Shown: positions 1 to 64,000 of the stretch, piece after piece | Position numbering within the stretch: the stretch's first letter is position 1 | Layout of the letters: every line of letters begins with the position of its first letter | Assembly (NCBI RefSeq): GCF_030813495.1 | Contig: NZ_JAUSUI010000011.1 | Coordinates: forward strand, 62,001-126,000 | Length of the DNA stretch: 64,000 bases | DNA from: Ancylobacter polymorphus | GTDB lineage: Bacteria; Pseudomonadota; Alphaproteobacteria; Rhizobiales; Xanthobacteraceae | Direction of reading: 5' to 3' | The notes under the pieces: generated by a model | Databases searched by the model: none | The model's input: the letters and a program-made list of their open reading frames with translations, nothing else | What the model was told of the DNA's origin: nothing | Translations under genes and position numbers: made by a program

Positions 1-2
1 TG

Positions 3-365
3 CTGGCTATGCTGCTCGCCTTCATCGGGCTGGCGCTGATCGCCCGCACGGCCTTCGTCGCCCTCGCCGCCCGCCGCGCCAATGTCCCGCAGATCCCGGC
101 CGAGGAAGAGGAAGGCGCGCCGCTGCCGCGCGCCGTCGGCCTGCTGCTGATCGGCGGCGCCTATGTGCTGCTGCTGCCGTTCCTCGGCTATTTCCTTTCC
201 GTGGCCCTGCTGATCGGAGCGGTGGCCTTCTATGAGGGCGCCGCCCGCAGCTGGGTGCTGCCGACCGCCGCGCTGGGCGGGGCGACGCTTTACTGGGCGA
301 TCTTCGTCAAGCTGCTCGGCGTGCACCAGCCCGCCGGCTCCCTCTTTCAGGGTTGGCTGTCGTGA
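3..365 (+). CDS. tctB: TctB-family subunit of a tripartite tricarboxylate transporter (5' end missing)
   Basis: This is the C-terminal part of a small membrane subunit of a tripartite tricarboxylate transporter (TTT). The frame is open to the window edge, so the true start lies upstream; the Met at base 9 is probably internal. The visible part of about 120 residues has four hydrophobic segments around a short acidic linker (AEEEEGAP), which fits TctB, usually about 150 residues with four helices. Its stop overlaps the GTG start of the next gene, a TctA protein, as is usual for TTT operons. A periplasmic TctC binding protein is expected upstream but is not in the window. The substrate is unknown; TTT systems import citrate, tartrate, aromatic acids and similar carboxylates. 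Confidence 0.85.
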   Translation: MAMLLAFIGLALIARTAFVALAARRANVPQIPAEEEEGAPLPRAVGLLLIGGAYVLLLPFLGYFLSVALLIGAVAFYEGAARSWVLPTAALGGATLYWAIFVKLLGVHQPAGSLFQGWLS

Positions 366-1858
366 CGACCTTCTGGGACATTCTGCATCTTCTCACCGCC
401 ACGCCGCTGGTGCCGGTCGCCATTCTCGGCCTGACCTGGGGCATTCTCGGCGGCGCGCTGCCGGGCATTTCCGCCTCGATCACCATGGCGCTGGTGCTGC
501 CCTTCACCTACACGATGGACCCGGCGATGGCGATCGCGCTGCTCGCCTGCGTCTATATCGGCGCGGAATATGGCGGCTCGATCCCCGCCATCCTGATCCG
601 CACCCCCGGCACCAATTCCTCCGCCGCCACCGTCATCGACGGCTATGAGCTGAACCGCCAGGGGCGGGCCGGCGAGGCGCTGGGCATTTCGCTGATGTCG
701 GGCGTGGTGGGCAGCCTGTTCGGCCTCGCCATGCTGGCGCTGCTGACCGAGCCGCTGTCCTGGCTGGCGCTGGCCTTCAAGCCGACCTCCTATTTCGCCC
801 TCGGCATTCTCGGCCTCAGCGTCATCGCCTCGATGGGCGGGGATTCGCTGCTCAAGGGCCTCGCCTCGGCGGTGGTCGGGCTGATGATCGCCACGGTCGG
901 CACCGACCCGATCTCCGGCGTCACCCGCTTCACCTTCGATGTGGCGGACCTGCTCAGCGGCGTCGAACCCGTGGTGGTCATGGTCGGCCTGTTCGCGCTC
1001 ACCGAATTGATGAGCCAGTCCGGCTCCACGTCAGTCACCCAGCTTGGCGGCTCGATCCGCATCCGCCTGCCGGGCTGGGCGATGATGCGCAAGCTGCGCC
1101 GCTCGCAGGCGATCGGCTGCTTTCTCGGCCTGTTCGAGGGGTTGACCCCCGGCGGGGGCGGCTCGGTCGCCGCCTTCATGTCCTACAATGAGGCGCGGCG
1201 CTGGTCGAAGACCCCGGAGCAGTTCGGCAAGGGCTCGGAAGAGGGCATCGCCGCGCCCGAGGCGGCCAACAACACGGTCGCCTCCACCGCGCTGATCCCG
1301 CTGCTGAGCTTCGGCATCCCCAGCTCCAACTCCACCGCCGTGCTGCTCGGGGGCCTGCTGATGCACGGGCTGCTGCCAGGCCCGCGCCTGTTCGAGCAGA
1401 ACCCGCAGGTGATCGACAGTCTCTATGTCGGCTCGCTCATCGCCATCATCGCCCAGATCGGCGTCGGCGTGCTCATCCTGCCGGCCTGCATCTGGCTGGT
1501 GAATCGGCCGCGCCCCTACCGCGCCGGCTTCATCCTCGCGCTCATCCTTTCCGGCCTGTTCACCCTCAACAACAGCCCGTTCGATCTCGGCCTCGCTTTG
1601 GCGCTTGGGCTGATGGGCTATCTGATGCGGCTGGCCCGCTTCCCGGTGCTGCCGATGATTCTCGGCGTGGTGCTCGGCCATATGGTGGAATCGAGCTATC
1701 GCCGCTCGCTCGTGCTCTCCGGCGGCGACTTCCACATCTTCATCGAGGACCCGATCGCCGTCGGCCTGCTCGGCGCCGCCTTGTTCTTCATCGTCTTCTC
1801 CCTGGCGCGCGAATACCGCGACGCACGCCGGACCCAGCTGCAGGAAACCCATTCGTGA
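362..1858 (+). CDS. tctA: TctA-family large permease subunit, tripartite tricarboxylate transporter
   Basis: The protein has 498 residues and is highly hydrophobic, with many predicted helices, the usual length for TctA. Typical family stretches are GGALPGISASITMALVLP near residues 30-50, a Gly-rich loop (LTPGGGGSVAAF) and FGIPSSNSTAVLLGG. It is the proton- or sodium-coupled permease that works with TctB and a periplasmic binding protein to import carboxylates. I chose the GTG at 362 because it overlaps the TctB stop (GTGA) and gives a natural N-terminus; an upstream in-frame TTG at 353 is less likely. The 3' end overlaps the MmgE/PrpD gene in the same way, so these genes are co-translated. 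Confidence 0.9.
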   Translation: MTTFWDILHLLTATPLVPVAILGLTWGILGGALPGISASITMALVLPFTYTMDPAMAIALLACVYIGAEYGGSIPAILIRTPGTNSSAATVIDGYELNRQGRAGEALGISLMSGVVGSLFGLAMLALLTEPLSWLALAFKPTSYFALGILGLSVIASMGGDSLLKGLASAVVGLMIATVGTDPISGVTRFTFDVADLLSGVEPVVVMVGLFALTELMSQSGSTSVTQLGGSIRIRLPGWAMMRKLRRSQAIGCFLGLFEGLTPGGGGSVAAFMSYNEARRWSKTPEQFGKGSEEGIAAPEAANNTVASTALIPLLSFGIPSSNSTAVLLGGLLMHGLLPGPRLFEQNPQVIDSLYVGSLIAIIAQIGVGVLILPACIWLVNRPRPYRAGFILALILSGLFTLNNSPFDLGLALALGLMGYLMRLARFPVLPMILGVVLGHMVESSYRRSLVLSGGDFHIFIEDPIAVGLLGAALFFIVFSLAREYRDARRTQLQETHS

Positions 1859-3225
1859 ACCAGCACCGCGCGCTCTCCGAGGACACCGTCGCCGGCCGTC
1901 TGGCACGCTTTGCCGCCAGCGCCGCCCCGCCCCCGGCCGCCGAGGCGGTGAGCCGGCGCCTGCTGCTCGACATTTGCGGCCTCGCCTTCGCCGCCCGGCA
2001 GGAGCCCTATACCACAGCCGCGCTCGCCAGCGCCGCCGGCACGGGGCCCTGCACCGCCATCGGCCATACGCAGGGGCTGAACCTCTACGACGCCGCGCTG
2101 GTCAACGGCACGGCGGCGCATGGCGAGGATTATGACGACACCTTCGAGGGCGGGCCGGTGCATGCCGGCGTGGTGGTGGTGCCGGCCGCGCTCGCCCTCG
2201 CCCAGCATCGCGGGCTCGACGGTGCCGCCGTCATGCGCGCCATCGCCATCGGCGCCGAACTGATGAGCCGGCTCAGCCTCGTCGCACCGCAGGCGATCCA
2301 CAAGGCCGGCTTCCACCCCACCGCGGTGATCGGCGCCATGGCGGCGGCGGCCTCCGCTGGGGCGGCGATCGGGCTCGACCGCGCCCGGCTCGCCAACGCG
2401 CTGGGCATCGCCGGCAGCCTCGCCTCCGGCATCATCGAATATCTCGCCGACGGTTCCTGGACCAAGCGGCTGCACCCCGGCGCGGCGGCGCAGGCGGGCC
2501 TGCGCGCGGCGCTGCTGGCGGAGGGCGGCTTTGTCGGGCCGGCGAGCGTGTTCGAGGGCGACCACGGCTTCTTCCGCGCCTTCGCCCCCTCGAAGACGGC
2601 GAATTTCGCGCCGCTGCTGGACGGGCTGGGCGAGGACTGGATCATGCCGACCATCGCCTTCAAGCCCTATGCCTGCGGAACCATGACCCAGCCCTTCATC
2701 GACTGCGCCATCGCCCTCGCCGGTCAGGGGGTGCGGGCGGAGGAGATCGTCAGCCTCGTGTGCAAGGTCGGCGAGGGCACGGTGCACCGCTTGTGGGAAC
2801 CGCTCGCCGCCAAGCAGGCGGTACCGAACGGCTATGCCGCCAAATTCTCCACCCCCTTCTGCATGGCGGTCGGCTTTCTCGACGGCGCGGCCGGGCTGGT
2901 GCAGTTCACCGACGCGCAGACGCGGCGCGGCGACGTGCGGGCGCTGGCGGCGAAGATTTTCTACGAGATCGACGCTGACGACGAATATCCCCGCAACTTC
3001 ACCGGCCATCTGCGGGCGACGCTGACCGACGGCTCGGTGCGCGAAATCCGCCAGCCGCATATGCGCGGAGGTGCGCGCGAGCCACTCTCGGACGCCGAAC
3101 TGCTCGCCAAGTTCAACGCCAACATCGCCTATGGTGGCGGCGACGCGGCGGCGGCGGCGGCGTTGCACGCCGCTATCGACGCCATCGCCGCCGGCGGGAA
3201 GGTGCAGCTGGGAGAGAGCGCATGA
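1855..3225 (+). CDS. MmgE/PrpD family protein
   Basis: The protein has 456 residues and is similar along its length to the MmgE/PrpD family, which includes 2-methylcitrate dehydratase, cis-aconitate decarboxylase and many uncharacterised homologues. Recognisable stretches are NGTAAHGEDYDDTFEGGPVH, with the conserved HGxDYDD-type motif of this fold, and FKPYACGTMTQPFIDCAIAL. It starts with GTG overlapping the tctA stop and ends overlapping the ATG of the next gene. Being translationally coupled to a carboxylate transporter suggests it acts on the imported acid, as a dehydratase, isomerase or decarboxylase. No prpB or prpC is nearby, so methylcitrate metabolism is not supported. Substrate unknown. 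Confidence 0.85.
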   Translation: MNQHRALSEDTVAGRLARFAASAAPPPAAEAVSRRLLLDICGLAFAARQEPYTTAALASAAGTGPCTAIGHTQGLNLYDAALVNGTAAHGEDYDDTFEGGPVHAGVVVVPAALALAQHRGLDGAAVMRAIAIGAELMSRLSLVAPQAIHKAGFHPTAVIGAMAAAASAGAAIGLDRARLANALGIAGSLASGIIEYLADGSWTKRLHPGAAAQAGLRAALLAEGGFVGPASVFEGDHGFFRAFAPSKTANFAPLLDGLGEDWIMPTIAFKPYACGTMTQPFIDCAIALAGQGVRAEEIVSLVCKVGEGTVHRLWEPLAAKQAVPNGYAAKFSTPFCMAVGFLDGAAGLVQFTDAQTRRGDVRALAAKIFYEIDADDEYPRNFTGHLRATLTDGSVREIRQPHMRGGAREPLSDAELLAKFNANIAYGGGDAAAAAALHAAIDAIAAGGKVQLGESA

Positions 3226-3989
3226 ACACGTCTGCTCCGGACAGCACCTCACGCCCCGTCGCCATCGTCACCGGCGGCTCGCGCAATATCGGCCGCGCCA
3301 TCGCCCATGCGCTGGGGGCGGCGGGCATGGCGGTGGTCGTCGTCGCCCGCTCGGACCGCGACGCCGCCGAGCAGGTGGTGCATGAGCTGGAGGCGCTGGG
3401 CGCCCCGGCGACGTCCGTGCTGGCCGATGTCGCCCGCGAATCCTCGGCCGATCTCATCGTCGAGCATGCGTTGGAGCGCTTCGGCCGGCTGGACGTTCTG
3501 GTCAACAACGCCGCTATCCGCCGCGAGAAGCCGGTGGAGGCGATGAGTCTCGCGGAATGGCGCGAGATCACTGGCATCTGCCTCGACGGGGCCTTCCTGC
3601 TCTGCCGCGCCGCCATCCCGCATCTCGCCGACTCTCCGGCGGGCACGATCATCAATATTGGCGGGCTCACCGCCTATACCGGCGCCCCGAACCGCGCCCA
3701 TGTGGTCGCCGCCAAGGCGGGGCTGGACGGGTTGACCAAGGCGCTGGCGGTGGAGCTTGCGCCGCGCCGCATCACGGTGAACCTCGTCTCGCCCGGACGG
3801 ATCGGCACCGACCGCAGCCATGCCGGCGCAGAGAAGAATCCGGCCCACCATGCCCGCAACCAGACGCTGCTGGGGCGGGAGGGAACGGCCGAGGAGGTGG
3901 CGGCGATGGTCGCCTATCTCGCCAGCCCGCAGGCGCGCTTCCTCACCGGCCAGACGATCCACGTCAATGGCGGCGCCTTCCTGCCGTGA
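3222..3989 (+). CDS. SDR-family protein with a degenerate catalytic triad
   Basis: This is a 255-residue short-chain dehydrogenase/reductase fold. The cofactor motif TGGSRNIGRA and the NNAA motif are intact, and the C-terminus GQTIHVNGGAFLP is typical of FabG-like proteins. The active site is unusual: where classical SDRs have Ser, Tyr and Lys, this protein has Gly148, Val161 (with His160 beside it) and Lys165, within RAHVVAAKAG. Classical hydride transfer with Tyr as proton donor therefore cannot be assumed. It may use another residue or act as a lyase or isomerase-like SDR variant. The ATGA overlap with the MmgE/PrpD gene places it in the carboxylate operon, probably acting on the same intermediate. 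Confidence 0.85.
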   Translation: MNTSAPDSTSRPVAIVTGGSRNIGRAIAHALGAAGMAVVVVARSDRDAAEQVVHELEALGAPATSVLADVARESSADLIVEHALERFGRLDVLVNNAAIRREKPVEAMSLAEWREITGICLDGAFLLCRAAIPHLADSPAGTIINIGGLTAYTGAPNRAHVVAAKAGLDGLTKALAVELAPRRITVNLVSPGRIGTDRSHAGAEKNPAHHARNQTLLGREGTAEEVAAMVAYLASPQARFLTGQTIHVNGGAFLP

Positions 3990-4025
3990 TCCCGGCGGTC
4001 CTCCCCAAACCGACTGGGTGCCGCC

Positions 4026-4781
4026 ATGTTCGGTGATGTGAGCCTGTGGCACTACCTGCTGGTCGCCGCCGTCGCCTTTGTCGCCGGCGTGGCCGGCGGG
4101 ATCACCGGCTATGGCCCCGGCCTGCTGATGCCGCCGATCCTGCTGCCGATCATCGGCGCCGAGGCGGTGGTGCCGGTCATCGCCGTTTCCGCCATGCTCT
4201 CCAACACCAGCCGGCTCATCGCCTTCCGCCGCGCCTTCGACCCGCGCCGCGCCGGGCTCATCGTCGCGGCGGCGCTGCCGACCGCGGCGCTCGGCGCCTA
4301 TGGCTATACGCGCCTTTCCGGCGCCGGTGTGTCGGTGGTGATCGGCACCGTGCTGATGCTGGCGATTCCCACCCGCCACTGGCTGGCGCGGGTGAAGGGG
4401 CATCTCTCGGGCTCCGGCCTCACTGTAGCGGGCGCCGGCTTCGGCCTCCTGATGGGCGGCACGGCGGGAACCGGCGTCGTGCTGCTCTCCATCCTGCTGG
4501 CGGCGGGGCTGAACGGCGCGGCGGTCATCGCCACCGATGCCGGCATCTCGCTGGTGCTCGGTGTCGTGAAGGTGGGCGTGTTCCAGGCGGCGGGGGCCCT
4601 GCCGCCCGCCTCCTGGCTGATGGCGGTGCTGATCGGGGCGGCGGCGACGCCGGGCGTGTTCCTCGCCAAACGACTTGTCGGCACGCTTTCCGAAGGCGCG
4701 CATTTGCGCGTGCTCGACGCCGTGGTGGTGCTCGGCGGGCTGGTGCTGATCGCACAGGGGCTGCGGGCGCTGGCGCTGTAG
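4026..4781 (+). CDS. TauE/SafE-family membrane exporter (TSUP)
   Basis: The 251-residue integral membrane protein has about eight helices. The N-terminal repeat begins GVAGGITGYGPGLLMPPILLP, which matches the Gly/Pro-rich TauE/SafE signature, and a second repeat follows at about residue 140 (GGTAGTGVVLLSILLAAGLNG). The family moves sulfite, sulfoacetate, taurine-derived or other organic anions across the inner membrane. It lies 36 bases after the SDR gene and probably ends the TctBA operon. A role in exporting an end product or in auxiliary uptake is inference. The substrate cannot be read from the sequence. Confidence 0.85.
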   Translation: MFGDVSLWHYLLVAAVAFVAGVAGGITGYGPGLLMPPILLPIIGAEAVVPVIAVSAMLSNTSRLIAFRRAFDPRRAGLIVAAALPTAALGAYGYTRLSGAGVSVVIGTVLMLAIPTRHWLARVKGHLSGSGLTVAGAGFGLLMGGTAGTGVVLLSILLAAGLNGAAVIATDAGISLVLGVVKVGVFQAAGALPPASWLMAVLIGAAATPGVFLAKRLVGTLSEGAHLRVLDAVVVLGGLVLIAQGLRALAL

Positions 4782-4882
4782 GGGCGCGCGGCGGAACTGG
4801 CCGTCCGGCATGCGATCGGCTATTCACTCCGGCCCGCCGCGGGCAGAGGCCTGCGGCTCTCAGTGCCGGGCAGGACCGTACC

Positions 4883-6406
4883 ATGACGCTTGCGCCATCT
4901 CCCCCGCTTCACCGCGCCCGCCCGCGCGACTGGGTTGCGCTTGGCGTCATCGCCCTGCCCTGCGCGGTCTATGCGATGGATCTCACGGTGCTGAACCTCG
5001 CCGTGCCGCATCTCGCGCTCGATCTCGCGCCATCGGCGGCGCAGCTTTTGTGGATCATCGACATTTACGGCTTCATGGTCGCCGGCGCGCTGATGCTGAT
5101 GGGCACGCTGGGCGACCGCATCGGCCGGCGCAAGCTGCTGCTGATCGGCGCAGCGGCCTTCGCGCTCGCCTCGATCGCCGCCGCCATGGCGCGCAGCGCC
5201 GAGCAGCTCATCCTCGCCCGCGCCCTGCTCGGCCTTGCCGGGGCGACGCTGGCGCCCTCGACGCTCTCGCTCATCCGCAACATCTTCCTCGACGACCGCG
5301 AGCGCACCTTCGCCATCGGCGTGTGGATCGCCTGTTTCTCCGCCGGCGCAGCGCTGGGGCCGCTGGTGGGCGGGGTGATCCTCACCTATTTCGGCTGGGG
5401 CGCGGTGTTTCTCGCCGCTGTTCCCGTCATGCTCGCCCTGCTGGTCGCCGGGCCGCTGCTGCTGCCGGAATATCGCGATGAGAAGGCGGGCCGGCTCGAC
5501 ATTGTCAGCGCCGCCCAGTCGGTGATCGCCGTGCTGGCGCTGGTCTATGGCATGAAGCGCGTCGCCGAACAGGGGCCGGGACTTGAGGCGGCCGCAGCGC
5601 TGGCGCTGGGGCTCGTCGTCGTCGGCTTCTTCCTCGCCCGGCAGAAGCGCCTCGCCGACCCGATGATCGACCTCGCTCTGTTCGCCCATACCGGCATCGG
5701 TGCGGCGCTGGCGATCAATGTGCTGGCGATGATGGGGGTGATGGGCATCTTCGTCTTCATCTCGCAATATCTGCAGTTCGTGCTCGGCATGAGCCCGCTG
5801 GAGGCGGGGCTGTGGACCGCGCCCTCCGGCCTGTGCTTCGCCCTCGGCTCCATGGCGACGCCGCGCCTGGTGCGGCGCTGGCGGCCGGTGGACGTGCTCT
5901 CGGTCGGGCTCGTCTGCGCCATTCTCGGCTTCCTGCTGCTCACGCAGCTGCGGGCGGAGCCTTCCATGGGGTTGCTGATGGGCGCCATCGTGCTGATGTG
6001 CCTCGGCCTGTCGCCGGCCGGCACCCTCACCACCGATCTGGTGATGCGTCTCGCCCCGCCCGAGCGCGCGGGGGCGGCCTCCGGCATTTCCGAAACCAGC
6101 TTCGAATTCGGCGGCGCCATGGGCATCGCCGTGCTTGGTAGCTTGGTGGCGGCGAGCTACCGGCTGGGCATGGAGGCCGCGCCGCTGCCGGAAGGTATTC
6201 CCCCCGCGCTGCTGGAGCCGGCGCAGCGCACGCTGGACGCCGCCGTGTTCGGCGCGACCAAGCTGCCGGAGCCGCTGGCGACGCCTTTGCTGCATGCCGC
6301 TTTCGGTGCCTTCTCCCACGCCGTCGACCTCGCGGCGCTCACCTGCGCCGCCTCGGCGCTGCTGGCGCTCATCGTCGCCCGCGCCCGGCTGACGCGGGTG
6401 CGGTAG
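4883..6406 (+). CDS. MFS drug efflux transporter, DHA2 family (14 helices)
   Basis: The 507-residue protein has 14 hydrophobic segments. Motif A appears as LMGTLGDRIGRRKLLLIGA after helix 2, and the N-terminal helix carries the DHA2-type AMDLTVLNLAVPHLALDL. These are marks of proton-driven multidrug pumps such as QacA, SmvA and MdtD. The reading frame is open far upstream, but homology begins with MTLAPSPPLH, so the ATG at 4883 was chosen. About 100 bases separate it from the TauE gene, so it may have its own promoter. It converges with the ArgE-like gene, 18 bases away. Substrate unknown. Confidence 0.9.
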   Translation: MTLAPSPPLHRARPRDWVALGVIALPCAVYAMDLTVLNLAVPHLALDLAPSAAQLLWIIDIYGFMVAGALMLMGTLGDRIGRRKLLLIGAAAFALASIAAAMARSAEQLILARALLGLAGATLAPSTLSLIRNIFLDDRERTFAIGVWIACFSAGAALGPLVGGVILTYFGWGAVFLAAVPVMLALLVAGPLLLPEYRDEKAGRLDIVSAAQSVIAVLALVYGMKRVAEQGPGLEAAAALALGLVVVGFFLARQKRLADPMIDLALFAHTGIGAALAINVLAMMGVMGIFVFISQYLQFVLGMSPLEAGLWTAPSGLCFALGSMATPRLVRRWRPVDVLSVGLVCAILGFLLLTQLRAEPSMGLLMGAIVLMCLGLSPAGTLTTDLVMRLAPPERAGAASGISETSFEFGGAMGIAVLGSLVAASYRLGMEAAPLPEGIPPALLEPAQRTLDAAVFGATKLPEPLATPLLHAAFGAFSHAVDLAALTCAASALLALIVARARLTRVR

Positions 6407-6424
6407 GCGCCCCGAAGCGCCCGC

Positions 6425-7579
6425 TCAGACGCTGATCTCGTCGACGAGGCGGGCCAGCATCACCTCGCAGCGGGCGAGCTGGTCGCGGCTGACATATTCG
6501 TCCGGCTTGTGCGCGTCGCGTATGTCGCCCGGCCCGCACACCACGGTGGGAATGCCGAGCTTTTCCCGGAACAGCCCACCTTCCGTACCGAAGGCAATCT
6601 TGCGCAGCGGGCCGGGCCCGTTGAGCCGGCGCAGCAGCGCCACCACCTCGGCCTCCGGCGGCGTTTCCAGCCCGGGATAGGCGTTGACGATGTCGATGGA
6701 GACGCCGGTGCCGGGGAAGCGCGCCTGCGCCTCCCGCGTCAGTTCCGCCGCCTTGTCGAACAGCCGGTCCATCAGGAGGGCGGGATCGTCGGTCGGCAAA
6801 TTGCGGATCTCGAACTCTACCGTACAGGCATTCGGCACGATGTTGAGCGCCGTGCCGCCCTGGATGGTGCCGGCGTGGACGGTGGTGAAGGGAACGGCAT
6901 AGGCGTCGTCCTGCGGGCCCGCCGTGAGTTCGTCCTGCAGCGCCCGCATCTCGCACAGCATGTCGGCGGCGAGGTGGATGGCGTTCAGCCCTTCCGGCGC
7001 GTGGCTGGAATGGCATTCCCGCCCCCGGCAGGTGAGCCGGGCCGCCAGCTTGCCCTTATGCGCGACCACGGTGTCCAGCATTGTCGGCTCACCGATGACG
7101 CACAGCGCCGGCAGGTCGGGCGCGCCGACGAGCCGCTCGATCAGCCCGCGCACGCCGACGCAGCCGATCTCCTCGTCATAGCTGAAGGCCAGGTGCAGCG
7201 GCCGTTCGAGCCGCCGCGTCGCCGCCCGCTCGGCCGCCGCCAGCGCACAGGCGAGAAAGCCCTTCATGTCGCAGCTGCCGCGCCCGAGCAGATCATCGCC
7301 GCGCGCGGTGAGGCGGAACGGATCAGTGCTCCACGCCTGCCCCTCGACGGGAACCACATCCGTATGGCCGGAGAGCAATATCCCGCCGCCGCCGGAGGGG
7401 CCGAGCACGGCGTGGAGATTGGCTTTCGTGCCGGCCGCATTGTGCACCAGCGTCAACCGGGCGCCGAGAGGGGCGAGCAGCGCGCGCACATAATCGATGA
7501 GCGCGAGATTGGACTCGCGGCTTATGGTGGGAAAGGCGATGAGCCGTTCCAGAATCTCGATCGGGCGTGAAGCGTTCAT
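6425..7579 (-). CDS. argE: M20-family deacylase, acetylornithine deacetylase (ArgE-like)
   Basis: The 384-residue M20 metallopeptidase-fold amidohydrolase has the family motifs in order: LSGHTDVVP (zinc His and bridging partner Asp), GRGSCDMKGF (bridging Asp) and SYDEEIGCVG (catalytic Glu then metal Glu), with a C-terminal metal His region. The best-known members remove acetyl from N2-acetylornithine in arginine synthesis; catabolic and amino-acid-amidase homologues look the same. The start is the ATG of MNASRPIEIL at 7579, because the open frame upstream is low-complexity and unlike the family. It lies downstream of the Rieske oxygenase gene on the same strand and near a carbamoylase-type amidase, so a catabolic deacylase role is also possible. 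Confidence 0.82.
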   Translation of the reverse strand: MNASRPIEILERLIAFPTISRESNLALIDYVRALLAPLGARLTLVHNAAGTKANLHAVLGPSGGGGILLSGHTDVVPVEGQAWSTDPFRLTARGDDLLGRGSCDMKGFLACALAAAERAATRRLERPLHLAFSYDEEIGCVGVRGLIERLVGAPDLPALCVIGEPTMLDTVVAHKGKLAARLTCRGRECHSSHAPEGLNAIHLAADMLCEMRALQDELTAGPQDDAYAVPFTTVHAGTIQGGTALNIVPNACTVEFEIRNLPTDDPALLMDRLFDKAAELTREAQARFPGTGVSIDIVNAYPGLETPPEAEVVALLRRLNGPGPLRKIAFGTEGGLFREKLGIPTVVCGPGDIRDAHKPDEYVSRDQLARCEVMLARLVDEISV

Positions 7580-7688
7580 TAGCGGCCGGCGCAAGCAAGA
7601 CGGGACGCCGGCAGGGTGACGCCTCGGCGCCGCGCGGCAAAGCATGAATTTCCAAGTTGCTGGATAGGAAAAACCGAAGCCGGCGCCC

Positions 7689-8888
7689 TCACTCGGCCGC
7701 AGCGGCGAAACGGCGCTCGAAGCCGGCGGTGCGCGCGGCGATGTACTGCATGAAATCGTAGATCGGCCGTTCCAGATAGGAGAGATGGCCGGCGCGGGCG
7801 CGGTCCGCCTTCATGCCGCGAAACACCTTCTCCGTGCAGCCGCGGTCCTCGACATTCACCTCGTCGAGCAGACCCTTCAGCGTCGCGACATACTCGTCCG
7901 CGCGGGGATCGGCCATGAACTCCGGCGAGAGCCCGCCGCCGAACAGCAGCGACACCTTGTCGGGCCCCTGCGGGTGCAGCGAAAGATACCAGAAATAGCC
8001 CGGCGTCAGGGTGATGAGGTGGCTGGGATAGAGCGCCAGCAGCGCCGTGGTCTTGCGCCAGCGTCCCTCCAGCCGCGTATTGGTGGGGTGAGCATTGCCG
8101 ATCGGCAACGAGGCTTCCTTGGTGATCCAGTGATAGTTGAACGCCGGCAGGCCAGGCGGGCACTCCATCTCCTCCAGCTTGGAATGGCCGCCCACAGTGG
8201 CGGCGTGGCAGACCGGCAAGTGGTAGCTCTCCATGAAATTCTCGGCGAGCACCTTCCAGTTCGTGTCCCACACATGGGTCTCGCGAAAGCACTCGACATA
8301 GGCTTCCATCTGGTAGGGCGCGATCATCGCCTCCAGCGCCCCGAGGCTTTCCGCGACGCCGGGCCGACCTTCGTCCAGCGTGACATAGATCCAGCCGAGC
8401 CATTCCTCGCAGCGAATGGAGGGGAGAGAATAGTCCTCCTTACAGAAGCCGGTGGTCTGCGCCATGAACGGCGCCCCGCGCAGCCGGCCATCGAGACCGT
8501 AGGTCCAGGCGTGGTAGGGGCAGACGATGGCTCGCCGGCTGCCGGCACCCTCCAGCAGGGTCGACATGCGGTGCAGGCAGACATTGGAGAAGGCGCGCAG
8601 CCGCCCTTCGCCGTCGCGCAGCACCATCACCGGCTGGCCAGCCAGCTCATAGGTCAGATAGTCGCCGGGCTTGGCCAGCGAACTTGCCCGCCCGACGCAC
8701 ATCCATTCGCGGGCGAAAACGGTCTCCAGCTCGCGGGCGAGAAAATCCGGGCTGGTATAGACGCCCGGCGGCATGGCGACGGCGTCCTCGAAAGGGCGGG
8801 CGGCGGCGGCGAGCAGCGCAGCGACGGGCGACGTGTCAACCGGAGACGTGGCAACGGGAGATGTGTCAGCGGACGGCTGAAGGCTCAT
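7689..8888 (-). CDS. Rieske non-haem iron oxygenase, alpha subunit
   Basis: The 399-residue protein (from the second ATG) is the oxygenase component of a ring-hydroxylating or N-demethylating Rieske system. The [2Fe-2S] ligands are visible as CLH (Cys104, His106) and CPYH (Cys123, His126). The mononuclear iron site is marked by ENFMESYHLPVCH with its two His ligands. The second ATG at 8888 has a GAGG sequence 9 bases upstream; an earlier ATG at 8897 abuts that sequence. The N-terminus carries three Thr-Ser-Pro-Val-type repeats before the conserved region. No ferredoxin or reductase gene is adjacent, so the electron donor is elsewhere. The gene diverges from a LysR regulator, which probably controls it. 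Confidence 0.88.
   Translation of the reverse strand: MSLQPSADTSPVATSPVDTSPVAALLAAAARPFEDAVAMPPGVYTSPDFLARELETVFAREWMCVGRASSLAKPGDYLTYELAGQPVMVLRDGEGRLRAFSNVCLHRMSTLLEGAGSRRAIVCPYHAWTYGLDGRLRGAPFMAQTTGFCKEDYSLPSIRCEEWLGWIYVTLDEGRPGVAESLGALEAMIAPYQMEAYVECFRETHVWDTNWKVLAENFMESYHLPVCHAATVGGHSKLEEMECPPGLPAFNYHWITKEASLPIGNAHPTNTRLEGRWRKTTALLALYPSHLITLTPGYFWYLSLHPQGPDKVSLLFGGGLSPEFMADPRADEYVATLKGLLDEVNVEDRGCTEKVFRGMKADRARAGHLSYLERPIYDFMQYIAARTAGFERRFAAAAE
8824..8868. repeat. Three 15-base tandem repeats in the Rieske oxygenase 5' region
   Basis: Three successive 15-base units, 8824-8838, 8839-8853 and 8854-8868, differ at only a few bases. On the minus strand they encode a three-fold Thr-Ser-Pro-Val-(Ala/Asp) repeat near the oxygenase N-terminus. 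The repeat sits before conserved sequence and looks like a slippage expansion. Confidence 0.75.
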
Positions 8889-8985
8889 CAATGTCATCCT
8901 CGGCTGGCGTTCGGCTCCGCTCCGCCGCGACGGCGGCCGCCGCCCGCGTCAAAGGCTTGAACCCCAGGGTGCAACGCTCCTAACA

Positions 8986-9007
8986 TAGATAAAAGCTCAA
9001 TTATCCG
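8986..9007. promoter_or_regulatory. Candidate LysR operator between the oxygenase and regulator genes
   Basis: An inverted repeat GATAA-N8-TTATC (8988-8992 and 9001-9005) lies in the AT-rich end of the divergent spacer, about 20 bases before the LysR start. LysR regulators typically bind T-N11-A boxes with interrupted dyad symmetry, often between the regulator and its target. The match is by eye only. Confidence 0.45.
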
Positions 9008-9027
9008 AGCATCGAGACAGCTAGAAT

Positions 9028-9996
9028 ATGGTTCGCTACACGCTCCGCCAGATCGCCTATTTCCGCGCGGTGGCCGAGCAGGGCGGGATCGCCCAGGCGG
9101 CACGGGTGCTCAACATTGCCCAGCCCTCCATCGCCCAGGCGCTGGCGAAGCTGGAGCAGGCGCTGGGCCTCACCCTGTTCGAGCGCCACCATGCCCGTGG
9201 GCTGACGCTGACTCTGCAGGGGCGGAGTTTTCTCGGCCACGCCACCGCGCTGGCGCTGGCCGCCGAACAGGTGGAGCGCGAGGCGCGGGCGCTGGCGGCC
9301 GAGACCACGGGAGAGATCCGGCTCGGCGTGTTCTGGACGCTGGCGCCATTCTATGCCGCCGACCTGATGCGGGATTTCGCGCGGCAGGCGCCGGGCGTCG
9401 TCATCCGGCAGAAGGAAATGGCGCTGACCCCGCTTGCCGAGGCGTTGCGTAGCGGCGAGATCGACCTCGCGCTGACCTATGACCGCGGCGCCGATCTGTC
9501 CGACCTTCCCCGGCTCGAACTCGCCGCGCTCCAACCCAGCGTGGTGGTGGCGGCCGACCACAGGCTGGCGCGGCGCCGCGCGGTCTCCTGGCACGAGCTG
9601 GCGGACGAACCCTATGTGATGCTCGACGGCCCGGGCAGCCGGGCCTATTTCGAGGAATTGCTGGCGGAAGGCGGGATCGCCCCGCCCATCGCCCATGTCT
9701 CGACCTCGCTGGAAGCGGTGCGTAGCGCGGTGGCGGCGGGCTTCGGCTTCACCCTGCTGGTGATGCGCCCGCCCTCCGCCACCACCTATGACGGGCGCCG
9801 GGTGAAGACGTTGCGGATTGCCGGGCCGGTGCGGCCGCTGCGCATCGTGCTCGCCTCGCGCTACTGCGCCCGCGACGGCCTGCTGCGGCGTTTCGCCGAT
9901 CATGCCACCGCCTATTTTCAACGCGCCAACGGGCGCGAAGCCGGCTATGAGCCAGACGACGGACCGCATTCGCGCAACGGGAGAACACCAGCATGA
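9028..9996 (+). CDS. LysR-family transcriptional regulator
   Basis: The 322-residue regulator has an N-terminal winged helix-turn-helix (RQIAYFRAVAEQGGIAQAAR to about residue 60, including QPSIAQALAKLEQALG) and a periplasmic-binding-like effector domain (about 90-300, beginning GEIRLGVFWTLAP). It diverges from the Rieske oxygenase gene and overlaps the downstream amidohydrolase gene by four bases (ATGA). It probably senses a substrate of that pathway and controls both sides. The effector is unknown. Confidence 0.9.
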   Translation: MVRYTLRQIAYFRAVAEQGGIAQAARVLNIAQPSIAQALAKLEQALGLTLFERHHARGLTLTLQGRSFLGHATALALAAEQVEREARALAAETTGEIRLGVFWTLAPFYAADLMRDFARQAPGVVIRQKEMALTPLAEALRSGEIDLALTYDRGADLSDLPRLELAALQPSVVVAADHRLARRRAVSWHELADEPYVMLDGPGSRAYFEELLAEGGIAPPIAHVSTSLEAVRSAVAAGFGFTLLVMRPPSATTYDGRRVKTLRIAGPVRPLRIVLASRYCARDGLLRRFADHATAYFQRANGREAGYEPDDGPHSRNGRTPA

Positions 9997-11243
9997 ACCA
10001 GCAGATCGGCAATATGCGCGTCGATGGCGGGCGGCTCTGGGACAGCCTGATGGCGATGGCTGAGATCGGCCCCGGCATTGCCGGCGGCAATAACCGGCAG
10101 GCGCTGACCGATACCGACCGCGAGGGGCGCCTGCTGTTCCAGCGCTGGTGCGAGGAAGCCGGGATGGTGGTCGGGGTCGACGCCATGGGCTCGATGTTCG
10201 CCCGCCGCGAGGGGACAGAGGCCGACGCGCTGCCGATCCTCATCGGCTCGCATCTCGACACCCAGCCGACGGGCGGCAAGTTCGACGGCGTGCTCGGCGT
10301 GCTGGCGGCGCTGGAAGTGGTGCGCACGCTGAACGATCTCGGCATCCGCACGCGCCGGCCGGTGGAGGTGGTCAACTGGACCAATGAGGAAGGCTCGCGC
10401 TTTCCCCCCGCCATGGTCGCCTCTGGCGTCTATGCTGGCGTGCACACGCTGGACTGGGCCTATGACCGCACCGACGCCGCCGGCCTGCGCTTCGGCGACG
10501 AATTGGAACGGATCGGCTTCAAGGGCGAGGAGCCGGTCGGCCAGCGCAAGGGCCACGCTTATTTCGAGCTGCATATCGAGCAGGGGCCGATCCTCGAAGA
10601 GGAAGGGGTCGATATCGGCATCGTCACCCATGGCCAGGGTCTGCGCTGGGTGGAGGTGACGCTCACCGGCAAGGAGACCCATACCGGCACCACGCCGATG
10701 GACCGGCGGCTCAATGCCAGCCTCGGCGCCGCCCGCATCATCGACCGCATCGAAGCGATCACCCGCGCCCATGGGCCCAAGGCTGTGGGGGCGGTGGGGC
10801 AGCTGGTCTTCGCGCCGAACTCGCGCAACATCCTGCCGGGCAAGGTGGTGTTCACCGCCGATCTGCGCCATCCCGAACTCGCCGCGCTGAACTCCATGGC
10901 CGAGCAGGTGAAGCAGGCGGCGCGGGAGGTGGCGGCGGAACTCGGCATTGGGGTGGCGATCGAGGAAGTCGGCGCCTTCGACCCCACCGCCTTCGACGAG
11001 GATTTGCTGGCCGGGCTGCGCGCGGCGGCGGCGCGGCTCGGCTATTCCCACCGCGACATGGTGTCGGGCGCCGGGCACGATGCGTGCTGGGTGGCGAAGA
11101 CCATGCCCTCCGCCATGATCTTCTGCCCCTGCGTCGACGGGCTCAGCCATAATGAGGCGGAGGAGATCACGCCCGAATGGGCCGGCGCCGGCACCGATGT
11201 GCTGCTGCAGGCCGTGCTGCAGGCGGCCGAAGTGGTGGAATAG
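9993..11243 (+). CDS. M20-family N-carbamoyl-amino-acid hydrolase / Zn-dependent amidase
   Basis: The 416-residue protein is of the HyuC/AllC/beta-ureidopropionase group. Motifs seen are GSHLDTQPTGGKFDGVLG (metal His and Asp), WTNEEGSRFPPAM (catalytic and metal Glu), ELHIEQGPILE (metal His) and GAGHDACWVAK. Enzymes of this group hydrolyse N-carbamoyl amino acids, allantoate or ureidoglycine, releasing ammonia and CO2. Translation is coupled to the LysR gene by an ATGA overlap. Together with the Rieske oxygenase and ArgE-like deacylase it suggests degradation of a small nitrogen-containing compound. The substrate is not determined; allantoin genes are not visible. Confidence 0.87.
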   Translation: MNQQIGNMRVDGGRLWDSLMAMAEIGPGIAGGNNRQALTDTDREGRLLFQRWCEEAGMVVGVDAMGSMFARREGTEADALPILIGSHLDTQPTGGKFDGVLGVLAALEVVRTLNDLGIRTRRPVEVVNWTNEEGSRFPPAMVASGVYAGVHTLDWAYDRTDAAGLRFGDELERIGFKGEEPVGQRKGHAYFELHIEQGPILEEEGVDIGIVTHGQGLRWVEVTLTGKETHTGTTPMDRRLNASLGAARIIDRIEAITRAHGPKAVGAVGQLVFAPNSRNILPGKVVFTADLRHPELAALNSMAEQVKQAAREVAAELGIGVAIEEVGAFDPTAFDEDLLAGLRAAAARLGYSHRDMVSGAGHDACWVAKTMPSAMIFCPCVDGLSHNEAEEITPEWAGAGTDVLLQAVLQAAEVVE

Positions 11244-11256
11244 GGGGAACCCCGCC

Positions 11257-11394
11257 CTCATGCCCGGGCTGGACCCGGGCACCCAGACACAGAGCGACGG
11301 GAATGCCGCTTGGCGGTCAACAGCGCGGGCCGGGGCTCACCTCCGCCACCGCGTCCGTGAGAAGGCTGGATCCCCGGGTCAAGCCCGGGGATGA
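11257..11394. repeat. CCCGGG-type long inverted repeat between convergent genes
   Basis: Two imperfect arms of about 29 bases face each other: 11257-11285 reads CTCATGCCCGGGCTGGACCC onward, and 11365-11394 is its near reverse complement. They are separated by about 80 bases. This is the well-known intergenic palindromic element scattered in alphaproteobacterial genomes. It lies between the convergent ends of the amidase and glucokinase genes and could form a large cruciform or bidirectional terminator. No coding sequence is seen between 11244 and 11421. Confidence 0.8.
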
Positions 11395-11421
11395 GGCCGT
11401 GCGAGAGGGATAGGCCCCCGC

Positions 11422-12153
11422 TCAGCCCTTGCGCCAGAGCGCGGCGCCGCCGGTGAGGCCTGCATCGTTGCTGGCGAGGCTGACATTGGCCGGCAGCTCG
11501 ATCTCGACATGCTTGGCATTGCCGCCGCCGAGATAGAGATGATCGTAGTGCAGCAGCACGTAAAGCAGCTCGATCACCCGTTTCACATGGTGATTCCAGT
11601 GGTGCTTGCCGTGTGATTCATAGGCGGCTACGCCGAGATATTCGTCATAGGTCAGGTTGTCGTGCACCGGGTGGTGCGCCAGCTCCATATGCGGCATGAG
11701 ATCGCCGTCGCGGAACAGGGCGGTGCCGCAGCCGGTGCCGAGCGTCATCACCAGTTCCAGCCCCTTGCCGGAAATGATGCCATAGCCCTGCATCTCGGCG
11801 TCGTTGATCAGCCTTGCCGGCACCTTGAGGCGTGCCGCCATCGCATCCGCCAGCGCGAAGCCCGCCCACAACTCGGTGCCGAGATTCGGCGCGGTGAGCA
11901 CCCGGCCGTTGCGCACCACGCCGGGGAAGCCGATGGAGATACGGTCGAAGGCCGGCAGCTTGGCCGCCATGCCGGCATAGGCATCGAGCAGCGCCTCCGG
12001 GTGGCAGGGATGGGGCGTGTCGACCCGCTCCCGCTCCGAGAGCATGGTGCCGTGCTCGTCGATGACCGCGCATTTCAGCCCGGTGCCGCCGACATCCACC
12101 GCCAGAATGCCGGGCTTTGCCGCCGCGCCTGCCGTGCTCGTTGCGTCCGTCAT
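11422..12153 (-). CDS. ppgK: Polyphosphate glucokinase (ROK family)
   Basis: The 243-residue protein has the ROK phosphate-binding motif AVDVGGTGLKCAVID near the N-terminus, GFPGVVRNG, and LGTGCGTALFRDGDLMPHMELAHHP, which fits polyphosphate-dependent glucokinases rather than larger ATP-only ROK kinases. It phosphorylates glucose to glucose-6-phosphate using inorganic polyphosphate or ATP. The start at 12153 overlaps the stop of the upstream glucoamylase gene (ATGA), so both are made together; glucose released by the glucoamylase would be its substrate. The upstream open frame beyond this ATG lies inside the glucoamylase gene and was not used. Confidence 0.88.
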   Translation of the reverse strand: MTDATSTAGAAAKPGILAVDVGGTGLKCAVIDEHGTMLSERERVDTPHPCHPEALLDAYAGMAAKLPAFDRISIGFPGVVRNGRVLTAPNLGTELWAGFALADAMAARLKVPARLINDAEMQGYGIISGKGLELVMTLGTGCGTALFRDGDLMPHMELAHHPVHDNLTYDEYLGVAAYESHGKHHWNHHVKRVIELLYVLLHYDHLYLGGGNAKHVEIELPANVSLASNDAGLTGGAALWRKG

Positions 12154-14657
12154 GCCTGCCCTCCCTCGACATCGCTGCGCGCGGGCTCCGCGACCCGCCG
12201 GCTCACTTCCGGCTCGTCCGCCGCCGCGTGGAACAGCGTCCCGTCGCCATCGACGACGACGCTGTAATCCTCGCCTTCCCACTTGTCCGCTTCAGGCCAG
12301 AAGAAGGTGAAGCGCAGATGACGGCCATGGTGGCGCAGCGTGGTCGGCAGATCGACGATGTGCAGGCCAAAGCTGGTGGGCTGCGTCGGCGTGTCCTGGC
12401 TCGTCGTCCAGCCGTCGAGCGACCAGTGGATAACGGCGGGCGCCGGCAGCTCGATGCGCAGGGCAAGGCCCGCGGGCAGCGAACGGAGCTTCTGGTTGAA
12501 GTGCCAGAGCCGGCGCGGCGAGGTGACCTTGTCGACGAGATAGCGCTGCACCGTCTGCGGCGGGGTGTCGAACACCTTGCCGTCATGCAGCGAGCGCATC
12601 AGCTTGATGTGCTCGGCATGGGCCCAGACCAGCGGCATGGCGCTACCCGAGGGCCGGCCCTTGTAGAGCTCGCGCTCGGGAATGTCGTCCTGGTCCCACA
12701 CCTGCTCGGGCAGCAGGCCGCCCGGGCCGGCGCTATCCTCCAGCGTCACCAGAAGCTGGCCGGCGCGCACCAGATTGCCGGCGGCGATCTCGTAATGCGC
12801 CCGCTCGCCGGTGAGCAGCGGCCAGGCACGGCCGATGCCGGTGCCGTCGAAGGGCGAGCCGTCCTCATGCTCGCCATAGCCGTCGCCATTGTAGCGGTAC
12901 CAGACCGGCCCCTGCGGCAGCTCCACCTTGAGAATGGCGTCGATGGCCTTGATGGTGTCGAGGATGCGCGGATCGTCCGGCGCGCGCAGTCCGAAGCGCA
13001 CCAGCGCCAGCGCGTCCGGCGAGATCAGCTGCGCCGCCGGCCGGTCGGTATCGGCCGGCGGGCGGTTCTTCACCGGCACGAAGCCGTCGAGCGGGGAGGC
13101 CGCGTCCGCCGTCTCCGGCGGGGCGATGCGCACATAATAGCCTTCCACACCGAGCCGGTCGGCGAGGTCGGTGCCGGTGGCGAAGGTCCAGTGCTCGATG
13201 GAGTCGTTCCAGGCATCGGCCTTCTCGCGCAGATAGCGCGCATCCCCCTTCCGGCCGGCCAGATCCATCATGTCGGCGGCGGCAAGCAGGGCGGAAATTT
13301 CCGCCGCAAGGGTGAAGGGCGAATAGCCGGCATCCTCCTCCCAGCGGTCCTGGCCGGTGACGGGGCCGTTGAGGACGATGAAGCGCGCGGCGCGCGTGAT
13401 CATGTCCATATAGCTGTCGAGTTCGCCATGGGCGAAATGGCCGCTGCGGCGGATCATGTCGGCGAGCAGGATGGGGAAGGCGCATTCGTCCATCTGCACG
13501 CCGCCCCAATAGGGCACGCCATCCAGCCAGACATTCTGCGACCAGTGGCCATCCGCCTCCTGTATGGCGCGGAGATAGCCGAGCACCGACTTGGCCTCGT
13601 CATAGGCGCCCGCCGCCAGCAGGCCGCCGGCATTCTCGACGAGATCGCGCGGCCAGACGAGGTGATAGCCGCCGAGATCCTCATCGCCCTTGTTGAAGCC
13701 CCAGGGAATGGAGAGGCTGGCGATGATCGCGCCCGGCATCGAATAGGGCTGGTGGGTGGCGAGCACGATGGTGCTGGCGCGGTAGGCATTGATGTTGGAG
13801 CGCCCCTGCGGATGGTCGAGCGGCATGAGCGTGCTCTGCCAGTTGCGCCAGCCCTGCACATAGGTGCGGCGCAGTTCCTCGAAGCCTTCCTGCAGGCTGC
13901 ACACGGCACGGAAGCCGGCTTCCTCCGGCCGGGCGCCGAAGCCCAGCGCCACCAGCATCTCGCCATTGCAGGCGGCAAGGTCGATCTCAGCGCTGAGCGC
14001 GACATTGCCGGACTCGGCGCGGCGGTAGCGCTCTTCCAGCTCGCCGTGGCGGCTGAGCTGCTGCCAGCCATCGGAGGTGCCGACATAGCCGACCGAACGC
14101 GCCTTCCACGGCACCGAGCAGGCGAGCGCCAACGACTGGCCCCGCCGGCCGGAGGCGAACAGCATCGACGTGCCCTTATAGTCACCGACCCAGCCGGTGT
14201 TGTCCGCCCCGGCATTGATGAGATGCGGCGCCAGCAGCGCGAACAGGCGATAATCCGAGATGTCGCCGATCAGCGCCTCGAAGGTCACCTTCTGGATCAG
14301 CACCTCGCGGCGCGGATCGGTGAGGATCTGCTTCTGGATGCGCCAGCGCCCGTCACGGGCGGTGTTGAGCAGGTGGTAGGCCGGCACGCCATGTTCGAGC
14401 ACGCCGACCTCATGGTCGGCGTCGCGCTTCTCCTCGGCGAAATAGCCGTCCGGCCCGGTGACGAGGAAGCCGAAATCGCGGGTGCAGGCGGTGTCGACGC
14501 GGGGATAGTAGATCTCGTTGAGAATGCCGTGGCTGAGGGTGAACCACAGCCGGCTTGCCGCCGTGCGCGCCGTACCCACGCCCACCTTGGCGCTCGAGGT
14601 CCAGCGTGCCGGGCCGCCGGGGCCACCGGGCGGTATCAGTTCTCCATCGTCGCTCAT
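12150..14657 (-). CDS. Glycoside hydrolase family 15 glucoamylase / glucodextranase-like
   Basis: The 835-residue enzyme has an N-terminal beta-sandwich domain (about 1-280, typical of bacterial GH15) followed by an (alpha/alpha)6 catalytic barrel. The diagnostic sequence DEDLGGYHLVWPRDLVENA contains the substrate-binding Trp-Pro-Arg-Asp motif; WYRYNGDGYGEHEDGSPFDG also fits the family. It releases glucose from the non-reducing ends of alpha-glucans. No signal peptide is evident, so it probably acts in the cytoplasm on glycogen-type or short alpha-glucans, or trehalose, which some GH15 members hydrolyse. It is translationally coupled to polyphosphate glucokinase. Confidence 0.87.
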   Translation of the reverse strand: MSDDGELIPPGGPGGPARWTSSAKVGVGTARTAASRLWFTLSHGILNEIYYPRVDTACTRDFGFLVTGPDGYFAEEKRDADHEVGVLEHGVPAYHLLNTARDGRWRIQKQILTDPRREVLIQKVTFEALIGDISDYRLFALLAPHLINAGADNTGWVGDYKGTSMLFASGRRGQSLALACSVPWKARSVGYVGTSDGWQQLSRHGELEERYRRAESGNVALSAEIDLAACNGEMLVALGFGARPEEAGFRAVCSLQEGFEELRRTYVQGWRNWQSTLMPLDHPQGRSNINAYRASTIVLATHQPYSMPGAIIASLSIPWGFNKGDEDLGGYHLVWPRDLVENAGGLLAAGAYDEAKSVLGYLRAIQEADGHWSQNVWLDGVPYWGGVQMDECAFPILLADMIRRSGHFAHGELDSYMDMITRAARFIVLNGPVTGQDRWEEDAGYSPFTLAAEISALLAAADMMDLAGRKGDARYLREKADAWNDSIEHWTFATGTDLADRLGVEGYYVRIAPPETADAASPLDGFVPVKNRPPADTDRPAAQLISPDALALVRFGLRAPDDPRILDTIKAIDAILKVELPQGPVWYRYNGDGYGEHEDGSPFDGTGIGRAWPLLTGERAHYEIAAGNLVRAGQLLVTLEDSAGPGGLLPEQVWDQDDIPERELYKGRPSGSAMPLVWAHAEHIKLMRSLHDGKVFDTPPQTVQRYLVDKVTSPRRLWHFNQKLRSLPAGLALRIELPAPAVIHWSLDGWTTSQDTPTQPTSFGLHIVDLPTTLRHHGRHLRFTFFWPEADKWEGEDYSVVVDGDGTLFHAAADEPEVSRRVAEPARSDVEGGQA

Positions 14658-14812
14658 GGCGTACCCCCCAACTCACGTCCCTTGAGGGACGATCTTTCCA
14701 ACGGACGTACCGGATCGGTCCGGCGCGCCTGTCTCCCTGTGCCCCACCGGGGAACCTGCGGGGAATTTCCGGTCCGGTCAATCGCCATGGCGCGCGTGGC
14801 ACGGACCGCCGC

Positions 14813-17644
14813 CTAGAAGCGCAACCGCAGGCTGGCCTGAAAGCCGTTGTCGCGCAGCCCGTCGCCGAACTGGCCGGTGTAGCGCAGGCCGAGCTGCAGG
14901 TCGGTGCCGGCCTGGGCGACCAGCCCGGTCTCCAGCAGCGCCGTGTCCTGGGCCGGCGGTGCCCCGGTGACGACGAAAGCCGGCCCGCCGGCGAGGCCGC
15001 CGGACGGCGCCCCGGCAAAGGCGGCGACGAGCGTCGGGGTGCCGCCCCACACATGCTGCCAGGCGGCGGAGGCGTCGATCCGCAGCCTCACCCCCGCCGG
15101 CGCGGCGAGCGGCAACGAGAGGCGCGCGCCGAGGGTGCCGAAGCTGGCCTCGGCGTCCACCCCGGACATCGCCAGCGCCGCCGCGCCGCCCGTCTCGCGA
15201 AAGCGGCCGCCTTCCAGCGCGACATAGGCGAGACCGGCGAAAGGCTCCAGCCGCGCCCCGGCGAGCGCGATCTCATAGCCGATCTCGCCGAAAAACTGCG
15301 CCGCGCCGGTACTGAAATCGGCGGTCAGCGTCTGCGGGAGGCCGGGCAGGGCAAGGCTGCGGCTGGCGGACACCTCGTTCCAGCCATAGGCGCCGCCCAG
15401 GCTGAGCGCGAGCGGCCCCCAGCGGCGCCCGCCATAGAGGCCGAGCGTGTAGGTATCGACCCCCCAGGAGTCGGCGAAGCCCCCGGCGCTGAGCGCGCTG
15501 TGGCTGTAGCCGCCAAAGGCCCCGAGCCGCCAGTCCTGGACGAACAGCCGGTCAAGCCCGGCATAAAAGCCGCCAATGTCGCGCGACAGGCCGGCGCCGG
15601 CGCTATCGAGCCTGCCGAAGGCACCGAAACCCTGCAGCCACAGCGCCGTTCCGGTGCCCGATGCCGCATCGGCGATCCGCGTGCCGTCATCGGCATAGCT
15701 CGCCACCTGCGCCCCCGACCCGCCGCCTCCGGCGCCGGAAGCTGGCCGCAGCCTGTCGAGCGCCGCCGCGCGGGCGAAGCGGGTATCCTGCAGCAGCAGC
15801 GTTTCCAGCGAGGCATAGCTCTGGCCCGACAGCCCGTCGAAAGCCTCGCGCGCGGCGGCGAGGCTCGGCAGCCAGGCGGCGGAGGCGACCAAGGGCGCGC
15901 CGGGATCGAACGCGTCGAGCGCGGCGCCGAGCGCGCGCTGATTGGCGGTGAGGCCGGCGGAAGCGAAGGAACGGGACTGGGTGACCGCCAGACGGAGTTC
16001 ATGCGCCCCGGCCACCGCGCTGACGGCGGCGAAGGCCGAGGCCGGTCCCTCCAGCGTGGCGAAGGCGCCCTCGATCCCCTCGCCAGCGGTGAGCACGGTG
16101 TAGCTGCCGAAGGGCGCGGGATCGAACAGGCGATAGGCGAGCGTCCCGCCAAGGCTGGCCGTGCCGCTCACCGCCAGCCGGTCGGCGCCCGCCGCCCCGA
16201 GCCGCACATCGAGCCGGGCGGCTGCATCCGCCGCGTGGTCGCCGGTGAGGGCCAGCGTGCCGAGCGCACGCGAAGCACCCGGCGCCAGCGTACCGCCGGT
16301 CTGGACATAGCCGCCCGCCGCGCCGAGCGTTCCGGTGCCGGAGACCACGCCGCCGGCCTGCAGCAGGCGGGCCGTCGTCAGCGTACCGTCAATATGCAGC
16401 CCTCCGCCGGCGAGCGCCGTGTCGAGCAGCACGTCCAGCCGATAGCCCGCCGCGATATCGAGCGCGGCGCCGACATGGGCAACGGTCAGCCGGTCAAGGG
16501 TCGGCGACATGTCGAGGCGAATCTGCGAAGGCTGCGCGAGCGTTACCTCATAATAGCGGCCCAGCGTTCCATAGCCGGCGAAGTCGCCATCCGCATTGTC
16601 CGGCGTCTCGTGGCGGCCGAGCGTGTCGGTCCAGCGGGCCGCCTCGCTCCAGGCGAAGGCGCCAGCGGCGGCGGTGGTGGTGCGCAGCGGGTTGGCGGCG
16701 GCGAGCCAGTCCGCATGGTCGGCAACGGCGCCATAGGTGGCGAAGGTTCCATAGGTGTAGATGTACTGGCCGGGATTGTCGGGGTCCGGGATCCCTCCGG
16801 TCGAGGTTACGCCGATCTGGATCAGCCCGCCATCCGGCCCGACCGCGAACAGCGGTCCGCCGCTGTCGCCCGGCGCCGTGATGCCTTCCCAGGCCGGAAC
16901 CGGAGCGTCGAGATTGAAGTAGTTCGGATCGTCCGGGTTCAGCGGGTCGCGAAACTGGAGATGGAAGAGATAGCTCCCATCCGGCAGGGTCTCGATTTCG
17001 CCGAGCGTGTTGGTCACGGCGCGGCGGCGGTCGTCATAGCCGAGATTGTTCTGGGTGCCGGTGCCGATCTCACCATAGCCGGCCACCCAGACCAACTCGC
17101 CGATGCCGGGCAACTGGTCGGGCGAGGTGGCCAGCGTCACCGGCGCGACCTCGGATACCGGCCGGGCCAGCGAGATCAGCGCGACGTCATTATTGGGATA
17201 GCCGGCGGGAGCATAGGCGGGATTGACCGCGACGCCGCTAACGGCGCGGTCATTGGCGGTCGGCTGCGTCGAGTCGGGGGAAAAGCGGACCTCCACCTCA
17301 TCGAACCAGCTGAGCACCACGCCTGTCACGTCGCTCAGCGCGCAGTGGCCGGCGGTGAGCACGGTGCGGGAGTTGATCAGCGTGCCGGAACAATGCGCGA
17401 GGCCGTCAATCGAGACCGCGACGACATTGGAAAACTGGTTTTCGTTGTCGTACCAGTTCTGCACCCCTCCGACGGCGGCGGCATCGACATCGTTGAGATA
17501 GATCGCGCCCGCCGGCGCGGCCGCGAGCGAGGCACAGCCCGAGGTGAGCAGAGCCGCAAGGCGCCTCCCGGTCCGTCCCGTCCGGCCACCAGCGCGCCGC
17601 CGGAAGTGGGTTTTCGCCGCCGATCGCCCGCCTTTTGTCCCCAC
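14813..17644 (-). CDS. Trypsin-like serine protease with autotransporter beta-barrel
   Basis: The 943-residue protein is predicted to be secreted. A long basic N-terminus precedes a hydrophobic signal segment ending near AAPAGA. A chymotrypsin-fold S1 domain follows with a full triad: His100 (LTAGHC), Asp153 (NNDVAL) and Ser261 (GDSGGPLF). A Gly/Ala-rich passenger stalk with an autotransporter-type repeat (GGVVSGTGTLG) runs to about residue 540. The last 280 or so residues form an autotransporter beta-domain ending in alternating hydrophobic residues and a C-terminal Phe (SLRLRF), the usual outer-membrane assembly signal. S1-domain autotransporters are less common than subtilisin-type ones. 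The target protein is unknown. Confidence 0.88.
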   Translation of the reverse strand: MGTKGGRSAAKTHFRRRAGGRTGRTGRRLAALLTSGCASLAAAPAGAIYLNDVDAAAVGGVQNWYDNENQFSNVVAVSIDGLAHCSGTLINSRTVLTAGHCALSDVTGVVLSWFDEVEVRFSPDSTQPTANDRAVSGVAVNPAYAPAGYPNNDVALISLARPVSEVAPVTLATSPDQLPGIGELVWVAGYGEIGTGTQNNLGYDDRRRAVTNTLGEIETLPDGSYLFHLQFRDPLNPDDPNYFNLDAPVPAWEGITAPGDSGGPLFAVGPDGGLIQIGVTSTGGIPDPDNPGQYIYTYGTFATYGAVADHADWLAAANPLRTTTAAAGAFAWSEAARWTDTLGRHETPDNADGDFAGYGTLGRYYEVTLAQPSQIRLDMSPTLDRLTVAHVGAALDIAAGYRLDVLLDTALAGGGLHIDGTLTTARLLQAGGVVSGTGTLGAAGGYVQTGGTLAPGASRALGTLALTGDHAADAAARLDVRLGAAGADRLAVSGTASLGGTLAYRLFDPAPFGSYTVLTAGEGIEGAFATLEGPASAFAAVSAVAGAHELRLAVTQSRSFASAGLTANQRALGAALDAFDPGAPLVASAAWLPSLAAAREAFDGLSGQSYASLETLLLQDTRFARAAALDRLRPASGAGGGGSGAQVASYADDGTRIADAASGTGTALWLQGFGAFGRLDSAGAGLSRDIGGFYAGLDRLFVQDWRLGAFGGYSHSALSAGGFADSWGVDTYTLGLYGGRRWGPLALSLGGAYGWNEVSASRSLALPGLPQTLTADFSTGAAQFFGEIGYEIALAGARLEPFAGLAYVALEGGRFRETGGAAALAMSGVDAEASFGTLGARLSLPLAAPAGVRLRIDASAAWQHVWGGTPTLVAAFAGAPSGGLAGGPAFVVTGAPPAQDTALLETGLVAQAGTDLQLGLRYTGQFGDGLRDNGFQASLRLRF

Positions 17645-17699
17645 GCCGCCTCCCCTCGCCGTGACACCTTCCGCAGCGATAGCCCGGATTCCGCCGCGC

Positions 17700-18737
17700 T
17701 CACAAGCGCGCCGGGCCCGCCTCGTGGCTCTTTATGGCAGGGGTGGTAACGGGCGGGGCTGTGCTGGCGCGCAGCACCAGTTCGGTGGGCAGCACGATGT
17801 CGCCCTCCGGCGCTTCGCCGCCGATCATTGCCAGCAGGCACTCAGCCGCGCGACGGCCGATCGCCTCGCGCGGCTGGCGGATGGTGGAGAGCGCCGGCGT
17901 CATGTGCGAAACCAGCTCGATATCGTCGAACCCCATCACCGACACGTCGCGCGGCACGGCAAGGCCGCGGTGCTGCACCTCGCCGATGAAGCCGCAGGCC
18001 ATGGCGTCGCTGGCGAGGAACACCGCCGTGGGGCGCTGCTCCGCCGGCAGAGCGAGCCAGGCCGCACCGGCGACGCGGCCGGAATCGAGGCTGAAATCGC
18101 CGGGAAGCACGAGGGGCGGCGGCAGGCCGCGCGCCGCCAGCGCCTGCTCGGTGCCGGCGAGGCGCGCCTCGCTCAGCACATTGCCCGGCGGCCCCATCAC
18201 ATGGCCGATGCGCCGGTGGCCGAGGCCGATCAGGTGCTCCACGGCCACCCGCGCCGCCGCGCGATTGTCGATCTTCACCCGCGGCGCCTCAATGCCCGGT
18301 ATCCATTCGCAGGCGAGCACCACGGGCACGCGGCGCCTCAGGCCTTCGGCGGGCAGCGAGCCGTCGAGCACAATCAGCCCATCGGCACGGCTCGGCTCGG
18401 CATAGGCGAGCAGCGCCTCGCCACCCATGACGCAGCTGTCGGCGATGAGCAGATTATAGCCCGCCCCTGCCAGTACCGCCGCCATGCCGGCGAGTATCTG
18501 CGAGAAGAACGGGTTGGAGAGATTGGGCACCAGCGCCACCACGCCGCCGGTGCGCCGGTGGCGCAAATTGCGCGCCGCGTGGTTGAGACGGTAGCCGGTC
18601 TGGCGGATGGCTTCCTCGACGCTGCGGCGCGTCTCGGCGCTCACCACGTCGGGGTTGGAGAGCACGCGGCTGACCGTGGCGGTGGAAACGCCGGCGAGCC
18701 GCGCCACGTCCACGATCTTCGGTCTCTGGTGCTGCAT
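17700..18737 (-). CDS. LacI-family transcriptional repressor
   Basis: The 345-residue regulator has a LacI helix-turn-helix at the N-terminus (VDVARLAGVSTATVSRVL), a hinge helix region (YRLNHAARNLR) and a periplasmic-binding-like sugar domain. The start was set at the ATG of MQHQRPKIVD (18737), because the preceding in-frame residues are outside the family. It diverges from a sugar catabolic and ABC import operon, and two operator-like palindromes lie in the spacer. It is therefore probably the local repressor, released by the imported sugar or a derivative. Confidence 0.92.
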   Translation of the reverse strand: MQHQRPKIVDVARLAGVSTATVSRVLSNPDVVSAETRRSVEEAIRQTGYRLNHAARNLRHRRTGGVVALVPNLSNPFFSQILAGMAAVLAGAGYNLLIADSCVMGGEALLAYAEPSRADGLIVLDGSLPAEGLRRRVPVVLACEWIPGIEAPRVKIDNRAAARVAVEHLIGLGHRRIGHVMGPPGNVLSEARLAGTEQALAARGLPPPLVLPGDFSLDSGRVAGAAWLALPAEQRPTAVFLASDAMACGFIGEVQHRGLAVPRDVSVMGFDDIELVSHMTPALSTIRQPREAIGRRAAECLLAMIGGEAPEGDIVLPTELVLRASTAPPVTTPAIKSHEAGPARL

Positions 18738-18815
18738 GGCCACTCCATAGACGCGCCGGCCCCCCGCTGGCAATCGCCTCGCGATGCCGTTACGGAAACC
18801 TCCACCCGACCCCCT

Positions 18816-18829
18816 TGCAATCGATTACA
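18816..18829. promoter_or_regulatory. LacI-type operator, site 1
   Basis: TGCAATCGATTACA is a near-perfect palindrome centred on CG with the ATCGAT core expected for LacI-family sites. It lies in the spacer between the repressor and the sugar operon, 86 bases before the isomerase start. Confidence 0.7.
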
Positions 18830-18847
18830 GGGCTCCGCTAGGCTGAA

Positions 18848-18861
18848 TGCAACCGATTACA
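18848..18861. promoter_or_regulatory. LacI-type operator, site 2
   Basis: TGCAACCGATTACA differs from site 1 by one base. The two sites are 32 bases apart start to start, close to three helical turns, so two repressor dimers could bind the same face of the DNA. Confidence 0.7.
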
Positions 18862-18901
18862 AAAACCTAGGGTTGGCCGGCACGCCGGTCGGGAGGAAAC
18901 C

Positions 18902-19960
18902 ATGCGGACCATCAAGGGACCGGGCCTGTTTCTGGCCCAGTTCATCGGCACAGACGCGCCCTTCGACAGCTGGCACAACATCACGCGCTGGGCCGCCGAT
19001 TGCGGCTATGCCGGCGTGCAGGTGCCGACCAACGACCCGCGCATCCTCGATCTCGACCAGGCGGCCGCCTCGCGCGACTGGTGTTCGGAATGGGCCGGAA
19101 AAGGCTCGCAGAACGGCGTCGTCGTCACCGAGCTGTCCACCCATCTGCAGGGCCAGCTCGTCGCGGTGCATCCCGCCTATGACGCGATGTTCGACGGTTT
19201 CGCCGCCCCCGCCGTGCGCGGCAACCCGAAGGCGCGGCAGGAATGGGCGATGGATCAGATGCGGAAGGCGCTCACTGCCTCCAAGCATCTCGGTCTCACC
19301 GCGATGGTGACCTTCTCCGGCGCACTCGCCTGGCCCTATGTCTACCCTTGGCCGCAGCGCCCCGCCGGGCTGGTCGAGGAAGCCTTCGACGAACTGGCCC
19401 GCCGCTGGCGCCCGCTGCTCGACTATGCGGATGAGTGCGGCGTCGATCTCTGCTTCGAGATCCATCCCGGCGAGGATCTGCACGACGGCGATACGTTCGA
19501 GATGTTCCTGGAGCGGGTGGACAACCACCCCCGCGCCAAGATGCTCTACGACCCCTCGCACTATGTGCTGCAGCAGCTCGATTATCTCGACCATCTCGAC
19601 ATCTATGCCGAGCGCATCGGCATGTTCCATGTGAAGGATGCCGAGTTCAACCCCACCGGGCGCAAGGGCGTGTATGGCGGCTACCAGCCCTGGCTGAAGC
19701 GCGCCGGGCGCTTCCGCAGCCCCGGCGACGGGCAGGTGGACTTCGGCGCCATCTTCTCGAAATTCGCGGCGATGGATTTCGACGGCTGGGCGGTGGTGGA
19801 ATGGGAATGCTGCCTCAAGCACCCCGAGGACGGGGCGCGCGAGGGGGCCCAGTTCGTCAAGAACCACATCATTCGCGTCACCGAGAAGGCGTTCGACGAC
19901 TTCGCCGCCGGTGCCACGGACCGCGCCGCCAACCGCGCACTGCTGGGGCTGGAGCGATGA
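18902..19960 (+). CDS. Sugar phosphate isomerase/epimerase (xylose isomerase-like TIM barrel)
   Basis: The 352-residue TIM-barrel protein is of the AP endonuclease 2/xylose isomerase-like family. Metal-ligand stretches visible are CFEIHPGEDLHDG (Glu and His), LYDPSHYVLQ (Asp, His), FHVKDAEF (His, Asp) and VVEWECCL (Glu). Such proteins isomerise or epimerise keto-sugars and inositol derivatives. A GGGAGGAAACC sequence just before the ATG is a good ribosome binding site. It is the first gene of a five-gene sugar operon and overlaps the dehydrogenase gene by four bases. Exact substrate unknown. Confidence 0.88.
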   Translation: MRTIKGPGLFLAQFIGTDAPFDSWHNITRWAADCGYAGVQVPTNDPRILDLDQAAASRDWCSEWAGKGSQNGVVVTELSTHLQGQLVAVHPAYDAMFDGFAAPAVRGNPKARQEWAMDQMRKALTASKHLGLTAMVTFSGALAWPYVYPWPQRPAGLVEEAFDELARRWRPLLDYADECGVDLCFEIHPGEDLHDGDTFEMFLERVDNHPRAKMLYDPSHYVLQQLDYLDHLDIYAERIGMFHVKDAEFNPTGRKGVYGGYQPWLKRAGRFRSPGDGQVDFGAIFSKFAAMDFDGWAVVEWECCLKHPEDGAREGAQFVKNHIIRVTEKAFDDFAAGATDRAANRALLGLER

Positions 19961-21104
19961 GCGCCCCCGTCCCGAACCGACCGCTGCGGCTCGGCATGGT
20001 CGGCGGCGGGTCCGGCGCCTTCATCGGCGCCGTGCACCGCATCGCCGCCCGGCTCGACGGCGAATACACCCTCATCGCCGGCGCCCTCTCCTCCACGCCG
20101 GAGAAATCGCGCGCCTCGGGCGAAGCGCTCGGGCTTTCGCGTGTCTATGACGACTACCTCGCCATGGCCAAGGCCGAGGCGCGGCGCAAGGACGGCATCG
20201 AGGCGGTGGCGATCGTCACGCCGAACCACATGCATGCCGGCCCGGCGATCGAATTCCTCAAGCGCGGCATCCATGTGATCTGCGACAAGCCGCTGACCGC
20301 GACCATGGCCGAGGCGAAGAAGCTTGCGGCAGCGGCGGCGAAGGCCGACGCGCTGTTCGTGCTGACCCACAACTACACCGGCTACCCCATGATCCGGCAG
20401 GCCCGCGCCATGGTGGCGGCGGGCGAGATCGGCCGCGTCCGGCTGGTGCAGGTGGAATATGTGCAGGACTGGCTGACCGAGGCGGCGGAGAAATCCGGCT
20501 CCAAGCAGGCGGAATGGCGCACCGACCCGGAACGCTCCGGCGCGGGCGGGGCGACGGGCGATATCGGCACCCATGCCTATAACCTCGCCTGTTTCGTCTC
20601 CGGCCTGACCGCGGAGGCGCTGGCCGCGGACCTCTCCATCTTCGTGCCGGGCCGGGCGCTCGACGACAACGCCCATGTGCTGCTGCGCTTTGAGGGCGGG
20701 GCGCGCGGCATGCTCTGGGCGAGCCAGGTGGCGCCGGGCAATGAGAACGGCCTGCGCCTGCGCGTCTATGGCGACAAGGGCGGGCTCGAATGGGCGCAGG
20801 AGGACCCGAACTATCTCTGGTTCACCCCCTTCGGCGAGCCGAGGCGTCGCATCACCCGCAACGGCGCGGGGGCGAGGCCGGAGGCGGGACGCATGTCGCG
20901 TATTCCGCCCGGCCATCCGGAAGGCTATCTGGAAGGCTTCTCCAATATCTATGCCGAGGCGGCGCGCGCCATCCGCGCCCATCAGGCCGGTGAGAAGGTG
21001 CCCGAGGGTGTGCTCTACCCGACCCTGGCGGACGGGCTGGCCGGCATGCGCTTCGTCGAGGCCTGCGTGCAGTCCTCGCGCCGCAATGCCGGCTGGGTGA
21101 CGCT

Positions 21105-21108
<4 letters not shown>
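19957..21108 (+). CDS. Gfo/Idh/MocA-family oxidoreductase
   Basis: The 383-residue NAD(P)-dependent sugar or inositol dehydrogenase has an N-terminal Rossmann domain with GMVGGGSGAFIGAVH and the family motif CDKPLTATMAEAKKLA, where Lys is the usual catalytic residue; a C-terminal alpha/beta domain includes GDIGTHAYNLA. It starts at the ATG overlapping the isomerase stop and its own stop overlaps the GTG of the ABC ATPase gene. The pairing of isomerase and dehydrogenase points to oxidation followed by isomerisation of a sugar or polyol taken up by the adjacent importer. Confidence 0.9.
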
Positions 21109-22626
<1,518 letters not shown>

Positions 22627-22634
<8 letters not shown>

Positions 22635-23637
22635 CCTCACGCGCTCCGATGCCCCGCGCCCGTCCGTCGCCGCACGTCTACCGGGCCTCTCCGCGCTCGG
22701 CCCGCTGCTGGCGCTGATCCTGCTGGTGGCGCTGGGGGCCACTCTCAACGAGAATTTCCTCTCCGCCGGCAACATCACCAATGTGCTGGCCCGCTCCGCC
22801 TTCATCGGCATGATCGCGGTGGGCATGACCTTCGTCATCACGTCAGGCGGGCTCGACCTCTCGGTCGGCTCGATGGCGGCGTTCATCGCCGGGGTGATGA
22901 TCCTTGGCATGAACGCGCTGCTGCCCTCCATGGGCGTCGGCCTGCCTTTGGTGCTGGCCGGCATGGGCATCGCGCTCGGCGTCGGGCTGCTGGCCGGGCT
23001 CGGCAACGGGCTCCTGGTGACGAAAGCGCGTATCGAACCCTTCATCGTCACGCTCGGCACCATGGGCATCTTCCGCTCGCTGGTCACGTGGCTCGCCGAT
23101 GGCGGTACGATCAGCCTGGATTTCGGCGTTCGCCAGTTCTACCGGCCGGTCTATTATTCCGGCCTGTTCGGCATCGCCTGGCCGATCATCGTCTTCGCCA
23201 TCGTGGCGGTGGCCGGGCAGATCGCCATGCGCCACACGCGCTTCGGCCGCTATTGCGAGGCCATCGGCTCCAACGACAAGGTGGCGCTGTATTCGGCGGT
23301 GAATGTCGAGCGCATCCGGCTGATGACCTATGTGCTGCTCGGCCTGCTCGTCGGCCTTGCCACCATCATGTATGTGCCCCGCCTCGGCTCGGCCTCCGGC
23401 TCCACCGGCATGCTGTGGGAGTTGGAGGCGATCGCCGCCGTCATCATCGGCGGCACGGCGCTGAAGGGCGGCTATGGCCGCGTCTGGGGCACGGTGATCG
23501 GCGTGCTGATCCTCAGCCTGATCGACAACATCCTCATCCTGGCGGACCTCGTCTCCCCGTATCTCAACGGGACGATCCAGGGCGTCATCATCGTGCTCGC
23601 GGTGGTTCTCCAGCGCGGCAAATCATCATCCGCCTGA
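22627..23637 (+). CDS. Sugar ABC importer, permease subunit (RbsC type)
   Basis: The 336-residue membrane protein has eight to ten helices and family stretches GMTFVITSGGLDLSVGSMAA and ALKGGYGRVWGTVIGVLIL, conserved in RbsC/XylH-type permeases. The ATG at 22627 (MSDLTRSDAP) overlaps the ATPase gene by eight bases; the longer open frame upstream lies within that gene and was not used. It presumably forms a homodimeric channel with the duplicated ATPase and the binding protein downstream. Confidence 0.92.
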
Positions 23638-23663
23638 GAGCGGAGACCATGGGAGAAACGACA

Positions 23664-24629
23664 ATGGAACGCAGGACCTTTCTCACCACCGCCGCCATCG
23701 GCGCCGCCACCGCCGCGACAGGCGTCTCCGTGCCCGCGCTCGCGCAGGGCAAGAAGGCGGTGATCGGCGTCTCGATCCCCTCCGCCACCCATGGCTTCAT
23801 GGGCGGGCTGAACTGGCACGCGCAGGAAACCATCAAGCGGCTGAAGACGACCTATCCGAACCTTGAATTCGTGCTCGCCACCGCCGGCGCGGTGGGCAAG
23901 CAGGTGAACGACATCGAGGACATGGTAGCGACGCGCAACATCGACGCGCTTGTGGTGCTGCCCTTCGAGTCCGAACCGCTGACCAGCCCGGTCAAGGCGG
24001 TGAAGGATGCCGGCAAATGGGTGACGGTGGTCGATCGCGGCCTCTCCCAGCCCGGCATCGAAGACCTCTATGTCGCCGGCGACAACACCGCCTTCGGCCG
24101 CGTCTCCGGCGAGTATTTCAAGGCCAATCTCAAGCCCGGCGCCAAGATCGTGGTGCTGCGCGGCATCCCCACCACGCTCGACAATGAACGCGTCGACGCC
24201 TTTCAGGCCGCCATTGCCGGCTCCGGCATCGAAATCCTCGACATGCAGCACGGCAATTGGAACCGCGACAAGGCGTTCCAGGTCATGCAGGATTATCTGT
24301 CCAAGCACAAGAAGATCGACGCCGTGTGGGCGGCGGACGACGACATGGCCATCGGCGTGATGGAAGCCATCTCCCAGGCCGGGCGGCAGAAGGAGATGTG
24401 GATCGTCGGCGGCGCCGGCATGAAGGAGATCATCAAGCGGGTGATGGACAAGGACCCGCAGATCCCGGTCGATGTCTCCTACACCCCGGCGCAGATTTCC
24501 ACCGCGCTGGAAGTCACCGCGCTACGCTTCGTCTCCAATACGCCGGTCTATGGCCGCTTCATCATCGGCTCGACGCTGATCACGGCGGAGAACGCCGCGC
24601 AGTTCTATTTCCCCGACAGCCCGTTCTGA
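23664..24629 (+). CDS. Periplasmic sugar-binding protein of the ABC importer
   Basis: The 321-residue protein is of the RbsB-like family (two-lobed Peripla_BP_4). The N-terminus MERRTFLTTAAIGAATAATG, followed by a cleavage region near ALAQG, is a twin-arginine-type signal (RR-x-F-L), suggesting export in the folded state. Two in-frame ATGs are close together (23649 and 23664); both have a GGAG sequence upstream, and the second was chosen because it gives a normal signal start. It delivers the sugar to the RbsA/RbsC-type transporter encoded upstream. Ligand unknown. Confidence 0.9.
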   Translation: MERRTFLTTAAIGAATAATGVSVPALAQGKKAVIGVSIPSATHGFMGGLNWHAQETIKRLKTTYPNLEFVLATAGAVGKQVNDIEDMVATRNIDALVVLPFESEPLTSPVKAVKDAGKWVTVVDRGLSQPGIEDLYVAGDNTAFGRVSGEYFKANLKPGAKIVVLRGIPTTLDNERVDAFQAAIAGSGIEILDMQHGNWNRDKAFQVMQDYLSKHKKIDAVWAADDDMAIGVMEAISQAGRQKEMWIVGGAGMKEIIKRVMDKDPQIPVDVSYTPAQISTALEVTALRFVSNTPVYGRFIIGSTLITAENAAQFYFPDSPF

Positions 24630-24641
24630 CCGGCCGACGGC

Positions 24642-24664
24642 GGAGGGGGCTGCGCGCCCCCTCC
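24642..24664. terminator. Hairpin after the sugar operon
   Basis: A 9-base perfect stem, GGAGGGGGC paired with GCCCCCTCC around a 5-base loop, follows the binding-protein stop by 12 bases. No U-run follows, so it may be a weak terminator or an RNA 3' end stabiliser. Confidence 0.6.
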
Positions 24665-24692
24665 TGCGCGTGGCTCATGATATCCTCGCGCC

Positions 24693-25253
24693 ATGATTCC
24701 GTTTGAAGGCGACGCACTCGCCCTCGCCCCTCGACTCATCGGCGTGACGCTGCTGGTCGACGGCGTCGGCGGCATCATCGTCGAGACCGAGGCCTACCGG
24801 CGCGACGACCCTGCCTCGCACAGCTTTTCCGGCCCCACGCCGCGCAACGCGGCGATGTTCGGCCCTGCCTTTCGGGCCTATGTCTACCGCTCCTACGGTC
24901 TGCACTGGTGCTTCAACATCGTCGCGGAACGCCACGGGGCGGTGCTCATAAGGGCGCTGGCGCCGCTTGTCGGACTGGAGCGCATGGCGGCGCGGCGCGG
25001 CGGCCCGGCCTTTCTCTGTGCGGGTCCCGGCCGGCTCACCCAGGCGCTCGCCATCACCGGCGCCCTCGACGGCGCGCCGCTCGACCGCCCGCCCTTTGAA
25101 TGGCGCGAGCGCGACGGCGTGCCCGATATCGTTGCCGGCCCACGTATCGGCATCACCAAAGCGGTGGAAGCGCCCTGGCGGTTTGGCCTGTGCGGCTCGC
25201 CCTTCCTCAGCCGGCGCTTCCCCGGAACCTCCCCCGGATACCCACGGCGGTAG
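24693..25253 (+). CDS. DNA-3-methyladenine glycosylase (AAG/MPG family)
   Basis: The 186-residue protein has the usual length of bacterial alkyladenine glycosylases. The family motif [19 protein letters not shown] includes the catalytic Glu, followed by [21 protein letters not shown], where Tyr residues intercalate or stack on the flipped base. The enzyme removes alkylated purines to start base excision repair. It stands alone between the sugar operon and the catalase gene. Exonuclease III, which processes the resulting abasic sites, is encoded 3 kb downstream. Confidence 0.93.
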
Positions 25254-25384
25254 CCGGCGAAGCACAGGCAGCGGCGGACACAAATCCGCGCCGCGAATGC
25301 GCGCTCGCCGGCAACGAATGGCTGCCCCTGCGGTTAGTGAGGCGACGCCGGATCACCGGGCACACGCCGAGGGAGCGCAGACAC

Positions 25385-27496
25385 ATGGCACGCAAATCCA
25401 AGGGGGCCGCCGGTTCGACCGCGCGGATTCACGACCAGACGCTGACGCGCGGCGCGGGCGGCGAGCTGCACCAGTTCGCGGAAGGCGACACCCCTGTATT
25501 GACGACCGCTCAAGGCGGCCCGGTGGCGGACGACCAGAACACGCTGAAGGTGGGTGCGCGCGGCCCGGCGCTGATCGAGGACTTCCATTTCCGCGAGAAG
25601 ATGTTCCATTTCGACCATGAGCGCATTCCCGAGCGCGTGGTGCATGCCCGCGGCTATGGCGCGCATGGCTATTTCGAGACCTATGAATCGCTGGCCGAAT
25701 ACACCCGCGCCGACCTGTTCCAGCGCCCGGGCGAGAAGACGCCCGCCTTTGTCCGCTTCTCCACCGTCGCCGGCTCCAAGGGCTCCTTCGATCTCGCCCG
25801 CGACGTGCGCGGCTTCGCGGTGAAGATCTACACGAGGGAAGGCAATTGGGACCTCGTCGGCAACAATATTCCGGTATTCTTCATCCAGGACGCCATCAAG
25901 TTTCCCGATGTCATCCACGCGGTGAAGCCGGAACCGGACCGCGCCTTTCCGCAGGCGCAGTCGGCGCATGACAATTTCTGGGACTTCATCTCGCTGACCC
26001 CGGAATCCATGCACATGATCATGTGGGTGATGTCCGACCGGGCGATCCCGCGCTCCTTCCGCTTCATGGAAGGTTTCGGCGTCCACACCTTCCGACTGGT
26101 GAACGCCAAGGACGAATCCACCTTCGTCAAATTCATCTGGAAGCCCAAGCTCGGGCTGCAATCCGTGGTCTGGAACGAGGCGGTGAAGATCAACGGAGCC
26201 GACCCCGATTTCCATCGCCGCGACCTCTGGCAGGCGATCCAGTCCGGCGATTTTCCGGAATGGGAATTGTGCGTGCAGCTGTTCGACCAGGAATTCGCCG
26301 ACAGCTTCGATTTCGACGTGCTCGATCCCACCAAGCTGATCCCGGAAGAAATCATCAAGCCGATCCCCGTCGGCCGGCTGGTGTTGGACCGCATGCCGGA
26401 TAATTTCTTCGCCGAGACCGAGCAGGTGGCGTTCATGACGCAGAACGTGCCGCCGGGCATCGATTTCTCCAACGACCCGCTGCTGCAGGGGCGCAACTTC
26501 TCCTATCTCGACACCCAGTTGAAGCGGCTCGGCAGCCCGAACTTCACCCATATCCCGGTCAACGCGCCGAAATGCCCCTTCGCGCATTTCCAGCAGGATG
26601 GGCATATGGCGATGCGCAACCCGGTGGGGCGCACCAATTACCAGCCCAATTCGCGCGGCGAGGGCCCGCGGCCCGACCCGGTGCGCGGCTTCCGCTCCTT
26701 CGCGGAAGTGATCGAGGCGCCCAAGGTGCGGCTGCGGCCGGAGAGCTTCGCCGACCATTACAGCCAGGCCCGTCAGTTCTTCAACAGCCAGACCGCGCCG
26801 GAGCAGAAGCACATCGCCATGGCGCTGACTTTCGAGCTTGCCAAGGTGGAAGAGGTGGTCATCCGCGAGCGCATGGTGGCGCATCTGCTCAACATCGACG
26901 AGGCGCTGGGCGCGACGGTCGCCGACAAGCTCGGCATCGACACGCTGCCCAAGCCCGCCGATACGGCCGTGACCCCGCGCGACGACCTGCCCGCCTCGCC
27001 CGCGCTCAGCATCATCGAGAACGGCCCGAAGAGCTTTAGGGGTCGCAAGGTCGGCGTGCTGGTGAGCAATGGCTGCGACGGCACGCTGCTGACGGCGCTT
27101 CAGGCGGCGCTGGCGGCGGAGGGTGCGATGATGGAGCTGGTGGCGCCGAAAGTGGGCGGCGTGGCGACCGCCGACGGCAGCAAGCTGCCCGCCCATCGCA
27201 TGATCGACGGCGGGCCCTCGGTGCTGTTCGACGCGGTGGCGCTGCTGCTGTCGGAGGAAGGCGCGGAACGGCTCGCCGGCGAGGCGGCGGCGCGCGATTT
27301 CGTGGCGGACGCCTTCGCCCATTGCAAGTTCATCGGCTTCACCGCCGCCGCCCTGCCGCTGCTGGCCAAGGCCGGCGTCGCCCCGGATGAAGATGAGGGA
27401 CTGATTGCGCTGCAGGATGGCGCCTCGGTGGACGCCTTCGTTGAGAGCTGCCGCGCGCTGCGCCTGTGGGCGCGGGAAGCGGCGGTCAAGCTCTGA
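25385..27496 (+). CDS. katE: Large-subunit catalase, HPII type
   Basis: The 703-residue clade 2 catalase has the catalytic His87 in [10 protein letters not shown], the distal Asn in [14 protein letters not shown], and the proximal haem ligand Tyr374 in [14 protein letters not shown]. After the catalase core (to about residue 530) comes a DJ-1/PfpI-like C-terminal domain of about 150 residues ([20 protein letters not shown]), which marks the large-subunit class. It breaks hydrogen peroxide into water and oxygen. The ATG at 25385 was chosen since homology begins there; the frame is open further upstream. Confidence 0.95.
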
Positions 27497-27508
27497 GCGG
27501 GGCCGATC

Positions 27509-28117
27509 ATGGCAGCCCACGGCCTCGTCCACGGTCCGCTCGGCGCGAACTGCCTGCATCTGTGCGTCGACATGCAGCGCCTGTTCGCACCGGGCTCGCC
27601 CTGGGCTGTGCCGTGGCTGGAAAAGGTGCTGCCGGCGGTGGAGGCGCTGTGTGCGCACCGTCCCGAACGGACGGTGTTCACGCGCTTCGTGCCGCCGCAG
27701 CGGCCGGGCGAGGCCGTCGGCAGCTGGGCGCGCTATTATCAGCGCTGGGAGTGCGTCACCGGCGAGGCATTGGGTCCGGAGGCCGTGCGTCTGGTGCCAA
27801 TTCTGGAGCGCTTCGTGCCGCCGGCGCAGGTTGTCGACAAGAGCGTCTATTCGCCCTGGACCGAGGGACGGCTCGACGCCTTGCTGGCCCCCGCCGGGGT
27901 CGAGGCCCTGGTCATCAGCGGCGGCGAGACGGATGTCTGCGTTCTCGCCACCGCACTCGGCGCCATCGACCGCGGCTTTCGCGTCATCCTGGCCACCGAT
28001 GCGCTGTGCAGTTCCTCCGATGCCACCCATGACGCGCTGATGGAGCTCTACACCCGCCGCTTCAGCCAGCAGGTGGAAATCGCCCGCACCGAGGAGGTGC
28101 TGGCGCACTGGCGCTGA
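27509..28117 (+). CDS. Isochorismatase-family cysteine hydrolase
   Basis: The 202-residue protein has the isochorismatase fold. The N-terminal motif LCVDMQRLFAPGSPW contains the catalytic Asp, and SGGETDVCVLATALGAIDRG contains the nucleophilic Cys in the usual position. Members hydrolyse isochorismate, nicotinamide, N-carbamoylsarcosine or similar small amides. It lies 12 bases after the catalase gene on the same strand and is followed by exonuclease III, so a shared transcript is likely. The substrate is unknown. Confidence 0.87.
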   Translation: MAAHGLVHGPLGANCLHLCVDMQRLFAPGSPWAVPWLEKVLPAVEALCAHRPERTVFTRFVPPQRPGEAVGSWARYYQRWECVTGEALGPEAVRLVPILERFVPPAQVVDKSVYSPWTEGRLDALLAPAGVEALVISGGETDVCVLATALGAIDRGFRVILATDALCSSSDATHDALMELYTRRFSQQVEIARTEEVLAHWR

Positions 28118-28142
28118 ACCGTTTCCGCAACGGACGCCACCG

Positions 28143-28949
28143 ATGAAGATCGCCACCTTCAACGTCAACGGCATCAATGGCCGCCTCCCGGTGCTGCTGC
28201 GGTGGCTGGAGGAGGCGCGGCCGGACGTGGTGTGTCTGCAGGAACTTAAAGCTCCCGACGCCCGCTTTCCCGTTCGCGCCATCGAGCAGGCTGGCTATGG
28301 CGCCATCTGGTACGGCCAGAAGAGCTGGAACGGCGTCGCCATTCTCGCCCGCGGCCGCGAGCCGATCGAGACGAGACGCGGCCTGCCGGGCGAGGCGGAG
28401 GACACGCAGGCGCGCTATATCGAGGCCGCGGTCGAGGGCCTGCTGATCGGTTGCCTCTATCTGCCGAACGGCAACCCGGCGCCGGGACTGAGATACGACT
28501 ACAAGCGGCGCTGGTTCGCGCGGCTGCTGGCGCATGCAGCGGAATTGCGGGCACTCGACGTGCCTGTCGTGCTCGCCGGCGACTACAATGTGATGCCGAC
28601 CGAACTCGACGTGCACAAGCCGGAGCGCTGGGTGGATGACGCGCTGTTCCGGCCGGAGGTGCGCGAGGCCTTCCACACCCTCACCGCACAGGGCTGGACC
28701 GACGCGCTGCGCGCGCGGCATCCCGGTGAACGCCTCTACACCTTCTGGGATTATCTCCGCCGCGCCTTCGCGCGCGATGCCGGGCTGCGGCTCGACCACC
28801 TGCTGCTGAGCCCCACGCTGGCGCCGCGCCTCACCGCCGCCGGGGTCGACCGTGCCGTGCGCGGCTGGGACAAGGCGAGCGACCACGCCCCGGTCTGGAT
28901 CGAACTCGACCCCGCCCGCCCAGCCTGGCGGCGGAAGCCGAAGGCCTAG
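28143..28949 (+). CDS. xthA: Exodeoxyribonuclease III
   Basis: The 268-residue protein is of the exonuclease III/AP endonuclease family. Recognisable motifs are MKIATFNVNGINGRLPVLL, VCLQELKAPD (metal Glu), LAGDYNVMPTELDVHKPE (Asp/Asn pair), RLDHLLLSPTL and SDHAPVWIEL (catalytic Asp-His). It cuts at abasic sites and removes blocked 3' ends after oxidative or alkylation damage. The catalase, isochorismatase-like and xthA genes lie close together on the same strand. It converges with the ECF42 operon, 6 bases away. Confidence 0.94.
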   Translation: MKIATFNVNGINGRLPVLLRWLEEARPDVVCLQELKAPDARFPVRAIEQAGYGAIWYGQKSWNGVAILARGREPIETRRGLPGEAEDTQARYIEAAVEGLLIGCLYLPNGNPAPGLRYDYKRRWFARLLAHAAELRALDVPVVLAGDYNVMPTELDVHKPERWVDDALFRPEVREAFHTLTAQGWTDALRARHPGERLYTFWDYLRRAFARDAGLRLDHLLLSPTLAPRLTAAGVDRAVRGWDKASDHAPVWIELDPARPAWRRKPKA

Positions 28950-28955
28950 CGACCC

Positions 28956-30209
28956 TCATTTCAGCCCGTCGAGATGGCTGCGTATATGCGCGGCCTCGGC
29001 CGGCGTCGTGGCGAGGCTGATGGCGGCCATGAAGCCTTCGCGCGCCTCACCGGTGCGGCCGAGCTGCATCAGCAGCGCGCCGCGCAGGCCGTGATAGTGG
29101 AAATAGCCGGAAAGCCGCTCGCCCAAAGGCTCCACCATGGCGAGCGCGGCTTCCGGGCCGCGCAGTTTGGAAATCGCCACCGCACGGTTCAGCGTTACGA
29201 CGGGCGAGGGGGTCATGATTTCGAGCGTGCCGTAGAGCAGGTCGATCTGCGCCCAGTCGGTCTCTTCCGCGGTGGAGGCGCGCGCGTGCAACGCGGCGAT
29301 GGCCGCCTGCACCTGATAGGGGCCGGGCCGGCGGTGGCGCATCGCCTTGTCGAGCAATGCCAGCCCCTCAGCGATGAAGGTGCGATTCCACAGGGCGCGA
29401 TCCTGGTGCTCCAGCAGGATCACCGTGCCGTCAGCGGCGAAGCGGGCCGGGGCGCGGGCGTGCTGCAGCAGCATCAGCGCCGCCAGCCCCATGATTTCGG
29501 GTTCGGCCGGAAACAGCCGCAGCAGCAGCCGGGCGAGGCGGATCGCCTCCTCGCACAGCGGCGCGCGTGCCGCCGCCGCGTCGCCAGCCGTGGAATAGCC
29601 CTCGTTGAAGACGAGATAGAGCATGGCGGCGACGGCGCCGAGCCGCTCCGCCCGCTCCACCGCGCCGGGCGGCTCGAAGGGCACGCCGCCTTCGCCCGCC
29701 TGCGCACGGGCGATGCGCGCCTTGGCGCGGGTGATGCGCTGCTCCATCGCCGTCTCGCTCACCAGGAAGGCGCGGGCGATCTGGCCGATGGAGAGGCCGG
29801 AGACGATGCGCAGGGCGAGCGCGATCTGCTGCGTCGCCGGCAGTTCGGGATGGCAGCAGATGAAGAGCAGCCGCAGCACGTCGTCGCGGTAATGCGCGCC
29901 ATCGATCCGCGCCGCAACCGCCGCCTCGGCGTCCTCCGTATCGGAAAAGGCATCTTCCGGCGGCAGCTCAACCTGCCTCGCCCGGCGCCGCACGCTGTCG
30001 AGCGCGACATTGCGGCCGACAAAGATGAGCCAAGCGGCCGGATCGCGCGGCGGGCCGTTCTGCGGCCAGCTCTTCAGCGCCCGGAGGCACGCCTCCTGAA
30101 ACGCCTCTTCGGCGAGGTCGAGATCGCGGAAATAGCGCAGCAGCGCCGCGACCGCCTGCGGGCGCGCCGCCGTGAGCACCGGGCCGAAGGCGCGCGCCTC
30201 CTCGCTCAT
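28956..30209 (-). CDS. ECF42-type RNA polymerase sigma factor with C-terminal extension
   Basis: The 417-residue protein is too long for a simple ECF factor. Region 2 is near residues 15-80 (YFRDLDLAEEAFQEACLRAL), region 4 near 110-170 (GLSIGQIARAFLVSETAMEQR) and the remaining 240 or so residues form a helical, TPR-like extension (VFNEGYSTAGD, LNRAVAISKLRGPEAALAMV). This architecture defines the ECF42 group, in which the extension is thought to regulate activity instead of a separate anti-sigma factor. The ATG overlaps the stop of a DGPF-domain gene, the typical ECF42 partner. The inducing signal is unknown. Confidence 0.92.
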   Translation of the reverse strand: MSEEARAFGPVLTAARPQAVAALLRYFRDLDLAEEAFQEACLRALKSWPQNGPPRDPAAWLIFVGRNVALDSVRRRARQVELPPEDAFSDTEDAEAAVAARIDGAHYRDDVLRLLFICCHPELPATQQIALALRIVSGLSIGQIARAFLVSETAMEQRITRAKARIARAQAGEGGVPFEPPGAVERAERLGAVAAMLYLVFNEGYSTAGDAAAARAPLCEEAIRLARLLLRLFPAEPEIMGLAALMLLQHARAPARFAADGTVILLEHQDRALWNRTFIAEGLALLDKAMRHRRPGPYQVQAAIAALHARASTAEETDWAQIDLLYGTLEIMTPSPVVTLNRAVAISKLRGPEAALAMVEPLGERLSGYFHYHGLRGALLMQLGRTGEAREGFMAAISLATTPAEAAHIRSHLDGLK

Positions 30210-30577
30210 GGCCGGGCGCCGCCATCCATGAACAGGCCGACCGGGCGAATCTCGTAGGAACCGCCGGGATTGGCCGCGCCGAGTTCGCGGGCGATGCCGA
30301 GTGCCTCTTCGAGGTCGGCGCAGTCGAGTATGTAGAAGCCGAGCAATTGCTCCTTGGTCTCGGCGAAGGGCCCGTCGAGCACCAAAGGCGGGTCTTGATC
30401 CTTGCGCAGGGTGGTGGCCGCCGTGGTCGGCAGCAGTCGCGCCACCGGGCCGAGCTTGCCGTCCCTGGCGAGCCGTTCCTGCACCACGGCGAGCTTCTGC
30501 ATCACCGCGTCGTCCTCTTCCCTAGTCCAGGCGCAGACGACGTCTTCCTGGTGGTAACAGAGCAGGGCATAGAACAT
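30206..30577 (-). CDS. DGPF/YCII-related protein
   Basis: The 123-residue protein has the defining sequence LVLDGPFAETKEQLLGFYIL (DGPF motif) and begins MFYALLCYHQED. DGPF proteins have a dimeric alpha/beta barrel fold and usually accompany ECF42 sigma factors; their biochemical role is not established. The start is the ATG at 30577, where the family begins. Its stop overlaps the start of the sigma factor gene by four bases, so the two are co-translated. Confidence 0.9.
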   Translation of the reverse strand: MFYALLCYHQEDVVCAWTREEDDAVMQKLAVVQERLARDGKLGPVARLLPTTAATTLRKDQDPPLVLDGPFAETKEQLLGFYILDCADLEEALGIARELGAANPGGSYEIRPVGLFMDGGARP

Positions 30578-30602
30578 GAGAGACCTTTCGCGAGAGACAG
30601 GA

Positions 30603-30899
30603 TCAGCCACCGCTGATCGCGGTGATGACGAAGACATCGGCGCCGGGGGGGAGCGGGGTGGAAAGCCGCGCCCGCCTTCCGTCGACGAAGATGTTGATGT
30701 GGCGCCTTATCGCCGGCGTTTCGTCGCAGATACGCTCGCGCATGCCGGGCCACAGCGCATCCAGCCCGTCCACCAGTTCGGCGACGCTGGCGGCGGGTAG
30801 CGCCACCTGCCGCGCGGCGCCGGGAAACAGCACCACGAGATGGGGCGGCAGGCGCACCAGCACCGGCGCCGGCATGTCGGCCGGCCGCTCCCCCGCCAT
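30603..30899 (-). CDS. MoaD/ThiS-like ubiquitin-fold protein with Gly-Gly end
   Basis: The 98-residue protein fits the beta-grasp MoaD/ThiS family and ends ADVFVITAISGG. The C-terminal Gly-Gly is the feature that in MoaD, ThiS and related carriers is adenylated and converted to a thiocarboxylate, or conjugated to proteins. The middle contains INIFVDGRRARL, typical of the fold. It starts 5 bases after the BNR-repeat gene. No MoeB/ThiF-type activating enzyme or other cofactor gene is adjacent, so it is not simply a molybdopterin or thiamin operon member. Function unknown. Confidence 0.78.
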   Translation of the reverse strand: MAGERPADMPAPVLVRLPPHLVVLFPGAARQVALPAASVAELVDGLDALWPGMRERICDETPAIRRHINIFVDGRRARLSTPLPPGADVFVITAISGG

Positions 30900-30904
30900 C
30901 GGCC

Positions 30905-31990
30905 TCACCGCTCGATCACCAGCGTTTCGACCGAGGTGATGGTCGGTAGATGCGGGGCGATGCAGTGCCAGCTTTCGCCCTCGTCGGCGCTGGCATAGAG
31001 CCCGCCGGCATTGCTGCCGAAATACACCCCGGCAGGTTCCAGCGTGTCGGTGGCCATGGCCTGGCGCAGCACGTTGAAATAGGCGCCGCCCTGCGGCAGG
31101 CCCGCGCGCTGCGCCCGCCAGCTGGCGCCGGCATCCCCTGTGCGCCAGACGGCGGCATTGCCCTCCGGCATGAAGCGGCCCTTGATGTCGCCATTCAGCG
31201 GGATGAGATAGAGCCCGTCCGGGTCGCGCGGATGCACGGCGGCCGGAAAGCCGAAGGAGGAGGGCAGGCCCTCCTCGATGCTCTCCCAGCTGCGGCCGCC
31301 ATCGTCGGAGCGGTACATGCCGCAATGGTTCTGCTGGTAGAGCCGCCCGCGCCCGCCCGGCGCCATGACGAGGCAGTGCACGCATTGGCCGAATTCCGGG
31401 TAGTTCTGTCCCTCCGGCATGAAGTCGGCGCGGGTGCCGCGGTTGCGGGTCTCCCAGGTGAGGCCGCCATCCTCGCTGGCGAACACGCCGGCGGCGGAAA
31501 TGCCGACCCAGATCTTGTTCGCATCGGCGGGGTCGAGCACCAGCGAATGCAGGATCAGCCCGGCGCCGCCGGGGTGCCATTCCGGCCGGGTGGGGTGTTT
31601 CTGCAACCCATCGAGATGGGTCCAACTGCCCCCGCCATCGGTGCTGCGGAACAGCCCGGCCGGCTCGACGCCGGCATAGAGCGTGCCGTCCGCGGCCACC
31701 GCGAGGCTCCAGACGGATTTCACCGGCGCCTGCCCGGCTTCATAGGCGAGGCCCTGGCTCGAATGGGTCCAGCTGGCGCCGAAATCGCTCGATTTCCACA
31801 CTGCCGGGCCGAACCATTCATTGCCGCCGCCGGCATAGAGCGTGCCGCTGGCGGGATCCGCGACCACGTGGTTGGTCGGCCATGTCTCGCAGAACGGGCC
31901 GCGCAACTGCCACGAGCGGCGCGCCGCGTCGCTTTCCGCCAGGAAGGCGCCCTTGCGGGTGCCGACGAGAACGAGAACCTGCTGAGCCAT
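30905..31990 (-). CDS. BNR/sialidase-like beta-propeller protein
   Basis: The 361-residue protein has repeated Asp-box-like motifs: SSDFGASWTH, STDGGGSWTH, SEDGGLTWET, SDDGGRSWES, TGDAGASWRA and SADEGESWHC. These are typical of BNR repeats and imply a six- or seven-bladed propeller. Such proteins are often labelled exo-alpha-sialidases, but the sialidase catalytic residues cannot be confirmed, and no signal peptide is seen, so it is probably cytoplasmic. The start at 31990 (MAQQVLVLVGTRKG) is where homology begins. It is followed after 5 bases by the MoaD-like gene. Confidence 0.8.
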   Translation of the reverse strand: MAQQVLVLVGTRKGAFLAESDAARRSWQLRGPFCETWPTNHVVADPASGTLYAGGGNEWFGPAVWKSSDFGASWTHSSQGLAYEAGQAPVKSVWSLAVAADGTLYAGVEPAGLFRSTDGGGSWTHLDGLQKHPTRPEWHPGGAGLILHSLVLDPADANKIWVGISAAGVFASEDGGLTWETRNRGTRADFMPEGQNYPEFGQCVHCLVMAPGGRGRLYQQNHCGMYRSDDGGRSWESIEEGLPSSFGFPAAVHPRDPDGLYLIPLNGDIKGRFMPEGNAAVWRTGDAGASWRAQRAGLPQGGAYFNVLRQAMATDTLEPAGVYFGSNAGGLYASADEGESWHCIAPHLPTITSVETLVIER

Positions 31991-32001
31991 CGCGCCCTCC
32001 C

Positions 32002-32418
32002 TTAATCCGTCGCCACCACAACCAGCCAAGCCACGCCGAAGCGGTCGGTGAGCGTGCCGAAGGCCGGGGCGAAGAAGGTGGGGCCGAGCGGCATCGTCAC
32101 CTGCCCGCCCTCGGCGAGCGCGGCGAAGCGCTGCTCCGCTTCCTGCGGCGAGCCGACGGAGAGGGCGAGCGAGATGCCGGCGAAGCCCGCATCGCCCGAT
32201 TGGCAGCCATCAGAGGCCATCAGCTCGGCCTCACCGATACGGAAACTGGAGTGCATCACCTTGTCGTCCCAGCCCTCCGGCACCATGCCGGGCGGCGGCG
32301 GCTCGGGTGCCTCGCCAAAGCGCATCAGCGCCGTCACCTCTGCCCCAACGGCGTGCGTGTAGAACGCCAGCGCTTCCTCCGTCCGGCCGTTGAACATCAG
32401 ATAGGCCTGCACGTTCAT
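32002..32418 (-). CDS. VOC-family (PhnB/glyoxalase-like) protein
   Basis: The 138-residue protein has two beta-alpha-beta-beta-beta modules of the vicinal oxygen chelate superfamily and PhnB-like features (YLMFNGRTEEALAFYTHAVG at the start, MHSSFRIGEAELMASD in the middle). PhnB-like VOC proteins commonly sit beside ECF42 sigma factors and DGPF proteins; their activity is mostly unknown. It is the first gene of the leftward operon VOC, BNR, MoaD-like, DGPF, ECF42 sigma, with gaps of 25 bases or less. It diverges from the SRPBCC gene. Confidence 0.88.
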   Translation of the reverse strand: MNVQAYLMFNGRTEEALAFYTHAVGAEVTALMRFGEAPEPPPPGMVPEGWDDKVMHSSFRIGEAELMASDGCQSGDAGFAGISLALSVGSPQEAEQRFAALAEGGQVTMPLGPTFFAPAFGTLTDRFGVAWLVVVATD

Positions 32419-32571
32419 TGCGGTTCTCCCTCTGGTCGCCTCGATCCTCCAAGGACGAGAAGCGGGGCGCGGAACCGACAGGGCGTCGAGACTTTTTTCG
32501 CGGCCCTGTCGGCAGGGGGCCGGGTCGCACGTCCTTGGGGCATCACCGGCAGATCAGGAGGCTCAAGCGCC

Positions 32572-33015
32572 ATGCCCAGCACGATACGCCTGCACCGTGT
32601 CCTCGCAACCCGCCCGGAGAAGGTCTATCGCGCCTTCATCGAGGCGGACGCGCTGGCGAAGTGGATTCCCCCGCACGGCTTTACCTGCACCGTGCACCAT
32701 CTCGATGCCCGGGTTGGCGGGACATTCCGCATGGCGTTCCGCAACTTCACCACCGGCGCCAGCCATGCCTTCGGCGGAACCTATCTGGAATTGAGCCCCG
32801 GCAAGAGTCTGCGCTACACCGACCGCTTCGACGACCCCGCCTTGCCCGGCGAGATCGTGGTGAGCGTGAACTTGCGCGAGGTGTCGCTCGGCACCGAGCT
32901 GGAGATCGAGCAGGCCGGCATACCCGACGCCATCCCGCCCGAAGCCTGCACGATCGGCTGGCAGCAATCGCTGGAAAATCTGGCCCGTCTGGTAGAGCCG
33001 GAGATCGCCGGCTGA
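32572..33015 (+). CDS. SRPBCC/AHSA1-domain protein
   Basis: The 147-residue START-like protein of the AHSA1 group begins MPSTIRLHRVLATRPEKVYR and has the conserved LAKWIPPHGFTC stretch. The fold makes a hydrophobic pocket for small ligands; most bacterial members have no proven role. It diverges from the VOC/ECF42 operon, and AHSA1 proteins are frequent neighbours of ECF42 systems, so it may belong to the same regulon. The frame is open upstream, but homology begins at this ATG. Confidence 0.88.
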   Translation: MPSTIRLHRVLATRPEKVYRAFIEADALAKWIPPHGFTCTVHHLDARVGGTFRMAFRNFTTGASHAFGGTYLELSPGKSLRYTDRFDDPALPGEIVVSVNLREVSLGTELEIEQAGIPDAIPPEACTIGWQQSLENLARLVEPEIAG

Positions 33016-33022
33016 GCGGCGC

Positions 33023-33661
33023 CTACCAGCGCGCCACGCGCGGGGCGAGGATCGCCCCCGCCACCGCCAGCCCGGCAATGGCAAGACTGTACCAGGTGGC
33101 GACGAAGAGCGGGGAATCGTCCGGACAATGCGCGGCGTAGAACGACGCCGCCAGCCCGCCGGCCAGCAGCCCCGCCACCGCGCCCGCGAGCGCCGGCCGC
33201 GCGGGGGCGCCATGGCGCAGCACGGCAAGGAAGAGCACGAGCGGCGCCGCGCCGATCAGCGGAATGAAGGTGAGGCAGACCCTCGCATTGATGCCGACAA
33301 GCCTTGCCCACCAGTCGGCGGCAGGGACGGCGAGCAGTTCCAGGCCCACGCCGGCGAGCAGCAACGCCGGCCCGGCCAGCAGCCAGCCGAGCGGGGCGTG
33401 CGCCTCCGCCCCCGGCCGCACCAGCCGGCGCAGCAGGAGGAAGGCGCTGCCGGCCAGCGCCAGCGTCACCACGAATTTGAACAGGAAGCGCAGCGTTTCC
33501 AGCGCCGCCACGGCATCGGGACGCGGGCCCAGAGCGAGCACGAACACCACCCCCGCCGCGACGACGGCCAGGACCAGCGCCACACGCCAGGCGGTGCGCA
33601 GCGGCAGGGGCCGGCGGCCCGTATCGGCCGCCATGGCGCGGATGAGGTCTTGCGTATCCAT
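33023..33661 (-). CDS. nrsF: NrsF-like anti-sigma factor (DUF1109)
   Basis: The 212-residue membrane protein has six predicted helices and the short cytoplasmic N-terminus [20 protein letters not shown] typical of DUF1109/NrsF anti-sigma factors. In known systems NrsF holds its ECF sigma factor at the membrane and releases it under heavy-metal stress. It starts one base after the sigma factor stop; an alternative upstream ATG at 33676 would overlap the sigma gene by 14 bases. It is the probable sensor of the bufferin locus. Confidence 0.88.
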
Positions 33662-33662
33662 G

Positions 33663-34199
33663 TCACTCACGTCCAAAGCGCCGCGCGATGGCGGCGAGGC
33701 CCCGGTGCAGCGCCACCCGCACCGCGCTTTCCGTCATGTCCAGCGTGCGCGCCGTCTCCTCGACCGAGCGGCCCTCGACCGAAATCGCCGCCACCACCGA
33801 GCGCTGCCCCGGGGCGAGCCCTTCCAGCGCCCGGCCGATGTCGCGCGCGCTCACCGTTTCGACCTCCGGCTGGGGAACCGTCTCGGCGATGTCGTCCAAT
33901 TCGACCTCCACCCGCCGGCCGCGCCGGCGGAAGGCGTCGATCAGCTTGAAGCGGGCAATGGCATAGACCCATGGCAGCACGGGGGCTTCCGGCAGCCATG
34001 TATGCCGCTTCAGGTGAATCGCCAGCAGCACCTCCTGCACCACATCCTCCGGGTCCACCCCGCCATGGCTGATCTTGCTGCGCGCATAGGCGCGGACAAG
34101 ACCGGCGACACGGTCGAGAAACAGCGCATAGCTGCGCGCATCACCGGCGATGGCCGCCCGGAGCAGATCGGCAAGTTCGCGCTCGTTCCGGCCGCTCAA
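33663..34199 (-). CDS. sigF: ECF sigma factor, SigF-like, of the bufferin locus
   Basis: The protein has about 178 residues, with region 2 ([48 protein letters not shown]) and region 4 ([34 protein letters not shown]). No ATG fits the N-terminus. A TTG at 34199, preceded by AGGAGA at 34213-34208, gives a sensible start; the open frame continues to 34277 but is unlike the family upstream. Its stop is next to the nrsF start. By analogy with SigF-NrsF systems, release from NrsF under metal stress would activate the divergent bufferin operon and its own genes. Confidence 0.85.
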
Positions 34200-34214
34200 C
34201 GTCGGCTTCTCCTG

Positions 34215-34240
34215 TTCGCACGCCCGAGGCGACTTGTTAC
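34215..34240 (-). promoter_or_regulatory. ECF-type promoter for the sigma/nrsF operon
   Basis: On the minus strand GTAACA (34240-34235), a 16-base spacer and CGAA (34218-34215) match the SigF-type consensus of GTAACC-like -35 and CGAA -10. Transcription would begin near 34209, leaving a leader of only about 10 bases before the proposed TTG start, which is unusually short. Confidence 0.65.
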
Positions 34241-34305
34241 GGGAGGGCGCAAAGAACGGCCAAGAGCCGCCGCGCACCGATCACGAATTCGTGTCAGGCA
34301 GCAGC

Positions 34306-34331
34306 GTAACACCTTCCCTGCGACGGTCGAA
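34306..34331 (+). promoter_or_regulatory. ECF-type promoter for the bufferin operon
   Basis: GTAACA (34306-34311), a 16-base spacer and CGAA (34328-34331) are identical in both elements and in spacing to the promoter facing the other way. A start near 34338 would give a leader of about 45 bases with AGGAGA at 34371-34376 as ribosome binding site. Confidence 0.7.
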
Positions 34332-34382
34332 TGGACAATCGCACGGCCGAGCTGGGCCGCGCCATGCCACAGGAGATCACCC

Positions 34383-34670
34383 ATGAACCGCTCGACCCTC
34401 GCTCTCGCCCTTGCCGGCTCGCTCACCGCGGCTCTTGCCGGCGCCGCCTTTGCCGCGCCGCTGGCGCCGGAAAAGATGGCCGGCAATGAGAAGTGCTACG
34501 GCATCGCCCTGAAGGGGCAGAATGACTGCGCCGCCGGCCCCGGCACCAGCTGCGCCGGCACCTCGACCATGGACTATCAGGGCAATGCCTGGAAGGCGGT
34601 GCCCAAGGGCACCTGCGTGACCATGAAGGGTGGCAGCCATATGGGCTCGCTGACTCCGATCAAGAGCTGA
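34383..34670 (+). CDS. bufA1: Bufferin-type copper-binding peptide precursor (DUF2282)
   Basis: The 95-residue precursor has a signal peptide ending near AAFA-AP and a mature part with four Cys in the family order: [24 protein letters not shown] and KGTCVTM. DUF2282 peptides of this kind are bufferins, ribosomally made peptides whose Cys residues are modified by a DUF692 (MNIO) enzyme and which bind copper in the periplasm. The gene is followed by exactly that enzyme and its partner, and lies next to an ECF sigma/NrsF pair, so copper or other heavy-metal protection is the likely role. Confidence 0.92.
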
Positions 34671-34680
34671 GCCGGCTCAA

Positions 34681-34702
34681 GGAGGCCCGTCACCGGGCCT
34701 CC
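34681..34702. terminator. Intercistronic hairpin between bufA1 and bufB
   Basis: A perfect 9-base stem, GGAGGCCCG paired with CGGGCCTCC around a TCAC loop, begins 10 bases after the bufA1 stop. A pyrimidine run follows but not a clear U-tract. It probably acts as an attenuator or 3' stabiliser that makes the precursor message more abundant than the enzyme message. Confidence 0.65.
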
Positions 34703-34751
34703 TCCCCTTCCGGCCGCCGGATCAAGCTCCTTGTCTGACGCGAGATGTCCC

Positions 34752-35627
34752 ATGCCTCTCACTCCCGACCGCCTGCCGGCCCGTGCCGGGCTCGGCCTCA
34801 AGCCCGAGCATTACCGTGATGTGCTGGAAACCCGGCCCGATATCGGCTTCTTCGAAGTCCACGCCGAGAACTACATGGGCGCGGGCGGGCCGCCACACGC
34901 CTATCTCGAAGCGGTGGCCGCCCTGTACCCGCTGTCGCTGCACGGTGTCGGCCTGTCCATCGGCGGGGCGGGGCCGCTCGACACCGCGCATCTGCGCCGG
35001 CTGCGGGCGCTGATCGACCGTTACCGGCCGCACAGCTTTTCCGAGCATCTCGCCTGGTCGACGCACGACACCGGCTTTCTCAACGACCTCCTGCCCCTGC
35101 CCTACACGCCGGAGACGCTGGCGCGGGTGAGCGCGCATGTCGAGGAGACGCAGCAGGCGATCGGGCGGCAGCTGCTGCTGGAGAATCCCTCCACCTATCT
35201 CGTCTTCGCCGAGAGCACGATCGATGAGATTGATTTTCTGGAGGCGGTCGCCTCCCGCACCGGCTGCGGCCTGCTGCTCGACGTCAACAATGTGATGGTG
35301 TCCTGCGTCAATCACAGGCTGGACCCGCATCTCTACATCGACCGCTTTCCGGTCGGGCGCGTGGGTGAAATCCACCTCGCCGGCTATGACGAGACGACGG
35401 ACGGCGCCGGCGACCGGCTGCTGATCGACGCCCATGGCTCACCGGTCCGCACCGATGTGATGGCGCTCTACGACCATGCGCTCTCCCGCACCGGCCCGGT
35501 ACCGACGCTGATCGAATGGGACAATGACGTGCCCGACTTCGCCACCCTGCACGCGGAGGCGATGCGGGTGGAAGCACGGATCGCGGCCGAGGCGGCGCGG
35601 CGCGCCCCGCTGCGGCGGACGGGGTGA
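34752..35627 (+). CDS. bufB: MNIO-family enzyme, DUF692 (bufferin maturation)
   Basis: The 291-residue TIM-barrel multinuclear non-haem iron oxidase has typical stretches GLGLKPEHYRDVLETRPDIG, SFSEHLAWS, LLLDVNNVMVS, EIHLAGYDE and LIEWDNDVPDF, which carry the iron ligands of the family. Such enzymes convert Cys residues of the precursor to heterocycles (5-thiooxazole in bufferins). The ATG at 34752 was chosen; upstream alternatives have no homology. Its stop is just before the start of the DUF2063 partner, and the whole set follows the precursor gene. Confidence 0.93.
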   Translation: MPLTPDRLPARAGLGLKPEHYRDVLETRPDIGFFEVHAENYMGAGGPPHAYLEAVAALYPLSLHGVGLSIGGAGPLDTAHLRRLRALIDRYRPHSFSEHLAWSTHDTGFLNDLLPLPYTPETLARVSAHVEETQQAIGRQLLLENPSTYLVFAESTIDEIDFLEAVASRTGCGLLLDVNNVMVSCVNHRLDPHLYIDRFPVGRVGEIHLAGYDETTDGAGDRLLIDAHGSPVRTDVMALYDHALSRTGPVPTLIEWDNDVPDFATLHAEAMRVEARIAAEAARRAPLRRTG

Positions 35628-35630
35628 GCC

Positions 35631-36401
35631 ATGGACAGCGCCACCCGCCAACACGGTTTCGCACAGGCCCTTCTCCATCCCGGCGCCCTGGTGCCGCCCG
35701 GCCTCACCGGCGCGCGCGGTACGGCGGATGCCGCCCGCTTCGCCGTCTATCGCAACAATGTCCATGTCGGGCTGACGCGGGCGCTGGCGCAGCGCTTCAT
35801 TGTTACCGAGCGGCTGGTGGGGGCGGAATTCTTCGCCGGCATGGCCCGCGCCTATGTCGGTGGATGCAAGCCCGCCTCGCCCTTGCTCATGCACTATGGC
35901 GATGATTTCCCCGATTTCATAGCCGACTTCGCGCCGGCCGCGACCCTGCCCTATCTCGCCGATGTCGCCCGGCTGGAGGCGGCGTGGACGCGGGCCTATC
36001 ACGCCGCCGACGCGGCACCGCTGGCGCTCGCGCGGCTCGCCGGCCTGGCGCCGGAAGAGATGGCGGGCCTCACCCTGCGTGCGCACCCTTCCGCGACCTT
36101 GCTGCACTCCGCCCATCCCGTCGGCGCGATCTGGGCGGCGCATCAGGGCGCCACAGTCACTCCCGTCGAAAGCTGGAACGCGGAAACGGTGCTGGTGGTG
36201 CGGCCGGACATGGCGGTGAGCGTGCATGTCCTGCCGCCCGGCGACGGGCCCTTCGCCGCGCGCCTCTTGGCCGGCCACGCGCTGGGCGAGGCGGCGGAGG
36301 CGGCGCTTGCCGTCGACCCCGGCTTTGATTTCGGCACCGCGCTCGTCGGCCTTCTCACACTCAGTGCCTTCTCCGACATGCAACAGGGAGACGTGCCATG
36401 A
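35631..36401 (+). CDS. bufC: DUF2063 partner protein of the MNIO enzyme
   Basis: The 256-residue protein has the DUF2063 N-terminal helical domain (RFAVYRNNVHVGLTRALAQRF), followed by a second domain that resembles the RiPP recognition element-like part of these partners. It is thought to bring the precursor to the DUF692 enzyme. It starts 3 bases after the bufB stop and overlaps the next gene by four bases. Confidence 0.9.
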   Translation: MDSATRQHGFAQALLHPGALVPPGLTGARGTADAARFAVYRNNVHVGLTRALAQRFIVTERLVGAEFFAGMARAYVGGCKPASPLLMHYGDDFPDFIADFAPAATLPYLADVARLEAAWTRAYHAADAAPLALARLAGLAPEEMAGLTLRAHPSATLLHSAHPVGAIWAAHQGATVTPVESWNAETVLVVRPDMAVSVHVLPPGDGPFAARLLAGHALGEAAEAALAVDPGFDFGTALVGLLTLSAFSDMQQGDVP

Positions 36402-36922
36402 CGTTCGACATCCGGGACGCTGCGCGCGGACGGCAGCAGCGTCGGCCTCTTTCGTTCCTAACCCCGATCGCCCGGGCGGAGGCGCTGCTGGCGGCGATCC
36501 CGCCGGCTCTGCCGCTGCTCGCGCTGCGCGTCGCGCTGGCGGTGCCGTTCTTCCTGTCGGGCCTCACCAAATGGGACGGCTTTCTCACCCTCTCGGCCGG
36601 GGCGCATTTCCTGTTCGAGGAGGAGTTCCGGCTGCACCTTTTCGGCGCCGCCTATCCCTACCCCTTCCCCACGCTGATGGCGGCGGCGGCCGGGACGGGA
36701 GAGATCGTGCTGCCGCTACTACTCCTGTTCGGCCTCGCCACCCGCTTTGCCGCGCTCGGCCTGCTGGCCATGACGGCCATCATCCAGCTCACCATTCCCG
36801 AGGGCTGGGCGAATTTTCACCTGCCCTGGGCGGCCATGGCTTTCGCGCTGGTGGTGTTCGGCGGCGGCCCGCTGGGGCTGGACGGGCTGTGGCGGCGGCT
36901 CTTTCCCGCACCACAGCCCTGA
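36398..36922 (+). CDS. DoxX-family membrane protein of the bufferin operon
   Basis: The 174-residue protein has four predicted helices and the DoxX signature ALRVALAVPFFLSGLTKWDG. DoxX proteins regularly end bufferin operons; their role is not proven, but oxidation-reduction or membrane quinone chemistry has been proposed for the family. The start overlaps the bufC stop (ATGA). It converges with the large PKS/NRPS gene, leaving only 12 bases between the two stops and no visible terminator. Confidence 0.88.
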   Translation: MTFDIRDAARGRQQRRPLSFLTPIARAEALLAAIPPALPLLALRVALAVPFFLSGLTKWDGFLTLSAGAHFLFEEEFRLHLFGAAYPYPFPTLMAAAAGTGEIVLPLLLLFGLATRFAALGLLAMTAIIQLTIPEGWANFHLPWAAMAFALVVFGGGPLGLDGLWRRLFPAPQP

Positions 36923-36934
36923 ACCGGCCGCCGC

Positions 36935-39900
36935 TCAGGTGAAGGCGATCAGCGTGTCGAGATCGTCCTGGCTCAGGGCGAGCCCGGCGAAGTCGCTCGG
37001 CGAATAGCGCCGGGCGGACTGGGCCGCCACCACCCGGCAGGCCTCGGCCTCGGCGCGCACGGCGTCGAGCAGGCGCTCGATGGTCGCGGCGTCATGGCCG
37101 GCGCCGAATTCGCAGCGCAGCACGAGCGCACCGCCTTCCTGCCAGCAATTGAAGGCGAGGCGGTGCGGACGGGCCGCTTGCGCCGCCCGCTCGCGCCCCG
37201 CGCCGAGCCGCACAAGCGCCAGGCCGGCATGGCCGAAACGGCTGATATCGCCGAGGAAGTTAAACGACACTTGCGGCCGCGACCCGGTGAGCGGCGGGGT
37301 GGCGGCGCGCAGCAGGCCATAGCCCATGGCCCGGCCGGCGGCCGCGCGCGCGCGTTCCTTCACCGCCAGCAGCCAGGCCGGCAGGTCGCCCGTCTCCGCC
37401 GGCAGTGCCACGGGATAACGGGTGGTGAACCAGCCAATGGTGCGCGACAGGTCGATGGCGCCATCGCCCGTGTCGCGGCCATGGCCTTCCAGCTCCAGTT
37501 GCAGCGCACCGCCGGTCCAGGCGATGAGCGGGCGGGCGATGAGGGCGAGCGCACTCTCCTGCGGCTGGTGGCCGAAACGCTCGGCAAGATCGGCGAGCAG
37601 CGGCTGCGACAACGCCGCCTCCAGCCGCAGATCGCGGGTGCGGGCGCTGCCCTCCACATCCGGCGCGGCGGGATGGTCGAGCGGCACGGCGGTGGGCGCG
37701 AGCGCCACCGATTGCCAATAGGGCCGGTCGGCCTCGAAGGCGGCACCGGCCCCGGCCTGGTGGCGGCACCACCACGACCAGGCGGTGGGCGGCGCCAGCA
37801 CCGGCTGCGGAGGATCGGACAGCGCCCTGGCGAGATCGTCGGCGAGGATCGCCCAGGACACCATGTCGAAGACGAGGTGATGCACCGCCACGACAAGGCG
37901 CAGAACCGCGCCAGCCTCGATCATGCCGGCGGCGAGCGGGCGCCCGGCCAGCGGGTCGATCGTCGCCACAAGACGGTCGGCCATGCGGTCTTCGCGCGGG
38001 GAGACATCCTGGCCGACGGCCACCTTCTCGCGCAGCAGAGCCGGCAGGCCCGGCGCATCCACCACCTGCTGCAGCGGCGGCGCCCCTTCCTGCAGCCGAA
38101 TCCGCAGCCCGTCATGACGGGCAACGGAAGCGGCCAGCGCCGCCTCCACCGCTGCGGGCGCGGTGCCGGGGGGCAGATCGAATACGGCGGTGAGCGCCCA
38201 GTGCCGGCGGTCGGGCATGGCGAGCCCCATGAACCAGTTCTGGATCGGGGTCAGCGGCACCGGCTCGGCGACCGGCCCGCGGGCCTCCACCGTGTCCGCA
38301 GCGGCCGGCTTCATCAGCGCCGCCAGGGCGCGCGGGGTCGGCGCGGTGAAAATCTGCGCCGGGGAGAGCAGCCACCCCGCCGCCCGCGCCTTGCCGGCGA
38401 GCTGGATCGCCATGATGGAATCGCCGCCGAGAGCGAAGAAATCATCGTCCGGGCCAAGGCTGGCCGCCGTGCCGAGCGCGGCGAAAAGTTCGCGCCACAG
38501 CGCAAGGACCGTGGCGAGCGGATCGCCCGTGCCGGAAGCCTCGGCAACGATGGCGGCGTCGCCGGCCATGGGCGCGGCGAACAGCGCGCGCAGCGCCGTA
38601 CGGTCCAACTTGCCATTGACGGTGAGCGGCAGCGCCTCGACGAGAATGAGGCGCGAGAGGCGCTGCGCCTCTGGCAGCTTGTCCTTGAGCTGGGCGTCGA
38701 GACGCGGCGCGTCCTGCCCCGGCGCCACCGCCGCGCCGACGAGGCGCACAGTGCCGTCGTCCTCGCGCAGCGCCAGCACCGCCGCGTCGCGCACGCCGGC
38801 GCAGGCGCGCAGCTGCGCCGCGACGCCGTTGGGATCGACGCGGTGACCACGCACCTTCACCATGTCGTCCTTGCGGCCGAGGAAGCGAGTGAGCCCATCG
38901 GCGTCACGGCTGCCGAGATCGCCGGTGAGATAGGCACGCGTGCCGTCATCGAGGCGAATGAAACCGGTCGCGGCCTCGCCGGCCGGCATCGGCTCCGCCT
39001 CGGCTTCGCCGACATAGCCAAGTGCCACACCCGCCCCGCTCACCCGGATTTCCCCGGTCTCGCCGGCGGGCAGCACCGCGCCCTCGGCGTCGACAATGTC
39101 GATCTGCACCCCGTCGAGCGCATAGCCCACGGGCACGCGGTCCGGCGCCTGCGCCCCGGCGGCCAGCGTCGGCGTGACCTCCACCATGGTGCAGCCTATG
39201 GTGGTTTCGGTCGGGCCGTAATGGTTGAACAGGCGCAGCTCCGGCCGCAGCGCCCTCAGTTTTTCGACGAGGCCGAAGGTCAGCACATCGCCGCCGCACA
39301 CCAGCGCCCGGCGGGGTAGAAGCGCGGCGGCTTCCGGATGCGCCATGAGTGCGGCGAGATGGGTGGGGACGATCTTGAGCACATCCGCCGGGTGCCGCGT
39401 CATCCAGTCGATGAAGGCGGCGGGGTCGCGGGCGGTCGCCGCGTCCAGCACGTTGAGCGTGCCGCCGGAGGCCACGGCGCCGATCACGCTGGTATAGCCG
39501 AGATCGGCAGCGAAGGAGGTGGCGATGGCGAAGACCTGCGGGCCGGAAAGGTCCAGCCGGCGCAGCAGCGCCCGCGCATAGGCATCGAGCCCGCCGCAGG
39601 ACACGCGCACGCCCTTTGGCCGGCCGGTGGAGCCGGACGTGAACAGGACATAGGCGAGATCGTCGGCAGCGCGTTCCGCATGCGGCGGGGTCTCACCCGG
39701 CTGCGGGTCGCGGTTCCAGCCCAGCACCGGCACGGCGACGGGTTCGCCGGCGGTCGCGGCATCGGCCACCACCACCCGCGCGCCGCACGCCGCCAGCAGC
39801 GTGGCGCGGTAGGTGGCGGGATAGTCGGGATCGAGCGGGACGAAGGCCGCGCCGAGATGGCTCGCCGCCGCCATCGCCACCAGCGGGCCAGCGCCGCGCG

Positions 39901-42900
39901 CGAGGCAGAAGGCGACCCGGTCGCCACGCTCGACGCCCTGTGCCGCCAGACGGGCGGCGAGATCGCCGCTGGACCGTGCAAGCTCCGCCCAGCTCAGCGT
40001 GCCGTCGCGGTCGACCACCGCAGGCGCGTCAGGCGTCGTGGCGGCCCAATGCGCGACATGATCGGCGAGGCTGGTGGGCAAGGGCGCGGATTCGGGCGGC
40101 GCCGGGACCACCGGCGCCTCCGGCTCGGCCGGCGCCGTGCCGACCGCCTCCAGCAAGGTACGGTAGCGGGCGACCCAGGCTTCGACGCGGGCGGCGTCGA
40201 ACAGGTCGGTGTTGAAATTGGCTTCGATCGCGAGGCCTTCCTCGCTGGATTCGAGGTTCCAGTTGAGGTCCCAGCGCACGCGGCCATGGGCGTTAGCGCG
40301 CGGTGTCGGGGCCAGGCCGCCGAAGGGGGCAAGCGGCTCCACTCTGTCGAGATTGAAGGACACGCTCGCCAGCGGCGGGCGGGACGGGTCGCGCCGCACG
40401 CCACTGGCCTTGACGATGGCGGAGAGCGGATAGGCGGGATAGGCCATGGCCTGCGCCATGGCGGCACGGGTAGCGGCGAGCGCATCGCCCTTGAGCCCCT
40501 CAAGGCGCACCGGCACGGTGGAGATGCAATAGCCGGTCAGGCCCGGCTCGCCCACCAGCGGCTGGCCCGCGGCGAAGATCGCCACGACGAGATCGTCCGC
40601 GCCGGAGAGCTCCGCCAGCAACTGTCCATAGGCGGCGAGGCACAGGGTGAACAGCGAGCAGTCGAGCGCCCGCGCCCGCGCGGCGAGTTCGGCGGCGAAG
40701 GCGGGCGGCAGCAGCGCACGCACCGTGCCGCCTTCATAGGTTTGGAGCGGCGGGCGCGGCCGGTCTGTGGGGAGCGCCAGCGCCGCCGGCGGCTGGGCGA
40801 ACACGCTTTGCCAATGCGCCGCGGCTTCCGCATCGGCTGCGGCGTCGCGGGCGAAGCCGGCGAAGCGCTCATAGGCGGCCGGGGCCGGCAGCGCGGGCTC
40901 GGTGCCGGCAAGGCGGGCGGTGTAGAGCTGGCCGAGTTCGTTGGCCAGCACCTGCAGAGACCAGCCATCGGTAACGATATGCGGCTGGACCAGCACCAGC
41001 GCTGTCTGCGTGCCGCCGCTCAGCAGCGCCACGCGCAGCATGCCGGCGCGCGACAGGTCGAAGGGCCGCGCAGCCATCTCCCGCACGAAGCAGTCCAGCT
41101 CCGCCGCGTCGGCGAACGCGGCCTGTTCCAGCGCCACGCGGGCCTCCGGCTCGATGACCGCCATGGCGCCATCGTTCTCGAAGCGCATGCGCAGGCTGTC
41201 ATGGCGGGCGACAAGATCGGCCAGCGCCGCGCTCAGCGCCGCCACGTCGAGCGCGCCGGGTAGGCGCAGCACCAGCGACTGGTTATAGGCCGCCGCACTT
41301 TCCGGGCTGAAGGCGGCGAGCGTCCACAGCGCCTGCTGGCCCGGCGCGGTGGCGAAGCGGCGGGGCACCGCCGAAGGCGGCGGCAGCGCCGCGCCGCCCA
41401 TGAGGCCGGCAGTGGCGAGGGCGCGGGCACTCTCCCGCACCGCGCGGGCGACGTGGGCGAGGTCGTCCTCGCTATGGGCGGTGGAAAGGAAGCAGGTGCG
41501 CCCCTCCCAGACATAGACGCCGCGCGAAATGAGCTGGCTATAGAACAGGTCGCTGGCGCCGGTGAAACGCAGCACGGAGGAGAAGTGCTCCACGCGCAGC
41601 GGGCTGCCGTCTTCCTCCAGCGCGGCGTTCAGCGTGGCGCACAGCGCCTGCGTGCGGGCGTTCAGCCGCTCCTGCAGCGCCGGGCCGGACGCGTCGAGAT
41701 GGCCGAGCATCGCCGTGGCCGCCGCCATGGCGAGCGGGTTCTTGTTGAAAGTGCCGGCAAAGAAGGTGCGCTCGGCCTTGGGGCCGCCGGCGCCGTCCAG
41801 CGGCCAGACGCCGCCGTCGATGCCGTCGAGAAAGGCACTGCGGCCGGAGACGACGCCGATGGGCAGGCCGCCGCCGACGATCTTGCCATAGGTGACGAGA
41901 TCGGCCCGCACCCCCGCCCAGGCCTGCGCCCCGCCGGCGGCGACGCGGAAGCCGAGCAGCACTTCGTCGAAGATCAGCGCCGCACCGGCGCGGGCGGTGA
42001 AGCCGCGCAGCCAGTGCAGGAAATCGCGCGGCTGCAGGCCCGGGCGGCGGCTCTGCACCGGCTCGACAATAACCGCCGCCAGCCGGTCGCCCAGCGCTTC
42101 CAGCGCCATCTGGCTGCCTTCGGGGTCGGCATAGTCCAGCACCACCACATCCGCCAGCATGCCCGGCGGGGTGCCGCTGGCGAGCGGCAGGCTGGCGCCA
42201 TCGCTGCCGGAACGGGCCAGCGTGCCGTCGAAATGGCCGTGATAGGAGCCGGCGAACATCGCCACCAGCGAACGGCCGGTAGCATGGCGGGCAAGGCGCA
42301 GCGCGGTCATCACCGCTTCCGTGCCGGTGTTGCAGAACACCGACCGCTCATTGCCGGTGAGCTTCGCGATCAGCGCGGCGGCCTCGCCGGCCTTTTCCGC
42401 CTGCGGGCCGAGAAACAGCCCCTGCTCGGCGATCTGGCGCTGGATGGCCTCCACCACCATGGGCGGGCTGTGGCCGAGCAGTTGGACGCCGAAACCCATG
42501 GTGAGGTCGACATAATCATTGCCGTCGGCATCGACGACATGACTGCCCTGCCCCTTCACGCCAATGATCGGGTAGAGCAGCGATTTGGTCTCCGGCCGGA
42601 ATCCCGCCACCGCCCGGCTGTCGGCCAGCACCGGCCCGAAGGCTTCGCGCTGGTGGCGGGAGGCGCCGTGGCTCGCGCCGTAGCGGGCGGCGAAATCGGC
42701 GATGAAACCCGCCGCCTCCGGGCTCAGCGCCTCGGTCGGTGTGGCAGGCGGGGGGCTGGCAGGCGGGAGAGTGGGGCTGGACACGCGAGCCTCCGTCGCC
42801 GCCGAGAGGGCGGCCATGGTCGGAATGGCGGAAAGCGGGGCGATGGCGGCAGCTGCGGCGGCGGGGTCGGGGGCTTTCGCCTCCACCTCGCGCAGCACCC

Positions 42901-45880
42901 GCTCCAGCAGCGCCCGCGGCGTGGTGAGGGTTGTGAACAATTCGCGCCGGGGAATCGCGACTTTCCACCGCCGCTCAAGCGTGGAAAGCGCCTCGGCGAG
43001 GGCAAGGGAATCCACCCCAAGGGTGAAGAAGCCGGCATCGCCCGCCAGTGCCGCTTCGCTCAGCTGCAGGCTGCGCCGCAGGCTGGTGGCGAGGGCGGCG
43101 CGGATGTCCTCGCGGTTCAAGGCCGGTGCGGCGGGCACGGGAACCGCAGCAGGCATCGCGGAGACCGGCGGAAGGAGCGCAGCCGCGTGCCGGCGCGGTG
43201 CCTCGACCCAGTGGCGGTCGCGCGCGAAGGGATAGGGTGGCAGGCGCGCCGGGACGGCGCCGCTCGCCGGCCATGTCACGTCGAGGCCGGCGACGAACAG
43301 GCGGCACAGCGCCAGCGCCAGCGTTTCGCCCGCCGCCCGGTTGCGGCGCATGGTGGGGATGAAGCGGGTGTCGCGGCCCTCAAAACCCGCGGCGCGCTGG
43401 GCGAAGCCAACCAGCGTCGCGGCCGGGCCGATCTCCACCACGACATTCACGCCCTCGCGCGCCAGGGTGTCGAGCCCGGCGCCGAAGCGCACGGGCTGGC
43501 GGATCTGCCGGCCCCAATAGGCCGGATCGCACAGATCGACCGAAAGATCGCCGCTGACGTTGGAGACGACCGGCAGGCGCGGCGCGGCGAGCATCGCCGC
43601 GCGCACCCGCTGCTCGAAGGGCTCGACGGCGGCGTCCATCAGGTGCGAATGAAAAGCGTGGCTGGTGACGATGCGCTGGCTGCGGATGCCTTCCGCATCC
43701 AGCGCGGCGAGCACTTGCGCGATCGCCTCGCCCGGCCCGGACAGCACGACTTCCTCCGGCGCGTTCAGCGCCGCGATATCGAGGCGCCCCTCGACAGCGT
43801 GCAGCGCCGCTTCGAGCTGTTCCAGCGGCGCGAACACCGCCACCATCTCGCCGCCCGGCGGCAATGCCCCCATCAACGCACCGCGCGCGGCCACAATGTC
43901 GAGCGCCGCCTCGAAAGGCACCACGCCGGCGAGGCAGGCGGCCGACCATTCGCCGAGACTGTGGCCGGCGACGAGGTCCGGCGTGATGCCGCAGGCGGCG
44001 AGCCGTTCGGCCAGCGCCATTTCCAGCGCGAACAGAACCGGCTGCACCTCGGCGGTGTCGGTCAGCGGCGGGCCTTCCCTGTCGAACATCCGCGCGGCGA
44101 GGTCGCGCCCCATCTGCAGCCCAGCCGCGTCGATCCGCGCGCGAAAGGCCGGGTCGGCGGCGTAGAGATCCGCCGCCATGCCCGGCCACTGGCTGCCCTG
44201 CCCGGAAAACAGGAAGGCAACCTTCGGGATATCCGGCAGAGCCTGCCCGACGGCGCCGACCTGCGGCGCCTCGCCGGCGGCAATGGCGCGCAGGCCCGCC
44301 AGCGCTTCCTCAGGACTGCGGGCGAGACAGGCGGCGCGATGGGCGAAGCGTCCGCGCCCCCGGTTCAGCGCCGCAGCGATGCCGGCGAGCGGAATCTGCG
44401 GGTCGGCGGCGAGATGATCGGCAAGCCCCGCCGCCACGCGGCGCAGGGCCTCGGCATCGGGGGCGGAAAAGGCGAGGACGGCAGGCAGCGGCGGGGCGAC
44501 CGGCACCTCCGGCGCGGGCGGGGCTTCTTCCAGAATGAGATGGGCGTTGGTGCCGGAAAAGCCGAAGCTGCTCACCCCGGCGCGGCGCGGCGCGCCGGCG
44601 GGCCATTGCATCGCTTCGGCGACGACGCGAACGGGAAGTTCGTCCCAGGCGATGCGCGGATTGGGCTGGGTCTGGTGCAGCGTCGCCGGCAGCCGGCCGG
44701 CTTCCAGCGCCAGCACCATCTTGATCAGCCCGGCAATGCCGGCGGCGGCTTCCAGATGGCCGATATTGGTCTTTACCGAGCCCAGCAGCAGCGGCTCGGT
44801 GCGCAAAAGGCCATAGGCGGCGGCGAGCGCCTGCACTTCGATGGGATCGCCCAGCGGCGTGCCGGTGCCATGACATTCCACCGCCTGCACATCGGCCGCT
44901 GACAGGCCGGCATCGGCGAGCGCGCTCGCAATCACCGCCCGCTGCGCCGCTCCATTGGGCGCGGTGAGCGCGCTGGAATGGCCGTCATGATTGAGCGCGG
45001 AGCCGCGAATAACCGCACGGATGGCATCGCCGTCGCGCAGCGCATCGGCGAGGCGCTTCAGCACCACCAGCCCGCCGCCCTCGCCGCGCACATAGCCATC
45101 GGCGGCGGCGTCGAAGGTGCGGCAGGCATGGCGGGGGCCGAGCATGCCGGCGGCGGCGAGGGCGGCGGTCACATCGGCGTCGAGCGTGAGATTCACCCCG
45201 CCCGCCAAAGCGAGGTCGCATTCGGCGCTGCGCAGCGCACGGCAGGCGGCGTGCACGGCGACCAGCGAGGAAGAACAGGCGGTGTCGAGCACCAGCGCCG
45301 GGCCGGTGACATCGAGCCAGTGGGCGATGCGGCCGGCGGCGATGGAGCCGGCATTGCCGAGAATGGCGGCGGGGGAGAGCGAACCGGTTGCCTGAAAGCG
45401 GGACTCGTACTCATTGGCGCCGAGGCCGAGAAACACGCCGGTGGCGCGGGAACGCCGCGCCGCATCCGCATAGCCGGCGTCTTCCAGCGCCTGCCAGGCC
45501 AGCATCAGCGCGAGGCGGTGCTGCGGGTCCATGGCGTCGGCTTCGAGCGGGCGCAGGCCGAAGAAACCGGGGTCGAAGGTCTCCACCCCCTCGACATAGC
45601 CGCCGGGCGGCAGGCCGTCGCGCTCCGGCCGGTCGGCGGGAGCGGGGCGCACAGCGTCGCGGCCCTCGAACAGCAGACGGCCATAAGCCAGCGCCGAGTC
45701 GACATCGGCGAAGCGGGCGGCGAGGCCGATGATAGCCACGGGCGCACGGGCGCGGGCGGTCTCGGCCCGCAGCGCGTCGATGCGCCCTTCCAGCGCCAGC
45801 ATCAGATCGGTGACCTGTTCGGGGTGCAGCCGGCTCAGCCGGGCGAGCAGGCCCGCGCGCCGCTCCTCACTGCTCGCCAC
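36935..45880 (-). CDS. Hybrid PKS-aminotransferase-NRPS: KS-AT-ACP-AMT-C-A-T-E
   Basis: The protein has 2981 residues from the GTG at 45880, which has GGGAGG upstream; a TTG at 45895 is an alternative. Domains by position: KS about 45-465 (Cys202, His337, His375); AT about 545-870 (Ser641 in GHSLGEW; HAFH at 741, malonyl type); ACP with Ser958; class III aminotransferase about 1060-1490 (PLP Lys1333 in TYGKIVGGGLPIG); C about 1505-1935 (His1634 in PHIVTDG); A about 1955-2440; T with Ser2488 in GGDSI; E about 2545-2970 (PIQNWF, His2668 in HHLVFDMVSW). There is no ketoreductase. This is mycosubtilin/iturin-like logic: malonate extension, transamination of the beta-ketone, then condensation. By eye the A-domain code reads DLTKVGHIGK, the known Asp code. 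The gene overlaps the FAAL-ACP gene by 14 bases. Confidence 0.93.
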   Translation of the reverse strand: MASSEERRAGLLARLSRLHPEQVTDLMLALEGRIDALRAETARARAPVAIIGLAARFADVDSALAYGRLLFEGRDAVRPAPADRPERDGLPPGGYVEGVETFDPGFFGLRPLEADAMDPQHRLALMLAWQALEDAGYADAARRSRATGVFLGLGANEYESRFQATGSLSPAAILGNAGSIAAGRIAHWLDVTGPALVLDTACSSSLVAVHAACRALRSAECDLALAGGVNLTLDADVTAALAAAGMLGPRHACRTFDAAADGYVRGEGGGLVVLKRLADALRDGDAIRAVIRGSALNHDGHSSALTAPNGAAQRAVIASALADAGLSAADVQAVECHGTGTPLGDPIEVQALAAAYGLLRTEPLLLGSVKTNIGHLEAAAGIAGLIKMVLALEAGRLPATLHQTQPNPRIAWDELPVRVVAEAMQWPAGAPRRAGVSSFGFSGTNAHLILEEAPPAPEVPVAPPLPAVLAFSAPDAEALRRVAAGLADHLAADPQIPLAGIAAALNRGRGRFAHRAACLARSPEEALAGLRAIAAGEAPQVGAVGQALPDIPKVAFLFSGQGSQWPGMAADLYAADPAFRARIDAAGLQMGRDLAARMFDREGPPLTDTAEVQPVLFALEMALAERLAACGITPDLVAGHSLGEWSAACLAGVVPFEAALDIVAARGALMGALPPGGEMVAVFAPLEQLEAALHAVEGRLDIAALNAPEEVVLSGPGEAIAQVLAALDAEGIRSQRIVTSHAFHSHLMDAAVEPFEQRVRAAMLAAPRLPVVSNVSGDLSVDLCDPAYWGRQIRQPVRFGAGLDTLAREGVNVVVEIGPAATLVGFAQRAAGFEGRDTRFIPTMRRNRAAGETLALALCRLFVAGLDVTWPASGAVPARLPPYPFARDRHWVEAPRRHAAALLPPVSAMPAAVPVPAAPALNREDIRAALATSLRRSLQLSEAALAGDAGFFTLGVDSLALAEALSTLERRWKVAIPRRELFTTLTTPRALLERVLREVEAKAPDPAAAAAAIAPLSAIPTMAALSAATEARVSSPTLPPASPPPATPTEALSPEAAGFIADFAARYGASHGASRHQREAFGPVLADSRAVAGFRPETKSLLYPIIGVKGQGSHVVDADGNDYVDLTMGFGVQLLGHSPPMVVEAIQRQIAEQGLFLGPQAEKAGEAAALIAKLTGNERSVFCNTGTEAVMTALRLARHATGRSLVAMFAGSYHGHFDGTLARSGSDGASLPLASGTPPGMLADVVVLDYADPEGSQMALEALGDRLAAVIVEPVQSRRPGLQPRDFLHWLRGFTARAGAALIFDEVLLGFRVAAGGAQAWAGVRADLVTYGKIVGGGLPIGVVSGRSAFLDGIDGGVWPLDGAGGPKAERTFFAGTFNKNPLAMAAATAMLGHLDASGPALQERLNARTQALCATLNAALEEDGSPLRVEHFSSVLRFTGASDLFYSQLISRGVYVWEGRTCFLSTAHSEDDLAHVARAVRESARALATAGLMGGAALPPPSAVPRRFATAPGQQALWTLAAFSPESAAAYNQSLVLRLPGALDVAALSAALADLVARHDSLRMRFENDGAMAVIEPEARVALEQAAFADAAELDCFVREMAARPFDLSRAGMLRVALLSGGTQTALVLVQPHIVTDGWSLQVLANELGQLYTARLAGTEPALPAPAAYERFAGFARDAAADAEAAAHWQSVFAQPPAALALPTDRPRPPLQTYEGGTVRALLPPAFAAELAARARALDCSLFTLCLAAYGQLLAELSGADDLVVAIFAAGQPLVGEPGLTGYCISTVPVRLEGLKGDALAATRAAMAQAMAYPAYPLSAIVKASGVRRDPSRPPLASVSFNLDRVEPLAPFGGLAPTPRANAHGRVRWDLNWNLESSEEGLAIEANFNTDLFDAARVEAWVARYRTLLEAVGTAPAEPEAPVVPAPPESAPLPTSLADHVAHWAATTPDAPAVVDRDGTLSWAELARSSGDLAARLAAQGVERGDRVAFCLARGAGPLVAMAAASHLGAAFVPLDPDYPATYRATLLAACGARVVVADAATAGEPVAVPVLGWNRDPQPGETPPHAERAADDLAYVLFTSGSTGRPKGVRVSCGGLDAYARALLRRLDLSGPQVFAIATSFAADLGYTSVIGAVASGGTLNVLDAATARDPAAFIDWMTRHPADVLKIVPTHLAALMAHPEAAALLPRRALVCGGDVLTFGLVEKLRALRPELRLFNHYGPTETTIGCTMVEVTPTLAAGAQAPDRVPVGYALDGVQIDIVDAEGAVLPAGETGEIRVSGAGVALGYVGEAEAEPMPAGEAATGFIRLDDGTRAYLTGDLGSRDADGLTRFLGRKDDMVKVRGHRVDPNGVAAQLRACAGVRDAAVLALREDDGTVRLVGAAVAPGQDAPRLDAQLKDKLPEAQRLSRLILVEALPLTVNGKLDRTALRALFAAPMAGDAAIVAEASGTGDPLATVLALWRELFAALGTAASLGPDDDFFALGGDSIMAIQLAGKARAAGWLLSPAQIFTAPTPRALAALMKPAAADTVEARGPVAEPVPLTPIQNWFMGLAMPDRRHWALTAVFDLPPGTAPAAVEAALAASVARHDGLRIRLQEGAPPLQQVVDAPGLPALLREKVAVGQDVSPREDRMADRLVATIDPLAGRPLAAGMIEAGAVLRLVVAVHHLVFDMVSWAILADDLARALSDPPQPVLAPPTAWSWWCRHQAGAGAAFEADRPYWQSVALAPTAVPLDHPAAPDVEGSARTRDLRLEAALSQPLLADLAERFGHQPQESALALIARPLIAWTGGALQLELEGHGRDTGDGAIDLSRTIGWFTTRYPVALPAETGDLPAWLLAVKERARAAAGRAMGYGLLRAATPPLTGSRPQVSFNFLGDISRFGHAGLALVRLGAGRERAAQAARPHRLAFNCWQEGGALVLRCEFGAGHDAATIERLLDAVRAEAEACRVVAAQSARRYSPSDFAGLALSQDDLDTLIAFT

Positions 45881-48011
45881 GGCCGCCTCCCTCAATCATC
45901 GACAGAAGTTCTTCGAGGTCGCCGCCCGCGCCGGGCGGCGGAGCCGGTATCGACGGCGAGGCTTGCGCCGGCATTACCTGGGGTTGTCCCGTCAGATACG
46001 CCACGAGCGCGTTGACGGTTGGATGGTCGAAGGCCAGCGTTTGCGGCAGGGCACGGCCGAGATGGGTGCCGAGGGCGCCAGCGAGATCCACCGCGTCGAT
46101 CGAGGTGAAGCCGAGTTCGCCAAGCCCGCGATCCACCGCGACGGCCGAGACCGGAAGGCCGAGCCGGCCTGCCAGCCAGTCGCGAATCCAGCGCTCCAGC
46201 GCCGGCACGGCAAGGGGCGTCGCCGGCGCGTGCGCCGCCGCGCGCGCCGTGTCCGATGCGGCATCCAGCCTCTCCTGCCGCGCGCTGCGCCACTCCGCGA
46301 TAACGGGCAGTTCGCCTGCCCGCCAGGCCTGCCGGTTGGCGGCCCGCTGGATCTTGCCGCTGGAGGTGCGCAGCACCGCACCGGGCTCGACCAGCACGAT
46401 GCGCGAGAGCTGGAGTTCCAGCATCTGCCACACCGAAGCGCTGATGGCGCTGAACAGCGGCGCGGGATCAGTGCGCCGCTGCGTGCGCTCCAGCTCCTGC
46501 ACCAGCACCACCTGTTCGCCACCGGCCTCGCCGATGAGGCCGAACGCTGCGCCGCCGCCCGCGCGCAGCGCCGGATGCGCCGCCTGCGCCACGCGCTCAA
46601 TATCCTGCGGGTAGTGGTTCGAGCCGGAGAGAATGATGAGGTCCTTGATGCGGCCGGTGACGCAGAGTTCGTCGCCGATCATCGCCCCGAGATCGCCGGT
46701 GCGCAGATAGCCCGTCGGGTCGTCCTCGCCCTCGATGCGCACGCCGAAGGTGGCGGCGCTTTCCTCCGGCCGGCGCCAATAGCCGCGCGCGATGGTCGGC
46801 CCGCCGAGCCAGATTTCACCGACGCGGTCGGCCGGCTGGCGGCGCTTTGTCTCGGGATCGACGATGGCGACGCGCACATCTTCCAGCGGCGCGCCGCAGC
46901 CCGGGATGAGGGTCGTGCGGGCCGATGCGCCAGCCTCGACGATGCGGCCCTGTTCCAGCGCCGCGGCATCGAGCGAGAACAGCCGAGGCGCCGCGCCCGT
47001 GGGGCTGGCGGTGACGGCCAGCGTCGATTCCGCCAGCCCATAGGCCGGGGCGAAGGTCTCGCGGCGAAAACCGTGCGGGGCGAAAGCGGCGATGAAATCC
47101 TCCATCACCTGCGGGTCGATCGGCTCGGCGGCGTTCATCGCCATGACGAGGGAGGAGAGGTCGAGGCCTGCCCGCGCCTCGGCCGGGATGCGGCGGGCAC
47201 ACAGATCATAGGCGAAGCTCGGGGCCGCCGTGTGGGTGCCGCCGAAGCGGCTGATCGCCTCCAGCCACAGCAGCGGGCGCTGCAGGAAGCTGTTCGGTGC
47301 CATCTGCACGACCGGGCAGCCGGAGTACAGCGTCTGCAGCAGGCCGAAGATCAGCCCGAGATCGTGAAAGGCCGGCAGCCAGGTCACCATCGTGCTCGCG
47401 GGCGAGAGACCCCAGGCTGCTTCCATCCGCGCCATGTCGGCCATGAGATTGGCATGGCTCACCTCCACGCCCTTGGGCAGGGCGGTGGAACCCGATGTGT
47501 ACTGGATGAAGCAGGTGGCCGAAGGATCGACCTCTCGCAGGGGCGCGGGTGCGATGTCCTGCGCGTCGAGATCGCCGACATCCTGCCAGCGCAGGGCGGC
47601 CAGCTCCGCGCTGTCGGCCTGCCAGAGGGTCGATTGTTCGGCGACGCCGCCGCCGGTCAGGGCGAGAGCGGCGCCACTGTCGACGGCCACCGCCTGCAGC
47701 CGCTGGATCAGCCGGTGCCGGCGCGGCGGGTTGATCGGCACGGCGAGGCGCCCCGACCACTGGCAGGCGAGAAACGCGACGAGAAAGTCGACGCAGGGCT
47801 GGAACACCAGCAGCACCGGTGCGCCGGGCGTGCTCGCCCGTTCGAGGAAACCGGCGACACGGGCGGCGCGGGCCGCCAGTTCGGCCGCGCCGCAGCGCTC
47901 GGCCACCGCGCCGGAACTGTCGAGGAAGGTGATGGACCAGCGTGCGTCCGGGCTCTCCGCCAGCGCGGCGAGGCGGGTGGCGACGGTGCCGGTCGGGAGA
48001 ACGGGGCTCAT
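45867..48011 (-). CDS. Fatty acyl-AMP ligase fused to acyl carrier protein (FAAL-ACP)
   Basis: The 714-residue loading protein has a FAAL domain (about 1-575) with the AMP-binding motif YTSGSTALPKGVEVSHANL, LPAFHDLGLIFG and a C-terminal KIQR Lys; the family insertion is probably present, judging from length and similarity. An ACP follows (about 600-680) with the phosphopantetheine Ser637 in ELGFTSIDAVDL. It activates a free fatty acid with ATP and loads it on its own carrier, supplying the lipid tail for the KS of the next protein. Its start overlaps the stop of the ABC exporter gene by four bases, and its stop overlaps the PKS/NRPS gene. Confidence 0.93.
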   Translation of the reverse strand: MSPVLPTGTVATRLAALAESPDARWSITFLDSSGAVAERCGAAELAARAARVAGFLERASTPGAPVLLVFQPCVDFLVAFLACQWSGRLAVPINPPRRHRLIQRLQAVAVDSGAALALTGGGVAEQSTLWQADSAELAALRWQDVGDLDAQDIAPAPLREVDPSATCFIQYTSGSTALPKGVEVSHANLMADMARMEAAWGLSPASTMVTWLPAFHDLGLIFGLLQTLYSGCPVVQMAPNSFLQRPLLWLEAISRFGGTHTAAPSFAYDLCARRIPAEARAGLDLSSLVMAMNAAEPIDPQVMEDFIAAFAPHGFRRETFAPAYGLAESTLAVTASPTGAAPRLFSLDAAALEQGRIVEAGASARTTLIPGCGAPLEDVRVAIVDPETKRRQPADRVGEIWLGGPTIARGYWRRPEESAATFGVRIEGEDDPTGYLRTGDLGAMIGDELCVTGRIKDLIILSGSNHYPQDIERVAQAAHPALRAGGGAAFGLIGEAGGEQVVLVQELERTQRRTDPAPLFSAISASVWQMLELQLSRIVLVEPGAVLRTSSGKIQRAANRQAWRAGELPVIAEWRSARQERLDAASDTARAAAHAPATPLAVPALERWIRDWLAGRLGLPVSAVAVDRGLGELGFTSIDAVDLAGALGTHLGRALPQTLAFDHPTVNALVAYLTGQPQVMPAQASPSIPAPPPGAGGDLEELLSMIEGGGRGEQ

Positions 48012-50785
48012 TGAGAGGGCACCTGCAGCTTCAGCCAGGCATAGTGCTTCATCATCGCCTCATAGCGCGGGGCGAAGGTGGAGACGATCTTCTGCTCGAC
48101 GTCGGGATGCGCCGCGAGCAGCGCGCGCAGCGTCGCCCGGTCGATGGTCAGCAAATGGCAGGGCTTGCGCGTCACCACACGGGTGAACTCCTCCGCATGT
48201 TCCAGCACCGTATTCTCGCCCAGCGCGTCGCCGGCTTCCAGTACCTCCACCGACATGAAGGTGCCGTCCGGAAGGCGCACGCTCTGCTGGGCTTCGCCCT
48301 GTGTGATGAAGATCAGCCGATCGGCCGGCCGGCCGTCCTCGATCAGCACGGTGTCCGGCCCCACCGTCTCGACGCTCATGCGGGCGAGCAGGTTTTCAAG
48401 GAAGCCCGGCGCCAGTCCCTGCAGCAGCGGGCGCTTGCGCAGCCGTTCCAGAAGCTGCTCGCGCGGCACGACGCCTTCCGCACCGGCGATGACACTGCGC
48501 TCCCACAGATCGGCATAGACGCCCTCGGCTTCCAGCAGCGCGGCATGGGTACCGCTTTCCACCACCCGGCCGGCTTTGACGACATAGACGAGGTCGGCAT
48601 GCTCGCACTGGGTGAGGTCATGGGTGACGGCGACCACGGTGCGTCCCTTCGTGACCTTGCGCAGCGTCTCTTCCACCGCGACGCGGCTCGCCGGGTCGAG
48701 CGCCGAGGTGGCTTCGTCCAGCAGCATGATCTGCGGATCGTGAAGAATGGCGCGGGCGATGGCGATGCGCTGGCGCTGCCCGCCCGAGAGCTTGCTGCCG
48801 CCCTCGCCGACATCGGTGTCGTAGCCATCGGGCAGCGCCATGATGATCGGGTGAATGTCGGCAGCCTTGGCCGCCGCCTCCACCTCGGCATCGCTGGCAC
48901 CCAGCTTGCCCATGCGGATATTCTCGCGCACCGAGCCCTGAAACAGGATGGTCTCCTGCGGCACCAGCGAAATGAGGGAGCGCAGCTGCGCCTCCCCCAG
49001 CATCCGGATATCCACCCCGTTCACCCGGACATGGCCGCTGCGGGGCGAAAACTGGTTCTCGATCAGCCGCAGAATGGTCGATTTGCCGGAGCCGGACGGA
49101 CCCACCACCATCACCCGCCGCGGACAGTCGATGGAAAGCGACACCTTGTCGAGCGTCGTGGCGGTGCCGTCATAGCTGAAACTCACCTCATCGAAGGTCA
49201 GCGAGTGCACCTTGCCGCCAATATTCTCCGGCCGCTCCGGGTCGGGGGCCGCGTCCGGCTTGCCGAGCAGGGCCTGCACCCGCTCCAGCCCGCCGACGCC
49301 CTGGATGAGCAGCGGCAGCTGGGCGCCGATGAAGCCGGCGGCGCCGCCAATGGTGAGCAGCAGGGTGATGAAGGCAACGATCGTGCCCGAGGACACGTCG
49401 CCATGCACCGATTGCAGAGCGCCGAGCCCAATGACAAGCAGCTGCGCCGCGCTGACGCCGAAGCTGGTCATGCGGCCAACGAGACCGGAGGAGAAATACT
49501 GATGGTAGCTCGCCTTGAACAGACGGGCGAGCTGGGTGGTGAACAGCTTCGACTGCAAATCGTGCAGGCCGAAAATGCGGATCACCCGCTGCATGAGCAG
49601 CGTTTCCTTCACCACATGGGCAACCTTGGCGTCCTCCGCCCCGCGTTCGTAATTGTAGCGCACCGCGCGTTTGCTGAAGCCTCGCGGCAGCCAGAAGGCG
49701 ATCATCAGCGACACCAGCGTGGCGATGGCGAGCTGGGTGTCGAGCGTGAACGCCACCGCCACCGAGCCGATCAGCATCAACCCCTTGGAGAACAGGCCGG
49801 GCACCGCCCAGATGACCGCCTTCTCCACCACGGTGAGGTCATTGGAGAAATCCGCGATGATGGCGTCGGTGTCGGAACTGGCGAGTTCGCGCGCGTCCAT
49901 CCGGTTGATCTTGGAGAACATGCGCGCGCGCAGATCATTGAGGATGCGCGGCCCGAGCTTGGCGACGGAATAGTCCAGAATGACGCCGAAGAAGGAGGCG
50001 GCGAGGAAACCCCAGATGAGATACCCGATATAGGTGCGGATCACCTCGACATTGCTGGGCTTTATGCCCTCGTCGAACAGCGTCTGCAGCCAAAGCGGGA
50101 CATAGACGGCGTAGAGAATCTGCACCGCATTCGCGACGAGAAACCAGAACAGCAGCATCTTGTGCCGCGCCGCCGCCTTCGCCACCCAGATCACGAGATG
50201 GGTCGGCCCTCTCTCGGGGGTGCCGGCGCGGATCTCGTCCTGCCATTTCAGTTCGAGCGCCCCGGTGGACACGCCGGCCACCGCCTCGCAGGCGGCGTCC
50301 ACATTGCCATTGGCGCCCATCTTGCGCCCGAATTTCAGGAAGCCGCGCGGTCCCTTGGCCTTCAGGAGATATTCGACGAACGCCGCCGCCCGCCGCACAT
50401 CCTTCTGGTCCACCTCCGGCATGAGCAGGCGGCCCGCCAGCCCGTTGAGGTCATGCGCGTCGGTGCGCGCGATGCGCACGGGCGCGGGCTTCTTGCCGTC
50501 CTCGCGGCCCACTTCCAGCAACACCGAATGCAAGAGACCAAGCCCGAGCAGCCCCCAGGCGCCGCTCGGCATCGCCAGCTTGTAGGTGAACAGATGATGC
50601 GCGACGCGCCGCACCGGATCGCGACGCGCCTCATCCGGATTGGCGGCCATGGCGGCGGCGATGAAGCCCTTGTCCGGCTTGATCGCCAGCCGCTCGCAGG
50701 CCAGCGCATAAAGGCGCTGCAGCTTGTGCTGCACCTCATCCTCGGTTTCGTGCTTCTTGAACCAGTCGAAATGCCGATTGGACAT
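48008..50785 (-). CDS. ABC exporter with N-terminal extension and C-terminal cyclic-nucleotide-binding domain
   Basis: The 925-residue protein has three parts. Residues 1-210 form a soluble, unassigned domain. Residues 210-500 are a six-helix ABC exporter membrane domain, followed by a nucleotide-binding domain to about 780 (Walker A GPSGSGKST, signature LSGGQRQR, Walker B IMLLDEATSALD). The last 125 residues are a CRP-like cyclic-nucleotide-binding domain (VLIEDGRPADRLIFITQGEA, GDALGENTVLEHAEE). The half-transporter would dimerise and export a hydrophobic product. Its position between the thioesterase and FAAL genes, with an ATGA overlap to the latter, makes the lipopeptide the likely cargo. 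Whether it binds cAMP or cGMP is unknown. Confidence 0.88.
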   Translation of the reverse strand: MSNRHFDWFKKHETEDEVQHKLQRLYALACERLAIKPDKGFIAAAMAANPDEARRDPVRRVAHHLFTYKLAMPSGAWGLLGLGLLHSVLLEVGREDGKKPAPVRIARTDAHDLNGLAGRLLMPEVDQKDVRRAAAFVEYLLKAKGPRGFLKFGRKMGANGNVDAACEAVAGVSTGALELKWQDEIRAGTPERGPTHLVIWVAKAAARHKMLLFWFLVANAVQILYAVYVPLWLQTLFDEGIKPSNVEVIRTYIGYLIWGFLAASFFGVILDYSVAKLGPRILNDLRARMFSKINRMDARELASSDTDAIIADFSNDLTVVEKAVIWAVPGLFSKGLMLIGSVAVAFTLDTQLAIATLVSLMIAFWLPRGFSKRAVRYNYERGAEDAKVAHVVKETLLMQRVIRIFGLHDLQSKLFTTQLARLFKASYHQYFSSGLVGRMTSFGVSAAQLLVIGLGALQSVHGDVSSGTIVAFITLLLTIGGAAGFIGAQLPLLIQGVGGLERVQALLGKPDAAPDPERPENIGGKVHSLTFDEVSFSYDGTATTLDKVSLSIDCPRRVMVVGPSGSGKSTILRLIENQFSPRSGHVRVNGVDIRMLGEAQLRSLISLVPQETILFQGSVRENIRMGKLGASDAEVEAAAKAADIHPIIMALPDGYDTDVGEGGSKLSGGQRQRIAIARAILHDPQIMLLDEATSALDPASRVAVEETLRKVTKGRTVVAVTHDLTQCEHADLVYVVKAGRVVESGTHAALLEAEGVYADLWERSVIAGAEGVVPREQLLERLRKRPLLQGLAPGFLENLLARMSVETVGPDTVLIEDGRPADRLIFITQGEAQQSVRLPDGTFMSVEVLEAGDALGENTVLEHAEEFTRVVTRKPCHLLTIDRATLRALLAAHPDVEQKIVSTFAPRYEAMMKHYAWLKLQVPSQ

Positions 50786-50794
50786 GGCGGCTCT

Positions 50795-51673
50795 TTATGA
50801 TTCGCGGACAGGCGGGAACGGGGGACGCCCGGCGGAGGCTTGCCGACGCGCAATGAGATCGCCGACCAGGGCGGCGAAGGCGACCGTCGCGCCACTCCAG
50901 GGAAAATGGCCGGCCGAAAGCATGTGGAATCCGACCGGGCCGTTGCCCACCTCGCGCCATGCCGCGCTCTCCTCGGCGGAAACGGAGGGGTCGGCAGTGA
51001 GGCGGATGACGGAAAGCGCGCAGCGCAGCGGCGTGGGATCGATGAGCCGATAGGTTTCGCAGGCAGCGAGATCGGCGCGCAGCGCCGCTTCCTCGCGCGG
51101 CCCGAGAAGGTCGCTGAGGTCGGGACCGGCGGCGCCGAAGCACTCGCGCAGTTCCGCCAGCAATTGCGCGCGCGGCAGGCGGTGCAGCGGCGCCTCCTGC
51201 GGCGGCCGGCTCGGCGAGCGGAAGCCGGAGACGACAAGATGCAGCCCACCCGCCCGGGCAGGGTCGTCCCGCTCCAGCGACCGCGCCGTCTCGAAGGCGA
51301 GCAGCGCGCCGAAGCTGTTGCCGAGCAGCGTCACACAAGGCCCGTCCGGCCCCGGCGAGGCACCGAGATCGTCGGCGATCGCGGACGCCAGCGCCCGGCC
51401 AAGAAGCCGGACATCGGCGAGCGGCGGAGCCTCATCCGCCGACATGCCGGGAACCGGGGCGTCATGGCCCGGCAGCGCGACCGTGGCGACGGCAATGTGC
51501 AGCGGCAGGGCGGCGGCGAGCCCGAGGCAGGACAGCACGCTGCCGCCGGCATGCGGCAGGCAGATGAGCACCGGCGCACCCGCCGGGCGGCGCACCCAGC
51601 GCAGCAGGATCGGCGGCGCTGCCGGGGGCGGCTCCGGCACGTTGATGCGGGCCTCGGATCGCCGCGAGATCAT
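50795..51673 (-). CDS. Type II thioesterase of the lipopeptide cluster
   Basis: The 292-residue alpha/beta hydrolase is related to GrsT/SrfAD. Motifs are LICLPHAGGSVLSC near the N-terminus, the nucleophile in LLGNSFGALLAFE and the catalytic His in SAGHFPW. Such enzymes remove wrongly loaded or stalled acyl groups from carrier proteins. The start is uncertain: the ATG at 51673 was chosen because the open frame to 51742 would run through a palindrome in the divergent spacer. The first gene of the leftward operon, it ends 9 bases before the ABC exporter start. Confidence 0.85.
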   Translation of the reverse strand: MISRRSEARINVPEPPPAAPPILLRWVRRPAGAPVLICLPHAGGSVLSCLGLAAALPLHIAVATVALPGHDAPVPGMSADEAPPLADVRLLGRALASAIADDLGASPGPDGPCVTLLGNSFGALLAFETARSLERDDPARAGGLHLVVSGFRSPSRPPQEAPLHRLPRAQLLAELRECFGAAGPDLSDLLGPREEAALRADLAACETYRLIDPTPLRCALSVIRLTADPSVSAEESAAWREVGNGPVGFHMLSAGHFPWSGATVAFAALVGDLIARRQASAGRPPFPPVRES

Positions 51674-51709
51674 GACAAAATTCGCCAATGGACAGCGCCC
51701 ACCGATGTG

Positions 51710-51733
51710 CCACACCGTGATGGCGCGGTGTGG
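51710..51733. promoter_or_regulatory. Palindrome in the divergent thioesterase/PhyH spacer
   Basis: A perfect inverted repeat CCACACCG-N8-CGGTGTGG lies between the two divergent arms of the lipopeptide cluster. Its size and symmetry fit a dimeric regulator site. No regulator gene is seen in the cluster within this window. Confidence 0.45.
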
Positions 51734-51837
51734 GGGGACCATCCCTTCGCCGAACGCGTCTCGCGCGGCGCCGTCGCCGGTCGGAGCGACAGCGTCCGGG
51801 GCCAGCCCGTGCGCCGCAGCCGAATCCAGGAGGATCC

Positions 51838-52704
51838 ATGCCGAACGACACCTCTCCCATCGACGAGGCGATGATCGAGACCCTCGACCGCGATGGCGCC
51901 ATCTGCCTCAGGGGCGCTTTCGGCCCGGAATGGGTCGATCTCGCCGCCGAAGGCATCCGCCGTAACCTCGAGAGCCCCGGCGCGCTGTTCCAGAGTTTCT
52001 CGCCCAATGACAAGGGCGCCTTCTACTCCGACATCTGGTCGCGCCGGCACATTTCCGAGCTCGAAACCTTTGCGCTCGAATCGCCCTCCGCCGCCATCGC
52101 CGCGCGCTGCCTGCGCACCCCCTCCGTGCGGCTGCTGCAGGACACCTGGTTCTACAAGAGCCCCGGCACCCAGGCGCGCACGCCCTGGCATCACGACAAT
52201 GTGGTGCTCGGCCCGTTCTGCTCGATCTGGGTGGCGCTCGATCCCATTCCGCGCGCCGCGGCGCTGGAATTCGTGCGGGGCTCGCATCGCTGGAACAAGC
52301 TGTTCATGCCGGCGAACTTCTTCGAAAGCGAAGAGGCGGCACTGCCGGCGGTGGAGGAATTCTACGCCCGCTACCACGGCGAATTCGACATCGCCGCGCG
52401 AGACACCTTCTCGCGCGTGCCGGACATCCAGGCCCATCGCGAGGACTACGACATTCTGAGCTGGGACATGGAGCCGGGCGATTGCCTCGTCTTCCACGCC
52501 CGCACCCTGCACGGCTCGCCCGGCAATACGCTGGACCATGACACGCGGCGCATGGTGACGCGCTGGGTGGACGAGACCGCCGTGCTGGCCCCGCATGGCC
52601 GCACCGTGGTCGATCGCCTGGTGGCGGAAGGCTTCGAGGTCGATCTCGCGGTCGGCGCGCCGATCCGCGGCAAACTCTTCCCGGTGCTCACGCCCCTTGC
52701 CTGA
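51838..52704 (+). CDS. Phytanoyl-CoA dioxygenase family (Fe/2-oxoglutarate) oxygenase
   Basis: The 288-residue protein of the PhyH family has the iron facial triad WHHDNV (His and Asp) with a distal His in ARTLHGSPGN, and the 2-oxoglutarate Arg likely in DTRRMVTRW. An ideal ribosome site, AGGAGGATCC, precedes the ATG at 51838. It heads the rightward arm of the lipopeptide cluster, so it probably hydroxylates the fatty acyl chain or a residue of the peptide. The substrate is inferred only from position. Confidence 0.87.
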   Translation: MPNDTSPIDEAMIETLDRDGAICLRGAFGPEWVDLAAEGIRRNLESPGALFQSFSPNDKGAFYSDIWSRRHISELETFALESPSAAIAARCLRTPSVRLLQDTWFYKSPGTQARTPWHHDNVVLGPFCSIWVALDPIPRAAALEFVRGSHRWNKLFMPANFFESEEAALPAVEEFYARYHGEFDIAARDTFSRVPDIQAHREDYDILSWDMEPGDCLVFHARTLHGSPGNTLDHDTRRMVTRWVDETAVLAPHGRTVVDRLVAEGFEVDLAVGAPIRGKLFPVLTPLA

Positions 52705-53114
52705 GACGTGGCGGGCGGCGCGGCCGGAAAGGGCACGCGCCCCCGCACCCGGCGTGCCCGAGCGGGTGCGCCGAAGGCAGGGGGGCAGCCTTTCCTTTAG
52801 GGAAGGCATCAGCAGCAACCCATCAGCAATGGCATCCGACACGCGCCCGTTGCCGCCCTCGCCACACCCCGCCGGCCGGCGTGGGCGTATATCACGCCCT
52901 CCCCGCTGCACGCGGGGGTTGACGTGCAGAGACGGACGAACCCGAAGTCTATGGAGCCGATCATGCTAACGCAGCCATGTGAAACGCGCGTGAATTGCTA
53001 GAACCTTATTGCACGGCTTGCGAGAGAATACTGAAAACGGGTCAAAAATAGACAGTTGCCCAGACGAGCGACCCGCGCTAAGCCATCATCCGCAACTCTG
53101 GCTGGAGAAGTCCT
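52705..53114. other. Gene-free spacer upstream of the ABM gene
   Basis: No convincing gene is present in these 410 bases. An imperfect hairpin, CGCACCCG with CGGGTGCG (52744-52751 and 52763-52770), follows the dioxygenase gene. From about 52960 the sequence becomes AT-richer than its surroundings, as expected for a promoter region. I could not pick a spaced -35/-10 pair with confidence. Confidence 0.6.
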
Positions 53115-53441
53115 GTGGCAAGTATGTTTATGACGATCTCTCGTTGTCACGTTAAGGCGGGTAGCGAGCAGGATGCACGCGCGCTTCTCGAAAAGGAAAT
53201 GCTCCCCAACGACGGCAAGAAGCCGGGCGATGTCATTGAAGGGCTGGTCGGCTTTGGACTCATGAAGTCCAAGAAGGATCCGTCCATGTATGGCATCTGC
53301 ACTGTGTGGGAAAGCGAAGCTGCTTTCGACAAGATGTCTTCCAACCCGCGCGCCAAGGACGGTGGCGGCATCGTCGAGAAGCTCCAGAAGCTTTGCGACG
53401 GCGAGATCAAGGGCGAAGGTTTCTACATCGAAAGCCTCTGA
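53115..53441 (+). CDS. ABM-domain (antibiotic biosynthesis monooxygenase-like) protein
   Basis: The 108-residue dimeric alpha/beta-barrel protein begins MASMFMTISRCHVKAGSEQD and contains YGICTVWESEAAFDKMSSNP, the typical ABM pattern with the Trp/Glu region. The GTG start has GGAGAA 5 bases upstream; an ATG at 53124 is an alternative. ABM-fold proteins include small oxygenases, haem-degrading enzymes and many of unknown role. The gene is clearly less GC-rich than its neighbours and has its own strong terminator, so it may be a separate, older or acquired unit within the cluster. Confidence 0.78.
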   Translation: MASMFMTISRCHVKAGSEQDARALLEKEMLPNDGKKPGDVIEGLVGFGLMKSKKDPSMYGICTVWESEAAFDKMSSNPRAKDGGGIVEKLQKLCDGEIKGEGFYIESL

Positions 53442-53447
53442 AGACGT

Positions 53448-53481
53448 CCGGCGGCAGTTACGACTGCCGCCGGTTTTCTTT
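53448..53481 (+). terminator. Rho-independent terminator after the ABM gene
   Basis: An 11-base perfect stem, CCGGCGGCAGT paired with ACTGCCGCCGG around a TACG loop, is followed by TTTTCTTT. It starts 7 bases after the ABM stop. This is the clearest intrinsic terminator in the window. The NRPS gene beyond it needs its own promoter or readthrough. Confidence 0.92.
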
Positions 53482-53674
53482 CGGCCCTCAGGGCCAATTT
53501 CTACTTTAGGTTGCCGTTCTCTGAGACCTTGCGTACAGACAAGGCGTGGGCGGCCCGGCTCTGACCCGTCAGCCATTAGGCGGCACGGAAAGCGCACGCC
53601 GGCATGAAGAATGGCGCGGCGATTACATGCCGGCCCGGAGTGCAGCACGGTGTTTTGCTGCAGAAGGTAGTGAC

Positions 53675-56600
53675 GTGGCCCGCGGTCCCATTGAAGACAT
53701 TTACGGCCTGACCGATCTTCAGCGCGCCATGCTGATACGCTGCGCGAGCTATCCCGATCAGCCCCTCTTCATGGGCCAGTGGTGGGCCCTCCTCGCCGGC
53801 CCGCTCGATGAAGATGGCTTCGCGGCCGCGTGGGCCGCTGTCATCCAGCGCCACAGCGTGCTGCGCTCGGGCTTTCACTGGGAACTCAAGGGCGATCCCG
53901 CCCAGGTGGTGGTCGCCGCGCCCAGCTTCGCGGTCGAACGGCTGGACTGGAGCGCCCGCGCGGACTGGCGCGCCGCGCTCGATGCGCTGCTGCAGGAAGA
54001 CCGCACCCAGCCCTTCGATGTGCGCCGTCCGCCGCTGATGCGGGTGCGCCTCGCCAGGCTCGCGGAGGAGGGCGCGGGGTCGCGCCACCTTCTGGTGTGG
54101 ACGCGCCATCACCTCGCCGTCGATGGCTGGTCGCTTGGCGAGATTCTGGACGAGGTTCTCACCCTTTATCGCGGCGGCACGGTGCCTGCCGCGCTACCTT
54201 TCCGCCGCTATGTCGAGTGGTGGCAGGGCCGCGACGCCGCCGCCGGGCGGGCACATTGGGACGCCATGCTTGCCGGCTATCAGCCGGGGGCGACCCCGCG
54301 CGTTTCGACCGCCGCCGCGCCCCGCATCGGCGAGGTCATGCGGAATCTCTCCCCCGCCGTCGCCGACCGCCTCGCCGCCCTCGCGCGCAGCGAGCGTCTG
54401 ACGCTGAGCACGCTGGTCGAAGGCGCCTGGGCGCTGGTGCTCGCCCGCGCGGACGGAACCGACGATGTGGTGATGGGCTGCATCGAAACGGTGCGCCCGC
54501 CCGAACTGCTGGGAGACCAAACCCATCATCTGGTGGGGCCGCAGGTCGGCGTGCTGCCTAGCCGGCTGCGCCGCGACGCGACACCGCTGCGCCATTGGCT
54601 GGCTGAGCTGCAGCAGGCGCGGGCACGGGGACGCGACGCCGGGCCGCTGGGGCTGGATACGATGCGTGACCTGCTCGGCCTGCCGAGCGACGCGCTGCCG
54701 CTGCGCAGCCTGATCGCGGTGCAGACCTATCCGCTGGCGCTGGCGCCCGCCTTCCGCGCCGCCGGGCTTGAGCTGCTGGCGAGCGGCGACGTCACCCTGC
54801 CGGACCTGCCGCTCAATCTGATGGTGGAGATCGGCGAGAGCTTTGAACTGCGGCTGATGGTCGACGAGCTTCATGTGCCGCTGCCGCAGGCCCGGCAGCT
54901 TCTCGCCATGCTCGCCACCGCGCTGGAGCGCCTGCCTTTCCATCTCGACGCGCCCGCCAGCGCCCTCGACGTGATGCCGGAAGCGCTGCTCGCCGAGATC
55001 GCCGCCGCCCTGACGGGCAAGCCCCTGCCCCGGCCGGCAGGGACGGTGGTCGACCTGATCCTGGCGCAGATGCGCGCCCGTCCCGAAGCGCCCGCGCTCG
55101 TCGCCGAGGGCCGCTCGCGCTCCTATGGCGAACTCGGCGCAGAGGCGATCGACCTTGCCGGCCGGCTGGTAGCGGCCGGGGTAAAGCCGGGCGCGCGGGT
55201 CGCGGTCATGCTCGATCAGGGGCCCGAAGCGGTGGCCGCCATTCTCGGCATTCTATTCGCCGGCGCCGCCTATGTGCCGCTCGACCCCGAGGCGCCGGCC
55301 GAGCGCCGGACGATGATCCTCGCCAGCGCCGGCGTCGCCGCCCTCGTCACACGTCACGACCGTGCCGGCGCGGTGCCGGGTCTGCCGGTGCTGACGGTCG
55401 AGGACGCTTCCCCGGAACCCGCCGATCTCGACGCGGTGACGCGGCCGGCGGCAGAGGACGAGGCCTATGTCATCTTCACCTCCGGCTCCACCGGCCAGCC
55501 GAAGGGCGTGAGCGTCGGCCATGACAATCTGCGCACCCATGTAGCCGCCAGCGCGGCGGAAAATGCCGACCTGCCGATCGGCCGCTTCCTGCTGACCTTC
55601 CCGCTGTTCTTCGACGGCTCCGTCACCGGCCTGTTCTGCACGCTCTGCGAAGGCGGCACGCTGGTGCTGCCCGATGCCGGCGCGGCGCGCGACGCTGACC
55701 GGCTGGTCGCGCTCATCCGCGGCGCCGGCGTGACTCATGTGTGCCTCACCCCTTCTTTCTGGGGCATTCTGCTGGAGGCCGCCGGCGCAGACGGCCTGCC
55801 CGCCCTGCGCATGGCCAAGGTGGCGGCCGAGCCCTGCCCGCCCGCGCTGGTCGCCGCCCATGCCGCCCGCGTGCCCCAAGCGGTGCTGTGCAACGAGTAC
55901 GGTCCCACCGAGGCGACCGTGTGGGTCTGTGTCGAACGCTGCCGGCCGGAGACAACAGGCGCCAGCGTCGCCATCGGCCACCCCATCCCCGGCACGGTTC
56001 TGCATGTGGTGGATGGCGAAGACCGCCCCTGCCCTTACGGCACCATTGGCGAACTTGTCATCTCCGGCCCGTCCGTGGCCCGCTTCTATATCGGCGCGGA
56101 GCCGGGCGTGAGCCTGCGTACGTCGTTGGCCGGCACCTCGGCCCCTGCCTATCGCACCGGCGACCGTGTGTCGCTCGCCAGCGATGGCCGGTTGTACTTT
56201 CATGGCCGCCGGGACCGGCAGGTGAAGATAGCCGGCTACAGGATTGAGCCGGGCGAGATCGAAGCGGTGCTGCTGGCGCAGGCCGGCATCCGCGAGGCCG
56301 CGCTTGTGGTCGAGGAGGGAGACGGCCGGCCCGCCCGCCTCGTCGCCCATCTCGCGCCCGACACCGGCCCGGATGAGGCGGAACTGCGCCGGGTCCTGGC
56401 CGCGCGGCTGCCGGCCTACATGATCCCGCAGGCCTTCCTGCGGCATAAGCAGCTTCCGCGCACCGCGAATGGCAAGGTGGATACCGCCGCCCTTCCCCGC
56501 GCCCCGCTCGCCGCGACTTCTGGCGGCGCGGAGCCCCCGCAGGGGCCGCTGGAAACCGCCCTCGCCACCGTGTGGGCGGAGCTGCTCGGCCTTCCCACGG

Positions 56601-56824
56601 TGGGCCGAAACGCCCATTTCTTCGCGCTTGGCGGCAGTTCGCTGCTGGCGATGCAGATGATCGCCCGCCTGCGCCGGGAGCTGGCGCTGCAAGCCACGCT
56701 GGCGGACCTGTTCGAAGCGCCGGAACTCGCCGCGCTGGCGCGGCGGCTCGGAGCCGCGCCGACCGAGGACCCCGCCCCGGCCCCCGTGGCGCGTGCCCGC
56801 GCCCGGGTGGAGTTGCCTTCATGA
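53675..56824 (+). CDS. Nonribosomal peptide synthetase module C-A-T
   Basis: The protein has 1049 residues from the GTG at 53675 (GAAGG upstream); the ATG at 53627 would add 16 residues. Domains: C about 1-435 (His146 in HHLAVDGWS), A about 450-930 (FTSGSTGQPKG near 600, Asp647 in FFDGSV, NGKVDT), and T with Ser989 in GGSSL. No E or TE domain. The C domain receives an upstream chain ending in the epimerised residue of the PKS/NRPS protein, so a DCL-type domain is expected. By eye the A-domain pocket reads DGTCKAEVWK, which matches no code I can assign. The next NRPS starts 28 bases after its stop. Confidence 0.92.
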   Translation: MARGPIEDIYGLTDLQRAMLIRCASYPDQPLFMGQWWALLAGPLDEDGFAAAWAAVIQRHSVLRSGFHWELKGDPAQVVVAAPSFAVERLDWSARADWRAALDALLQEDRTQPFDVRRPPLMRVRLARLAEEGAGSRHLLVWTRHHLAVDGWSLGEILDEVLTLYRGGTVPAALPFRRYVEWWQGRDAAAGRAHWDAMLAGYQPGATPRVSTAAAPRIGEVMRNLSPAVADRLAALARSERLTLSTLVEGAWALVLARADGTDDVVMGCIETVRPPELLGDQTHHLVGPQVGVLPSRLRRDATPLRHWLAELQQARARGRDAGPLGLDTMRDLLGLPSDALPLRSLIAVQTYPLALAPAFRAAGLELLASGDVTLPDLPLNLMVEIGESFELRLMVDELHVPLPQARQLLAMLATALERLPFHLDAPASALDVMPEALLAEIAAALTGKPLPRPAGTVVDLILAQMRARPEAPALVAEGRSRSYGELGAEAIDLAGRLVAAGVKPGARVAVMLDQGPEAVAAILGILFAGAAYVPLDPEAPAERRTMILASAGVAALVTRHDRAGAVPGLPVLTVEDASPEPADLDAVTRPAAEDEAYVIFTSGSTGQPKGVSVGHDNLRTHVAASAAENADLPIGRFLLTFPLFFDGSVTGLFCTLCEGGTLVLPDAGAARDADRLVALIRGAGVTHVCLTPSFWGILLEAAGADGLPALRMAKVAAEPCPPALVAAHAARVPQAVLCNEYGPTEATVWVCVERCRPETTGASVAIGHPIPGTVLHVVDGEDRPCPYGTIGELVISGPSVARFYIGAEPGVSLRTSLAGTSAPAYRTGDRVSLASDGRLYFHGRRDRQVKIAGYRIEPGEIEAVLLAQAGIREAALVVEEGDGRPARLVAHLAPDTGPDEAELRRVLAARLPAYMIPQAFLRHKQLPRTANGKVDTAALPRAPLAATSGGAEPPQGPLETALATVWAELLGLPTVGRNAHFFALGGSSLLAMQMIARLRRELALQATLADLFEAPELAALARRLGAAPTEDPAPAPVARARARVELPS

Positions 56825-56852
56825 GGGCGCGACCGGCGCCGGGGCCGCGCTG

Positions 56853-59800
56853 ATGGCCAGCGGCTATGTTGCCGGCCTCTCCTTTGGCCAGCGCCAGATC
56901 AGGATGGCGGAATTGCTGCGGCCCGGCCGCACGCTGTTCGCCATGCCCCTGCTCGTGCGCATCGAGGGGCGGATCGATTCGGACGTGCTGCGCGCCGCGC
57001 TCGCAATGGTGGCACGACGGCACGATAGTCTGCGTGCCTCCTTCCCCCTGGTGAATGGCGCGCCGGTACAGGCCGTGGCGGACGAGGTGCCGCTGCCGCT
57101 CGCTGTCATCGCCACGGGAGAGGCTTTCGACAGCCCCGCCTTTGATGCCGCCGTGGCCGCGCAAGCGCAGGCGATGGTGAACGAGCCTTTCGATCTCTCG
57201 GCCGGGCCGCTGGCGCGCTTCAGCCTGGTGAGAGCGGCGGAGGGCGGCGTGCTGGTGGCCGTGCTCCACCACATCATCAGCGACGGGGCCTCGCTCACGA
57301 TCCTGCGGCGCGATCTGGTGGCGGCCTATGACGCGGCGCTGGCCAGCCGGCCGGAGGCGAGGCCGCCGCTACCGCTGCAATTTCCCGATGTCGCGGATTG
57401 GGAGCAGGAGCGGTTCGGTGCTCCCGGCCCCGCGCTCGATGCCGCCATGGCGGCGTGGCGTGCCCGGCTCGCCGGTGCTCCGGCCCGGCTCGATCTGCCC
57501 TATGATCGCGCGCAGGGTGAAGGCGGCAGCCTACGCTCGGCTCAGGCGGAGCTGCATGTGCCGGGCGATGTCGCCGCCACACTCGCCGCGCTGGCGCGGC
57601 GGGAGGGGGCGAGCGAATTCAGCCTCTACCTCGCCCTGCTGTTCGTCGTGCTGCGGCGCTGGAGCGGGCTGGACGATCTCGTCGTCACCATTCCCGCCGC
57701 GCGCCGCGACCGGCCGGACCTTGCCGACTTGATCGGGCTACTGGTCGACACGCTGCCGATCCGCGCCACCATAACGGATGAGGCGCGCTTTCCCGCGTTG
57801 CTGGGAGAGGTTCAGAACAGCCTGCGCGCGGCTCTGGCGCAGCGCGACCTGCCCTTCGAGCGCATCGTCGAGGCGAGCGGTGTCGAGCGACGGGGCGAGG
57901 CGGCGCCTTTCCTGCAGGTGCTGTTCGGTGCGGCAGAGCCCCCGGCGCCCGCCCTCACCGCGCTGGACGGCACGCGCTTCGCGATCCTGCCGGAGCAGCT
58001 CGACCAGGAAGCCAAGGCGGAACTGTCGGTGGTCTATGCCGCCGCCCCGGACGGGCTGCGCCTGTGGTGCCGCTACGATGCCATGCTGTTCGACGCCGCG
58101 ACCATCGAGGCCGTGCTCGGCTGGTTCGGCCGGCTGGCACAAGCACTGGCGGTGCAGCCGGACCAGCCGGTTTTAGAGATTCCGCTGCTCTCCGCCTCTG
58201 AAGGCGCGGCGCAGGTGGCGGGTTTCAACGCCACCGCCGTTGCCTATGAACGCGAGGACAGCGCCATCGCCCTGTTCTTCCGTGACGCGGCGCGCCTCCC
58301 GGACGCGATCGCGGTCGAGGAAGACGGGCTGCGTCTCAGCTATGGCGCGCTCGCCGACCGGGTGCGCCGGCTGGCGGGCGTGCTGGCGGCGCAGGGGGTC
58401 GGTGCGGGCGAGGTGGTGCTGCTGGTGCTGCCGGTCTCCGGTGCGCTGATCGAGGCACAGCTCGCGGTGCTGGCGCTCGGCGCCGCCTATGCGCCGATCG
58501 ACCCCACCTATCCGGCCGAACAGCGCGATGTGCGCGCGCGCCAGGTCGGCGCCCGCCACGCCGTGTCGCTCGACCCGTCGCAGGCGACGGAAGGATGCGC
58601 CACGCTGGGCTGGGCGGCGCTGCGTGAGGCTGCCGAGGCGGCGGCGCCGCATCCCGAGGTCGGGTTAAGCGCGCAGAGCCCGGCCTATGTGATGTTCACC
58701 TCCGGCTCCACCGGCACGCCGAAGGCGGTGAGCGTGCCGCACCGCGCCATTGTCCGCCTCGCCCGCGCGCAGGGGCTGGCCGCCCCCGGTCTGCGCGCCG
58801 CCGTCTATTCGAACCCCGCCTTCGACGCCTCGACGCTGGAAATCTGGGTGCCGCTGCTCAATGGCGGCACGCTGCTGCCGGTGGACCGCACGGTGGTGAT
58901 GGACCCGCGTGCCCTGCGGCTGTTTCTTCACGAAGGACGGATTTCGCTGTTGTGGATCACCGCCGGGCTGTTCCAGCAGATCGCCGCGCTGGACCCGGCG
59001 GCCTTTGCGGGACCGCGCCTCGTGATCACAGGCGGCGACGTGGTCAATCCGGTGGCGGCGCGCGCCGTGCTGGCAGCGGGCCGCGCGAAGGGGCTGTCGC
59101 TGTTCAACGGCTATGGCCCGACCGAGAACACCACCTTCAGCACGCTTTTCGACATTGCCGATCTCGGCGTCGACGAGCTGACCATCCCCATCGGCCAGCC
59201 GATCTCCAACAGCACCGCCTATGTGCTCGATCCCGCCGGCCGCCCGCTGCCACCGGGCCTGGTGGGCGAACTCTGGGTCGGCGGCGACGGCGTCGCGCTC
59301 GGCTATCACGGCGATGCGGACCTCACCGCCGCCCGCTTCCGGCCCGATCCGTTCGCCACCGGCCCGGCGGCGCGGATGTACCGCACCGGTGACCTCGCCC
59401 GCTGGCGGGCGGACGGCAGCATCGTTTTCCTCGGCCGCGCCGACCGGCAGGTGAAGGTGCGCGGCTTCCGCATTGAGCTTGGCGAGATCGAGGCCGTGCT
59501 GGCGCTGCATCCCGGCGTCGCCGGCGCCGCCGTGCTGGCGCCGCGCCGGGCGAGCGGCGAGCGCGATCTCGTCGCCTATGTCGCGCCCAAGGTGGGCCTT
59601 GCGCTCACACCAGCCGAGTTGCGCGCGCATCTGGAAGCCCGCCTGCCCCGGCAGATGCTGCCGCAGGCTTATCTCCTTCTCGACCGCCTGCCACTCAATG
59701 CCAATGGCAAGGTCGATACCCGCGCCCTGCCGGCGGTCGAGATCGCGGAAACTCCCGCCGAAGCGCCGGTGGAGCCGCGCACGCCGGAAGAACGCATTCT

Positions 59801-62800
59801 CGCGCGCATCTGGGCCGATCTGCTGACGACGGCCGCCTTCGGGGTGCGCGACAATTTCTTCCATGTCGGCGGCGATTCCATCCTCACCATCCGCCTCGTC
59901 GCCCGGGCCTATGAGGCCGGCCTCGACCTCGAACTGAAGGATGTGTTCGACCAGCCGACCATAGAAGGTCTCGCCGCCATCGCCCTGAGGCGTCAGAGGG
60001 CGGTGCAGGCGCGCAGCCATGGCGCCCGTTATGGGGCGGAACTGATTGCCGCCGCCTGCGATTCCCGCAATCCCTGCCGCTTTGTCAGCGTCTCGGTGCC
60101 GGCCAGCGTGTCCACCGTCGATCTCGGCTATGCGATCGAGCGCCTCGCCGAGCGGCACGATGCGCTGCGCCTCGTACGGGTGGAGGACGCCACCGGGCGC
60201 TCGCTCGCCATATCCGATTTCCTCCCCGCCGTGCCCGTGCGCTTCGTCGATGTGCCCGCGACGACGCTCGACGATCTCGACCGCTGGATCACCGATAACA
60301 GCGCCCGGCTGGCGCGCGGCATCGACCTGGCGGCGGGGGTGACCATTGCCGCCACGCTGGTGACAGCGCAGGCGCCGGCGGCCGGAAGGGCCACCGTCGT
60401 GCTCGCACTGCATGAGGCCGTGGCGGACGACCGGGCACTGCTGCTGCTGGCGACCGAGCTTGAAGCCGCGCTGGCCGCCGGGCCGGACAGCGCCCTCCCG
60501 CCGGCGCCGCCTTTCGGCTTCTCGCACTGGCTCGCCTGGCTCGCCGACCATGCCGCAAGCCCACAGGTGCGCGCGGCGGCGATGGCGTGCGAGGCCGCCG
60601 AGGCCGAAGCGCCGCCCGATGCGTTCGCCGCCAGCTCCCCCACCCTCGCCGCCGCGCAGCTGCTGTTGGAGGCCGGCACCTCGCGCCTGCTGCTGGAGGA
60701 ATTGCCCGGCCGGCTCGGCGTGTCGCTGGTCGATGCGTTGCTGGTCGCGCTCGGCGAGACGCTGGACGGGGCGCCCGCCGTCGAGCTGGTGGATGGCCGC
60801 CGCGCCCTGCCGCCGGGCACGCCGGAAGCGGCGGGCCTCGTCGGCAATCTCGACGTGCTGCTGCCCTTGCAGGCCTGCGCATCTGGGGCTCCGCTTGGCG
60901 CGCGGCTGCGCGCGGCCAAGACGGGGCGCCAGCGCGCCGAGCCGCTGGGCCTCGCCTTCAGCGCGATCCGCACCGCCTTCCACTTCGCCCCGCCGGCGCT
61001 CTATGTGGCTTTGCTGCCGGCCGCCGCGCCGGATCCGGCGATCCGCCTGCACCCGCATGCGCCGAACGTCCCGGATACGGTCCGCGCCGGACTGACGGTG
61101 CGGGTGAGCGGCGGGCGCCTCGCGCTCGGCTGGTCGGAGGCCGCGCCCGTCGAGACGGCGGAGGCTCGTCTGGCGGCCATCGCTGAGAGCCTGCGCGCCA
61201 TTGCCGGCTGGACGCAAGGCCAGGCCGCGCCCTTGCTCACCCCCGGAGATTTCCCGCTTGCCGGGCTCGATACGGCGACGCTGGACGCTCTGGCCGGAGC
61301 GTGCCCCGATGTCGAGGATATCTACCCGCTCTCGCCCATGCAGGAGGCGATGCTGCTGCATTCGCTCAGCCGGCAGGGATCGGCGGTGAATTTCGAGCAG
61401 AGCTGCATGCGCTTTACGGGCGCGCTCGACAGCGCGGCGCTGCGCAAGGCATGGGCACTGGTGTTCGAGCGCCACGCGGTGCTGCGCAGCGTGTTTCGTT
61501 GGCGTGGACTGGAGCGGCCGCTGCAGCTCGTCCGCCGCAATGCCCCACCGCCGGTGGAGCTGGAAATCTGGCCGGGCTTCAGCGCGGAACGGCTGGAACA
61601 GCGGCTGGCGCAGGATCGCGCGGCAGGCTTCGACCTGGAGGCCGGCCCGCTCGCCCGGTTGATCCTGATTCGGGTGAACGCCGGCGAGGCCTATCTCATC
61701 GCCTCCTTCCATCACATGCTGGCCGATGGCTGGTGCCTCGCCCAGCTGGAGCGGGAGGCCCGCGCCGCCTATGAGGCGCTGCGGCGCGGCATGCCGCCGG
61801 CATTGCCGCCGCCGGCCCGCTTCCGCGACTTCATCGCCTGGACCGCGACGCTGGAGCGCGAGGGCCTGCGCGCGGCCTTCGTGCCGCTTCTCGCCGGTGC
61901 GCCCGCGCAGCCGGCGCTGCATCCGGCCGGCAATGGCGCGGCAAGCTATGTCACCCTCCGCCGCCCGCTGCCGGTGGAGCCGAGCAAGGCGCTGAGCGAT
62001 CTCTCGCGCCGGCGCGGCCTCACGATCGCCGCCCTCGCGCATCTCGCCTGGGGCCTGTGGACCGCCGCCCGGCGCGGGGTGGCGGACACGGTTTTCTGCA
62101 CCACCGTTTCCGGCCGGCCGCCGCAGGTGCCGGGCGTCGAGCAGATGGTCGGCCTGTTCATCAACAACCTGCCGGTACGGCTGCGCTTTTCGCCTTCCAG
62201 CCCGCTGCTGGCTCTGGCGCAGGAGATGCAGCGCCAGATCGCCGCTTTGCAATCGCAGGCGCAGCTGTCGCTGCGGGAGGTCGCCGAGGCCGCCGGGGTT
62301 GCCGATCGCGCCTCCTGCCTGTTCGACACGTTGCTGGTGGTGGAGAACATGCCGGCGGGCTCGGACGCCTGGACCGGCGCCGGCGGGCTGCGGGTGGAGA
62401 GCGTGCACAATGCGCTGAAATCCGCCTACAGCCTCACCGGCGTGGTGGTGCCGGGCGAGCGGATCGGGCTTTCCCTCGTGCTGCCGGACCTCGATGGCAC
62501 CGCCACCATTCGAGGCGAGGCGATGATCGAGGAATTCGCCGCCGTCTTCGCCGCTCTGCCCGGCCTCATCGACGGGACGGTCGCCACCGTGCCGCTGCCG
62601 GCTGCCGCTCCCCTGCCGCCTGCGGAAGAAAGCCCGGACATCAACGACGCGTCGGCGCCGGACGCTGCGCCACTCGCACCGCCCGCCGACGCTACCGAGG
62701 CAGCGGTGCTGGACGTGCTCGCCGCGTTGCTCGGCCCCCGCCTGGCGCGCTCCGGGGACGTGCTGGCGGCCGGTCTCACCTCGCTCGGCCTGGCCACAGC

Positions 62801-63791
62801 GGCGGCCCGGCTGTCGGAACGGCTTGCCCGCCCCGTGCCGGTCACGGCGCTGATCGAGCATCGCAGCGCCGCCGCGCTGGCGCGGGCGCTCTCCCGGCAG
62901 AAGGCCGGGGCGACGGCGTGGGATGCGGTGGTGCCGCTTACCGGCGGGGAGGACCCGCCTTTCATCTGTGCCCACCCCATCGCCGGCGATGTCAGCGCCT
63001 TCCTCGATCTGGCCCGGGCCTTTCCGGCGGATATTCCCTTCTGGGCCCTGCAGGCGCCGGGGCTGGAGAAGGGCCAGGAACCGCCCAACGGCGTCGCGGC
63101 GCTGGCCGCCGCCAATCTCGACGCGCTGGCCCGAAGGGGCGTCGCCGCCCCACGCTTCCTCGGCGGCTACTCATTCGGCGGCATCGTCGCCTATGAGATG
63201 GCCTGCCAGCTTCACGCGCGCGGCACGCCGCCCGAACGGCTCGTCATCATCGACACGCCCGCCCCGCTCGGCAGCCGCTCGGTGCTGCCGGAGGATCCCG
63301 AACGGGCGCAGGCACAATGGCTGCTGCGGATGGCGCAGGTCCGCGCCCGCCACCATGAGGCCCCGCTCGCCCTCAGCATGGAGGAATTGCTGGCGCGAAC
63401 CGGAGAGGCGCGCTTCGCCCTCGCCTGCGCGCGGATGCGGCAAGCCGGGTTGATCGCGCCGGAAGCCGACACCGCCTGGCTGCGCCGCGCCTATCGCGCC
63501 AGCCGCGCTCTCTATGACGCCTTCCTGACCTATGCCCCTCCCGAGAACGCTCCGCGGAACCTGAAGCTGTGCCTTGTGCGCGCTTCCCATCCCGCTGGCG
63601 GTGATCTGAGCGAGGCCGATCGGGCCGTTCTCGCCGCACCTGATATGGGCTGGTCCCGGCTTAATGATCACGTGCTCGGCGTGCGCGAGGTTCCAGGCGA
63701 TCATGTGTCCATGCTCTCCGGCGCGGCGGCGGCCCAAACGGCTGGGGCCATCGCCTCTTTTCTCGACATGTCCTCCGCTGTGCGCAGGTAG
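56853..63791 (+). CDS. NRPS C-A-T-(degenerate E)-C-T-TE
   Basis: The 2312-residue protein contains: C1 about 1-435 (His140 in HHIISDG); A about 470-965 (TSGSTGTPKAVSV near 616); T1 with Ser1009 in GGDSI; a C/E-superfamily region about 1040-1465 whose expected HHxxxDG reads LHEAVADD around His1187; C2 about 1490-1910 (His1621 in HHMLADGW); T2 with Ser1977 in GLTSLGL; and a type I thioesterase with Ser2107 (GYSFGG), probable Asp2134 and His2284 (GDHVSML). The A pocket by eye reads DALWIGGTFK, one residue from the known Val code DAFWIGGTFK. The final C-T-TE has no A domain. The TE would release the product by hydrolysis or cyclisation. Confidence 0.93.
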   Translation: MASGYVAGLSFGQRQIRMAELLRPGRTLFAMPLLVRIEGRIDSDVLRAALAMVARRHDSLRASFPLVNGAPVQAVADEVPLPLAVIATGEAFDSPAFDAAVAAQAQAMVNEPFDLSAGPLARFSLVRAAEGGVLVAVLHHIISDGASLTILRRDLVAAYDAALASRPEARPPLPLQFPDVADWEQERFGAPGPALDAAMAAWRARLAGAPARLDLPYDRAQGEGGSLRSAQAELHVPGDVAATLAALARREGASEFSLYLALLFVVLRRWSGLDDLVVTIPAARRDRPDLADLIGLLVDTLPIRATITDEARFPALLGEVQNSLRAALAQRDLPFERIVEASGVERRGEAAPFLQVLFGAAEPPAPALTALDGTRFAILPEQLDQEAKAELSVVYAAAPDGLRLWCRYDAMLFDAATIEAVLGWFGRLAQALAVQPDQPVLEIPLLSASEGAAQVAGFNATAVAYEREDSAIALFFRDAARLPDAIAVEEDGLRLSYGALADRVRRLAGVLAAQGVGAGEVVLLVLPVSGALIEAQLAVLALGAAYAPIDPTYPAEQRDVRARQVGARHAVSLDPSQATEGCATLGWAALREAAEAAAPHPEVGLSAQSPAYVMFTSGSTGTPKAVSVPHRAIVRLARAQGLAAPGLRAAVYSNPAFDASTLEIWVPLLNGGTLLPVDRTVVMDPRALRLFLHEGRISLLWITAGLFQQIAALDPAAFAGPRLVITGGDVVNPVAARAVLAAGRAKGLSLFNGYGPTENTTFSTLFDIADLGVDELTIPIGQPISNSTAYVLDPAGRPLPPGLVGELWVGGDGVALGYHGDADLTAARFRPDPFATGPAARMYRTGDLARWRADGSIVFLGRADRQVKVRGFRIELGEIEAVLALHPGVAGAAVLAPRRASGERDLVAYVAPKVGLALTPAELRAHLEARLPRQMLPQAYLLLDRLPLNANGKVDTRALPAVEIAETPAEAPVEPRTPEERILARIWADLLTTAAFGVRDNFFHVGGDSILTIRLVARAYEAGLDLELKDVFDQPTIEGLAAIALRRQRAVQARSHGARYGAELIAAACDSRNPCRFVSVSVPASVSTVDLGYAIERLAERHDALRLVRVEDATGRSLAISDFLPAVPVRFVDVPATTLDDLDRWITDNSARLARGIDLAAGVTIAATLVTAQAPAAGRATVVLALHEAVADDRALLLLATELEAALAAGPDSALPPAPPFGFSHWLAWLADHAASPQVRAAAMACEAAEAEAPPDAFAASSPTLAAAQLLLEAGTSRLLLEELPGRLGVSLVDALLVALGETLDGAPAVELVDGRRALPPGTPEAAGLVGNLDVLLPLQACASGAPLGARLRAAKTGRQRAEPLGLAFSAIRTAFHFAPPALYVALLPAAAPDPAIRLHPHAPNVPDTVRAGLTVRVSGGRLALGWSEAAPVETAEARLAAIAESLRAIAGWTQGQAAPLLTPGDFPLAGLDTATLDALAGACPDVEDIYPLSPMQEAMLLHSLSRQGSAVNFEQSCMRFTGALDSAALRKAWALVFERHAVLRSVFRWRGLERPLQLVRRNAPPPVELEIWPGFSAERLEQRLAQDRAAGFDLEAGPLARLILIRVNAGEAYLIASFHHMLADGWCLAQLEREARAAYEALRRGMPPALPPPARFRDFIAWTATLEREGLRAAFVPLLAGAPAQPALHPAGNGAASYVTLRRPLPVEPSKALSDLSRRRGLTIAALAHLAWGLWTAARRGVADTVFCTTVSGRPPQVPGVEQMVGLFINNLPVRLRFSPSSPLLALAQEMQRQIAALQSQAQLSLREVAEAAGVADRASCLFDTLLVVENMPAGSDAWTGAGGLRVESVHNALKSAYSLTGVVVPGERIGLSLVLPDLDGTATIRGEAMIEEFAAVFAALPGLIDGTVATVPLPAAAPLPPAEESPDINDASAPDAAPLAPPADATEAAVLDVLAALLGPRLARSGDVLAAGLTSLGLATAAARLSERLARPVPVTALIEHRSAAALARALSRQKAGATAWDAVVPLTGGEDPPFICAHPIAGDVSAFLDLARAFPADIPFWALQAPGLEKGQEPPNGVAALAAANLDALARRGVAAPRFLGGYSFGGIVAYEMACQLHARGTPPERLVIIDTPAPLGSRSVLPEDPERAQAQWLLRMAQVRARHHEAPLALSMEELLARTGEARFALACARMRQAGLIAPEADTAWLRRAYRASRALYDAFLTYAPPENAPRNLKLCLVRASHPAGGDLSEADRAVLAAPDMGWSRLNDHVLGVREVPGDHVSMLSGAAAAQTAGAIASFLDMSSAVRR

Positions 63792-63886
63792 GATGACGCC
63801 ATGGGGAAGGCGCGATTCGCGGCACAGAGAGACATCGACCGGCGCAAGACGCCGCGCACCGGGCGGCGGCCGGGGCGCGCGGGCGG

Positions 63887-64000
63887 CTGAGCGCGCTTGT
63901 CGGCGTCCTGCTGCTCGGCGGCTGTATGGTGGGCCCGAACTTCCAGGCGCCACCGGCACCGCCCGTCAGCGGCTACACGGTGGAACCGCGGCTCAAGCCG
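63887..64000 (+). CDS. RND-type outer-membrane factor lipoprotein, NodT/OprM-like (partial, start unclear)
   Basis: Only the 5' end is present. The readable frame gives a hydrophobic signal and lipobox LLLGGC followed by MVGPNFQAPPAPPVSGYTV, the usual start of mature NodT/OprM-type outer-membrane efflux lipoproteins. No ATG, GTG or TTG precedes it in this frame after the TGA at 63794; a CTG at 63887 is possible. An ATG at 63801 opens a basic stretch in another frame that ends at 63890, just where the lipoprotein frame becomes meaningful, so a frameshift is possible. It follows the NRPS by about 95 bases and may belong to an exporter for the product. Confidence 0.7.
   Translation, partial: MSALVGVLLLGGCMVGPNFQAPPAPPVSGYTVEPRLKP

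What the first reader, a model, noticed from the sequence alone, without database searches (positions are those of the whole stretch)
36935..63791. A beta-amino lipopeptide assembly line of iturin-like logic in an alphaproteobacterium
FAAL-ACP loading, one KS-AT-ACP extension without ketoreductase, an embedded class III aminotransferase and NRPS modules imply a beta-amino fatty acid joined to a short peptide. The closest known logic is mycosubtilin/iturin in Bacillus, where the malonyltransferase acts in trans; here an AT with the malonyl-type HAFH motif is built in. The predicted order is lipid, Asp (epimerised), unknown, Val and perhaps one more residue. I know of no described alphaproteobacterial product that fits.
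Basis: partly seen in the sequence, partly recalled or inferred. Interest (0 to 1): 0.87.

Follow-up and report, generated by a model that had tools for sequence, protein, structure and literature searches.

The report
Conserved beta-amino lipopeptide assembly line
A relative of the bacterium Ancylobacter carries genes that should build a small fatty peptide with a nitrogen on its fatty tail; the chemistry of the start is already known from other bacteria, but this gene set looks like an undescribed family found in two bacterial classes, and its finishing end is oddly built.

Summary
In detail: FAAL-ACP; KS-AT-ACP-AMT-C-A-PCP-E; C-A-PCP; C-A-PCP-E*-C-PCP-TE, with an exporter, a type II thioesterase and an Fe/2OG dioxygenase between, and an RND pump and PPTase just outside the window. 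The AMT is of mycosubtilin MycA type (best PDB match 6kfm, 49% identity, PLP lysine kept). A domains read Asp, unassigned, Val; the Asp module has an intact E. Predicted product: beta-aminoacyl-D-Asp-X-Val(-?). (1) A built-in AT is not special: laxaphycin and microginin lines have it, and 52 of 79 related loci fuse KS/AT, AMT and C/A. (2) It is not one alphaproteobacterium: the seven core genes recur together in 17 genomes (Ancylobacter-type, Xanthobacter, Rhodopseudomonas and nine Alcaligenaceae). What is new lies at the finishing end: the last module lacks an A domain in every copy seen; the domain before it is an epimerase relic that lost both catalytic residues in 21 of 21 rows; and a dioxygenase of this type occurs in just the genomes with this AMT in the two groups searched, one broken remnant aside. 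I found no described product; MIBiG could not be searched. New variant of a known kind.

The parts
45867..48011 (-). FAAL-ACP loading protein (FAAL about 46296-47885, ACP 45993-46193)
   Evidence: Pfam AMP-binding, PP-binding, DIP2-like domain; NCBIfam fatty-acid-AMP ligase model 366 bits, below its curated cut-off of 775; ACP position
44672..45742 (-). KS domain
   Evidence: active-site Cys in 16/16 rows
43280..44215 (-). AT domain with motifs GHSLGE and HAFH
   Evidence: Ser and His in 16/16 rows; that HAFH means malonyl is recalled
42896..43096 (-). ACP after AT; no reductive domain found between AT and AMT
   Evidence: Ser in 16/16 rows
41396..42628 (-). Class III aminotransferase domain (AMT), MycA type
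   Evidence: (6kfm E 6.3e-123), 49.3% identity, PLP Lys in 16/16 rows
40106..41362 (-). C domain joining the beta-aminoacyl chain to Asp
   Evidence: PHxxxDG with catalytic His in 16/16 rows
38777..39994 (-). A domain 1, code DLTKVGHIGK, Asp
   Evidence: PMC12283262 names DLTKVGHVGK for Asp/Asn
38315..38512 (-). PCP of the Asp module
36971..38233 (-). Epimerisation domain with intact HHxxxD and EGHGR
48008..50785 (-). ABC exporter with C-terminal cNMP-binding domain
   Evidence: orthologue in 17/17 complete clusters
50795..51742 (-). Type II thioesterase, GNSFG serine motif
51730..52704 (+). PhyH-type Fe(II)/2-oxoglutarate dioxygenase, HxD...H triad; likely start ATG 51838
53684..54955 (+). 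C domain of P0006 (follows the active E)
55121..56302 (+). A domain 2, code DGTCKAEVWK, substrate unassigned
56558..56749 (+). PCP of P0006
56871..58202 (+). C domain 1 of P0007
58338..59534 (+). A domain 3, code DALWIGGTFK, Val
   Evidence: PMC12283262
59799..59978 (+). PCP1 of P0007
60024..61277 (+). E*: epimerase relic, catalytic His and Glu positions replaced
61305..62597 (+). C domain 2 of P0007, intact; no A domain follows
62703..62891 (+). PCP2 of P0007 (no cognate A domain)
62958..63752 (+). Terminal thioesterase
   Evidence: GYSFGG Ser in 20/20 readable rows

Best explanation
This is a complete hybrid assembly line for a short beta-amino lipopeptide. Steps: FAAL adenylates a free fatty acid and loads the ACP; KS-AT-ACP adds one malonyl unit and leaves a beta-ketoacyl-ACP, as there is no KR; the AMT turns the keto group into a beta-amine; C joins the chain to Asp and E makes it D-Asp; P0006 adds residue X; P0007 adds Val; a final C-PCP-TE module without its own A domain either adds one more residue loaded from elsewhere or only hands the chain on, and TE releases it as a ring closed on the beta-amine or as a linear acid. 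The PhyH dioxygenase oxidises a residue or the tail at an unknown stage; ABC and RND systems export the product and the linked PPTase primes the carriers. Shown: domain order, active-site residues, A codes, conservation. Inferred: fatty acid, beta-amine, D-Asp, Val, export. Open: X, the last residue, ring or not, what PhyH does, biological role.
For: Domains; FAAL models; AMT of MycA type; codes with the GrsA control read as DAWTIAAICK; active sites kept in 16/16, or 20 to 21 of the readable, rows; the same seven core genes in 17 genomes of two classes; PPTase and RND pump beside it in 8 of 8 alphaproteobacterial copies; only NRPS seen in the genome.
Against: No product, expression or MIBiG comparison. 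The last module lacks A in all copies seen, and no A-PCP protein was found elsewhere in this genome, so colinearity fails at the end. The A2 code has no identical match in the one held paper found with its ending (that paper's supplementary tables were not open to me). PhyH substrate unknown. E* looks dead, so the Val stereochemistry that the next C domain meets is unclear. RND pump and PPTase are absent from the stretches fetched for the nine Alcaligenaceae copies.
Confidence: 0.82

Rival explanations
1. A microginin-like linear lipopeptide: three or four residues, free N-terminal beta-amine and free acid, perhaps a peptidase inhibitor; TE hydrolyses and does not cyclise.
For: Size and start logic match microginin lines: FAAL, ACP, KS-AT-ACP with AMT on a PKS/NRPS hybrid, two to six NRPS modules, TE, ABC transporter (PMC12250027, passages; PMC2739229, passages). 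Rings of so few residues are less usual (general knowledge).
Against: Iturin and laxaphycin lines with the same start end in ring closure (passages). The microginin start unit is alpha-hydroxylated and no monooxygenase domain is fused here. D-Asp does not appear among the microginin residues in the passages read.
Confidence: 0.4
2. A lipopeptide siderophore like fabrubactin: FAAL, PKS and aminotransferase start, with Asp hydroxylated by the dioxygenase to a metal-binding beta-hydroxy-Asp.
For: An alphaproteobacterial cluster with PKS, class III aminotransferase and NRPS genes beside a ferric reductase and TonB receptor exists on Allorhizobium pAtS4e. Asp A domains can accept beta-hydroxy-Asp (PMC12283262, passage). 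An Fe/2OG oxygenase is present.
Against: No TonB receptor, ferric reductase or other iron gene among the ORFs scanned (6, 20 flank ORFs; the window left of 7689 and small ORFs were not scanned). The dioxygenase is of PhyH type, nearest MysH; that siderophore Asp hydroxylases are TauD type is recalled.
Confidence: 0.1
3. A decaying, non-functional cluster, as the dead E domain and missing A domain might suggest.
For: E* lost both catalytic residues; one same-genus genome (G027) holds only a broken remnant.
Against: E* and the A-less module look the same in 21 of 21 rows from two classes while C2, PCP2 and TE stay intact; in the remnant G027 the AT serine, the ACP and the C histidine are lost, which is what decay looks like.
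Confidence: 0.05

Closest known systems
Iturin/mycosubtilin synthetases (MycA, Bacillus)
   Same: FAAL, PKS, AMT of the same type (49% identity to the MycA AMT), then NRPS; beta-amino lipopeptide logic
   Different: AT in cis here; FAAL-ACP is a separate gene in the window and most copies (fused to the PKS in G036 and G040); three A domains, not seven; A-less end; PhyH; window AMT does not group with MycA
Laxaphycin/scytocyclamide start (LxaA, LxaB, LxaE, cyanobacteria)
   Same: FAAL-ACP, KS, AT-ACP-AMT in the line, no reduction: plain beta-amino acyl unit (PMC7524897, passages)
   Different: KS and AT-ACP-AMT on separate proteins; 11- and 12-residue rings; no PhyH or dead E named in the passages read
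Microginin mic cluster (cyanobacteria)
   Same: FAAL, ACP, KS-AT-ACP plus AMT on a PKS/NRPS hybrid, few NRPS modules, TE, ABC transporter; short product (PMC12250027, passages)
   Different: Alpha-hydroxylated start unit, halogenase, N-methylation, other residues; first ACP is a separate gene
Puwainaphycin PuwC-PuwE (Cylindrospermum)
   Same: FAAL, and a PKS module and aminotransferase fused to an NRPS module in PuwE (PMC4219810, passages)
   Different: Extra methylating and reducing PKS module PuwB, monooxygenase domain beside the aminotransferase
Syringomycin SyrE last module
   Same: Terminal C-T-TE without A domain (PMC8949500, passages); the cluster's SyrB2 is of the PhyH superfamily (recalled)
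   Different: No stand-alone A-T protein found here; HxD triad, so hydroxylase- and not halogenase-type; TEII keeps Ser, no SyrC-like shuttle shown
X domain of glycopeptide NRPS
   Same: Catalytically altered C-superfamily domain: HRxxxDD in X domains (PMC11546977, passage); HExxxDD in the window and HRxxxDD in G043
   Different: E* is epimerase-derived (PDB profile: PvdL and tyrocidine E domains E 9e-39 to 4e-19, X domain 4tx2 E 0.0035); it lies mid-protein before a C domain; its partner would be an Fe/2OG enzyme, not a P450; recruitment untested

Membership tests
Beta-amino lipopeptide synthetases (FAAL/PKS/AMT/NRPS) | FAAL plus ACP loading | tested here: met
Beta-amino lipopeptide synthetases (FAAL/PKS/AMT/NRPS) | Non-reducing PKS module followed by AMT with PLP lysine | tested here: met
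Beta-amino lipopeptide synthetases (FAAL/PKS/AMT/NRPS) | Product carries a beta-amino fatty acid | not testable with these tools
   needs LC-MS/NMR
Iturin family proper | Trans-acting malonyltransferase, no AT in the PKS module | tested here: not met
   AT domain in cis; that iturins use a trans enzyme is as the finding says and recalled
Iturin family proper | Seven-residue peptide ring | tested here: not met
   three A domains and one A-less module; seven residues per PMC4219810 passage
Iturin family proper | AMT groups with MycA | tested here: not met
   window lies in a 23-row Pseudomonadota set (99/98) without MycA; MycA has a long branch and no Bacillota kin in the tree, so its own place is unsure
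Microginin type | Alpha-hydroxy beta-amino start unit | tested here: inconclusive
   no monooxygenase domain in P0001, but the PhyH enzyme could in principle hydroxylate the tail
Syringomycin-type split last module | C-T-TE without A at the end | tested here: met
Syringomycin-type split last module | Stand-alone A-T protein that supplies the residue | tested here: not met
   no A-PCP protein outside the cluster among the matches; a lone 504-aa AMP ligase without PCP exists
X domain | HRxxxDD-like motif in place of HHxxxDG | tested here: met
   H[E/D/R/P]xxxD with catalytic His lost in 21/21 rows; window HEAVADD, exact HRxxxDD only in G043 (HRSIADD)
X domain | Sequence kin of glycopeptide X domains | tested here: not met
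   closest are E domains; X domain 4tx2 E 0.0035
X domain | Binds an oxygenase | not testable with these tools
   needs pull-down or co-structure

The most novel reading that the evidence does not exclude
The dead epimerase (E*) is not a relic but a docking platform: it holds the PhyH dioxygenase at the neighbouring carrier so that the carrier-bound residue is oxidised before the A-less C-PCP-TE module finishes the chain, i.e. an epimerase-derived, independently evolved counterpart of the glycopeptide X domain that recruits a non-heme iron enzyme, combined with a syringomycin-like last module fed by one of the line's own A domains.
Probability: 0.15. Interest if true: 0.7.

Novelty: new variant of a known kind. 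Interest (0 to 1): 0.5.

Why it matters
It points to a beta-amino lipopeptide family shared by Xanthobacteraceae and Alcaligenaceae, groups from which I know few products of this kind, and several bearers are type strains that can be grown (A. aquaticus DSM 101, A. vacuolatus DSM 1277 among the records). The constant dead epimerase, the A-less last module and the tied dioxygenase make a clean test case for how an NRPS finishes a chain when the rule of one A domain per residue fails, and for whether dead C-superfamily domains other than the X domain recruit tailoring enzymes.

Tried and rejected
Halogenase idea: the PhyH superfamily includes SyrB2-type halogenases (recalled), but the triad is HxD...H in 19 of 19 aligned rows, so hydroxylase-type chemistry is expected. 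Kinship of A2 with the Gly A domain of linear gramicidin synthase: the 437-bit hit was the sum of two domains of 210 and 224 bits, so no assignment. A2 by code: the His code DSALIAEVWK (PMC12283262, passage) shares 6 of 10 positions, the Tyr code DGTITAEVAK (recalled) 7 of 10; left unassigned. E* as a member of the X-domain family: rejected by profile. SyrC-like shuttle: the TEII motif has Ser, while a Cys is recalled for SyrC (one search prints 17 rows; 16 show GNSFG or GNSYG, the pattern picked a wrong site for G000, whose GNSFG is visible). A stand-alone A domain shared by the clusters: none stood out among the shared ORF families, but only two ORFs of one unknown family were then scanned. 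Fold of E* from six window paralogues: low confidence (pLDDT 63, pTM 0.52), so the Foldseek list with PvdL and E domains on top (TM-scores 0.13 to 0.4, rmsd about 17) is weak support at best. NCBIfam gave no name for PhyH or TEII. In print: one search listed 15 of 1,437 papers, none with the word Ancylobacter; one search found 4 papers with Ancylobacter and 'biosynthetic gene cluster', of which I saw passages of one.

Full report
What is there. Minus strand: KS-AT-ACP-AMT-C-A-PCP-E (P0001), FAAL-ACP (P0002), an ABC exporter that ends in a cNMP-binding domain (P0003) and a type II thioesterase (P0004). Plus strand: a PhyH dioxygenase (51730-52704), C-A-PCP (P0006) and C-A-PCP-E*-C-PCP-TE (P0007). 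Just beyond the window the same strand goes on with an outer-membrane efflux protein, a membrane fusion protein, an RND permease and a PPTase (window coordinates about 63926-70438). All 6 condensation-domain matches of the genome lie here.

Start unit. The loading protein matches fatty-acid-AMP ligase models, below their curated cut-offs. P0001 shows no KR, DH, ER or MT, so KS-AT-ACP should leave a beta-ketoacyl chain. The AMT finds the MycA AMT structures first (6kfm, 6kfr, 6kfu; E about 1e-123) and aminomutases only at E 1e-57; identity to MycA is 49.3% and the PLP lysine is kept in 16 of 16 rows (window and 15 orthologues).

Peptide. With GrsA as control (DAWTIAAICK recovered), the codes are DLTKVGHIGK, DGTCKAEVWK and DALWIGGTFK. 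The held survey PMC12283262 (passages) names DLTKVGHVGK for Asp/Asn and DALWIGGTFK among the commonest Leu/Ile/Val codes. A2 stays unassigned; read by eye it is DGTCKAEVWK in 8 of 8 alphaproteobacterial rows and DGTI(V/I)(A/G)EVWK in the 9 Alcaligenaceae rows. The E after Asp keeps its His and Glu in 16 of 16 rows. The predicted chain is beta-aminoacyl, D-Asp, X, Val and perhaps one more.

Finishing end. P0007 departs from the rule. Behind the Val carrier lies a C-superfamily domain, E*, closest to epimerisation domains: profile comparison with the line's own E gives E 6e-22 over 387 columns, with its four C domains only 2e-8 to 2e-12, and the best PDB profile hits are PvdL and tyrocidine/gramicidin E domains. 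The catalytic His is replaced by E, R, P or D (9, 6, 5 and 1) and the catalytic Glu position by V, I, L, M or S in 21 of 21 rows (the Glu register rests). Then follow an intact C domain (His in 21 of 21), a PCP (Ser in 20 of 20 readable) and a TE (20 of 20), with no A domain between. In the window that C domain scores best, among the other families of the line, against the C domain that follows the active E (207 bits, next 102), so it looks like a D-accepting type and E* was probably once active. No A-PCP protein was found elsewhere in this genome: the other carrier hits are ORFs of 88 to 126 aa, and the best outside A-like hit is a lone 504-aa AMP ligase (202 bits). The held review PMC8949500 (passages) gives a precedent: syringomycin's SyrE ends in C-T-TE and is fed by SyrB1, with SyrB2 modifying the residue and SyrC carrying it.

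Dioxygenase. The PhyH protein has an HxD...H triad in 19 of 19 aligned rows and is closest to MysH by sequence (E 1.6e-31) and by fold (model pLDDT 77). It tracks the cluster. In the genus it occurs in 6 of 30 genomes, the same six that carry this AMT at 93% or more with the rest of the core, and not in the remnant G027. In the family of G032, 13 of 268 genomes carry the AMT at E <= 1e-140 and the same 13 carry a PhyH of 53-58% identity; 13 further genomes carry only PhyH proteins of at most 42%. Four of those 13 AMT bearers (G564, G623, G643, G644) were not looked at further. One MAG (G041) has two tandem copies.

Spread. The one genome-contig scan confirmed 153 stretches and kept 79 distinct loci. 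Seven core genes (FAAL, PKS-NRPS, ABC, TEII, PhyH, P0006 and P0007 orthologues) occur together in 17 genomes: 8 alphaproteobacterial (this one, five more of its genus, Rhodopseudomonas rhenobacensis, Xanthobacter agilis) and 9 Alcaligenaceae (two Candidimonas, Allopusillimonas, Parapusillimonas, Pollutimonas, Paralcaligenes, Pusillimonas and two strains not named to genus); in G034 the best frame of the P0007 orthologue starts only at about residue 973. RND pump and PPTase accompany 8 of 8 alpha copies and are absent from the stretches fetched for the 9 beta copies (one 24% RND hit apart, G039); a gene with a weak glycosyltransferase-9 match accompanies 7 of 9 beta copies. Four MAGs (G041-G044) hold parts. 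In the order, 2 of 397 genomes drawn evenly, this one included, pass E <= 1e-140. In the genus all seven bearers, the remnant included, have it beside the same DoxX gene. The AMT tree of 81 rows joins the Xanthobacteraceae, Rhodopseudomonas, MAG and Alcaligenaceae rows (100/98) and leaves MycA outside. The patchy spread over two classes suggests transfer; no formal test was made.

Known or new. Of the 79 related loci, 52 fuse KS or AT, AMT and C or A in one ORF, among them Cyanobacteria, Chitinophaga, Pseudoalteromonas and Herpetosiphon; 36 of the 52 also show a FAAL over 300 bits in the DNA held. So the start logic is common. In print, laxaphycin (PMC7524897) and microginin (PMC12250027) use it with an AT in the line, and puwainaphycin PuwE fuses PKS module, aminotransferase and NRPS module (PMC4219810); passages read. 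A cluster with PKS, aminotransferase and NRPS genes beside a TonB receptor is visible on Allorhizobium plasmid pAtS4e, and the FAAL review PMC11837247 (passages) lists fabrubactin, from Agrobacterium fabrum (title seen in a reference list), with a FAAL. I found no paper on this family in the searches; PMC8867984 (passages) names Ancylobacter isolates among strains recovered in a bioactivity screen.

Verdict. Real, intact and conserved; it works like the iturin, laxaphycin and microginin starts, and is no iturin by number of modules and by its AT. The undescribed points are the family itself, the constant dead epimerase, the A-less end and the tied dioxygenase. Interest 0.5: solid for a natural-product specialist, but the core chemistry is known and the product is not.

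Noticed in passing
G027:C1:3699000-3738000 (L107, L108): Decayed remnant of the cluster in a same-genus genome: one open 2908-aa PKS-NRPS ORF with AT Ser to Gly, ACP missing and C histidine lost; FAAL, ABC, TEII, PhyH and the other NRPS genes not found beside it.
   Followed up: partly
G003, G012, G017, G022 (L109-L116): A second, different KS-AT-AMT-C-A line in the same genus (AMT 47-48% identical), with a separate A-type ORF and a C-type ORF and no match to this FAAL.
   Followed up: partly
33264-36922: DUF2282, MbnB/TglH/ChrH, DUF2063 and DoxX genes in a row: looks like a RiPP-type operon directly beside the cluster.
   Followed up: no
14813-17644: Autotransporter with a trypsin-like domain.
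   Followed up: no
L156, G041: Two tandem PhyH genes in a MAG copy of the cluster, 53% and 45% identical to the window's.
   Followed up: no
48008-50785: ABC exporter fused to a C-terminal cyclic-nucleotide-binding domain; orthologues in 17 of 17 complete clusters.
   Followed up: no
L137 (1-1434), L139 (1197-2528): Gene with a weak glycosyltransferase-9 match (over the cut-off in one of two scanned) next to the PKS-NRPS gene in 7 of 9 betaproteobacterial copies and G041; the product may be glycosylated there.
   Followed up: partly
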